From: an uncultured Lachnospiraceae bacterium
GTDB taxonomy: Bacteria; Bacillota; Clostridia; Lachnospirales; Lachnospiraceae
Reading direction: 5' to 3'
Assembly (NCBI GenBank): GCA_902777355.1
Contig: CACYTU010000046.1
Coordinates: 42,370-81,163 of the forward strand
DNA: 38,794 nt
Below, piece by piece: positions 1 through 38,794 of the stretch (positions within the stretch are counted from its first letter, which is position 1; every line of letters begins with the position of its first letter). Made by a program: the position numbers and the translations under genes. The notes under the pieces were generated by a model, which searched no databases, had not been told where the DNA came from, and saw only the letters and a program-made list of their open reading frames with translations.

Positions 1-96
1 AGGGCTTGCAAAAAGCAAGTACCGGCGTTTTTCAAGGCCCGCCTCTACAGCAATGCACAAAAGGCGCTCCAAGAATCAGGTGGGCCTGAACTGTAA
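1..96 (+). CDS. C-terminal fragment of an unidentified protein (truncated by window edge)
   Basis: Frame 1 is open from the first base and stops at TAA 94-96, giving 31 residues that end in ALQESGGPEL. The composition looks coding-like (Lys, Ala and Gln rich, helical) and the next gene lies about 200 bp downstream, so this is probably the tail of a gene that begins outside the window. I do not recognise the family. It is too short to exclude a chance open frame. Confidence 0.35.
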   Translation, partial: RACKKQVPAFFKARLYSNAQKALQESGGPEL

Positions 97-218
97 CTAC
101 TCCGGAATAAGCCATTCCGTAATAACACTGTTTTAACTTGCGTCCGGACATCATTCACATTACAATAAATGAGGTACTGCGGATTTCCCGCGGATATCTT
201 CAGTGTTTTTACTGTTTC

Positions 219-293
219 AGGACCCGCCCGCGGGTCCTGCGCGCGTATCCCACGGCTGTTATGTTGTCAGGGGTATTGCGCGATGAAGAATAA
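219..293 (+). repeat. Interspersed hairpin repeat, family A, copy 1
   Basis: A perfect 9-bp hairpin, AGGACCCGC-CC-GCGGGTCCT (219-238), is followed by a conserved tail (TGCGCGCGTATCCCACGGCTG, then GGTATTGCGCGATGAAGAATAA up to about 293). The same arrangement occurs upstream of pyrI at 2754-2835 with paired compensatory changes in the stem. It sits directly before the ribosome binding site of the DUF1294 gene, so it would lie in that gene's leader. Confidence 0.7.
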
Positions 294-307
294 CCGGAGG
301 ATTTAAT

Positions 308-601
308 ATGCTCGCAAGAGTCATTCTGATCATATATTGCTTAGTGATAAATTTCATAGGCATCGCCTCCATGGCTTCTGACAAAATCCGTGCGATGGAG
401 CACAGATTCAGAATCCCGGAAGCGGTGCTTTTTACCATTGCGATCATCGGCGGCAGCATCGGCGCGATCGCGGGGATGCTTCTCTTCCATCACAAAGTTC
501 GCAAGGCGTCTTTCCGCTTCGGGCTTCCCCTGATCCTGATCATCCAGATCGGACTGATCATCCTGCTCCGCTCCGTGATGGTCTCCATCGTCTTTATGTA
601 A
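308..601 (+). CDS. DUF1294 family small membrane protein
   Basis: A 97-residue, strongly hydrophobic protein with about three membrane segments: residues 1-20, an Ile/Gly-rich stretch near 40-60 and a C-terminal segment near 72-95. The middle carries the DUF1294 pattern: DKIRAMEHRFRIPE, then a GGSIGAIAGMLLFHHK segment and KASFRFGLP. Family members are short bacterial membrane proteins of unknown function. GGAGG at about 296-300 supports the ATG at 308. It appears to be monocistronic, preceded by a family A hairpin repeat, with the DUF5721-like gene following on the same strand after about 160 bp. Confidence 0.8.
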   Translation: MLARVILIIYCLVINFIGIASMASDKIRAMEHRFRIPEAVLFTIAIIGGSIGAIAGMLLFHHKVRKASFRFGLPLILIIQIGLIILLRSVMVSIVFM

Positions 602-761
602 GCCTTTCATCTGTCCGGCGGCCCGGGGCCTGCCCCCTGACTTATGAAAAAACTTCTATTTTTTAGAACGGCGGCAGGTTTTGCCGCGGTCCGGCACAGT
701 TTCCATTAATATCGTATGATCAAGGTTTATTCACTTTATTTCTGTTTCCGGGGAGAACCGC

Positions 762-1268
762 ATGATCGCGCTTAAAATCACCGGCCTTGGCAGTTTCATG
801 TCAAGGCTTTTTTCAGGAAATACGTTCGACTCTTTTCTTCTGTCGGAAGGCAGCCTTCAGACAGCCATCACCTGGCAGTTCGACGGAAAGATCAACGAAA
901 ACTTTTATGAAAAAGAGTATCGGGAGAACCCTTCCCTATGTCCCTATGACTATGCCGCCTGGAGCCAGGTGCGTCCCTTCCTGCGGGACCTGATCCGCGG
1001 AAAAAGGGTACCTGTCTCCTTTCATTTCATACTGCACCTCAAGCCTGAAATCATGCAGGCCATGCTGGAAAAAGAAGGCGACAATGAGCTCATATCCTGC
1101 GTGGGAGCCTTTGTGCTGACCATCCGCTACAAAAACGGGGAGGCCTCCCTCCTTACGGGCATCTCAATGAAAAGCTTTACTATGAATAAAAATGCAGACC
1201 GCCTGTGGGACAAAACCATCCGCCGCTTCCTTGAGGCGAATGAGATTGCTTTTGAACTTCCCGGCTAG
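762..1268 (+). CDS. DUF5721-like protein of unknown function
   Basis: A 168-residue soluble protein resembling the DUF5721 family known mainly from Lachnospiraceae (recognised from memory of the family, not searched). The N-terminus has IALKITGLGSFMSRLFSG..FDSFLL, the middle an aromatic-rich segment with the pattern CPYDYAAWSQVRPFLRDLIRG, and the C-terminus ends with a predicted helix. No catalytic motif, signal peptide or membrane segment is visible. GGGGAG about 6 bases before the ATG is a reasonable ribosome binding site. Its stop is followed within 15 bases by a 35-bp tandem array. The function is unknown; its position upstream of pyrB does not reveal one. Confidence 0.7.
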   Translation: MIALKITGLGSFMSRLFSGNTFDSFLLSEGSLQTAITWQFDGKINENFYEKEYRENPSLCPYDYAAWSQVRPFLRDLIRGKRVPVSFHFILHLKPEIMQAMLEKEGDNELISCVGAFVLTIRYKNGEASLLTGISMKSFTMNKNADRLWDKTIRRFLEANEIAFELPG

Positions 1269-1282
1269 CAGCAGTTCGGGAT

Positions 1283-1373
1283 ACTCAGATATTGGTATTC
1301 TGAGCATATATGCCGGAACTCAGACACTGGCATTCTGAGCATACGTGCCGGCATTCAGATACCGGATTTCAGG
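1283..1373 (+). repeat. 35-bp direct tandem repeat, about 2.6 copies
   Basis: Unit 1 (1283-1317) and unit 2 (1318-1352) begin ACTCAG and share TTCTGAGCATAYGTGCCGG-type ends; unit 3 (from 1353) is partial. Each unit contains a CTCAGA/TCTGAG inverted pair, so it can also fold. It starts 14 bp after the stop of the DUF5721-like gene. Further degenerate TTCCAGA-containing segments continue to about 1460. Confidence 0.75.
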
Positions 1374-1460
1374 CTGTGAAATTTAGAATTCCAGATTGTC
1401 AAAAAAAATTTCAGACCGTTTGATGTAGAGTTCCAGACCGTAAATATCGAATTCCATATC

Positions 1461-1766
1461 AGAAATACAGATTTTCAGCTCCCGAATGCGGCGGGCAAAT
1501 ATTGAATTTCTGATCATGTATTTTGGTCAAAAAAGCTTTACTAATACAGCAGATACTGCTATATTGAGTAACTAAGAATTTCAGACTCTCCATGTGTGGG
1601 CGCTCGGGAAATGAACTCTCATGCCCTCACAGTCAGGGCATCTGCAGAATCCTTCACGCTTCTTTAATCACTGGACTCAGGTAGTCGGTGCCGCTCATGC
1701 AGGATTGCATGAAGCAGCATTCTACATAGGCAACGGCAGTTTATTATTTTTATGAAAGGATCGTGT
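1461..1766 (+). promoter_or_regulatory. Probable pyrB leader region
   Basis: An AT-rich stretch without a gene precedes pyrB. It contains two small hairpins: ATGCCCT/AGGGCAT (1621-1641) and CATGCA/TGCATG (1696-1711). Neither is followed by a U-run, and I see no convincing PyrR-binding or attenuator consensus. That the leader regulates pyrB is an inference from its length and position only. Confidence 0.3.
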
Positions 1767-2714
1767 ATGCGCCATATTCTGACACCACAGGACTTTACCG
1801 TAAGCGAGCTCGACGAACTGTTCAATCTTGCGGCGGACATTGAAGCGAATCCGAAAAAATACGCAAATGCCTGCCGCGGCAAAAAACTGGCGACACTCTT
1901 TTATGAACCCTCCACCCGGACGCGCCTCTCCACAGAGAGCGCAATGCTGAATATGGGCGGCAGTACCATGGGTTTCTCAGATGCCAGCAACTCCTCTGTT
2001 TCCAAAGGAGAAAGTGTTGCGGATACTATCCGGACTGTCTCCTGCTTCGCGGATATAGCCGCGATCCGGCATCCTAAAGAAGGCGCGGCCATGGTCGCTT
2101 CCCAGGTGTCCGGAATACCTGTCATCAACTGCGGAGATGGCGGACATCAGCATCCCACGCAGACACTGACGGATTTGATGACGATCCGCTCTCTGAAACA
2201 CAGACTCAATAACATGACCATAGGCCTGTGCGGCGACCTCAAATTCGGACGCACCGTCCACTCCCTGATCTCCGCCATGTCCCGCTATGAGGGCATCCGG
2301 TTCGTCTTCATCTCCCCCGATGAACTCAAAGTCCCCGACTATGTCATCGAAATGATCGACGAAAAGGGCATTCCCTACGAAGAATGCATCAGACTTGATG
2401 ACGTCATCACCCGTCTGGACATCCTCTATATGACCCGCGTACAGCGCGAGCGCTTCTTTAACGAAGAAGACTACATCCGACTGAAGGATTTTTACATCCT
2501 GACCAAAAAGCAGATGCGGAAAGCAAAAAATGACATGTATGTCCTGCATCCCCTGCCCCGCGTCAATGAGATCTCCGTGGAAGTGGACAGCGATCCCCGC
2601 GCCGCCTATTTCCGCCAGGTGCAGTACGGCGTATATGTCCGCATGGCTCTCATCCTCACACTTCTGGGTATCCGCGTAAACGAAGACGGAAGCGTCACCG
2701 AGCAGCCCCTGTGA
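1767..2714 (+). CDS. pyrB: Aspartate carbamoyltransferase catalytic chain
   Basis: Catalyses carbamoyl phosphate + L-aspartate to N-carbamoyl-L-aspartate, the committed step of pyrimidine synthesis. The 315 residues fit the family. Carbamoyl-phosphate motif STRTRLS lies at residues 49-55, the catalytic-loop Lys in SVSKGES at about 80, HPTQTL at 129-134 and HPLPRVNEI near 265. An upstream in-frame ATG exists at 1752, but AAAGGA at 1755-1760 sits 6 bases before the ATG at 1767 and overlaps the earlier start, so 1767 is chosen. pyrI follows after about 137 bp, so the enzyme is probably the E. coli-type heteromer of catalytic and regulatory chains, sensitive to nucleotide effectors. No other pyr genes are in the window. 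Confidence 0.97.
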
Positions 2715-2753
2715 GGCCGTGCGGCAGTCAATCATGTCAGATTTTGGTCATTC

Positions 2754-2835
2754 AAGACTCGCCCGCGAGTCTTGCGCGCATATCCCACGGCTGATATCCC
2801 ACGGCCGCAGTCACGGTATTGCGCAATGAAGAATA
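2754..2835 (+). repeat. Interspersed hairpin repeat, family A, copy 2
   Basis: Hairpin AAGACTCGC-CC-GCGAGTCTT (2754-2773), followed by TGCGCGCATATCCCACGGCTG and GGTATTGCGCAATGAAGAATAA. Relative to copy 1, two stem positions differ on both arms so that pairing is kept. It occupies most of the pyrB-pyrI gap, immediately before the pyrI ribosome binding site. Confidence 0.75.
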
Positions 2836-2851
2836 AACAGGAGGAACCCGA

Positions 2852-3292
2852 ATGCTGAACGTAGGAAAAATCGAAAACGGCATCGTGCTGGACCACATCC
2901 GCGCAGGACGCAGCATGTCGATCTATCATCACCTGGAACTGAATAAAATGGATTGCCCGGTCGCGATCATCAAAAATGCCCGCAGCAATGCCATGGGCAA
3001 AAAAGATATCCTCAAGATCGAAACCGACGCTGACAGCATCAATCTGGATGTCGTTGCCTTCATAGATCCGGATCTCACAGTCAATATCATCAAGGGCGGA
3101 GAACTCGTCGAAAAGAAACGTCTCCCGATTCCCAGAGAAGTCAAAAACGTGATCCAGTGCAACAACCCCCGCTGCATCACTACCGTAGAACAGGGCGTCC
3201 AGCATATGTTCTATCTGGCCGACCCCAGGCGCAAGATCTACCGCTGCCGCTATTGCGACGAAAGATACACCGAGCAGGACAATGAGTGGTAA
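2852..3292 (+). CDS. pyrI: Aspartate carbamoyltransferase regulatory chain
   Basis: A 146-residue allosteric subunit that binds nucleotides in its N-terminal domain and contacts PyrB through a C-terminal zinc domain. The N-terminus starts LNVGKIENGIVLDHI and continues to the LDVVAFIDPDLTVNII strand. The four zinc ligands are C103 and C108 (CNNPRC) plus C132 and C135 (CRYC). AGGAGG at about 2839-2844 precedes the ATG. Its position behind pyrB supports a heteromeric, effector-controlled enzyme. The gene tail runs close to the next gene (33 bp to the TtcA-like start), so the two may be cotranscribed. Confidence 0.96.
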   Translation: MLNVGKIENGIVLDHIRAGRSMSIYHHLELNKMDCPVAIIKNARSNAMGKKDILKIETDADSINLDVVAFIDPDLTVNIIKGGELVEKKRLPIPREVKNVIQCNNPRCITTVEQGVQHMFYLADPRRKIYRCRYCDERYTEQDNEW

Positions 3293-3324
3293 TATGCGGT
3301 GATACCACAAAGGAGATTCACCCA

Positions 3325-4197
3325 ATGGAATCCGAAATGAACACAAGAACCGGCGGGCAGGATCTCGAGACCCGCAGAAGCGATATAGAAAAGGCGCTCC
3401 GCAAAAAGTTCAAAAGGGACCTGATCGGCCGCTTTGAAAAGGCAGTCGTTCAGTATGAGCTGGTACAGGAAGGCGACCGCATTGCCGTCTGTATCTCCGG
3501 AGGCAAAGACTCCATGCTCATGGCAAAGCTCTTTCAGGAATTGAAACGTCACAATAAGTTTCCCTTTTCCCTTGTCTTTATCAGCATGGATCCGGGTTAC
3601 CTTCCGCAGAACAGAAGCCTGATCGAAGAAAATGCCGCTCTTCTGGGAATCCCGGTGGAATTCTGTGAGACCAGTATTTTCGACGCTGTATACACGATCG
3701 AAAAATCCCCCTGCTATCTCTGTGCCCGCATGCGCCGCGGATATCTCTACCGCTTCGCCAAAGAGCGCGGCTGCAACAAGATCGCGCTCGGCCACCACTA
3801 TGACGACGTAATCGAAACGATCCTCATGGGTATGCTATACTCCGGTCAGTACCAGGGTATGATGCCAAAGCTGCGGAGCACGAATTTCGAGGGAATGGAG
3901 TTGATCCGGCCCATGTACCTGATCCGCGAAAAGGACATCATCCACTGGCGCGACTACAACGGCCTTCGCTTCCTGCAGTGCGCCTGCCGTTTCACCGAAG
4001 CCCTCTCACAGGAAGGGGATTCCAACGAGCCTTCCGTCTCCAAAAGACTGGAGACCAAACGGCTCATAGCATCCCTTGCGGAAACAATCCCCCAGGTTGA
4101 GAGCAACCTCTTCCGCGCAACCGAAAATGTCGTTCTCAACAAAGTCCTTGGCTACAAGATCCACGGCGAAAAACACAGCTTCCTGGAGGATTATTAA
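3325..4197 (+). CDS. TtcA-like PP-loop tRNA-thiolation family protein
   Basis: 290 residues. The ATP pyrophosphatase PP-loop SGGKDS lies at residues 58-63, followed by a CYLC (CxxC) motif, RMRRGYLYRFAKE, and ALGHHYDDVIETILM, then a later CAC motif. This order (PP-loop, CxxC, GHHxDDxxET) is that of TtcA, which makes 2-thiocytidine in tRNA with a 4Fe-4S cluster. The wider TtcA/TilS-like group contains other thiolases, so the exact substrate is uncertain. The frame is open from 3286, but AGGAG at 3311-3315 is 9 bases before the ATG at 3325, which is the better start. Transcription probably ends at the strong hairpin at 4326-4370. Confidence 0.85.
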   Translation: MESEMNTRTGGQDLETRRSDIEKALRKKFKRDLIGRFEKAVVQYELVQEGDRIAVCISGGKDSMLMAKLFQELKRHNKFPFSLVFISMDPGYLPQNRSLIEENAALLGIPVEFCETSIFDAVYTIEKSPCYLCARMRRGYLYRFAKERGCNKIALGHHYDDVIETILMGMLYSGQYQGMMPKLRSTNFEGMELIRPMYLIREKDIIHWRDYNGLRFLQCACRFTEALSQEGDSNEPSVSKRLETKRLIASLAETIPQVESNLFRATENVVLNKVLGYKIHGEKHSFLEDY

Positions 4198-4203
4198 AAG
4201 TTC

Positions 4204-4223
4204 AAGACTTGCCCGCGAGCCTT
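4204..4223 (+). repeat. Family A hairpin, short copy 3
   Basis: AAGACTTGC-CC-GCGAGCCTT has the same stem-loop geometry as the copies at 219 and 2754, with one G-U type pair, but without the long conserved tail. It directly abuts a family B repeat, making a composite element downstream of the TtcA-like gene. Confidence 0.6.
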
Positions 4224-4230
4224 TTAACAG

Positions 4231-4313
4231 GTTAGAGGCGGCCATGCCGCCCTCTGCCCCCGACGGCAAGCGTCCGCCTCAAAGGCGGAAAATACATCGC
4301 GCGGGCCGTGACA
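4231..4313 (+). repeat. Interspersed repeat, family B, copy 1
   Basis: Two potential hairpins in a row: AGAGGCGGC..GCCGCCCTCT, then TCCGCC-TCAAA-GGCGGA, followed by AAAATACATCGCGCGGGCCGTGACA. Related copies occur at 21301-21390 (opposite strand), 31853-31960 and 31964-32076. All lie in intergenic sequence. Confidence 0.75.
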
Positions 4314-4322
4314 TAAAAAAAC

Positions 4323-4371
4323 AGCCTGCCGGACCGGATTCATCTCCGATCCGGCAGGCCTTTTTTTACCT
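4323..4371 (+). terminator. Intrinsic terminator after the TtcA-like gene
   Basis: GCCTGCCGGACCGGA pairs with TCCGATCCGGCAGGC (one mismatch) around a short TTCATC loop and is followed by TTTTTTT. It closes the + strand pyrB-pyrI-ttcA-like unit. An A-run before the stem could let it act on the opposite strand for the MscS gene as well. Confidence 0.9.
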
Positions 4372-4431
4372 CCGGAGCAGGCAGCCGGCAGCCAAAAATG
4401 CCCCGCTCTGCTTCATATTATGTTCTTATGT

Positions 4432-5898
4432 TCATTCGAATGACTTGAAGGCAATGATTTCCACACTGGTTCCCATGATGCTGATACTGACATCGTCCGC
4501 GATCCTGACAATGATGGACTTCTCCAGTTCCTGCCATGTCATATCGGTTTCCCCAGTGCGCTTCTTCACGTCTTCCACACTGGATTTGAATGATCTCATG
4601 GACCAGCGATAGACATTCTGCCTGCCTGTTCCGCCATCATCATCGCCTCTTGCGACGGAGCTTCTCTTGATATTCCTGTCAGAAGCCATGTCAGAAATCA
4701 CCGCCCTCATCTGCTCTGTGAAGCTCTGATTGGCAGCATTTTTACCGGTCGATGAGACTGACAGCAGGCTCTTCCTGATCTCACGGGTCATATAGACATC
4801 CGCGCTGACATGGATCCTGTACTGCCGTTTCTTGTGCTCTGTCCAGTACTTCATGTCCACATCACCCACGATTTCAGGCATCATACGGACGAGTTCTTCT
4901 CCGAGCAGGCGCAGGCGGCTGATCTCACCCTTGTTGAGGCCGTTGTCCTGCCCCAGCCTTGCAGTTTCATCCAGAGCCCGTTCCAGAGACAGGGGCATTT
5001 TCTCCTTGTCCCTGGTATCCATTTCAATGACAGGAGTTTTCCAGACTCTTTCGGGGCATTCATTGGGTCTGTGATCTTTTACCTCGGGATCAGTAGGCAG
5101 TACATTGACGTGAGGATAAGGGATTTCTATACCGTTTTCCCAGAGAGCCTGGTCAACCCTGAGATTGATGTCCGTAGTCATGACTTCTGTTGAAGTGCTG
5201 GGCAGATAGTACACCATCGTTTTCAGCAGAAGGCTGCTGGATTCAAAGGCCATGAAATACACAGGTCCATACTCCATACCGGTCTTTGTCTTTTTTCCCG
5301 GTATACTGTAATCCGAATCCATAATAGCCTGCTTAATCACACGAATGGCGAATTCGACATCGCTGGGATAAGCAATCTCGAAAGTGAACAGCCTGGATCT
5401 GCAGTCAATATTGTAGCTGAAATTTCTGATCTTCATGTCAGCCAGTCTGCGATTGGGAATGACTATACGAAGAGTGTCCTGTCCAACGAGGACAATGTGC
5501 CGCATAGTGACATCCTCTACGACTCCTGCTTCTCCGTCCTCCAGCTCAATCCTGTCTCCGATCTCAAAGGGCTGATAGATGCTGATCATCAGGGCAGCCA
5601 GAATATCCTTGACGACATCCTGGGCCATAAAGGCTATGATGGCGCTGAAGAAAGCAGTTCCTCCCAGCATGCTCTTCACCATAAAAGTGACCCCGCCGAG
5701 GGTAGAGAAAGCGACCACGAGTCCGACAATTAAGATAACTGCAGTAGAGGCATGCTCAAGAAAACGCAGTTTCATATCGTTCCGGTTCTTTTTTATCTTC
5801 TTAAAACCGAAATATTTAATCTGAATCAGTAGCCATGCCACACCGATAATCGCAACAACAATAACAAGATCTCCGGTCTTTTCAAGAAGTCCCGCCAT
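4432..5898 (-). CDS. MscS-type mechanosensitive channel with a long C-terminal extension
   Basis: 488-residue membrane protein. Transmembrane segments lie near residues 10-27 and 50-70, and the pore helix follows: GGTAFFSAIIAFMAQDVVKDILAALMI, then QPFEIGDRIE, the typical MscS TM3 and beta-domain start. The beta domain continues with GVVEDVTMRHIVL and VIPNRRLADMKIRNFSY. Family members release solutes on hypo-osmotic shock. The last roughly 180-200 residues, after the MscS core, are unusual: charged, partly helical, and not assigned to any domain I know. GGGAG about 12 bases upstream supports the start. It is transcribed alone, convergent with the TtcA-like gene. Confidence 0.9.
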   Translation of the reverse strand: MAGLLEKTGDLVIVVAIIGVAWLLIQIKYFGFKKIKKNRNDMKLRFLEHASTAVILIVGLVVAFSTLGGVTFMVKSMLGGTAFFSAIIAFMAQDVVKDILAALMISIYQPFEIGDRIELEDGEAGVVEDVTMRHIVLVGQDTLRIVIPNRRLADMKIRNFSYNIDCRSRLFTFEIAYPSDVEFAIRVIKQAIMDSDYSIPGKKTKTGMEYGPVYFMAFESSSLLLKTMVYYLPSTSTEVMTTDINLRVDQALWENGIEIPYPHVNVLPTDPEVKDHRPNECPERVWKTPVIEMDTRDKEKMPLSLERALDETARLGQDNGLNKGEISRLRLLGEELVRMMPEIVGDVDMKYWTEHKKRQYRIHVSADVYMTREIRKSLLSVSSTGKNAANQSFTEQMRAVISDMASDRNIKRSSVARGDDDGGTGRQNVYRWSMRSFKSSVEDVKKRTGETDMTWQELEKSIIVRIADDVSISIMGTSVEIIAFKSFE

Positions 5899-6206
5899 AG
5901 CTACAACTACTCCCTTTTCTTTACTGATTTGTCTTTTTCTACATGCTTACAAAGAAAATCCGACTATAATAACAGACATCAATGATCTGTTCCGGCTGGA
6001 ACAGCAGGCAGCCGTTCCCTCTGAAATAACAGGTTTCAATATCATCTGTAAAAGCAGAAAACCATCTGCAGAATCACTTTAAAGATTACTTGACGCAGGG
6101 ACAAAAATCAAGTCTGTAAAACGCTCATGGCGGCACCAGGCATCAGTAAGTTACTGAATTATGATGTGCCCCGCCAAAAGAGCAGGATATCAGGACTTTT
6201 GTGCGT
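5899..6206. other. Intergenic region upstream of the MscS gene
   Basis: About 300 bp between the MscS start and the 23-bp array. It must hold the MscS promoter (read on the - strand), but no convincing -35/-10 pair stands out. No gene or stable RNA is recognised. Confidence 0.5.
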
Positions 6207-6390
6207 GTTCTTCGCACAGCTTTCGCAGAATTCTTCGCACAGCTTTCGCAGAATTCCTCGCACAGCTTTCGCAGAATTCCTCACACAGCTTTCGCAGAAT
6301 TCCTCACACAGCTTTCGCAGAATTACTCACACAGCTTTCACAGAATTACTCACACAGCTTTCACAGAATTATCCGCACAGCCTTCACAGA
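6207..6390 (-). repeat. 23-bp direct tandem repeat, 8 copies, overlapping the Maf stop codon
   Basis: Eight contiguous 23-bp units, each close to ATTCYTCRCACAGCTTTCRCAGA on the + strand, with gradual sequence drift from one end to the other. The last unit overlaps the stop of maf: on the - strand every unit reads TCTGTGA, the same bases that end the gene (CTG TGA). The unit length is not a multiple of 3. Open frames through it on the + strand are repeats of the array and not credible genes. Confidence 0.95.
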
Positions 6391-7022
6391 AGATCCCTAC
6401 TTGCCAGTTCATGGTACAGGCGCGCCGCCGGAAGGCCCACCACATTATTATAGTCGCCCCGGATCCCCCGGATAAAAATGCTGAAAGCCCCCTGAATTCC
6501 ATAGGCTCCCGCCTTGTCATAGGGCTCTTCCAGTGAAATATAGCCCTCGATCTCGCCGCGGTTCATAGGAAAAACATCAACCACCGTCTCTTCGCTGAAC
6601 GAAAAATACTTAATCTTTTCTGTCGAGCCGTCATACCCTTCTGCCGCAGCGGTCCCATCAGTCCAATCAGCCCCGTCGACCACACACACAGTCACGCCCG
6701 TGTACACGTGGTGCTCCCTGCCCTGGATCATGGTGATCATCCGTCCCGCATCGATCCGGTCTTCCGGCTTTCCGAGGATTTGCTGGTCTACGGCTACCAC
6801 AGTGTCAGCCCCTATGACAATAATGCGGTCCCCCTGGCAGGGACGGACTTTGCCGGCCACATCCATGGCCTTCTGCAGTGACAATTCCTCCACGACCTTA
6901 TCTGGTTTCGTGCTGCTGATGATCTCCTCTCCCTCTGAAGGAATCACTTCATAATCGCTGATCACCAGACGCAGCAGTTCCCTCCTGCGCGGAGAATTCG
7001 AAGCCAATATATATCTGTCCAT
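6384..7022 (-). CDS. maf: Maf-family nucleoside triphosphate pyrophosphatase
   Basis: 212 residues. The N-terminal signature ASNSPRRRELL is the Maf phosphate-binding motif; VIGADTVVAVD and the QILGKPED segment follow, then the GREHHVYTGV strand and YDKAGAYGIQGAFSIFI. The family hydrolyses non-canonical or modified nucleotides (dTTP/UTP and m5UTP types) and has been linked to septum formation. The product has the normal length, though the linker around 115-135 (DGADWTDGTAAAEGYDGSTEK) is longer than usual. AGGAGA lies about 12 bases before the ATG. The double Nudix gene lies 42 bp upstream on the same strand, so the two house-cleaning enzymes are likely cotranscribed. Confidence 0.95.
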   Translation of the reverse strand: MDRYILASNSPRRRELLRLVISDYEVIPSEGEEIISSTKPDKVVEELSLQKAMDVAGKVRPCQGDRIIVIGADTVVAVDQQILGKPEDRIDAGRMITMIQGREHHVYTGVTVCVVDGADWTDGTAAAEGYDGSTEKIKYFSFSEETVVDVFPMNRGEIEGYISLEEPYDKAGAYGIQGAFSIFIRGIRGDYNNVVGLPAARLYHELASRDLL

Positions 7023-7064
7023 AATTTTTCTGTTCTCCTATTTCTGTTCCACCCTGCGGGAAAT

Positions 7065-8114
7065 TCATTTCAGGAAAGCTCCCACCATGTCAAACTCGTC
7101 CTCATAGATGCAGTTTGGAAGAGTTCCTTCCCGGATTCCCTTCCTGCAGGTTTCATAGTCCATCCACCTGACGGATTCCACCTCTTCCTCCTGGAGGACA
7201 AATTCACTGTCGTCAAAATGCCTGGTCACTACATAGACATAACTGAATTCATTGTCCCGGAACATTTTTCCGTGAAAAGGTGCCTCATATCTGCCGCGAT
7301 GGCGTCCCACATAGTGAAGATCATCAGAAGAGAGCGTCAGACCCAGTTCCTCTTTCAGTTCACGGAGGGCGCCCTCCATCGGTTCATCTCCGGCATTGAG
7401 GTGGCCCGCGGAAGAAATATCATAGCATCCGGGATTGGAATCCTTACAGGCGCTCCTCTTCTGCAGCAGGACCTCCCACCGTTTTTTCCCGTTCCGACCG
7501 TCCGTGCCCGCTTCGCCCGCAGGCCTCACGATCCAGGTGTGCACTGTCTCGTGGGGGCTGCCGTCACGGTGGGCGACTCCCCGCTCGCGCACCAGACCGG
7601 TCTTCGAGCCTTCCTCATCCAGGATCTCAAAGAGCTCCATGGGTTTTCCGTCCAGAGTGGCACTGACCAGGCCTCCGCCGCCATTGTAAACCAGCTTCAA
7701 TGAAAAGAAAGGATAGTCCTCGTCGATCAGGCGGAAAAAGATCTTATCTCCCTCCCAGATGTTGAGCTTCCAGACCTGTGCTATGTCCACCCATTCCAGC
7801 TGTCCTTCGTCACAGGGGATGGGATCGCCCTCAAATCCGTCCGCGGTAAACAAATGCATATATTCCGTGACTCCGTCTCCGGAGACAAAAGTCACAATAC
7901 CCCGGAATCTCCAGGAAGTCAGTGTATAGCCCGTCTCCTCGCGGACTTCCCGCAAAAGACACTCCTCCGGACTCTCATCCGCCTCAAAATGTCCCCCGAC
8001 TCCAATCCACTTGTCTTTGTTGACGTCATTTTTTTTGACTGTTCTGTGCAGCATCAGATACTTTCCGTCTTTTTCCATGTAGCATAAAGTGCTCAAGGCT
8101 GCAGAACCACTCAT
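7065..8114 (-). CDS. Protein with two Nudix hydrolase domains
   Basis: 349 residues with two Nudix folds. The first (about residues 1-140) has a complete Nudix box, GHFEADE..7..REVREETGY, resembling MutT-type 8-oxo-dGTP hydrolases. The second (about 180-349) resembles the IDI-like Nudix group: HTWIVRP, SSAGHLNAGDE, then RELKEELGL. Its box has Asp where the first conserved Glu of GX5E normally sits. The linker contains LFEILDEEGSKTGLVRERG, the usual start of IDI-like Nudix proteins, so this looks like a fusion of two complete enzymes. The predicted ribosome binding site AAGGAG directly abuts the ATG, so the start is not certain. It precedes maf by 42 bp on the same strand. Confidence 0.88.
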   Translation of the reverse strand: MSGSAALSTLCYMEKDGKYLMLHRTVKKNDVNKDKWIGVGGHFEADESPEECLLREVREETGYTLTSWRFRGIVTFVSGDGVTEYMHLFTADGFEGDPIPCDEGQLEWVDIAQVWKLNIWEGDKIFFRLIDEDYPFFSLKLVYNGGGGLVSATLDGKPMELFEILDEEGSKTGLVRERGVAHRDGSPHETVHTWIVRPAGEAGTDGRNGKKRWEVLLQKRSACKDSNPGCYDISSAGHLNAGDEPMEGALRELKEELGLTLSSDDLHYVGRHRGRYEAPFHGKMFRDNEFSYVYVVTRHFDDSEFVLQEEEVESVRWMDYETCRKGIREGTLPNCIYEDEFDMVGAFLK

Positions 8115-8140
8115 CTCCTTATACCTGCCTTTCCATCACA

Positions 8141-8281
8141 GCGCGGTTTTCCTGCCTGTTATTCCCGGCGCAGTTTTCCTGCCTTTATTCACAGCGCGGT
8201 TTTCCTGCCTTTATTCACGGCGCGGTTTTCCTGCCTTTATTCACGGCGCGGTTTTCCTGCCTTTATTCACGGCGCGGTTTT
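8141..8281 (-). repeat. 26-bp direct tandem repeat, about 5.4 copies
   Basis: Units begin GCGCGGTTTTCCTGCC and end TTTATTCACG; unit 1 (8141-8167) is 27 bp and diverged, and the three units at 8194-8271 are almost identical. It lies just upstream of the double Nudix start (27 bp), so its - strand copy, which reads AAAGGCAGG, would be in that gene's leader. Confidence 0.95.
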
Positions 8282-8451
8282 CTCCGCCCCCTTCTCAATG
8301 ACACGGCCTTCTTCTCATATTTTCCAGAGTAAGGGCCGTCCCGCCTTTTTTCAAATGAGAGACTTCCTCCGCCCGCGCGCAACAGGCACCGGCCGCTTGC
8401 CTGCGGCAGGTGCCTGCTTTGTAAACCATTTCTATTGTCTACCGGGGCAGT

Positions 8452-8563
8452 CTCAGTAATTTTTTCTCAGTAATCTTTTCTCAGCAACTTTTTCTCAGTA
8501 ACTTTTTCTCAGTAATCTTTTCTCAGTAACTTTTTCTCAGTAACCTTTTCTCAGTAACCTTTC
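8452..8563 (-). repeat. 14-bp direct tandem repeat, 8 copies, overlapping the acylphosphatase stop
   Basis: Eight 14-bp units, CTCAGTAAYYTTTT on the + strand. Read on the - strand each unit contains GGT/GAT/GTT TAC-like bases followed by TGAG; the real gene ends GGT TAC TGA inside the first of these units. The array therefore repeats the last codons and the stop of the gene. Confidence 0.95.
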
Positions 8564-9021
8564 ACCTGGAAGCCGCGCTCACCCTGCACGACAGGGATCA
8601 CATTCGTCTCCATATGCTCGATCCTGATCCAGCGGCCATCCTGCTGGAGTTTCAGGATCGCGTGATCGATCACAGCGGAAGGTCCCTGGATCTCCATCTC
8701 TACCCTGCCGTCAGACAGGTTTGATACCCATCCGGTAAGCCCCAGATTTCTGGCACCGTACATGGCATGATAGCGGAATCCCACTCCCTGTACACGGCCG
8801 GAAAAAATGATATGGCGGCGCTCAACCGCTGTTTCTCTCATGCGTCTCAGCTCCTCCTCGCCCAGTTCAGCATCCTTTGTTCCGGAGTCAGAATCCCCGG
8901 AATCCGCTCCTCCTGCTCCCATCATGCCAAGCACATCGGAAGGGAAAAGCACTTGAAGAATCTTTTGAAGGAGCTTTTGGAACCATTCAACTATTTTCTC
9001 CCAAAAACTCTTCTCTTCCAT
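8551..9021 (-). CDS. Acylphosphatase with an N-terminal helix
   Basis: The C-terminal domain (about residues 65-156) is a complete acylphosphatase: HIIFSGRVQGVGFRYH holds the catalytic Arg, and GWVSNLSDGRVEMEIQG the catalytic Asn. Such enzymes hydrolyse acyl phosphates. Ahead of it is an unusual extension, FWEKIVEWFQKLLQKILQVLF, an amphipathic helix, then an Asp/Ser/Gly-rich linker. Family members are usually about 90 residues. The frame is open to 9096, but GAGGGG 8 bases before the ATG at 9021 makes that the better start. The gene starts 93 bp after the histidine kinase stop, so the two may be cotranscribed. Its stop lies within a 14-bp tandem array. Confidence 0.85.
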   Translation of the reverse strand: MEEKSFWEKIVEWFQKLLQKILQVLFPSDVLGMMGAGGADSGDSDSGTKDAELGEEELRRMRETAVERRHIIFSGRVQGVGFRYHAMYGARNLGLTGWVSNLSDGRVEMEIQGPSAVIDHAILKLQQDGRWIRIEHMETNVIPVVQGERGFQVKGY

Positions 9022-9114
9022 AAAGGAAACCCCTCTTTCCGGACAAGGGCATTTCTGCTCCTGCCGCGATACCGAAACGTTCAGCCGCTCTGTCATTCAC
9101 AAGGAGCTTCCGCT

Positions 9115-11181
9115 TCAGCTTTCCCTGTGTCTGAATTTTCGCATATGCGACTGCAGAATCCGTACATCCAGGGGTTTGGCTATGTATGCATCCATTCCCG
9201 CCTCAAAAGACTTCTGGATCCCCTCCTCAAAGGTACTTGCCGTCATGGCAATGATCGGCACAGTCTTTGCGTCCGGCCGCTTCAGTTCACGGATCGCCAC
9301 GGCAGCGGCATACCCGTCCATGACCGGCATCTGCAGATCCATAAGGATCGCGTCATAATATCCCGGCTGTGAATTGCTGAACATGGCCAGCGCCGCTCTT
9401 CCGTTACGAGCGATCTCACAGCGGGCTCCGGTCATCTCCACAAGCTCCTTGACCATATCCGCGTTCATAGTATTGTCTTCCGCCGCCAGAAAACGGAAGC
9501 CTGCCAATCCGACTGCGTCGTCCGGTTCATCCGAAGTTCTGTCTGCGGTCTTTTTCACGCAGACTTCCTCCACTACCTTATGCAGGGCGGAAATGAAGAA
9601 AGGTTTTTGAAGGACATGACTCAGGCCCAGTGCCTTGCATTCCTCTTCGCGAATCTGCCTTCCCGACATCAGGAAGACCATAGGAAGATTAATCCAGGAC
9701 ATCATCCTGAGGCTTCCCATCACTTCCTGCCATTCCATATCCTGAAGGTCTTCATCCAGCAGAATAACATCGATAACATTGCCGAAGGCGCACTGCTGCT
9801 CGATCATCTTGACCGCGCCGAAGCCCGATGAAATAGTCACCGTATCGACGCCCGCGCTCTCCATGAGATTGCGGATCCGCGCAGCCTCCTGAATATTTCC
9901 GTTGACGACCACCATGCGGTGAATGCCGTGTTCTTCCCAGAAATCCGAGGTGCCGATATTCACAATCTTGAGCGTAAGCCTGACCCAGATAATCGTGCCC
10001 TCGCCCGGCAGGCTCTGTGCGGAAATCGAACCGCCCATCATATCCACCAGCTTCCTGGTCAGCCAGATCCCCGTTCCGGGACCGGGGGCATTTTCCTTAT
10101 TATCGGGGTTATCGCTGCGGAAATAATCCTGCAGCTGCTTCTGGTCCATACCGATGCCGGTGTCCCTTATTTCGAAGATCAGGGAGATATCCTCATTCTT
10201 CTCATCGGGAGTACCTGTGACAGTCAGCTCAACGCGGCCCCCGGCAGGAGTATATTTCACAGCGTTGGAGAGAACTCCCCGCAGAACTTCCATGATCCTG
10301 GCTTTGTCGCCGATGACGATATCATGCTCGATTCCTTCCGACGAGAATATAAATTTCTGGCTGTTGGCCTTTGCCAGGCTGGAAAAAGTCGCGCAGATCT
10401 CATCCAGCATCAGTCCCAGCCCAAACTCATCCGATTCCAGGCCGGCATCCACCGATTCAATCCTGCTCATATCCAGTATCTGGTCCAGGGTGGAGAGAAG
10501 TTCCTGGCATGCCATACCGATCCTGTGAGAATACTCCAGGACTTTGGAAGGATTCTGTGAATTCTTCATGAGCAGCATGACAAATCCCGAAATGGTACTG
10601 ATCGGCACCCTGAAATCGTGGGACATACTGGCCAGGAAATAACCTGCTGCCCGGTTGACGTCCTCTGTCTGCTGGATCATCATCTCCTCAAAATCACCCC
10701 TGACCCGCGCTGATTTGCACAGAAGGACAACCGCGACACGGTCGGATCTTCCGTAGGGCAGATGGATCACATAGACCAGAAACTGACGCCGTGTCCCATT
10801 TGTCCTGTGTATGAAAATCTCTTCCCTGCCGTTATGGTCTTCGATGTTTTCAAAAGAATGTCCGATCATACGGACATCCTCCATGGCCTCAGCCCTGTCA
10901 ATTCCCAGAGCCGCATCTATATTTGTAGTAATGAATTCCGCCTTGAAAGTGGTCACTGACATAACCAGGATGACATGGTATGTTCCGCGGACAATTGAAT
11001 CAAACACCTGGTCATGACTAAGAATGTCGTTGTCGCGGATCCGCAGTTCCTGACGAAGCTTATCATTCTCCTCGAAAAGCGCGCGTATCTCATCCGCCGT
11101 CATCTTCGAGATCATTTCGTCAGAACGCTCAAGCATTTCCTTTGATACATTCTCCAAACCCTTCCTCCTGTTCTTATCCAT
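9115..11181 (-). CDS. Soluble hybrid histidine kinase with one degenerate and one intact receiver
   Basis: 688 residues without membrane segments. Order: coiled N-terminal segment (about 10-60), a PAS-like region (60-155), dimerisation helix with H188 in SMSHDFRVPIS, the ATPase with N box LSNAVKYTPAGG and G boxes DTGIGMD and GPGTGIWLTRKLV, then two receiver domains. The first receiver (about 415-535) has VVVNGN where the acidic pair should be, but keeps ILLDED and the Lys in LQKPF, so it probably cannot bind Mg2+ normally. The second (about 555-680) is complete, with AAEDN, ILMDLQMP, the Thr in AMTAS and AKPLD. No output domain or partner gene is adjacent. The putative promoter lies at 11454-11482. 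Confidence 0.92.
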   Translation of the reverse strand: MDKNRRKGLENVSKEMLERSDEMISKMTADEIRALFEENDKLRQELRIRDNDILSHDQVFDSIVRGTYHVILVMSVTTFKAEFITTNIDAALGIDRAEAMEDVRMIGHSFENIEDHNGREEIFIHRTNGTRRQFLVYVIHLPYGRSDRVAVVLLCKSARVRGDFEEMMIQQTEDVNRAAGYFLASMSHDFRVPISTISGFVMLLMKNSQNPSKVLEYSHRIGMACQELLSTLDQILDMSRIESVDAGLESDEFGLGLMLDEICATFSSLAKANSQKFIFSSEGIEHDIVIGDKARIMEVLRGVLSNAVKYTPAGGRVELTVTGTPDEKNEDISLIFEIRDTGIGMDQKQLQDYFRSDNPDNKENAPGPGTGIWLTRKLVDMMGGSISAQSLPGEGTIIWVRLTLKIVNIGTSDFWEEHGIHRMVVVNGNIQEAARIRNLMESAGVDTVTISSGFGAVKMIEQQCAFGNVIDVILLDEDLQDMEWQEVMGSLRMMSWINLPMVFLMSGRQIREEECKALGLSHVLQKPFFISALHKVVEEVCVKKTADRTSDEPDDAVGLAGFRFLAAEDNTMNADMVKELVEMTGARCEIARNGRAALAMFSNSQPGYYDAILMDLQMPVMDGYAAAVAIRELKRPDAKTVPIIAMTASTFEEGIQKSFEAGMDAYIAKPLDVRILQSHMRKFRHRES

Positions 11182-11200
11182 TTCCCAAAGAATTTCATTT

Positions 11201-11330
11201 CCTGAGGATCACTTTTTCCTGAGGATCACTTTTTCCTGAGGATTACTTTTTCCTGAGGATTACCTTCTCCTGAGGTTTATCTTCTCCTGAGGTTTATCTT
11301 TTCCTGAGGATTATCTTTTCCCGAAGGAAT
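11201..11330 (-). repeat. 17-bp direct tandem repeat, 7-8 copies
   Basis: Units from 11201, 17 bp each: CCTGAGGATCACTTTTT, drifting to CCTGAGGTTTATCTTTT, with a last degenerate copy near 11320. It lies between the histidine kinase start and its promoter, so it would be transcribed as a roughly 130-bp leader segment. Confidence 0.95.
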
Positions 11331-11453
11331 ATCCATATGCGGAAACAGACATAGAAAACACACGGGTAGAATAAAGCCCGGTTCTCACATTTCAAAACCT
11401 TCGGAACCACCCCGATACTCCTGATATTTCAATGAAATATCCCAATTAAATTT

Positions 11454-11482
11454 ATTATAGGACGTACATCTCTTTTGTGCAA
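11454..11482 (-). promoter_or_regulatory. Probable sigma-A promoter of the hybrid histidine kinase
   Basis: On the - strand TTGCAC (11477-11482) and TATAAT (11454-11459) are separated by exactly 17 bases. It points at the histidine kinase about 270 bp away through the tandem array. The neighbouring bases partly match a segment at 19593-19620 in the gdhA leader. Confidence 0.65.
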
Positions 11483-11585
11483 CATGTACAAAGAGCCAAG
11501 TTCATTTTTCGTCATTCTCTGTTGCGGTAAAGTACAGCCTGAAATGCGGCTTTTTTCCATCCCGGACCGGTACCGGTCAGCGGAT

Positions 11586-11728
11586 TTTTCCCCTTTCAGA
11601 CCGATCCGGGCTGACAGGTTTTCCCGTTCATACTGATTCGGGCTGACAGGTTTTCCCCTTTCAGACCGATCCCGGCTGACAGGTTTTCCCCGTTCAGACC
11701 GATCCGGGCTGACAGGTTTTCCCGTTCA
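11586..11728 (-). repeat. 33-bp direct tandem repeat, about 4.4 copies
   Basis: Units start TTTTCCCC and end GGGCTGACAGG at 11586, 11619, 11651, 11684 and 11717, with one-base length variation. It begins about 30 bp after the stop of the glutamate-cysteine ligase, so it lies in its 3' region. Together with the 17-bp array and the promoter it fills the 580-bp gap between two genes. Confidence 0.92.
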
Positions 11729-11760
11729 GGTCAGATCCTCCTGTGAGATGCAAGACTCAC

Positions 11761-13140
11761 TCAGATCAGGAAAAGCTGTTCGCAGCAGGTATCCTGCAGG
11801 CCTTTACAGCATTCCTCCTGCAGCCTCACGGCGCGCTCCATGCCTTTCTCCAGAAAAGTTCCGGAGAACTGCTCCCGCACCCTGGCGGCATAGCGGGTCC
11901 GGGGATGAAGGACCTTTTTCCGCTCAAACTCGAGGACATCCGGCACCCAGTCCGGAATCTCCCCGGATAATCCTCTGTAAAAATCTATTATGCGGTCCAG
12001 CAGGTACATGGCTGCGCCGCGTGCCGAAACCGCCGCCTGATCCCTGAACTCAGGCATGACGATCCGGACTGTGTCCAGATCGTAGCGGGCTGCACTCTTG
12101 AAATTCTGTACCGCCATCACCTGCTCCGACATGGAGAGTACCCTTCGGGGCATCGAGGCCAGCCAGACCAGGAAAAGCTGTACGAACTGAACATCTCTCA
12201 CGTCAATGCCGCTCTCCTCAAAGGGATTGATATCAAACATGCGGAGCTCCAGATGATCGGAGCCTCCCTCCTTCAGGGCGTAAAGACTGTACGCGCCCTT
12301 GGGTTTGAGGCGGACAGGATAGTAGAGCTCCGAAGCCGCGCACAAAAGCCCCTTATCCAGATAGCTCTGAATGCTGTCCGAATATCTCTGTATATTAGTA
12401 TAATCCAGGACCGGAGAAAAAGCATTCCAGTAACCCAGTTCACTGCATCGGACACTGGCCATCCCCGAAAAGACATCTCTTCCCCCGATTTCCTGCTCTC
12501 CTGTCTCCCCGGACCGGGCGCGGGTCCTGATCCCTGTCTCATAAAAGCTGGCGTCCAGCACCGGACTGGCAGCGGTCAGAATTACCAGGAGCCAGCCGTA
12601 TGCGGCGCATTTCTCTGCCAGTTCCAGATAAAAACTGTCTCTGAATGAGCGGGACCTGCCTCCCCCGCGGTGCGAAAACTCCTTTTTCAGAAGTTCATCC
12701 GAGAAGGAATAATTGACATGGATTCCCGAGAAAGTCATTTTGTACCTTCCGTAGCGGGCTGACAGATACTCCCGGTAGGCTGTCGCATGCGCGCGGTCCC
12801 CCGTAAACTGCGCAATAGGGATGTCCTCCTCGCAGTCCAGATAAGGGGGATTGGAAAAAGGCCAGATATATTCCCTGACGGGCTGCAGGGACAGTTTTTT
12901 CTGAAGACAGCGCCCGTAAGCCTCAAGCGCACGGACAGAGCCTTCCGCGGAAGGCTCCGTACTGGTATTGATCTCTGTCTGGTTCTCAGAGAAATCCATC
13001 GAGACATGGGAATTTCCGGGAAGAGGATTCGGTGTGTGCGCCATGGAAGCATCCGCAAGCACACGCAGTCCCTCTTTTTCCAGACCGAATTTTCCTTCTA
13101 AAAGCAGATTTCTGATCTCAGGATCGTCTATATGAAGCAT
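11761..13140 (-). CDS. gshA: Glutamate-cysteine ligase (GshA-type), stand-alone
   Basis: 459 residues. FGLEKEGLRV near the start is the Glu-rich ATP/Mg2+ binding strand. It is followed by HVSMDFSENQTEINT, the FSGIHVNYSF strand and HLELRMFDINPFEESGID, all typical of the GshA type and of the GshA half of the fused GshAB. It catalyses ATP-dependent joining of glutamate and cysteine, the first step of glutathione synthesis. No ATP-grasp GshB part is attached and none is nearby, so gamma-glutamylcysteine may be the product unless GshB lies elsewhere. The GH13 gene lies 45 bp upstream on the same strand. Confidence 0.87.
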   Translation of the reverse strand: MLHIDDPEIRNLLLEGKFGLEKEGLRVLADASMAHTPNPLPGNSHVSMDFSENQTEINTSTEPSAEGSVRALEAYGRCLQKKLSLQPVREYIWPFSNPPYLDCEEDIPIAQFTGDRAHATAYREYLSARYGRYKMTFSGIHVNYSFSDELLKKEFSHRGGGRSRSFRDSFYLELAEKCAAYGWLLVILTAASPVLDASFYETGIRTRARSGETGEQEIGGRDVFSGMASVRCSELGYWNAFSPVLDYTNIQRYSDSIQSYLDKGLLCAASELYYPVRLKPKGAYSLYALKEGGSDHLELRMFDINPFEESGIDVRDVQFVQLFLVWLASMPRRVLSMSEQVMAVQNFKSAARYDLDTVRIVMPEFRDQAAVSARGAAMYLLDRIIDFYRGLSGEIPDWVPDVLEFERKKVLHPRTRYAARVREQFSGTFLEKGMERAVRLQEECCKGLQDTCCEQLFLI

Positions 13141-13185
13141 GAGAAGGCCCCCTGATTTTCATCTTTGTTTTCAGCTCAAAAACCG

Positions 13186-14508
13186 TCACTTTTCCATTTT
13201 CCAGAAAGCCGCGCTGTAAGGCGGGAGGTGGCTTCCTCCTCCGAAGTCATGAGTGCGGCCGGTTAAAAGATCCAGGGCAAGCCCGCATCCGGCATCAAAG
13301 TGGGCCACATATTCTTCCGAGTCCGCATTGATGGCAACCATGACCCGCTCATCGGGAGTCTTGCGCTCGAAGATGCACTGCTTGTTGGTCAGGAGAACAC
13401 TGCGGAAGTCTCCAAAGCAGAGAGCTTTCGAGTTTTTCTTCGCTTCGGCCAGATGACTGATCCAGTCAGTGAGCTTATTCCACTTGGGTTTATCAAAATA
13501 AGGCCTGAGTGAGGGGTCCCCGTTTTTCTTGTCGCCTTCTTCCCCCCATTCGCTGCCGTAATACACACAGGGAATCCCCGGCATTCCGAAGCACAGAGCG
13601 TAGATCAGGGGCAGGTGCTTCTTATCCTGGAGAACGGTTGCCACACGGGTGACATCGTGGTTATCCACAAAGTTCAGCAGGTGATATCCCCTGTACAGGG
13701 TCCAGGGGTCTGAGCCGAACTGCCTGATCAGGGAGTGGATGATCTCAAACATGTTAAGACTGTTAAAAGCTGAATAAAGCCCCTTGTAACACTCATAATT
13801 AGTCGCGGAATGGAGCATTCCCTCTCCCATGATGACCTTGTAGTCGCCGCCCAGGATCTCTCCGACCAGGAAAAAGTCATCCTTCAGAGAATCTGTAAAG
13901 CCCCGGAGGCGCCTGATGAAATCCCTGTCAAGGCAATAGGCGACATCCAGCCTGATCCCGTCGATGCCGAAATATTCGACCCAGTATCTGACAGCATTAA
14001 ATAAATGACCGATCACTTCCTCATTGCGCAGGTTGAGCTTGACCAGATCATAGTTGCCTTCCCAACCCTCATACCACAGACCGTCATTGTAATTGGAATT
14101 ACCGTTGAAATCTATATGGAACCAGTCCCTGTATGGGGAACTCTCCCTGTTCCGCACGACATCCTGAAACTGGGGAAAGCCCCTTCCCACATGATTGAAG
14201 ACACCGTCCAGGACGATCCTGATCCCGTTTTCGTGCAGGGCATGGCAGACTTCCCTGAAATCTTCGTTGGTTCCCAGCCTCTGGTCCAGAACCATGTAGT
14301 CCCGGGTGTTATAGCCGTGTGAATCCGAAGAAAAGAGCGGGCAGAAATAAACTGCGTTGATTCCCAGTTTCTTCATGTGGGGAATCCAGTCCATAACCTT
14401 CCTGATTCTGTGCAGGGAGATCTCTTTCTCCGAATCCTCATTATTATAGGAAGCTCCGCAAAAGCCAAGTGTATAAATCTGATAAAAAACGCTCTGTTCA
14501 GCCCACAT
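13186..14508 (-). CDS. GH13 alpha-amylase family enzyme, cytoplasmic
   Basis: 440 residues of an (alpha/beta)8 glycoside hydrolase. Typical motifs in order: GINAVYFCPLF, DGVFNHVG (region I), GIRLDVAY with the nucleophile Asp near 186 (region II), LVGEIL with the acid/base Glu near 216 (region III) and NFVDNHD near 281 (region IV). Short and without a starch-binding domain or signal peptide, so it probably degrades internal or imported maltodextrins; it resembles the neopullulanase/maltogenic group. The exact bond specificity cannot be read from sequence. The following gshA begins 45 bp after its stop, so cotranscription is possible though functionally unexplained. Confidence 0.9.
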   Translation of the reverse strand: MWAEQSVFYQIYTLGFCGASYNNEDSEKEISLHRIRKVMDWIPHMKKLGINAVYFCPLFSSDSHGYNTRDYMVLDQRLGTNEDFREVCHALHENGIRIVLDGVFNHVGRGFPQFQDVVRNRESSPYRDWFHIDFNGNSNYNDGLWYEGWEGNYDLVKLNLRNEEVIGHLFNAVRYWVEYFGIDGIRLDVAYCLDRDFIRRLRGFTDSLKDDFFLVGEILGGDYKVIMGEGMLHSATNYECYKGLYSAFNSLNMFEIIHSLIRQFGSDPWTLYRGYHLLNFVDNHDVTRVATVLQDKKHLPLIYALCFGMPGIPCVYYGSEWGEEGDKKNGDPSLRPYFDKPKWNKLTDWISHLAEAKKNSKALCFGDFRSVLLTNKQCIFERKTPDERVMVAINADSEEYVAHFDAGCGLALDLLTGRTHDFGGGSHLPPYSAAFWKMEK

Positions 14509-14939
14509 ATGAGTTCCTCCTTAACAATTTTTCACAAAAAGCCGACACCTTCCTAGCCTCAAAATCATTGTCCAAGTCGGTCAAAAACATCGGCTCGATA
14601 ATTTTTTTCGTAATTTCGTCAACAAAACACAGGTTCTTTTCCGGTTTCATTCACGAAATCCGCATAGTTTTCCCCAATATCCACAAAGTTATCCACATTT
14701 TAGGAGAAAACTGAAATTTCTGATTTTAGTTGATTTTAGCAACTTTCTCCATTGTTGCCTGATTATTCTGACTATTTTTCTTTTAACAATATTTGTCAGT
14801 CATCCCCATTTTTTTCCTGACCAGGAGGGTTGACTCCCTGAAAATGCCCTGATCCGGGCATCTGCTGCCGGAACAGTTTTCACCGGAAGAAAAGAGTAAA
14901 GAGGAAGGAAAAAGAGGGCATAGTCTCTGCCGGTCAAAA
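14509..14939. other. Intergenic region with two DnaA-box-like sites
   Basis: A 430-bp AT-rich stretch between the GH13 start and the helicase stop. It must carry the GH13 promoter on the - strand. ATATCCACA (14677-14685) and TTATCCACA (14689-14697) resemble DnaA boxes, the second exactly. No gene or clear terminator is recognised. The flanking genes are not those of a replication origin. Confidence 0.5.
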
Positions 14940-17900
14940 TCATATGGACTCAGTCTGCTGCTGCTCTTCCCAGAATAAACGGACATCTCTGGCCGCCGAC
15001 TCACTGTCCATGGCGGGGGGGCATCCCCATTCTACAGGAAACAGTTCCCGGTTTGCCCTCTCTTCGAACCTCTCGTCCATCAGAAGGACGATCCCCCGGT
15101 CTGTCTCGGTCCGGATCACTCTGCCGGCCGCCTGCAGGACCTTGTTCATTCCCGGGAAGCGATAGGCAAAGTCATAGCCGTCACGTCCCTTCTTTGAAAA
15201 ATAGTCCCGCAGAAACTCACGCCGGGAATCTACAGGCGGAATGCCTGTCCCCACGACGAAAGTGCCGATCAGGCGGTCGTCCCTGAGATCGATTCCCTCT
15301 CCGAACATTCCTCCCATCACGCAGAAGCCGACAAGGTACCTGTCGGGCAGGACCTCTTCAAACGCCTGCAGAAAGGCTGTCTTCTCCGCCTCCTCCATAC
15401 GCCGCTTCTGGGCAATGACGCGGATCTTCCCGCCACCGCCGGTCAGCTGGTCATCTGCCGGCAGCGGGTCCTCAACCGGCTGTTTGCCCCTGTCCGAAAG
15501 CAGAGGTCCGTCCGGAAGCAAGGGGCTGCCCGAAAGCAAATGTCCGTCCGGAAGCAAGGGTCTGCCCGAAAGCAGATGTTCGTCCGGAAGCAAGGGGCTG
15601 CCCGAAAGCAAAGGTCCGTCCGGAAGCGCGTCCCTGTCCGGGACGTCCGGAGATTTGTCCCCGTCCGGCAGTGCTGTTTTTCCCCTGCCCCAGCCCGCGC
15701 TGTGCGAAAAAATGCCGAAAGCATCCCGGGTGACCCGCTGAGGGATTTGGCAAATCCTGCAGAAAGCCTCATATACACTTTCCATAAAAATATAAGATGG
15801 AAAGAAGGCCAGGTAGTTTCCCGGCCTGCAGGAGACAGTCCCGGCTATGCTGCGCGCGATCCTCTCATAGTTGTCAGCGTTCCTGTTCCGATAGCGGCTG
15901 GTCACATCATTCACGATGACAACTTTCCTCCGGGCTGGAGAAAACGAGGAGCGGGCATACATTTCAAAGTCCTCAGGGCTGCCGCCCAGAAGACTCTTGT
16001 AATACTGGATCGGAAGAAATGTGGCCGAAAACAGGATAGAGGAGACGGCTCCCGCCATACAGTCTTTCAGCTTTCCCGACGGATCCGCGCAATACAGGTG
16101 CAGTGAGAATCCCCCCGCGGAAAAACGGCTCCCGCCATTCCCGGTTCCATAGACAACATAATGTTCGTCCATCTCTTCCAGCATCTGTCTGAAGTGGGAA
16201 ATCCCGAAATAAAACTCCAGAAGTTCCCCGATTCCGGATTCCGCGGCTGGACCCGGGTCTGCTTCCCTTTCTGTCTTTGCGGCGGTTTCCGGATCCACTT
16301 CAGGTCCAAGACCCGCTTTCCTTCCGGACTCCGGCTTCAAATCCATTTCAGGACCTGTTTCCGCCGCCTTTCCCGGGAATCTCCCTGTGCCCGCCGCCTC
16401 ATACAGGGCCTCGTTTTTTCTCTCCTGCTCCAGGATCCAGCGGATCACATCATCCACTTCCCTGAGGGAATCCAGAAGTTCCTCCCGTCGGTCTTCAAAT
16501 GAAGGCAGATGGAAATGGGACTGCTGACCCGCTCTTCCGGCCGGTTTCTCTTCCGTCTTTTGTCCGACGGAGGCCTCCGTGTCGAGGAGCCGCAGGACCC
16601 GCACCAGTCCCTTCATCTTTTTCCACAGGCGCGGCCACACATTTTTTATCGATTTTCTGAACAGACGCACCTCCCGGTATGACAGGGAAGCGCTGTACAT
16701 ATCCCGCCCTCTCTCGAGCAGGTTATGAGCCTCATCGATCAGCAGGATCTTTCTCTCCGCGGAGAATCCGTTTCCCGGGTCTCCGAAAAAGCGGGCCAGC
16801 CTTGCCTCCGGATGAAAAGCGTAATTGTAGTCGCATATGATCACATCCGCGAAATCACAGGCATCCAGGGATAGTTCATAGGGACAGACCCTGTGCCTTC
16901 CGGCGCATTCGCTGATCATCTCCCCGGTCACAGGCTCGCCTCCGGCGGCCTCCTGCAGCAGTTCCCTGAGCGCGGCATTGACGCGGTCATAGTGGCCGTC
17001 CGCCCAGCTGCAATGGGAAGGACTGCAGTCCACAGTCTCACAGGGACAGATCCTCTCTCTGGATGTCAGGACCAGGCTCCGGATACTGAGCCCCTTTCCT
17101 TTCAGGATGCCCAGCGCCTCCGTCGCCGCCCTGCCTGCCACCGCTTTGGCAGTCAGATAAAAGATCCGGTCCGCTTTGCCTCCGCCGACCGCCTTGAGTG
17201 CCGGGAAGAGAACAGCCATGGTCTTTCCGGTCCCGGTGGGAGCCTGCAGAAAGAGTTTTCTCCCGTGCACGATGGTCCGGTAAACTCCTGCGGCGAGATC
17301 ATACTGCCCTTCTCTGTAGGGGAAGGGAAAAACCATTTCCTCCAGGGTCCTGTCCCTGCTCTCCTCGAAAGAGACTCTCACTGCCAGCCAGGGAATGTAG
17401 TCTCTGATCAGTCCTTCGAACCAGGCCTTCAGCTCCCCGAACTCCCGGACCTCATAAAAGCGCTTCACTTCCCCGGTCACCTGGCTGCAATAGGTCATTC
17501 TGATGCCGATCCGGTCCAGGCCTTCCTTTTCCGCATAGATAAAAGCATAGCAGCGCGCCTGGGCCAGATGCACCTGCTCAGGTGCCCTCAGGTCCCGGAA
17601 GCCACGGAATACTGTCTTGATCTCATCGATCATCCACAGACCGGCGGGTTCCCCGCCGCCCTGAGAAATGCTTCCGGCAGCTTCCTTCACGCTATGAGAA
17701 ATGCCGGCAGGCTCCTCCCCGCTATGGTAGATGCCGTCAGCACGCCCTTCCAGGCGCAGAATATATTTTTTCTCCTGCTCCGCCGGGGCTCCGGCCGCAA
17801 TCAGCTGCCCGGGATCGATCTCGATTTCCCTGCTGAGAGCTGCTTCCGCCTTATAACCCGGCCCTTCTTTCTTCTGGAGCATGCGATGGATCCGGGCTCC

Positions 17901-18017
17901 CTCCTGCATAGCGGCGCCCGCAAAAAGGCCTCTGCCCGTCTCCAGGGAACCTCTTCGCAGGAGAAATTCCACAAAGCTCCGCACTGATATACGAAAAATA
18001 AGATTCTCTTCTGCCAT
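14940..18017 (-). CDS. DinG/XPD-like Fe-S helicase with an N-terminal PD-(D/E)XK nuclease-like domain
   Basis: 1025 residues. N-terminal about 240 residues resemble Cas4/PD-(D/E)XK nucleases: LEGRADGIY and WMIDEIKT (near 130) supply the D...ExK pattern. The helicase follows: Walker A APTGTGKT (near 259), four spaced Cys (ERICPC, TVDC, SHC, VCPYELSLDAC) for a 4Fe-4S cluster, and DEAH (IDEAHN, near 427). The C-terminal motor ends with GMFGEGIDLRDDRL and QAAGRVIRTETDRG. Such proteins unwind 5' tails and process DNA ends. Two low-complexity inserts interrupt it: residues about 560-620 and the hexapeptide array near 796-844. An earlier in-frame ATG exists at 18137 but the family similarity begins at MAEENL. 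No strong ribosome binding site is seen before either start. Confidence 0.88.
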   Translation of the reverse strand: MAEENLIFRISVRSFVEFLLRRGSLETGRGLFAGAAMQEGARIHRMLQKKEGPGYKAEAALSREIEIDPGQLIAAGAPAEQEKKYILRLEGRADGIYHSGEEPAGISHSVKEAAGSISQGGGEPAGLWMIDEIKTVFRGFRDLRAPEQVHLAQARCYAFIYAEKEGLDRIGIRMTYCSQVTGEVKRFYEVREFGELKAWFEGLIRDYIPWLAVRVSFEESRDRTLEEMVFPFPYREGQYDLAAGVYRTIVHGRKLFLQAPTGTGKTMAVLFPALKAVGGGKADRIFYLTAKAVAGRAATEALGILKGKGLSIRSLVLTSRERICPCETVDCSPSHCSWADGHYDRVNAALRELLQEAAGGEPVTGEMISECAGRHRVCPYELSLDACDFADVIICDYNYAFHPEARLARFFGDPGNGFSAERKILLIDEAHNLLERGRDMYSASLSYREVRLFRKSIKNVWPRLWKKMKGLVRVLRLLDTEASVGQKTEEKPAGRAGQQSHFHLPSFEDRREELLDSLREVDDVIRWILEQERKNEALYEAAGTGRFPGKAAETGPEMDLKPESGRKAGLGPEVDPETAAKTEREADPGPAAESGIGELLEFYFGISHFRQMLEEMDEHYVVYGTGNGGSRFSAGGFSLHLYCADPSGKLKDCMAGAVSSILFSATFLPIQYYKSLLGGSPEDFEMYARSSFSPARRKVVIVNDVTSRYRNRNADNYERIARSIAGTVSCRPGNYLAFFPSYIFMESVYEAFCRICQIPQRVTRDAFGIFSHSAGWGRGKTALPDGDKSPDVPDRDALPDGPLLSGSPLLPDEHLLSGRPLLPDGHLLSGSPLLPDGPLLSDRGKQPVEDPLPADDQLTGGGGKIRVIAQKRRMEEAEKTAFLQAFEEVLPDRYLVGFCVMGGMFGEGIDLRDDRLIGTFVVGTGIPPVDSRREFLRDYFSKKGRDGYDFAYRFPGMNKVLQAAGRVIRTETDRGIVLLMDERFEERANRELFPVEWGCPPAMDSESAARDVRLFWEEQQQTESI
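15486..15630 (-). repeat. In-frame hexapeptide array within the helicase, 8 units of 18 bp
   Basis: The translation runs LLPDGP-LLSGSP-LLPDEH-LLSGRP and onward for 8 hexads, so both an 18-bp unit and a 36-bp superunit are visible. It lies in a loop between helicase motifs and keeps the frame. Similar imperfect repeats of about 10 residues occur near residues 100-128 (GISHSVKEAA, GSISQGGGEPA). Confidence 0.9.
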
Positions 18018-18229
18018 AATACAAGACCAGCCCACGGGGCCTGCACTCCGGATGCCTGCTGCAGCGCCTCTGCCCGGCAAAGCTTTGCAGGGGCGGCTTC
18101 TGCCGCACCGGATCCGTGCCTGTCCCCGCGGAGACAAACAAAATGCCTGAAGGACTTTTCCCCTCCGGCATCGAATACCCGTTCATTATATCACATAAAG
18201 TCTTCTTAATCATACTAATATTTGTATTA

Positions 18230-18239
18230 TTGTATACAA
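18230..18239. promoter_or_regulatory. TTGTATACAA palindrome upstream of asnA
   Basis: A perfect 10-bp palindrome about 100 bp upstream of the asnA start. The same decamer recurs at 19462 and 19660, with a near-copy at 19689, around the asnA-gdhA gap. The form resembles GntR-type operators (GT-N-AC core). Binding is inferred. Confidence 0.5.
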
Positions 18240-18338
18240 ATGGTTGCTTTTTTTAATGGAATGTTGTTTACTATATACATCTGCTCAGAAAGAGCAGTGC
18301 TTCGGCACTATAAACAAACAGGAGGTCTATACCAAGCT

Positions 18339-19349
18339 ATGAAAAATACAAAGATTCCGGATAATTATCGTTCGGCTCTGAATCTTCACGATACACAGGT
18401 CGGCATCAAGACCGTAAAGGACTTTTTCCAGGGAATGCTCGCTGAGCGGCTCAATCTGCTCCGCGTCTCAGCCCCTCTCTTTGTAGATCCTTCCTCCGGA
18501 CTCAACGACAACCTGAATGGTGTCGAGCGTCCCGTCGCCTTCGACATTCTCGAGCAGAACGGAAGAATCGGCGAGGTCGTACAGTCGCTGGCCAAATGGA
18601 AACGCTTCGCCCTCAAAAAATACGGCTTCCAGGTCGGTGAGGGACTCTATACAGATATGAGCGCCATCCGCCGCGACGAAGTCACAGATAATATCCACTC
18701 CATTTACGTGGATCAGTGGGACTGGGAAAAAATCATCCGCAGGGAAGACCGCAATCTGGAGACTCTGCAGTCAGTCGTCAAAGATGTTTACCGTGTTCTG
18801 CGCAAGACCGAAAAATATATGGCGATCCGCTATGACTATATAGAAGAGATCCTGCCCCACGACATCTACTTCATCACCTCCCAGGAGCTCGAGGCCCGTT
18901 TCCCCGATAAGACCCCGAAGGAGCGCGAATATATCATCACCCGCGCGAAGGGCGCTGTCTGCATCATGCAGATCGGCGACAAGCTCCACAGCGGCCTCCC
19001 GCATGACGGACGCGCGCCGGACTACGATGACTGGAGCCTGAACGCAGACATCCTGGTCTACTATCCTGTGCTTGACATCGCCCTGGAGCTCTCTTCCATG
19101 GGGATCCGCGTAGACGCAAAAGCTCTTTCCGAGCAGCTTGAGAAAGCAGGGTGCCCCGAGCGGGCCGGTCTGCCTTTCCAGAAGGCTGTCCTGAACAATG
19201 AACTTCCCTTTACAATCGGCGGCGGTATCGGACAGTCCAGACTCTGCATGTTCTTCCTGCGCAAAGCCCACATCGGAGAAGTGCAGTCCTCCATCTGGCC
19301 GGTGGAAACGGAAGAAGCACTGCTCAAATACGGAATCCAGCTTTTGTAA
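18339..19349 (+). CDS. asnA: Aspartate-ammonia ligase (asparagine synthetase A)
   Basis: 336 residues, the normal AsnA length. It makes asparagine from aspartate, ammonia and ATP, and is related to class II aminoacyl-tRNA synthetase cores. Motifs: RLNLLRVSAPLFVDPSSGLNDNLNGVERPV near residues 36-65, YVDQWDWEKII near 125 and GGGIGQSRLCMFFL near 295. The frame is open upstream, but GGAGG at 18321-18325 lies ahead of the ATG at 18339, with the family sequence starting there. The spacing is wide (13 bases). Expression is probably linked to nitrogen state: a palindrome lies about 100 bp upstream and is repeated before gdhA. Confidence 0.96.
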   Translation: MKNTKIPDNYRSALNLHDTQVGIKTVKDFFQGMLAERLNLLRVSAPLFVDPSSGLNDNLNGVERPVAFDILEQNGRIGEVVQSLAKWKRFALKKYGFQVGEGLYTDMSAIRRDEVTDNIHSIYVDQWDWEKIIRREDRNLETLQSVVKDVYRVLRKTEKYMAIRYDYIEEILPHDIYFITSQELEARFPDKTPKEREYIITRAKGAVCIMQIGDKLHSGLPHDGRAPDYDDWSLNADILVYYPVLDIALELSSMGIRVDAKALSEQLEKAGCPERAGLPFQKAVLNNELPFTIGGGIGQSRLCMFFLRKAHIGEVQSSIWPVETEEALLKYGIQLL

Positions 19350-19384
19350 GTCTTTGCTTTTCATCTGTATAACTGCATCATGCA

Positions 19385-19418
19385 GCCCCTGCCGGACGCC
19401 AGCCGGCAGGGGCTTTTT
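19385..19418 (+). terminator. Intrinsic terminator of asnA
   Basis: GCCCCTGCCGG (19385-19395) pairs perfectly with CCGGCAGGGGC (19403-19413) around a 7-base loop and is followed by TTTTT. It ends the asnA transcript 35 bp after the stop. Confidence 0.95.
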
Positions 19419-19460
19419 CTGCCCGTGCATATTCCCTGAGGTATACATAAATTCGCATAT

Positions 19461-19478
19461 TTTGTATACAATTATGCA
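19461..19478. promoter_or_regulatory. Duplicated TTTGTATACAATTATGCA element, copy 1
   Basis: An 18-base sequence containing the palindrome TTGTATACAA. It is repeated exactly at 19659-19676. A palindrome-containing near-copy (TTGTATACAT) follows at 19689-19698. Positions flank the predicted gdhA promoter. Confidence 0.55.
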
Positions 19479-19538
19479 CTAATTCAAGAATTCTCATATC
19501 CAAATATTCATTTTTTGTACTTTTGAGTCATTTTTCTC

Positions 19539-19567
19539 TTGTATGACAGCTCCGATGGCATTATAAT
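19539..19567 (+). promoter_or_regulatory. Probable sigma-A promoter upstream of gdhA
   Basis: TTGTAT (19539-19544), 17 bases, TATAAT (19562-19567). The palindromes lie about 70 bp upstream and about 95 bp downstream, a placement that could allow looping repression. The leader to the gdhA start is about 310 bp and contains no gene. Confidence 0.7.
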
Positions 19568-19658
19568 GCTGACATAACTTGTTTTTCCGTCGAAATCCCA
19601 TTTATTATACGTACATCTCTGTGACCCGGGGTTTCGAGGATAGTTTTTTTGTTCGTCG

Positions 19659-19698
19659 TTTGTATACAATTATGCATTCTTTGTTTTTTTGTATACAT
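19659..19698. promoter_or_regulatory. Duplicated TTTGTATACAATTATGCA element, copy 2, plus near-copy
   Basis: An exact repeat of the 18-base element at 19461-19478, followed after 12 bases by TTGTATACAT (19689-19698). It lies in the gdhA leader, downstream of the predicted -10. Confidence 0.55.
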
Positions 19699-19871
19699 AC
19701 CGATCTGTTTCCGTTTCGTCTCATTTGAGGAGGGAAGGCCGGACAGGCTGTTGTGAGGATCAGATTTCTCATAACGATCGCACTGCGGAAAGATCCGATT
19801 ATCGATTATCCGGCAGACTCATCCATTCTGATCAAAGGCGGTTCAGTTCGCCCGGCGGCATAGTAGTTTAA

Positions 19872-21205
<1,334 letters not shown>

Positions 21206-21259
21206 AAGGCTCAGAGCCCGTTCCGGATCCCGCGCGATAAAAAAATACAGAATCACCCG

Positions 21260-21298
21260 GGCTGTCCCCCTCTTTTCCGGCGGGGGACAGCCTTTTTT
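21260..21298 (+). terminator. Intrinsic terminator after gdhA
   Basis: GGCTGTCCCCC (21260-21270) pairs with GGGGGACAGCC (21282-21292) and is followed by TTTTTT. It ends the gdhA transcript. Confidence 0.93.
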
Positions 21299-21300
21299 AT

Positions 21301-21390
21301 GGCACGGCCCGCGTAATGTATTTTCCGTCTTGCGGCGGACGCGGGCCGGTCGGTGGGCAGAGGGCGGCGTGGCCGCCTCTACCCTGTTGT
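21301..21390 (-). repeat. Interspersed repeat, family B, copy on the - strand
   Basis: The reverse complement reads AACAGGGTAGAGGCGGC-CAC-GCCGCCCTCTGCCC, then TCCGCCGCAAGACGGA and AAAATACATTACGCGGGCCGTG, aligning with the + strand copies near 4231 and 31853. It directly follows the gdhA terminator. Confidence 0.75.
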
Positions 21391-21410
21391 CGGCAGGGAA
21401 AGCTTTTTTC

Positions 21411-21520
21411 GTGTCACCCGGCTGAAACTGTAAGTTTTTTTGTGTCATACACCTGAAACAGTAAGATTTTTTTTGTTTTGTGTCATGCACCTGAAACAGT
21501 AAGATTTTTTTGTAAAAATT
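21411..21520. repeat. Direct tandem repeat of about 32-38 bp, 3 copies
   Basis: Three units starting GTGTCA.. and containing CTGAAACAGTAAG followed by T-runs (near 21411, 21441 and 21479). It lies between the family B repeat and the 22-bp array. Confidence 0.75.
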
Positions 21521-21611
21521 CATAAAATACTCCATCCGGATTCTGTTCAGTCCGCAAAAGAAAAAAACCGGATGAAACAGGAAAGCTGCCGCATTTTAAG
21601 GCTTTGAAACC

Positions 21612-21699
21612 GCAGCAAAACGGTTTCATTTCAGCAGCAAAACGGTTTCATTTCAGCAGCAAAAGGGTTTCATTTTAGCAATAAAACGGTTTCATTTTA
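21612..21699. repeat. 22-bp direct tandem repeat, 4 copies
   Basis: Units at 21612, 21634, 21656 and 21678: GCAGCAAAACGGTTTCATTT followed by CA or TA. It lies about 210 bp before the rRNA methyltransferase start. No gene is recognised in the rest of the 21206-21907 gap apart from the terminator and repeats. Confidence 0.93.
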
Positions 21700-21907
21700 T
21701 GAGCATTTTATATGGCATTTTATAGGTAGAAACCCCTCCGCAGATTCTTTACAACTTGTTTTCCATGCGATAAAATCAATATCAGGGATTTTATCGCATT
21801 AACCTACCGGCACTCTCTGCTCCCTGAACCTGGACGACGCCGAGAACGGACTACATATCAAATCAATCAACGGACATTGCGCGAAATCCCCTTGGAGGAA
21901 CTCCACT

Positions 21908-23122
21908 ATGAATCAGTTTGAATTGATTGCTCCCTGCCATTTCGGTATGGAAAGCGTTGTAAAGAACGAGATTTATGAAATCGGGTACGATGTCACGGAA
22001 GTGACCGACGGGCGTGTCACTTTTATCGGTGATGAGGAGGCGATCGCCCGCGCCAACATCTGCCTGCGGACAGCTGAGCGTGTCCTGCTGAAGGTGGGCT
22101 CTTTCCACGCGGAATCGTTTGAGGATCTCTTTCAGGGGACTCTGGCCCTTCCATGGGAGCAGTATCTCCCCAGAGAATCACGCTTCTGGATCAAAAAAGC
22201 CGCCAGCATCAAGAGCAAGGTCTTCTCTCCCTCCGACATACAGTCCGTTATGAAAAAGGCCATGGTAGAGCGGATGAAACAGCAATATCCGATCGACCAC
22301 TTCCCCGAGACCGGTTCGGACTATCCGGTGAGGGTTTTTATTTATAAAGATGAAGTGACCGCCGCTCTGGATACGACCGGAGACTCGCTGCACAAGCGCG
22401 GCTATCGGCAGATGAAAGTCAAGGCACCAATAGCGGAAAACCTGGCTGCGGGGCTGATCATGCTGACCCCCTGGCAGCCCGGAAGAGTCCTCGTGGATCC
22501 TTTCTGCGGGAGCGGCACCTTCCTGATCGAGGCCGCCCTCATGTCCGCCAATATTGCCCCCGGGCTCTACCGGCATTTTATCTCTGAAGACTGGACTGAG
22601 ATCATTCCCTCCACCTACTGGGCGGAGGCAAGGGAAGAAGCCAGGGACATGATCGACCTCTCCGTGGAGACCGATCTGCAGGGATATGATATAGATCCCG
22701 CCGCCATCGCAGCGGCACGTGAGAACGCCAGACTGGCCGGTGTCGAGAAGCTGATCCATTTCCAGACACGTCCGATCTCCGCGCTCTCGCATCCCAAAAA
22801 ATACGGCTTTATCATCACTAATCCCCCTTACGGCGAGCGTCTCTCGCCCGGTTCCGAGGCCCTGAGCGAAGTGGAATTATCCGATGCGGCACGGGCCCGC
22901 GTGAATACAGGAGCCCTGGCAGAACTCTACCAGACGCTGGGAGAGCGTCTCCGCGCCATGGACACCTGGTCACTGTACCTGATCACATCCTTCGAGGGCT
23001 GCGAAGCGGCAATCGGCAAAAAGGCCCTCAGGAACAGGAAGATCTACAATGGCATGCTAAAGACCTATTATTACCAGTTCCCCGGTCCGCGTCCTCCCAG
23101 ACGCCGCTCCCCGGCCAAATAA
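21908..23122 (+). CDS. RlmL/YpsC-type rRNA guanine-N2 methyltransferase
   Basis: 404 residues: an N-terminal THUMP domain (about 1-160, with the ferredoxin-like start MNQFELIAPCHFGMESVVKNE) and a C-terminal Rossmann methyltransferase. S-adenosylmethionine site: VDPFCGSGTFLIEAAL; catalytic IITNPPYGERL motif (NPPY) near residue 305. It probably methylates 23S rRNA at a guanine N2 (RlmL-type G2445), inferred from the family. GGAGG at about 21893-21897 supports the ATG. A 20-bp tandem array follows within 40 bp of the stop. Confidence 0.93.
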   Translation: MNQFELIAPCHFGMESVVKNEIYEIGYDVTEVTDGRVTFIGDEEAIARANICLRTAERVLLKVGSFHAESFEDLFQGTLALPWEQYLPRESRFWIKKAASIKSKVFSPSDIQSVMKKAMVERMKQQYPIDHFPETGSDYPVRVFIYKDEVTAALDTTGDSLHKRGYRQMKVKAPIAENLAAGLIMLTPWQPGRVLVDPFCGSGTFLIEAALMSANIAPGLYRHFISEDWTEIIPSTYWAEAREEARDMIDLSVETDLQGYDIDPAAIAAARENARLAGVEKLIHFQTRPISALSHPKKYGFIITNPPYGERLSPGSEALSEVELSDAARARVNTGALAELYQTLGERLRAMDTWSLYLITSFEGCEAAIGKKALRNRKIYNGMLKTYYYQFPGPRPPRRRSPAK

Positions 23123-23160
23123 TAATAATCCGGAATCAAATAATCACAATAATTACAGGG

Positions 23161-23280
23161 GCAAATGATTTTTCATACGGGCAATCAATTTCTCATACGG
23201 GCAATCAATTTCTCATACGGGCAATCAATTTCTCATCCGGGCAAATGATTTCCGGATATAATGATTTCTCATCCGGGCAA
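23161..23280 (+). repeat. 20-bp direct tandem repeat, 4 clear copies plus degenerate ones
   Basis: Units of 20 bp (23161, 23181, 23201, 23221): GCAATCAATTTCTCATACGG, followed by degenerate GCAAATGATTTCCGGATATA-type copies to about 23280. It starts about 40 bp after the methyltransferase stop and ends about 65 bp before the RdgB-like start. Confidence 0.93.
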
Positions 23281-23345
23281 AGCCAGACATTTGGGGCGGC
23301 TTCAACGTCAGCTTCCTGATAATACAAAAGGAAAACCAGCAGATT

Positions 23346-24026
23346 ATGAGTAAACAGAAATATCAGATCATCTTCGCAACAGGTAATCAGGGAAAGATCC
23401 GCGAGATCAAGGCTATTGTTGAGGAAAGGAAAAACGCAGCCGGCCTGCAGGAAGGTATGGATGCCTCAGCCCCCTGTGTTCCCGAAATCGAGGTCCTCTC
23501 TATGAAAGAAGCCGGCGTCCCCTCCGATCCGGAAGAGACAGGAGCCACATTCGAGGAGAACGCTCTGATCAAAGCACAGGCTGTCTACGACCTGCTCCTC
23601 TCCCGTCCCGCTCCTGAAGGCACCGTCCGCATCGTGATGAGCGATGACTCGGGGCTGGAGATTGACGCGCTGGACAAGGCTCCCGGGGTCCACTCAGCCC
23701 GTTATATGGGTTACGATACAGACTACAGGCTGCGTATGGAACACCTCCTGGAAAGGCTGGAAGGCGTCCCTGAGGACAAGCGCACAGCCCGCTTTGTGGC
23801 TACGGTGGCAGCTATTCTCCCCGACGGCAGCTCTATGGTCGTGCGCGGTACGATGGAGGGCAGGATCGGCCACAAGATCTGCGGACAGAACGGCTTCGGA
23901 TACGACCCTTTCTTCTATCCAGACGGATTCGATATGACCAGCGCCGAGATGTCCCCCGAGCAAAAAAACAGCATCAGTCACAGAGGCAAGGCTCTCCGGG
24001 CCATGATGTCAAAGCTGGGCCTCTAG
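23346..24026 (+). CDS. rdgB: XTP/dITP pyrophosphatase (RdgB/HAM1 family)
   Basis: 226 residues. It hydrolyses deaminated purine nucleotides (dITP, XTP) to keep them out of DNA. Motifs: FATGNQGKIREIK at the N-terminus, ETGATFEENALIKA, DDSGLEIDALDKAPGVHSARYMG, FVATVAAILPDG and NGFGYDPFFYP, then SHRGKALRAM. A short insertion (about 15 residues, Ala/Met/Glu rich) separates the N-terminal motif from the SMKEAG strand. The upstream AAAGGA is about 14 bases from the ATG, a weak fit, but no better start is seen. Its sister sanitation genes maf and Nudix are elsewhere in the window. Confidence 0.96.
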   Translation: MSKQKYQIIFATGNQGKIREIKAIVEERKNAAGLQEGMDASAPCVPEIEVLSMKEAGVPSDPEETGATFEENALIKAQAVYDLLLSRPAPEGTVRIVMSDDSGLEIDALDKAPGVHSARYMGYDTDYRLRMEHLLERLEGVPEDKRTARFVATVAAILPDGSSMVVRGTMEGRIGHKICGQNGFGYDPFFYPDGFDMTSAEMSPEQKNSISHRGKALRAMMSKLGL

Positions 24027-24148
24027 GTCTTTGACAGAAAGGCCGTTTTTTCACCGTTATTACACTGGCTGCCGCACTGTCATTTCTTCGTCCGTTTATG
24101 CACGGCGCCGTTGTGTTTTATTGTTTATAAATTAACGTATTTTTGTTA

Positions 24149-24177
24149 TTGACATGTGCCGTTTTCTTAGCTATAAT
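24149..24177 (+). promoter_or_regulatory. Strong sigma-A promoter of the tRNA cluster
   Basis: TTGACA (24149-24154), a 17-base spacer and TATAAT (24172-24177) form a perfect consensus pair. It lies 30 bp before the first tRNA gene and faces the whole cluster, so the seven tRNAs are probably one transcript. Confidence 0.93.
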
Positions 24178-24207
24178 AACCCTTGCATGTGAGACAACGG
24201 TCTGCAA

Positions 24208-24282
24208 CGGGGTGTGGCTCAGTTTGGCTAGAGCGCCTGGTTTGGGACCAGGAGGTCGCAGGTTCGAATCCTGTCACCCCGA
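24208..24282 (+). tRNA. tRNA-Pro (anticodon TGG)
   Basis: The acceptor arms CGGGGTG/CACCCCG pair fully. The anticodon arm CCTGG-TTTGGGA-CCAGG has TGG at 24243-24245, and a T arm (CAGG-TTCGAAT-CCTG) is present. The 3' CCA is not encoded. Confidence 0.95.
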
Positions 24283-24310
24283 GTCTCCGAAGAATTATAT
24301 ATGTTTTTGT

Positions 24311-24381
24311 GCGGGTGTAGTTCAGTGGTAGAACACTAGCCTTCCAAGCTAGATATGTGGGTTCGATTCCCATCACCCGCT
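24311..24381 (+). tRNA. tRNA-Gly (anticodon TCC)
   Basis: Acceptor GCGGGTG/CACCCGC, anticodon arm CTAGC-CTTCCAA-GCTAG with TCC at 24343-24345, T arm GTGGG-TTCGATT-CCCAT. Length 71, normal for tRNA-Gly. Confidence 0.95.
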
Positions 24382-24487
24382 TTCGCATTGCTATAAACAA
24401 TCAGTTGCCTTGGATCCATGTTCAGGCAGACAGTGCAGGGCAGCGATTACTGTAAGAGCTTACAGATATTTAATGCGAGCGGCTTAT

Positions 24488-24561
24488 GTGTCCGTAGCTC
24501 AGTTGGATAGAGCACCGGCCTTCTAAGCCGGGTGTCGGGGGTTCGAGTCCCCCCGGGCATA
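24488..24561 (+). tRNA. tRNA-Arg (anticodon TCT)
   Basis: Acceptor GTGTCCG pairs with CGGGCAT with G-U wobbles. Anticodon arm CCGGC-CTTCTAA-GCCGG with TCT at 24522-24524. T arm GGGGG-TTCGAGT-CCCCC is present. Confidence 0.93.
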
Positions 24562-24604
24562 TTCGGAACAGACCACTCTTCTGTTCCGGCAGTCAACATA
24601 ATAT

Positions 24605-24679
24605 GGTGGGTATGGCGTAGTTGGTTAGCGCGCCAGATTGTGGTTCTGGAGATCGTGGGTTCGAGTCCCATTACCCACC
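24605..24679 (+). tRNA. tRNA-His (anticodon GTG)
   Basis: GTGGGTA/TACCCAC acceptor preceded by an extra G (the G-1 of tRNA-His, opposite C at 24679). Anticodon arm CCAGA-TTGTGGT-TCTGG with GTG at 24640-24642. Confidence 0.95.
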
Positions 24680-24724
24680 CTTTTTTTATGCAATGACTTA
24701 CAGCCTTGTTGGGCGGTCAAATGA

Positions 24725-24796
24725 TGGGCTATCGCCAAGTGGTTAAGGCACAGCACTTTGACTGCTGTAACGTTGGTTCGATCCCAACTAGCCCAG
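24725..24796 (+). tRNA. tRNA-Gln (anticodon TTG)
   Basis: Acceptor TGGGCTA/TAGCCCA. Anticodon arm CAGCA-CTTTGAC-TGCTG with TTG at 24758-24760. T arm GTTGG-TTCGATC-CCAAC. Confidence 0.95.
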
Positions 24797-24803
24797 TTCA
24801 TAT

Positions 24804-24876
24804 GGGACATTAGCTCAGATGGTAGAGCACTTGACTTTTAATCAAGTTGTCGGGGGTTCGAGTCCCCCATGTCTCA
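24804..24876 (+). tRNA. tRNA-Lys (anticodon TTT)
   Basis: Acceptor GGGACAT/ATGTCTC. Anticodon arm CTTGA-CTTTTAA-TCAAG with TTT at 24837-24839. T arm GGGGG-TTCGAGT-CCCCC. Confidence 0.95.
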
Positions 24877-25044
24877 CTTTTTCTTATTTTCTTTTTCCTT
24901 TTTTCTGCGGCGGCTCAATTCATTTTGCGTCGTCGCTTTTTTTATGAAACAGCCATTGCAGCCCGGTCACGGACCGGATCAGTTCTGCGGCGGCAATGTT
25001 CTCATCAAAACGAAAATAATTTAAATAATATAGTTTTTCTTTAT

Positions 25045-25127
25045 GCAGCTATGGCGGAATTGGCAGACGCGGCAGATTTAGGTTCTGTTGGGCAACCCCC
25101 GTGCAGGTTCAAGTCCTGTTAGCTGCA
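25045..25127 (+). tRNA. tRNA-Leu (anticodon TAG)
   Basis: Acceptor GCAGCTA/TAGCTGC, class II tRNA with a long variable arm and 83 nucleotides. Anticodon arm around GCAGA-TTTAGGT-TCTGT with TAG at 25079-25081. It lies 168 bp after tRNA-Lys, farther than the other spacings. A T-run follows within a few bases of the 3' end and may help terminate. Confidence 0.92.
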
Positions 25128-25399
25128 TTATTTTTTTGCCCGCCGCCTGAAGCCGGTTCTCTGGTCAAAAAAAATCAAAAAATAAGGCCCCTGCCGGCCT
25201 CCCGGACTGCCTGTTCAGCATCTTTTATAAGGCATTTTTCCGGTCTCAGGACATACGATTCAGGGAATTTCGCCCGCCCCGCGCTCCGACTGATTATTTC
25301 CAATTTTAAAAAATTCCCCTGCTTATGTAGTATAATTAATAACAGAAAAGCAGTTCACCCGATGTGGGGAAAATTCAGCAGAAAAAGGAGGGCTCAACC

Positions 25400-26080
25400 A
25401 TGAAATCAACCGAAAAAAACAAAATCGTAAGAGTATTGGGGTTATTATTGATTTTCATGCTGGTGTTTACAGTCATTCCAGCCATGCCCGGCGAGGCTGC
25501 ATCGACCAAGTCAAAAGCAATCTCCGCTTACAAAAAGAAACTGTCAGCAAGCAAGGTGACCGTCCTGCCCGCCGGCAAGAAAGTCATGAACAGAAACGAC
25601 GATTATGTGACTTACAGATACAGCAAAAGGGCAAAAGTCAAGTTTGCGATTGCCTATATCAACAACGACAATGTCCCCGAACTGATCCTGGAAGACAAGA
25701 ACTATGGCTATGGCGTGTGGGCCTATAAGGGAGGTAAAGTAAAATGTGTGCTCTGGGGGGACACCTATTACAGTCCCTATGGGTACTACAGAAAGAAGGG
25801 GATTTATGAAGATATTGCCTGGTCAGAAGGAACCCCCTTCACCAAGTGCTTTTATCAGTTCAAAAACGGAAAGATGACCGGAAAGCTTCATAAATTTGTG
25901 TATGAACAAGGACGGCCCGAGGCAGATTATTACCAGACCTCCAGTTCCTCCCGGTATCCAAAGGAAATTTCCAAAGCTGTCTTTAAAAAGAAACTGAAAT
26001 CTTATGTCGGGAACACCAAAGTGACAAAGCTCTCGCTCAAATCAAATACCAGTTCAAACCGGAAAAAATATCTCAGATGA
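25400..26080 (+). CDS. Secreted protein of unknown function, paralog 1
   Basis: 226 residues from the ATG at 25400, chosen because AGGAGG at about 25386-25391 is 8 bases upstream. Signal peptide: KNKIVRV, a hydrophobic core (LGLLLIFMLVFTVIP) and a likely cut after GEAA. The mature protein is Lys/Tyr-rich and basic: KAISAYKKKLSASKVTVLP, then FAIAYINNDNVPELILED, a YxxxDxNxxPELIL segment like the Asp/Asn-rich 'DxDxDGxPELI' motif of Clostridia surface proteins. The 27577 gene is clearly its paralog. No enzyme fold is recognised. The gene is flanked upstream by the tRNA-Leu and downstream by two terminators. Confidence 0.78.
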   Translation: MKSTEKNKIVRVLGLLLIFMLVFTVIPAMPGEAASTKSKAISAYKKKLSASKVTVLPAGKKVMNRNDDYVTYRYSKRAKVKFAIAYINNDNVPELILEDKNYGYGVWAYKGGKVKCVLWGDTYYSPYGYYRKKGIYEDIAWSEGTPFTKCFYQFKNGKMTGKLHKFVYEQGRPEADYYQTSSSSRYPKEISKAVFKKKLKSYVGNTKVTKLSLKSNTSSNRKKYLR

Positions 26081-26116
26081 TCAGTCATAAAGTTCCGAAC
26101 ATACAGTTCCGATTAT

Positions 26117-26180
26117 GAAAGCAGGGCTGCCGCTTCAGAGAGGTTCACAGTTCACACTCTCTAAATGCAGCAGCCCTTTT
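26117..26180 (+). terminator. Intrinsic terminator 1 after paralog 1
   Basis: AGGGCTGC..GCAGCCCT pairs across an AGAGAG/CTCTCT inner stem, followed by TTTTCTTTT. A second potential hairpin follows at 26202-26252. Confidence 0.75.
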
Positions 26181-26201
26181 CTTTTAAACAGGGTCTGAAG
26201 A

Positions 26202-26252
26202 CAGTCCTGAGGGGGCAATACATCGATTGCCTCTCAGGGCTGTCTTTTACTT
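26202..26252 (+). terminator. Possible second terminator between paralog 1 and the DeoR gene
   Basis: CAGTCCTGAGGGGGCAA pairs with TTGCCTCTCAGGGCTG (mismatches near the stem base) and is followed by a pyrimidine run (TCTTTTA) on the + strand. It separates convergent genes and could serve either direction. Confidence 0.6.
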
Positions 26253-26306
26253 GTTATTACTTATCTTTTGTTATCTGACTTCCTCGAAAGAATCCCCGGC
26301 AGAATT

Positions 26307-27071
26307 TCAGGAAGCAGTCTCTTCCGGCTGCACACAGATAATATTTTCCTGCCGGGCGTACCAGTCGTTGGGATACTGATCCGTGATAATGACGGCGTCT
26401 GTGAAGGCAGCAAAACGGACCGGTGAGATGATGTGGAACTTCTCCGCAGTGCACAGGACATATCGTTCTCTGGACTGGGCGATTGCTCTGCCCTTGATCA
26501 GCGCCTCATTGATATCAGGAGTTGTAAAGCCGTTTTCAGAGTTGACGCCGTTGGTCCCCATGAAGCATTTGGTAAAGTTGAATGCGCACATCTCTTCGCA
26601 GGCCGCGTTGCCGACAATGGCTTCCGTAACACCCCTTATCTCGCCTCCGATCAGGTTGACCCGGAAACCCCGCCGGGCCAGTTCCAGGCCGTGCGCCACC
26701 GCATTTGTGACATAGACAGCATCGTATTCAGTGATATAGGGAATCATGGCACCGGTCGTAGTTCCCGCATCAATATAGACAAAATCATCCGGTTTGATCA
26801 GAGCAGCGGCATATTTTCCGATCCGCTGCTTTTCTTCTATGTTGACTGTCTGTTTCTCAGAGACACCCTCTTCGCGAAGATCAGTCTTATTGTTGACGGA
26901 CATGGCACCGCCGAAGACCCGGACCAGGAGTCCTTTTTTATCCATCTCCTGCAGATCGCGCCGGATAGTGGATTCCGATGCGTTCAACAGGCGCACCAGT
27001 TCCGTGAGCGTGACACTGCCGCGGGAATCCAGAATCTGCAGGATATGCTGATGCCGCTGTTCAGCGAACAT
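26307..27071 (-). CDS. DeoR-family transcriptional regulator (probable fructose-locus regulator)
   Basis: 254 residues. The N-terminal winged helix (about 1-56: QRHQHILQILDSRGSVTLTEL, ASESTIRRDLQEMDKKGLLVRVFGGA) is typical of DeoR/GlpR. The C-terminal sugar-phosphate sensor has YIDAGTTTGAMIPY and VNLIGGEIRG. The inducer is probably a fructose phosphate, judging from the adjacent fruA-fruK; this is inferred from context. AAAGGAGGTATTT precedes the ATG. Upstream, TTTATGCTTGATTGTGA (27152-27168) matches a motif before fruK, suggesting autoregulation and control of fruK. In the usual order the regulator lies with fruK and fruA on one strand; here a secreted-protein gene separates it from fruA. 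Confidence 0.9.
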   Translation of the reverse strand: MFAEQRHQHILQILDSRGSVTLTELVRLLNASESTIRRDLQEMDKKGLLVRVFGGAMSVNNKTDLREEGVSEKQTVNIEEKQRIGKYAAALIKPDDFVYIDAGTTTGAMIPYITEYDAVYVTNAVAHGLELARRGFRVNLIGGEIRGVTEAIVGNAACEEMCAFNFTKCFMGTNGVNSENGFTTPDINEALIKGRAIAQSRERYVLCTAEKFHIISPVRFAAFTDAVIITDQYPNDWYARQENIICVQPEETAS

Positions 27072-27151
27072 AAATACCTCCTTTTAAGAGACCTGTAAGA
27101 AAGGAAAACTCGCGGAAACGCTCTGTGCAGGACTCATTCAGTTTATTGATC

Positions 27152-27185
27152 GTTTATGCTTGATTGTGATAGTTTCTATATTTGA
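27152..27185. promoter_or_regulatory. Operator-like site upstream of the DeoR gene
   Basis: TTTATGCTTGATTGTGA followed by TTTGATTATAC. A matching pair (TTTATGCTTGATTATGA, then TTTGGTTGTATAC) occurs before fruK on the - strand at 31727-31743 and following. The shared direct-repeat core TTGATTRT suggests one regulator for both. Confidence 0.6.
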
Positions 27186-27576
27186 TTATACAAAAAAATC
27201 AGACCGCATGGAACAGCCCTTTGCGCTTTTTTCCGCTCCCCATGTCGTGACGGTAAGCAGCCGGCATCAATCTTGTGCTCGCGGATCGTCCGGAATCCTC
27301 CCCTCGCCCGCGCTTCCTGCTCCGGATCAATCCTGTAGGTGCGCGGATTGTCTTCCCCGTCCATGGTACAACGGTAAACCATTAGATACTATTCAGACAA
27401 ACGTTATTCCCGCCTGATTCTGATAAATTTTTCCGCTTTCAAAAAAAGCTCCCGGATTAAGTGGTACATTATAAACATAAAAGCTGATCATCGAAGAAAG
27501 GGAAACATAGAGAATCTTTCCTTTTAACTATCTTTTTTAATCATTTCACTTACTTCAGCGAAAGGAGGCCGCAGCT

Positions 27577-28251
27577 ATGAAATCAACCGAAAAAGTCAAA
27601 ACAAAAAACAAAATCCTGAGGGCACTGCAATTATTACTGATTCTGACGCTGGTGTTTACAGCCATTCCCGCCATGCCCGGCGAGGCCGCATCGACCAAGT
27701 CGAAGGCACTTTCCGCTTATAAAAAGAAACTCTCCGCCAGCAAGGTGACCGTCCTGCCTCCGGGGAAAAAGGTCACCGTCAATTACTACGATACTGTAAC
27801 TTACAGATACAGCAAAAGCGCTGCTGTCAAATTTGCCATCGCCTACATTGACAACGACAATATCCCCGAACTGATCCTTCAGGATAACAGATATTGCTAC
27901 GGTGTCTGGACCTATAAGAGCGGTAAGGTCAGATGCGTGCATTGGGGTGACAGCCTGACCGATCCCTACGGGTACTACAAAAAGAAGGGAATTTTTGAAG
28001 ATCTTCATTATACAGAAGGTTCCCCTTTTTACAAATATTTTTATCAGTTCAGGAACGGTAAAATGACTCATAAGCTGACCAAAATAGTGCAAGAACAAGG
28101 CCAGCCCTATGCAGAGTACATGATTCGTTCCAGGATGGTCTCCAAAGCCGTCTTCAAGAAGAAACTGAAATCCTATGTCGGGAACACACATGTGACAAAA
28201 ATCTCTCTCAGGAAGAATACCCGCGCAAACCGGAAAAAATACCTCAAATAA
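27577..28251 (+). CDS. Secreted protein of unknown function, paralog 2
   Basis: 224 residues. AAAGGAGG at about 27560-27567 supports the ATG. Signal peptide: KNKILRALQLLLILTLVFTAIPAMPGEAA. The mature part closely follows paralog 1 (25400): STKSKALSAYKKKLSASKVTVLP, FAIAYIDNDNIPELIL, YGYYKKKGIFED, KAVFKKKLKSYVGNTHVTKIS. Clear tandem gene duplication, but the two copies flank the DeoR gene and sit inside the fructose locus, on the opposite strand. It is basic and Tyr-rich like a surface-binding protein; the function is unknown. Confidence 0.78.
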   Translation: MKSTEKVKTKNKILRALQLLLILTLVFTAIPAMPGEAASTKSKALSAYKKKLSASKVTVLPPGKKVTVNYYDTVTYRYSKSAAVKFAIAYIDNDNIPELILQDNRYCYGVWTYKSGKVRCVHWGDSLTDPYGYYKKKGIFEDLHYTEGSPFYKYFYQFRNGKMTHKLTKIVQEQGQPYAEYMIRSRMVSKAVFKKKLKSYVGNTHVTKISLRKNTRANRKKYLK

Positions 28252-28370
28252 TGGTTCTGAATAAACGCGTCGTTTCATTCCAGACCAGCTTGCGGGTATT
28301 ACGAAATGAAGGGCAGATGAATCATCCCTGAACAGGGTTGTCTTCATTGCGCGGGCCGTGTCAATAAAAA

Positions 28371-28408
28371 GGGGGCTGCACCCTGAAGGTGCAGCCCCCT
28401 GCTTTTTT
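28371..28408. terminator. Bidirectional terminator between paralog 2 and fruA
   Basis: GGGGGCTGCACC (28371-28382) pairs exactly with GGTGCAGCCCCC (28388-28399) around CTGAA; TTTTTT follows on the + strand (28403-28408) and AAAAA precedes on it, so the - strand also reads into T's. It serves both convergent genes. Confidence 0.95.
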
Positions 28409-28534
28409 CCGCCGTGGAATCAGGGTATTGCGTAGGAATACACGCTTAACAGCCTGTTATCCGGCAACTCAGATTTACCCTGCATTTCGGATCAGTCTGC
28501 TTTTTGTTTCAGACAGGTCCGAGAGTTATTTCAA

Positions 28535-30454
28535 TTATTCCTCAACAGGCTTTTTGAGGAAGCCAAGAAGGAAGGTGCCTACGATGGTACCGATGATCAG
28601 GGCAACGATGTACATAGGCCAGTTGCCGACAACGGGGAATACGAAGATGCCGCCGTGAGGAGCCATCAGTGTGCAGCCGAAGACCATGGAGAGCGCGCCT
28701 GCAATACCGGAGCCGATGATGCAGGAAGGAAGTACGCGGCCGGGATCGGAAGCTGCGAAGGGGATAGCGCCCTCAGTGATGAATGCAAGACCCATGATGA
28801 AGTTGACGGGGCCGGACTCTCTCTCTTCCTTGGTGAACTTGTTCTTGAAAAGGATGGTTGCCAGAGCGATTGCGCAGGGAGGTACCATACCGCCGATCAT
28901 GACTGCTGCCATGATGTCATAGTTGCCTGCCGCGATGGATGCAGTACCGAAAACATAAGCTGCCTTGTTGAAGGGGCCGCCCATGTCGATGGCCATCATG
29001 CCGCCCAGGATCAGGCCCAGGATAAGCTTACTGCTGCCGCTCATACCGCTCAGAGCATTGTTCAGGCCGGTGTTCAGGGCGCCGATCGGAGGCTCAACAA
29101 TGAACATCATGATCAGGCCTGTAAGCAGAATACCGAACAGGGGATACAGAAGGACGGGAGCGATCTTCTCGATGGACTCGGGAAGATTGTTGAAGAGCTT
29201 CTGCAGGAACAGTACGACGTAACCGGCTACGAAACCGGCGACCAGTGCGCCGAGGAAACCGGACTTGCCGTTTGCTGCGATCATGCCGCCGACGAAACCG
29301 ACTGCGAGACCGGGTCTGTCAGCGATACTCTCTGCGATGTAACCCGCAAGGACGGGAAGCATGAAGCCGAAGGCCACGCCGCCGATGGATTTCAGGGTTG
29401 CAGCGACAGGAGTGATGGAACCGAAGTTGCCTCTGTCTGCCACAGACAGGGCGTTCATATCGACTAAGAGACCATCGATCAGGAAGGCCAGAGCGATCAG
29501 GATACCACCGCCTACGACGAAGGGAAGCATGTGGGAAACGCCGTTCATCAGCTGAACGTAAATCTTGTGTCCCGCACTGCCGGATGCCTTGGCTGCGGAA
29601 GCGGAGGCAGCTGCTGCGCTTCCCGCGTTCCACACGGGGGCGTCGCCCGCCATTGCGCGCTTGACCAGCTCCGGACCCTTGCTGATACCGTCAGAGACAG
29701 GAACCTCAATCAGCTTCTTGCCGTGGAAACGGTCCATGGGGACCTTTGCGTCCGCCGCGACGATGATGCAGTCAGCGTCCGCGATCTCCTGGTCGGTCAG
29801 GACATTCTTTGCACCGCCGGAGCCTCTGGTCTCGACCTTGACCCAGCAGCCTGCTGCCTTAGCGGCCTTCTCGATGCCTTCCGCTGCCATATATGTATGC
29901 GCGATTCCGGTAGGGCAGGATGTAACAGCGCAGATCCTGCATGCGTCATCCGCGAGGGCTGCCATGACCTGGGGAGCACCGTTCTCGACCATCTCGTCCT
30001 TGGCGTCCGCAGCGTCGATGACCGCGAGGAACTCGTCCACATCCTTTGCCTTCTTCAGGTCCTCGCTGAACTGCTCATCCATGAGCAGGCGGGACAGTTT
30101 GCTGAGCACGTCCAGATGCACGTTGTCCTTTGTGATCGGGGCAGCGATCAGGAAAATCAGATTGACGGGCTCACCGTCCAGAGCGTCGTAGTCGACACCG
30201 TCCTTGACGACCATTGCCGCAAGACCGGGCTTGATGACTGCGTCGCACTTGCCGTGGGGGATGGCGATGCCTTCGCCGATGCCGGTGGTGGACTCTTCTT
30301 CTCTGTGGTAGACCTCGGCGCGGTAGGCTTCCAGATCGCTGATCTTTTCACTCTTTGCCATAAGGGCGACCATTTGGTCCAGTGCTTCCTCTTTTTTCTT
30401 CGGTGTGCCGTTCAGGTCGATACTCCGACGATCGAGCAAATCAGTAATACGCAT
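28535..30454 (-). CDS. fruA: PTS fructose transporter, fused IIA-IIB-IIC
   Basis: 639 residues. IIA domain (about 1-150) carries the phosphorylated His67 in GIAIPHGK. IIB (about 170-265) has C180 in AVTSCPTGIAHTYMAAEG. IIC (about 300-639) is the membrane channel with roughly eight segments, MLPFVVGGGILIALAFLIDG, GMMAIDMGGPFNKAAYVFG and ITEGAIPFAASDP. It imports fructose as fructose 1-phosphate, the substrate of FruK. AAAGGAGG lies about 10 bases before the ATG. The gap to fruK (about 315 bp) contains a 13-bp tandem array, so the pair may form an operon with an unusually long spacer. Confidence 0.95.
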   Translation of the reverse strand: MRITDLLDRRSIDLNGTPKKKEEALDQMVALMAKSEKISDLEAYRAEVYHREEESTTGIGEGIAIPHGKCDAVIKPGLAAMVVKDGVDYDALDGEPVNLIFLIAAPITKDNVHLDVLSKLSRLLMDEQFSEDLKKAKDVDEFLAVIDAADAKDEMVENGAPQVMAALADDACRICAVTSCPTGIAHTYMAAEGIEKAAKAAGCWVKVETRGSGGAKNVLTDQEIADADCIIVAADAKVPMDRFHGKKLIEVPVSDGISKGPELVKRAMAGDAPVWNAGSAAAASASAAKASGSAGHKIYVQLMNGVSHMLPFVVGGGILIALAFLIDGLLVDMNALSVADRGNFGSITPVAATLKSIGGVAFGFMLPVLAGYIAESIADRPGLAVGFVGGMIAANGKSGFLGALVAGFVAGYVVLFLQKLFNNLPESIEKIAPVLLYPLFGILLTGLIMMFIVEPPIGALNTGLNNALSGMSGSSKLILGLILGGMMAIDMGGPFNKAAYVFGTASIAAGNYDIMAAVMIGGMVPPCAIALATILFKNKFTKEERESGPVNFIMGLAFITEGAIPFAASDPGRVLPSCIIGSGIAGALSMVFGCTLMAPHGGIFVFPVVGNWPMYIVALIIGTIVGTFLLGFLKKPVEE

Positions 30455-30549
30455 AGATCAAATTCCTCCTTTTACACGTAACTTAGTGTGTAAACAGACA
30501 TTCCGGTCATCCTCTTCGACTATGTTCCAGACAATGTTCTGCGACCTTG

Positions 30550-30640
30550 TTCTGTGACAATGCTCTGCAGCAATGCTCTGTGGCAATGCTCTATGGCAAT
30601 GCTCTGTGGCAATACTCTGCAGCAATGCTCTGCGGCCAGA
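30550..30640 (-). repeat. 13-bp direct tandem repeat, about 7 copies
   Basis: Units of 13 bp (CTCTGTGGCAATG and variants CTCTGCAGCAATG, CTCTATGGCAATG) at 30550, 30563, 30576, 30589, 30602, 30615 and 30628. It lies in the fruK-fruA gap. Further degenerate copies precede it (TTCTGCGACCTTG). Confidence 0.93.
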
Positions 30641-30769
30641 ATCTGTGACAGAAAACTATGCGGATATCCATATCGTCTTTGAGACCGGTCTGTCTTCCCT
30701 TTATGTAATTGTTGTTTCCGTCCATACCGTCCGTCAAACGGAAGCGGGTACCGGGTTGCCGCAGCGGGT

Positions 30770-31678
30770 TTACCCGTCCAGACGTCCGTAGACATCCATG
30801 ACTTCCTCGCGCGTGGCGAGAAGATCCGAGAAAGCACTGGCACTGCCCGTGGCTACGCCCATGCGGAAGGCATGCTCATATTCGTGCTTCTCTTCCCATC
30901 CAGTCAAAAAGCCTGCGACCATGGAATCGCCGGCGCCGACAGCGTTGACCAGCTCTCCTTTGGGGGCGGGAAGTGCGTGGACCTGGCCGTTTTCGTCCAG
31001 GAGGACCGCACCCATACCGGACATGGATACCAGAACATTGACAGCGCCCATTTCCTGAAGCTTTTTCGCATAGGGGACAACGGATTCCCTTGTCTCCAGT
31101 TTCACGCCGAAAATCTCGCCGATCTCGTGGTGATTGGGCTTGATCAGGAAGGGACGATACTGCAGGACATTGAGCAGAAGGTCCTTTGTGGCGTCGACCA
31201 CAAAGCGGATCCCGCGGCCCTGAAGCGCTTCCAGGATGTTGGAATAAATCGTTCCGGGCATGCTCTCCGGAATGCTGCCCGCCAGAACGAGCGTGTCTCC
31301 CTCCTTCAGGGTCTTGAGCTTGTCCATCAGGGCATCCTGCCCTGCCTGATCGATGACCGGTCCCATGCCGTTGATCTCGGTGCCGTCAACATCCTTCAGT
31401 TTCAGGTTGATTCTGGAGAAGCCGTTTCCGATACGGATGAAATCATTCCGGAGTCCCATCTCATTCATCCTGCGGATCAGCTCGTCCCCGGTAAAGCCGG
31501 CGACAAATCCAAGAGCGGTACTGTCAATCCCCAGGTTTCTGAGCACGGTGGTGACATTGATTCCTTTTCCCCCTGCCAGCATCTGCTCGTAGACTGTACG
31601 GTTGGTCTTTCCGAGTTCAAAATTCGGAACCGAAACGATATAGTCCAGTGAAGGATTGAATGTTACTGTGTAGATCAT
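30770..31678 (-). CDS. fruK: 1-phosphofructokinase
   Basis: 302 residues of the PfkB/ribokinase family. It phosphorylates fructose 1-phosphate to fructose 1,6-bisphosphate. Motifs: FNPSLDYIV at the start, AGGKGINVTTVLRNLG, KPNHHEIGEIFG and the C-terminal NAVGAGDSMVAGFLTG with the catalytic Asp. The frame is open to 31720, but AAAGGAGG (31687-31694) is 8 bases ahead of the ATG at 31678, so MIYTVTFNPSLDY is the start. It lies upstream of fruA on the same strand; an operator-like motif lies about 50 bp upstream. Confidence 0.95.
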   Translation of the reverse strand: MIYTVTFNPSLDYIVSVPNFELGKTNRTVYEQMLAGGKGINVTTVLRNLGIDSTALGFVAGFTGDELIRRMNEMGLRNDFIRIGNGFSRINLKLKDVDGTEINGMGPVIDQAGQDALMDKLKTLKEGDTLVLAGSIPESMPGTIYSNILEALQGRGIRFVVDATKDLLLNVLQYRPFLIKPNHHEIGEIFGVKLETRESVVPYAKKLQEMGAVNVLVSMSGMGAVLLDENGQVHALPAPKGELVNAVGAGDSMVAGFLTGWEEKHEYEHAFRMGVATGSASAFSDLLATREEVMDVYGRLDG

Positions 31679-31711
31679 TCCCTGACCTCCTTTCCTCTTA
31701 TGAATGTAGTA

Positions 31712-31743
31712 TACAACCAAATTCAGTCATAATCAAGCATAAA
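31712..31743. promoter_or_regulatory. Operator-like site upstream of fruK
   Basis: The - strand reads TTTATGCTTGATTATGA followed by TTTGGTTGTATAC. The first part differs in one base from the site before the DeoR gene (27152-27168). Inferred binding site of the DeoR protein. Confidence 0.6.
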
Positions 31744-31852
31744 ATATGCAGATTTTAAGAGTTTTTCATTCATCAAGCTCCAATTTCGTTCATAGTCGTT
31801 CAAATCCATCCATTTAAAAATGCTGCATTGCGAGGGTCACCTGCGAGGGTCA

Positions 31853-31960
31853 TGTCAACAGGGCAGAGGCGGCCACGCTGCCCTCTGTCCCCCGACCGCT
31901 TGGTCCTTGTCCGCCGCAAAGCGGAAAATACATTAATACATTACACGGACAGGGTCACAC
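31853..31960 (+). repeat. Interspersed repeat, family B, copy 2
   Basis: GGGCAGAGGCGGC-CAC-GCTGCCCTCTGTCC, then CCGACCGCTTGGTCC and TCCGCCGCAAAGCGGA, AAAATACATT..ACACGGACAGGGTCACA. It matches the copies near 4231 and 21301 and is directly followed by another copy. Confidence 0.8.
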
Positions 31961-31963
31961 AAA

Positions 31964-32076
31964 AGGGCAGAGACGGCACTGCCGTCCTCTGCCCTCCGAC
32001 CGGCTGGTCCGAGTCCGCCACAAGGGCTGGTCCGGGTCCGCCGCAAGGCGGAAAACTTCATTGTATGGACCGTATC
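31964..32076 (+). repeat. Interspersed repeat, family B, copy 3
   Basis: GGGCAGAGACGGC-ACT-GCCGTCCTCTGCCC keeps pairing despite the A/T change relative to copy 2; then CCGACCGGCTGGTCC, an internal duplicated GGTCCG..TCCGCC and GGCGGAAAA. It ends near TGGACCGTATCA, just before the stop of the secreted-protein gene. Confidence 0.8.
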
Positions 32077-32115
32077 AAAAAAAGGTATGCCCTCTGTTCA
32101 GGCATGCCGGGCAGA

Positions 32116-33009
32116 TCATTGATTTATAAAGACCGCTTCCACAGGGTGATGGGAGTAGCCCACGATGCCGAACCGTCCGACCCGGATATCCTCGGGTTTT
32201 TTCGCAGGATCAAAGACGGAGCACACACCATAGCCATTTAAAATGACCTGAGGCAGGTACACCTCGTTTCCGTGTGCATTCGTATAAGTGATAAGTGCCA
32301 GGCCGTCCGGATAATCAGAAAGGAAGATCATCTGGACCCGGTAGCCTCCATAGTCCTTCTGAATGAGATTAGAGCCGAAGGTAAGGTCCCGTCTCTCCTC
32401 ATCCGGGAATCTGAAAACTCCCAGAAGGTCCAGCGATTTCACCCCTTCATAGGAATCAGAGGTCATGTCGGCGGATCCGAAAGCAACGCGCACGCTGTCG
32501 ACCTGTCCATCTCTTTTTCCTCCCCTGTAGCGGAAAACCAGGATAAAGCTGGATCCGTCCTCAGCGCGGATCTGAATATGGTCTGTCATGACCTGATCGA
32601 TGTCCAGACCGCACTCCTCCATGGTCTCAAAGGGAAGGAGTTTACCGTTTTCATAACTGTAGTCATCCAGATTTTTACCGTAAAAATTCTGCTGACCATG
32701 TCCATTGTATATCACAGTGTAATAAAAATCGGTCCTCTCCAGCGGTTTAAAATACTCGCGATAGGTCATAAGGTAGTTTCCTCCGTCTGACACATCGATA
32801 TCCCTGATGTATGCAGCCGAAGAGGAAGTATCAGGATTCTTTCTCCAGCCGGATATAGTCACCCGGGGCTTTTCCGTCCTTCCGCCGCTTTCAGATTCCG
32901 ATGCAGACACGGGCTCCCCGCTGGAGGGGGCTGCGGCGAATACAGCCAGGCCTCCCCTATTTCCTAAAACTGCCAATAGTACGATCAAGACCGCTATCCA
33001 CTTCTTCAT
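32116..33009 (-). CDS. Secreted protein of unknown function
   Basis: 297 residues. The first 28 form a signal peptide (KKWIAVLIVLLAVLGNRGG..FAAAPSS), then a Ser/Glu linker. The mature protein is mixed alpha/beta and repeated in aromatic strands (YFKPLERTDFYYTVIYNG, FILVFRYRGGKRDG, VQMIFLSDYPDGLALITYT), but I do not recognise the fold. AAGGAGAGGATCCA precedes the ATG and gives a good ribosome binding site. Its neighbours are the fru locus and the glycosyltransferase group, to which it may belong as a surface protein; that is only positional. Confidence 0.7.
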   Translation of the reverse strand: MKKWIAVLIVLLAVLGNRGGLAVFAAAPSSGEPVSASESESGGRTEKPRVTISGWRKNPDTSSSAAYIRDIDVSDGGNYLMTYREYFKPLERTDFYYTVIYNGHGQQNFYGKNLDDYSYENGKLLPFETMEECGLDIDQVMTDHIQIRAEDGSSFILVFRYRGGKRDGQVDSVRVAFGSADMTSDSYEGVKSLDLLGVFRFPDEERRDLTFGSNLIQKDYGGYRVQMIFLSDYPDGLALITYTNAHGNEVYLPQVILNGYGVCSVFDPAKKPEDIRVGRFGIVGYSHHPVEAVFINQ

Positions 33010-33467
33010 TGGATCCTCTCCTTATGATTCGGGTTTGGCGCTGGGAAAATGTCAGAAATGCTCAAGCGGCCCCGGCATTTTCTGCCGCTTTCATCGCTGC
33101 TTCTTACATATTTGTGGCCATGGGCGGGTGCCCGCAAAGGCCCTTCGGTTGTTTGTGCTCATTGACGATCCTCAGTGCCATCGGGTACCTTTTGACCTTA
33201 ACATCATTTTATTATATTTATTATATCGTTTTATCCGCAAAACTTAAATGATATTTTAAAAAGCATAGAGATTATACAGTTACTTTTCAGACCGGCACGA
33301 AATTCGAGGCGTTTTTTTCGATAATGCGAAGCAGTGTTTTTTTCGCGAAAAACCCGGGGGTTACGACGAAAATCCCATCGCGCAGCGATTTGGAATGGGG
33401 ATTTTCGTACGTTACTCCTATACGCGCCCTCGATAGGGCGTGTATAGGAACATTCCGCAAAGCAGCA
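33010..33467. other. Intergenic region with two hairpin-forming inverted repeats
   Basis: About 460 bp. The first inverted pair is GACGAAAATCCCAT (near 33365) with ATGGGGATTTTCGTAC (near 33395). The second, CCTATACGCGCCCT-CGAT-AGGGCGTGTATAGG (33417-33448), is nearly perfect. No T-run follows on either strand of the second stem, so it is not a simple terminator. An ORF through it (GVTTKIPSRSDLEWGFSYVT) resembles translations of an interspersed repeat and I do not accept it as a gene. Confidence 0.65.
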
Positions 33468-34553
33468 TCACCCGCCACAAGTGTGCCTGATGTCAGCACA
33501 ATCCTGTCCTTCCCTGATCGTCACCTTCTCCTTTACACGATAGGGCAGGGTTCCCTGAGTGTTGAAATAAGTCTTCATCATCATTTCGCCCAGCAGCCCT
33601 GTTATCATCAGCAGCATACCTGCTGTGATGAAGAAGATCGTCAGGATCATCTGTATAATAAAATATCGCATATGTCTGGTCAGAAAATAACCTGCCACTG
33701 TCCAGCCTCCGAATACTATAGCCAGAATATTGAAGGCCAGACTTAAACCTCCAAGCAGGTACAGCGGCCGGCTGGCGTATTTGCTCCAGAACCAGACAGA
33801 CAGCATATCCAGGAATCCCTTCACGATCCGCAAAAGGCTGTACTTCGACCGTCCATTGAGCCTGGGACGGTGATTGACTTCCATCTCACCGACCTCAAAG
33901 CCCCGGATCTTCAGGAGAGCCGGTATGAAACGATGCTGTTCCCCGAAGAGCGTCAGGTCCTCAAAGCATTCCCGCCTGTAGATTTTCAGAGTACACCCAC
34001 TGTCATGGATCCCGTCATGAATGATCATGTAGCGCAGCAGATTGGCTCCGCGTGACACAAAACGTTTCATAAAGGAATCCTGCCGGCTCCTGCGCCAGCC
34101 GGACACGACATCCAGGTCGTTCTCCATCAGAAAGCGGATCATTTCCGGAATGTCCGCGGGATCATTCTGACCATCCCCGTCCATAGCCGCGATCAGGTCC
34201 TTTGAAGCCGCCTTAAACCCGCAGTCGAGGGCGGAAGTCTGTCCATAATTCTTCCGGAACCGGATATATGTCAGCGGGCTGAGCGAACGGCAGACCCTGT
34301 CCGTACCGTCCACAGATCCATCGTCGACTATGATGATCTCGTAATCAAAGGGATGACCGTCTATTCCCGCTTCGCAGACCGCCTTTGTCTCTTCAAACAG
34401 TTTCCCTATATTCTCCGCTTCATTGTAAACCGGTATAACGATCGAGATTGAAATATTACTATTTGAGTCATTCTGATGGCCAGGTGAGTTATTCTGATGG
34501 CCAGACGGGTTATTCTTATGGCTGGATGAGTTATTCTTATGTTGCATTTCCAT
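33468..34553 (-). CDS. GT2-family glycosyltransferase with two membrane segments
   Basis: 361 residues. The GT-A catalytic domain (about 33-270) begins SISIVIPVYNEAENIGKLF, has IIVDDGSVDGTDRVC (first Asp pair), AMDGDGQNDPADIP (DxD) and SGWRRSRQDSF, typical of DPM1/GtrB-like transferases that put sugar on a polyprenyl phosphate. Two transmembrane helices follow (near 265-290 and 295-325, LFYILGGL and MILTIFFITAGMLLMITGLLG). Residues 5-32 form a seven-residue tandem repeat (HKNNSSS, HKNNPSG, HQNNSPG, HQNDSNS). Ahead of the ATG AGGA is about 11 bases away, so the start is plausible but not certain. MBOAT and a C-terminal fragment lie upstream. Confidence 0.9.
   Translation of the reverse strand: MEMQHKNNSSSHKNNPSGHQNNSPGHQNDSNSNISISIVIPVYNEAENIGKLFEETKAVCEAGIDGHPFDYEIIIVDDGSVDGTDRVCRSLSPLTYIRFRKNYGQTSALDCGFKAASKDLIAAMDGDGQNDPADIPEMIRFLMENDLDVVSGWRRSRQDSFMKRFVSRGANLLRYMIIHDGIHDSGCTLKIYRRECFEDLTLFGEQHRFIPALLKIRGFEVGEMEVNHRPRLNGRSKYSLLRIVKGFLDMLSVWFWSKYASRPLYLLGGLSLAFNILAIVFGGWTVAGYFLTRHMRYFIIQMILTIFFITAGMLLMITGLLGEMMMKTYFNTQGTLPYRVKEKVTIREGQDCADIRHTCGG
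34458..34541 (-). repeat. In-frame 21-bp array at the GT2 N-terminus, 4 units
   Basis: Four 21-bp units that encode HKNNSSS, HKNNPSG, HQNNSPG and HQNDSNS. Being a multiple of 3, it does not disturb the frame and lies before the catalytic domain. Confidence 0.85.
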
Positions 34554-34583
34554 TTGTCATTCTTTCCTGTAGTCGTGAGCAAG

Positions 34584-34628
34584 ACTACGCCGGGGATATG
34601 TGCATCCACATCCCCGGCGTAGTTTTTT
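34584..34628. terminator. Long GC-rich hairpin, terminator-like on the + strand
   Basis: ACTACGCCGGGGAT (34584-34597) pairs exactly with ATCCCCGGCGTAGT (34610-34623), followed by TTTTT on the + strand. No + strand gene precedes it. On the - strand, where the GT2 gene lies, it is preceded but not followed by a T-rich run, so the direction of function is unclear. Confidence 0.6.
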
Positions 34629-34637
34629 CAGAACCCC

Positions 34638-34868
34638 TTAATACATAAAAATATTGCTGAACTGATACTCCGGATCCGCACCGCCTGTATGATCAACATA
34701 ACCGCCATTTAAAATGACCGTTACATTTCCACTAAACACAGACAGGTCTATCACATATTGATGAACCTTGTGATCCAGGTCTTTATCATTTGCTTCTGCC
34801 TTTTTCAGGAGCTTTCCCCCGGAATCATATATAAAAGCTGTCAGGCATCCGCGGCCGGCAACTTTCAT
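34638..34868 (-). CDS. Small ORF resembling an orphan C-terminal domain
   Basis: 76 residues ending HTGGADPEYQFSNIFMY. The style (GGYVDHTGGADPEY, strand-rich) resembles the C-terminus of extracytoplasmic domains in polysaccharide membrane proteins, but I cannot assign a family. It has no signal peptide. An AAGGGGAAC ribosome-binding-like stretch 6 bases before the ATG is provided by the adjoining 27-bp array, so translation is possible. It may be a remnant left by deletion. Confidence 0.5.
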   Translation of the reverse strand: MKVAGRGCLTAFIYDSGGKLLKKAEANDKDLDHKVHQYVIDLSVFSGNVTVILNGGYVDHTGGADPEYQFSNIFMY

Positions 34869-34870
34869 AG

Positions 34871-34978
34871 GTTCCCCTTAAAAGCCAAAATATACAAGTT
34901 CCTCTTAAAAGCTGAAATATTCAGGTCCCTCTCATAAACCGAAATAAACAAGTTCCTCTTAAAAACCAAAATATACGA
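34871..34978 (-). repeat. 27-bp direct tandem repeat, 4 copies, overlapping the MBOAT stop
   Basis: Units at 34871, 34898, 34925 and 34952: GTTCCTCTTAAAAGCCAAAA, then TATACAA. On the - strand each unit resembles the end of the MBOAT gene (VYFGF stop) and contains TAAGAGGAAC, so it repeats a stop codon next to a ribosome-binding-like AGAGGAA. Confidence 0.93.
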
Positions 34979-36411
34979 ATGTCGACTCTGCTCCCAGGCA
35001 TAATACACCCCATACAAAAGCAAGTGAGGCGAGAAAGAGCGAGCCTGTATTGAGGATGTGTTTTTTCTTATAATTGTTCTCGGGAACGAAGCAGATCAAA
35101 CATGCAGCAAGGATAAATATGACCATATTCAAGCCGGGAAAATTTGCGGCAAATTCGTTCAATCCTGTCAGGTTATAGATCAATTGGTTCTCGGACAGAT
35201 CAAACGAGGTCATCATGCCCTCGCTTACAACTGTACTCTGCATATGCACAATCTTCGATAAGATCATTCTCCACTGTCCGACAGATTGGGCACTGAATAA
35301 AAGCCAGAGAAGGCTCACTGCAGCAAAGGTACAAAGCCGCCGTACCGGCTTAAATATCTTTTCTTCAGCCCGGTCAAACATCCTGTCAAAGCAGCTTAAC
35401 AGACCGTGCAGGAGTCCCCATAAGACAAATGTCCAGTTATCCCCGTGCCATAATCCGCTTACCAAAAAAAACGATAAGTGTATTCAGATAAGTGAAAGCT
35501 TCTCCCTTACGGGAGCCGCCAAGCGGAATATAAATATATTTGGTCAGGAACTTTGTCAAAGATATATGCCATCTCTTCCAGAAATCCCTGATGGATACAG
35601 CCTTGTAGGGCGAATCGAAGTTCATGGGCAGATCTATGTTCAACATCGATGATATTCCGACCGCCATATCACTGTAGCCACTGAAATCAAAATAAATTTC
35701 AAACGTATAAAACAGGACAAGCAGCAGGCAGTCCATAGAGGTTGCCGCATCTATATTTGTATAAGCCCATGAAACTGCAGTGGCAAAAGTGTCCGCGATC
35801 AGCACCTTTTTGAGCAGACCCAGACTGAATATCTTTATGCCGACAGCAAGGTTTGTTAAATCTACTTTTTTCCTTTCAGCCTGATTCAGCTGCGAAATAT
35901 AATCTACAGGATCGATAATGGGTCCCATAACCAGCTTAGGAAAGTACAGAATATAGGCCAGATAATCGATCAGATCATTGTTTTCAAGCTCTCCCTGCTC
36001 TGTCGCCACAACATATGCAATCTGCTGGAAGGTGTAAAATGATATTCCCAGAGGAAGGATGATGTTTTGAAAGGGAAAATTCTTTCCCAGGAAGGCATTT
36101 ATGTTGCTGATCGCAAAATTCAGGTACTTAAAATATACCAGCATGCCCACATTTACTATGATCGGCAGAGCCAGTACCATCCGATTCCGGATCTTCCGTT
36201 TCTTAATGACCAGGGCAGAGCCGTAATTGATCAGCAGGCTGATTCCCAGATAGAGCAGCATATTGATCCTGCCCCATGAATAAAAAATAATGCTTGCGAT
36301 AATGATGACAAGCTTTCCGAAAACCGGCTTAATCTTATTGGCCAAAAAATAGAGCAATACTGTGACGGGTAAAACAAACAGTATGAACCCATAACTATTG
36401 AATTGCATCAA
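34959..36411 (-). pseudogene. MBOAT O-acyltransferase, frame broken at an 8-base homopolymer
   Basis: Two overlapping frames together make one MBOAT (AlgI/DltB-like) protein of about 483 residues, the usual size. The first (36411 to about 35437) has multi-pass membrane segments, ILPLGISFYTFQQIAYV, IYFDFSGYSDMAVGIS and FWKRWHISLTKFL; it breaks after TLIVF. The second (from about 35465) continues LVSGLWHGDNWTFVLWG, which holds the conserved His. The break is at A8 on the + strand (35464-35471): with seven bases the frame reads IVFLVSGLWHG. Such proteins O-acetylate surface polysaccharide or teichoic acid. Because poly-A/T tracts slip easily, this may be phase variation, a pseudogene or a sequencing error; the sequence alone cannot tell. 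Confidence 0.85.
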
Positions 36412-36979
36412 TCACACCGCCCTGTGTCGTCCTAATCTCCTACGTACAAATATTCAGTCCTTAGCCGGATGATAATGTCATTTTCAGAGCATCATTCAAA
36501 CCAGATCAAAGCTCTTCGCAGCGCACTATTCAGCACCCGCATTCTTTGTAGAGGCATATATACTCTGCAAAGGTCATTTTGTCGTACCATTTTATCATCT
36601 CACCATGCTTTAGTAAAGACGCCAAAAATCAGCCGGGAGACAGGGCGGAGACAGGGCAGGCTGTCCGATAACCCGCCATATTTACAGTAAAAAAATTTTA
36701 TCAAATTACCGGCCATGCTATGATCTGATCCAGGAAGCCAGCAAACCTGGTGGACTTTTTTGTCTGTGCAGCAGCGGCTTACGCCCCTGCTGCTTCTGAC
36801 CCAAGCTGTGGTTCCTGCTTCCAACCATATGTCTTCTGCACACCGCTTTTGCTGACTGATCCTCAGACAGCAAAAGCAAGTTTCCTCTTCCGGCATCATG
36901 CGTTAACAGTTCATATAATGAATAAAGACGTCTACTGTTTTCCCTATATATAGTATAATGTATTCAGGAGGTATACATT
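36412..36979. other. Intergenic region between MBOAT and the transposase
   Basis: About 560 bp. It must contain the left end of the insertion sequence, whose terminal inverted repeat cannot be defined because the right end lies outside the window. A -10 like TATAAT (36954-36959) is visible just ahead of the transposase, without a good -35. ORFs in it do not look like genes. Confidence 0.5.
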
Positions 36980-38788
36980 ATGCCGTATGTAAAGACAATC
37001 GACCGGAATCAAATGTATATGACATCACTTGACATGATGGTTGATCCCGACAGCATCGCAAGGATTATTGATGCCTTTGTTGATTCGCTCGATCTGACGG
37101 GAATGGGTTTCACAAACACCAATCCATCATCAGAAGGCCGGCCTGCTTATAACCCGGGGTCATTGCTCAAGCTGTACCTGTATGGCCACAGGAATAACAT
37201 ACGCTCTTCAAGAAAACTTCAGAAAGCCTGCCATGTGAACATTGAGGCAAAATGGCTCATGAAAGGTGCCGAGCCCGATTTCAGAACGATTTCCGACTTC
37301 AGGAAAGACAATGTCAGCAGGCTCAAAGACGTCTTCCTCGAATTTAACAAACGTTTTGAAGACCTGATGACAGGTTATTTGTCCGTTGACGGCACAAAGA
37401 TCATAGCATGTAATGCTAAAAGCAATAACTTCACAAGCAGCAAGATAGATGACCGCATTGCATGGCTGAAAGGGCACATCGAAGAGTACCTTCGCCAGAT
37501 GGATAAACAGGACCGGGAGGACAGTCGGGAGGAAACCACCGACGGATCGTTTACATCCGAGCAGCTTGAAGCAAAGCTCGCAGAAGCCAGGGAACGTCTG
37601 GAGAAATATGAGCGCTACAGGGAATATATGGAACAAAACAATCTGTCCCAGATCTCCCTGACTGACGCGGATGCCAGACTGATGAAAAACCGTAACGGTT
37701 TCACTGTATCCCACAACGTGCAGACGGCAGTGGAATCCAACACACACATGATCGCTGACTTTACCGTCTCCAGCGACCCCACTGACTATGGGCAGCTGGA
37801 ATCGACACTTCACGGCCTTAAAGAACAAAGACCACACAGCATCCTTGAAGCAACAGCAGACAAAGGCTACCAGTCAGAAGAAGACATGGCGCGATGCCTG
37901 GAAAACGGGATCCTTCCGAACGTGATCCTGCCGGATGGACAGGATTCTCATATCATTGAACTTCCTTATGAACCATGTGAAGACCCGCACCCGGAAAGCG
38001 TTGACCCTGCGGAACTAAGCAAGTGCCTCCGGGCAGGCATCATTCCGGACGCGTACAAAAGCCACATTTCTTCCATCCAGATACAGGAAAAGAATGTCTT
38101 GATCCGGTCAGAAAATGAGTCCGTTGCCAGGTCTCCCTTTCAGGATGAAGAAGAGATGCTTTCCAAAGCGGCGGAAGGATATTTTGTAAGGGATCCCGCG
38201 CGGAACATCGTGTACTGCCCGGCAGGAGAGATCCTTCGCCAGAACACGGTGACGAAAAAAGACCGCATAAGGTACATCAATAAAATGGCCTGCCGGCGCT
38301 GCCCTTACCGGGATAAATGCTATAAGGGCAGGAAAGGCTTTAAGGAAGTCGAATTCAACAAAGATGAATTCTGCAAGTCAAATGGGGTATGGCAAAAGTC
38401 GGAAGGCAAAAAACCGGCATTCCAAAAACGGAGGGGCAAAAGGGAAAAGCGGATGATGGTCACGATCGTGCTTGTTCCTGACCGCCGGAAAATGGCAAAC
38501 CGGATGTGCCTTTCGGAACATCCTTTTGGCAGCATAAAACGTTTTCAGGATTCCAGTTACTTTCTGCTCAGAGGAAACAGGAAAGTAACAGGGGAGTTTG
38601 CGCTCTTTTCTCTGACCTATAACATGCAGAGAGCGATCAATCTCCTCGGATTTGAGGAAGTAATGAGGAAAATGACAGGATATTTATTTTTCTTCACTGA
38701 CCCTCACTGCACAAATGCTGAAAACGCGTACAAAATCTTGTATTTGCCGGTGTGTTTGCAGTCATTAAAACCTGAAAAATGTGCCTGA
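36980..38788 (+). mobile_element. IS1182-family transposase (insertion sequence, right end beyond window)
   Basis: 602 residues. The N-terminal domain resembles the DUF772-type IS1182 start (YVKTIDRNQMYMTSLDMMVD, PAYNPGSLLKLYLYGHRNNIRSSRKLQKACHVN, WLMKGAEPDFRTISDFR). The DDE catalytic residues are Asp near 137 (YLSVDGTKI), Asp near 294 (TADKGYQ) and Glu near 513 (EHPFGSIKRF). The Cys-rich CRRCPYRDKC before it is typical of the family. AGGAGG 9 bases ahead supports the ATG. The ORF is intact, so the element may be active. It ends 6 bp from the window edge, so no right inverted repeat can be seen. Confidence 0.93.
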
Positions 38789-38794
38789 GCCTTC

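Follow-up and report, generated by a model that had tools for sequence, protein, structure and literature searches.

The origin of tandem repeats from nonrepetitive DNA has been termed unknown (PMC6954433), and the same report describes an Escherichia coli mutator, TopA R168C, in which de novo tandem duplications of 2-19 bp arise in galK while the point-mutation rate is unchanged (Bachar et al., PMC6954433). In flies and primates, short insertions are mostly tandem duplications (PMC2374710), and eukaryotic fill-in of breaks followed by NHEJ yields small tandem duplications (PMC8355091; PMC11477040 for Top2 mutants). Bacterial minisatellites, or VNTRs, are a further point of reference: promoter repeats of Mycobacterium tuberculosis are phase variable (PMC12817950), and intergenic tandem repeats of lake Planctomycetota accompany many noncoding deletions (PMC9426551). 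How does a natural genome dense in such repeats compare? The window considered here (the whole stretch of 38,794 nucleotides that was analysed) comes from an uncultured Lachnospiraceae bacterium. We posit, with a probability of roughly 60%, that its arrays are the residue of a genome-wide, naturally raised, mostly homology-independent tandem-duplication process and not of a targeted system.

Arrays in the window, the genome and its relatives

All eleven intergenic arrays listed in an earlier note on this DNA were recovered by Tandem Repeats Finder (TRF), with starts within ~20 bp of those given there. At a TRF score of at least 50, the window holds 15 merged arrays, far above the mean of 0.04 (maximum, 1) in 50 dinucleotide-preserving shuffles. 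The earlier list was incomplete in that it lacked an intergenic 23-bp pair and three intragenic arrays. The full set is as follows (no strand is assigned to the arrays; gene strands are in brackets).

1283..1359, intergenic, 35 bp x 2.2, directly after the DUF5721 gene (Pfam PF18988); TRF score 105
6208..6391, 23 bp x 8.0, overruns the stop codon of a Maf-family gene (6384-7022, minus; Pfam PF02545); score 263
8124..8282, 26 bp x 6.0, upstream of a NUDIX gene (Pfam PF00293); score 258
8451..8562, 14 bp x 8 with a 42-bp higher-order period, overruns the acylphosphatase stop codon (8551-9096, minus; Pfam PF00708); score 196
11198..11321, 17 bp x 7.3, on the upstream side of a gene for a hybrid histidine kinase (9115-11181, minus; Pfam); score 164
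11586..11729, 33 bp x 4.4 with a 65-bp higher-order period, downstream of a glutamate-cysteine ligase gene (11761-13140, minus; Pfam PF04262); score 232-241
15490..15627, intragenic (not in the earlier list), 36 bp x 3.8, in a large helicase-like gene (14940-18137, minus), period a multiple of 3; score 227
17674..17741, intragenic (not in the earlier list), 30 bp x 2.3, in the same helicase-like gene, period a multiple of 3; score 80
21404..21513, 38 bp, downstream of gdhA (named from its translation); score 141 for 21438-21511
21612..21697, 22 bp x 3.9, sharing its gap with the preceding array, upstream of an RlmL-like gene; score 144
23159..23252, 20 bp x 3.8 with a 40-bp higher-order period, in the gap that separates the RlmL-like gene from its neighbor (23346-24026, plus); score 153
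30530..30632, 13 bp with a 26-bp higher-order period, between PTS-like and PfkB-like kinase genes (named from translations); score 122
32002..32048, intergenic (not in the earlier list), 23 bp x 2.0; score 80
34464..34541, intragenic (not in the earlier list), 21 bp x 3.7, at the N terminus of a glycosyltransferase-like gene (33468-34553, minus), period a multiple of 3; score 100
34871..34976, 27 bp x 3.9, immediately upstream of a small ORF (34638-34868, minus); score 128

The helicase-like gene, a label read off its translation alone, has an ortholog in locus L072 that is without the 15490..15627 stretch, and the gap that carries two arrays (from 21404 and 21612) measures 614 bp here versus 191 bp in L072. 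The gap of the 23159 array holds nonmatching units in G008, G017, G044, and L074 and no array in G071, G053, and G042.

The source genome is metagenome assembled (150 contigs, 84% complete, 5.1% contamination). Under a filter that admits periods of 8-100 bp, a 751.7-kb sample of it yielded 222 arrays with periods of 10-99 bp (2.95 per 10 kb; 3.8% of bases). The earlier note would have given up its proposal had the arrays been no denser than in other Clostridia; instead, they are ~ninefold denser than in 13 congeners (0.32 per 10 kb), with E. coli K-12 at 0.07. Other Lachnospiraceae loci, with the 1.5 kb upstream of rlmL left out, have 0.31 per 10 kb (0.61 if the rlmL-adjacent small protein gene is included, rlmL being the bait with which they were fetched). 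In the sample, 150 arrays are intergenic (8.80 per 10 kb of noncoding DNA; 10.5% of noncoding bases) and 70 of the 222 are intragenic (1.20 per 10 kb of coding DNA). The corresponding intergenic density is 8.54 in G044 and 3.69-5.06 in G008, G017, G053, G042, and G071, compared with 1.08 in the 13 other congeners and 1.15 in the other Lachnospiraceae loci. For E. coli K-12, of which 150 kb were scanned, it is 0.40. G009 has no intergenic array in 38 kb and has 5 coding arrays. In the tree, these eight genomes (the present one, G044, G008, G017, G053, G042, G071, and G009; here, the clade) split from the 14 other rows with 100/99 support. The nearest relative compared is G071, which is 84% identical at asnA. 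Among the titles listed in searches of an open-licence library, none dealt with tandem-repeat density in this group.

Do the arrays derive from one another? The window arrays match none of the other arrays among the 222, and across the sample 214 match no other, with the remaining 8 forming clusters of 4, 2, and 2. This supports the earlier view of unrelated units and of a local repeat-generating process in place of a copied mobile element, for which one sequence at many places would be the mark. The drift along each array described before is also evident, with copy identity falling from 0.856 between neighbors to 0.683 five copies apart (0.763 at six apart, n = 12 pairs). At orthologous places, 52 array-by-genome comparisons covering 20 of the 222 arrays gave no array with a matching unit and 19 with another unit. 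Purine content is 0.550 in arrays versus 0.551 in gaps, with no purine strand bias in the arrays.

Young duplications and their alternatives

We defined births as isolated exact two-copy duplications and counted those standing in 1,417 kb of nonoverlapping clade stretches, with G068, G074, and other nonclade stretches left out. The 72 births are mostly 10-32 bp long (one of 61 bp; shorter ones uncounted). Microhomology (h, in bp) was 0 in 31, 1 in 15, and 2 in 8, so that 54 of the 72 have h of 0-2; the fractions expected at random sites are 0.556 for h = 0 and 0.936 for h of 0-2. An h of at least 3, expected in 6.4%, was found in the other 18 (P = 5e-7), and thus part of the births fit slippage or collapsed arrays. 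No breakpoint motif was seen by eye among the microhomology-free births, and hairpin-driven birth was set aside, given that 39 birth sites fold less than matched sites (-0.085 versus -0.106 kcal/mol per nt, P = 0.039).

Births numbered 39 in 752 kb of this genome, 19 in 180 kb of G044, and 10 in 140 kb of G008, with few elsewhere in the clade (G017, 2 in 95 kb; G042, 1 in 71 kb; G071, 1 in 44 kb; none in 80 kb of G053 or 43 kb of G009); outside it, the rate is 7 per Mb in low-density congeners and 14 per Mb in other Lachnospiraceae. In noncoding segments, at periods of 11-30 bp, there are 18 births in 146 kb here versus 2 in 67 kb (~fourfold), and 13 in 28 kb of G044. This birth excess is smaller than the ninefold array excess, and therefore slower loss may contribute.

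Could slower removal, and not faster birth, account for the arrays altogether? If efficient copy contraction were lost or selection on noncoding DNA relaxed, ordinary duplications would persist and grow. The mismatch of the two excesses, the scarcity or absence of births in five clade genomes most of which bear arrays, and the high noncoding fraction of this genome (0.23) are all consistent with this possible, if less probable, account. However, this genome, G044, and G008 each show a surplus of exact two-copy duplications, and the lack of any shared array at orthologous places argues against mere persistence. Moreover, RecJ, ExoVII, and SbcD limit repeat instability, and all three are found in this genome (in the genus, RecJ in 20/20, ExoVII in 19/20 [not G042], and SbcD in 18/20 [not G015 or G075]).

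Somewhat more doubtful is ordinary VNTR biology, in which slipped-strand mispairing at chance short repeats would both start and expand the arrays and this lineage would be the high end of a continuum. The births with h of at least 3, the higher-order periods in the window (42 = 3 x 14, 65 = 33 + 32, and 40 = 2 x 20), which fit expansion by slippage or exchange, and the arrays and births that low-density genomes also carry speak for it. The births with h of 0-2 are a misfit to classical slippage, and the density over congeners together with its grouping on the tree calls for more than ordinary slippage. Slipped replication, which the earlier note had named as a generator, thus fits a minority of the births.

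Genes, gaps, and candidate enzymes

The earlier claim that arrays occupy gene gaps stands in part: 9 of the 24 window gaps of at least 50 bp contain one, but genes are also struck, and in-frame arrays persist there, so a process specific to gaps is not upheld. The period is divisible by 3 in all 70 coding arrays of the sample and in 158/158 over 14 sequence sets, a result partly built in since the gene caller cannot carry an ORF through a frame-shifting array; intergenic periods divide 50/44/56 by residue mod 3. Among testable codirectional gaps, 1 of 28 with an array looked split versus 3 of 51 without, and array gaps are therefore not split genes. Within codirectional gaps, 40 of 97 arrays lie in the fifth closest to the upstream stop codon, and array cover is 0.016-0.046 within 60 bp of starts versus 0.083-0.169 within 60 bp after stops. 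Gaps with at least two arrays number 15, fewer than the 24 from random placement by length. A genome-wide duplication process with selective filtering would explain the gap pattern.

It is improbable that the arrays are instead selected regulatory or phase-variable elements, even though they adjoin genes and have phase-variable mycobacterial and intergenic planctomycetal counterparts (PMC12817950; PMC9426551, as far as these accounts go). The units are unrelated and unshared at orthologous places, start codons are avoided and not favored, genes carry arrays as well, and purine content is the same in arrays and gaps.

Candidate families were checked one by one, and no genetic cause was found among them. 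A natural counterpart of the TopA R168C (or R35P) mutator, with an altered residue there in topoisomerase I, would leave the same signature, namely short tandem duplications that arise de novo with no need of repeats. Yet R35 and R168 are kept in 20/20 genus proteins aligned, and no gap-free column sets nine clade proteins apart from an invariant rest (the nine include G013, which is off the tree; the rows of this genome and G013 are incomplete). We consider this reading quite improbable, a rejection that covers these two residues and leaves room for altered expression or supercoiling. TopA A367G occurs in G044 only and not in this genome. In TopB, the conserved blocks align, and the clade has loop insertions, with smaller ones in the low-density G014 and G075 (0.13 and 0 per 10 kb).

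The MutS_V domain (paralogues included) was found in 62/62 genomes, with a best E of 9e-87 here, and the PolA 5' nuclease domain in 59/62, including this one (not in G062, G074, or G042). Gaps in PolA, ExoVII, and SbcD are scattered over genomes, and thus none is clade-wide. By sequence, all five of MutS, the PolA flap nuclease, ExoVII, RecJ, and SbcD are present here, which argues against loss of any as the cause. A MutS loop insertion in 8/8 clade proteins aligned is also present in the low-density G014 and is therefore read as an effect rather than a cause. No overall lengthening of proteins relative to other congeners was seen here (mean +0.7 amino acids, 36 reciprocal pairs, P = 0.6) or in mid-density genomes (+6.6, 46 pairs, P = 0.57), but G044 shows some (+5.5, 36 pairs, P = 0.042, uncorrected).

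An assembly artefact is very improbable. Judging from record names, the genomes of the clade seem to be short-read MAGs, this one is fragmented as described above, and the 4-contig G077 is array poor (80 kb scanned, 0.12 per 10 kb). But coding periods are all divisible by 3, point changes distinguish the copies, the elevation recurs in several clade genomes that were assembled separately while other multicontig congeners lack it, and G077 (as L085) falls outside the elevated group. Sealing of filled-in staggered double-strand breaks by bacterial NHEJ (Ku and LigD), which microhomology-free duplications and the eukaryotic precedent would fit (PMC8355091; PMC11477040), is exceedingly improbable and, within the limits of incomplete genomes, ruled out as stated, with Ku in 0/61 and an ATP-dependent DNA ligase domain in 0/62 genus genomes, many incomplete (the searches were positive in 1/14 and 6/14 control genomes, respectively); an end-joining enzyme of another, undescribed kind might act instead.

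A proposed route and its known counterparts

For a raised, mostly homology-independent duplication process, we propose the following steps. Stretches of ~10-30 bp would be duplicated head to tail at nonrepetitive sites, mostly without above-chance microhomology, which is the pattern in the births; we speculate that staggered breaks, paired nicks, or trapped cleavage complexes are filled in and resealed, and that classical slippage is not the route. From two copies onward, slippage or unequal exchange would add one or a few units at once, and point mutations would make the copies diverge. Frame-shifting intragenic events and events near start codons, of which the standing pattern is depleted, would be purged by selection, and arrays would therefore concentrate in gaps, chiefly on the stop-codon side. 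Standing density is raised in one related group, highest in this genome and G044, and arrays are unshared at every orthologous place examined.

Is this a heritable trait of the group? More tentatively, and at somewhat under even odds, we suggest a natural gut Lachnospiraceae clade with a heritable homology-independent tandem-duplication mutator, acting via an enzyme route undescribed in bacteria without Ku/LigD and continually writing noncoding DNA and disordered protein loops. The group would then exemplify, in nature, a biased mutator maintained across several species, and the process would supply new sequence to gaps and protein loops. Young duplications number in the dozens in the group, and its low-density relatives provide a contrast, so that the question of repeat origin becomes testable by comparison.

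How, then, do known systems compare? Like minisatellites and VNTRs (PMC12817950; PMC9426551), the arrays are intergenic and head to tail, with drifting, imperfect copies and units of tens of base pairs, within the ~10- to 100-bp range. Unlike the VNTR examples in those accounts, they fill ~10% of noncoding DNA at ~ninefold the density of congeners, share no unit at orthologous places, and, where they are coding, all have periods divisible by 3. As in eukaryotic fill-in and end-joining duplications (PMC8355091; PMC11477040), flanking repeats are unnecessary, but those small tandem duplications require NHEJ, for which Ku and an ATP-dependent ligase were not found in the genus. Mismatch-repair or flap-endonuclease deficiency fits poorly, as the domains are present here, with loop insertions in clade proteins. 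The earlier note knew of no named system that predicts such arrays; one exists, and the E. coli TopA R168C mutator (PMC6954433), which makes short head-to-tail duplications at nonrepetitive sites independent of existing repeats, is the closest known mechanism. As reported there, it is a laboratory point mutant of one enzyme with duplications of 2-19 bp, whereas here a natural species group with that arginine and R35 intact has births of mostly 10-32 bp, a minority above chance in microhomology, and arrays that can reach many copies.

Array density in the window, the genome and the genus

Tandem Repeats Finder recovered all eleven direct-repeat arrays that an earlier note had claimed for the gene gaps of the window, together with four others, an intergenic pair and three intragenic arrays. 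The window holds fifteen merged arrays (score at least 50), whereas 50 dinucleotide-preserving shuffles of it averaged 0.04 and never gave more than 1. The drift that it described along the arrays is also evident: among intergenic arrays of at least about four copies (excluding any whose in-register neighbour identity is below 0.7), copy identity falls from 0.856 for neighbours (131 pairs) to 0.683 at a distance of five copies (26 pairs) and is 0.763 at six (12 pairs), and best-match identity is lower for edge copies (0.859, n = 58) than for inner copies (0.938, n = 102). We infer that arrays expand via slippage or exchange.

The window corresponds to G000:C46:42370-81163. The source assembly (3.87 Mb, 150 contigs, 84% complete, 5.1% contaminated) has as its nearest named relatives Lachnospiraceae and Eubacteriales MAGs, some with names (RUG and Sheep_Duodenum, for example) that hint at a ruminant-gut origin; strain NK3A20 is more distant. 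The window and 40 further stretches, one of which had no readable bases and was dropped, gave a sample of 751,656 bases (19% of the assembly) with 222 arrays of period 8-100 and score at least 80, that is, 2.95 per 10 kb and 3.84% of bases. Of the pieces of at least 5 kb, which number 39 with the window, three are free of arrays. The density is genome-wide, not local to the window, and by extrapolation the whole assembly would hold about 1,100 arrays. The claim that the arrays share no sequence stands for those of the window, none of which matches any other of the 222, and nearly stands for the sample, in which 214 match no other and the remaining 8 form clusters of 4, 2 and 2. The cluster of four lies on fetched stretches of this genome (L036 at 440, L043 at 2986, L044 at 7389 and 11082), with the motif AAGAACCGTCCCC in those shown; a few arrays may thus have grown from a dispersed element.

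Density also exceeds that of congeners, at 8.80 intergenic arrays per 10 kb of non-coding sequence versus 1.08 in 13 other members of the 62-genome genus set.

Intergenic arrays per 10 kb of non-coding sequence, and births (young, isolated, exact two-copy duplications), by genome
This genome (G000): 8.80; 39 births in 752 kb
G044: 8.54 (28 arrays; 180 kb sampled); 19 births in 180 kb
G017: 5.06; 2 births in 95 kb
G008: 4.07; 10 births in 140 kb
G042: 4.04; 1 birth in 71 kb
G071: 3.81; 1 birth in 44 kb
G053: 3.69; 0 births in 80 kb
G009: 0 intergenic and 5 coding arrays in 38 kb; 0 births in 43 kb
13 other congeners: 1.08 (7 arrays; 442 kb sampled)
Other Lachnospiraceae loci: 1.15
G068: 5.73 (3 arrays; small later sample)
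G074: 5.03 (1 array; small later sample)
G019 and G063: 0 (small later samples)
E. coli K-12: 0.40 (one array in 150 kb)

In a tree of the asnA product (one protein, rooted only at its midpoint, and built without G012, G001, G005, G006, G002, G068 and G074), the first eight genomes of the table stand apart from 14 other rows with support of 100/99. Outside this clade fall G063 and all 8 of the 13 low-density congeners that were placed on the tree; G022 and G057 are on it without density values. On this tree, elevated density is restricted to the one group, within which this genome and G044, the two densest, fall in separate parts. Median array density by stretch is 2.50 here (39 stretches), against 1.32 for the 34 stretches from the rest of the clade and 0 for the 31 from congeners outside it.

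Reading frame and position in gaps

That arrays occupy gene gaps holds as a preference: they are denser in non-coding than in coding sequence (8.80 versus 1.20 per 10 kb) and take up 10.5% of non-coding bases, but 70 of the 222 lie inside genes. A simple gene caller, for which the sample served as training set, divides the 222 into 150 intergenic arrays (at most half coding), 70 coding ones (at least 90%) and 2 intermediate ones. Intergenic periods divide 50/44/56 over residues 0, 1 and 2 modulo 3. Every coding period is divisible by three (70/70 in the sample, 158/158 over 14 sets of sampled sequence), a pattern that the method partly imposes, since an ORF caller stops wherever an array shifts the frame and would report a gap there. 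In 350 codirectional gaps, we looked for split genes, in which the two flanks match separate parts of one known protein, and found 1 among 28 testable array gaps versus 3 among 51 testable array-free gaps. Therefore, most arrays assigned to intergenic sequence do lie in real gaps, and genes seldom contain a frame-shifting array. The gap preference would thus mainly be an effect of selection.

Individual genes of the window gave separate observations:
about 20550: gdhA (named from its translation), frame broken by the loss of roughly 35-40 bp present in L072 (part of G071, identical over 4,011 bases) and L073; either a real mutation or an assembly error
25364-26080 and 27577-28251: two similar neighbouring genes, products with signal-peptide-like starts; no Pfam match for the product of the first
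35437-35465: MBOAT-like gene (read from translations), split into two overlapping frames

When codirectional gaps are divided into fifths, the one next to the upstream stop codon holds 40 of the 97 arrays. Array cover within 60 bp is 0.016-0.046 at start codons versus 0.083-0.169 after stops, reaching 0.23 at 60-100 bp after stops. Young duplications avoid starts as arrays do (in this genome and the clade, births within 60 bp number 1 in 47 kb before starts versus 14 in 46 kb after stops). Arrays occur in 125 of 475 sampled gaps. With gaps of 20-3,000 bp sorted by length into five classes, there are 0.26-0.39 arrays per gap; 15 gaps hold two or more, fewer than the 24 given by random placement by length. 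We read the stop-side position as tolerance just after genes, although a mechanistic bias toward gene ends could also produce it; selection would then have made both the frame and the position patterns.

Birth and turnover

How do the arrays arise? Births were taken as exact two full copies of period 10-80 with flanks free of further repeat, in stretches that do not overlap, the two strands being counted as one; the total for this genome and the clade was 72 in 1,417 kb. Births become fewer as the period rises between 10 and 32 bp, and a single one has a period of 61. Microhomology (extra matching bases beyond the two copies) was 0 in 31 births, 1 in 15, 2 in 8 and at least 3 in 18, or fractions of 0.431, 0.208, 0.111 and 0.250 versus 0.556, 0.277, 0.103 and 0.064 at random sites. 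Therefore, most births need no microhomology, and a minority exceeds chance (P = 5e-7 for at least 3), being either slippage births or leftovers of longer arrays. Birth sites showed no hairpin enrichment and no motif evident by eye.

Counting periods up to 60, births per Mb are 7 in low congeners and 14 in other Lachnospiraceae (80 in G068 and 25 in G074, both small samples), with none in 150 kb of E. coli. Among non-coding births of period 11-30, this genome has 18 (146 kb of non-coding segments), G044 has 13 (28 kb), the mid-density genomes have 5 (62 kb) and other congeners have 2 (67 kb). We infer that a raised birth rate, and not persistence alone, is at work.

For 20 of the 222 arrays, an orthologous place was found in at least one clade genome, giving 52 comparisons, many in a common gap and hence not independent. 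None has a matching unit, 19 have an array with another unit and 33 have no array (2 of these with a 12-16 bp match); at roughly 80-85% gene identity, no array is common to genomes. The clearest case is the gap after an RlmL-like gene:
this genome: 20 bp array
G008: 14 bp array
G017: unmatched 40 bp array
G044: 26 bp array
L074: 21 bp array
G071, G053, G042: no array

In other Lachnospiraceae, a gene for a small (47-91 aa), low-complexity, Asn/Gln/Ser-rich protein lies 190-1300 bp upstream of rlmL. It was present at 23 of 25 such loci examined (L098 to L150; e.g., L117 about 3746, L150 about 9771), picked from 66 mostly for having an array there. Four examples had no Pfam or NCBIfam match at E 0.1. 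Repeats of this gene probably account for most of the 31 arrays located up to 1.5 kb upstream of rlmL.

Candidate causes and the closest precedent

The duplication intermediate could be a staggered break, paired nicks or a trapped cleavage complex. Ku was found in 0 of 61 genus genomes and ATP-dependent ligase in 0 of 62. Of the 62, 59 have the PolA 5' nuclease and all have a MutS_V domain; the ExoVII large subunit occurs in 19 of 20, RecJ in 20 of 20 and SbcD in 18 of 20. TopB keeps its conserved blocks, with loop insertions throughout the clade rows; clade MutS, MutL and PolA (the last in five clade genomes only) have them too, as does low-density G014. In this genome, those of PolA, MutS, MutL and TopB were seen at L248, L249 and L293 (contigs C6 and C12). 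They look like coding footprints of the same duplication process, tolerated in flexible loops; protein lengthening is not general in this genome, with some in G044. Some larger genomes have more than two type IA topoisomerase genes (contigs C121 and C22 here; G042, G068 and G044).

A TopA R168 or R35 substitution is rejected as the cause, since both arginines are kept in all 20 genus TopA proteins aligned with that of E. coli. Among gap-free columns of these 20 (this genome's row starting after the first residues because of its start call, that of G013 lacking part of the N-terminal half), none separates the clade from an invariant rest; A367G occurs in G044 alone. According to PMC6954433, E. 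coli TopA R35P leads to short deletions, and TopA R168C, the closest precedent found for the births described here, leads to de novo tandem duplications of 2-19 bp that are independent of existing repeats.
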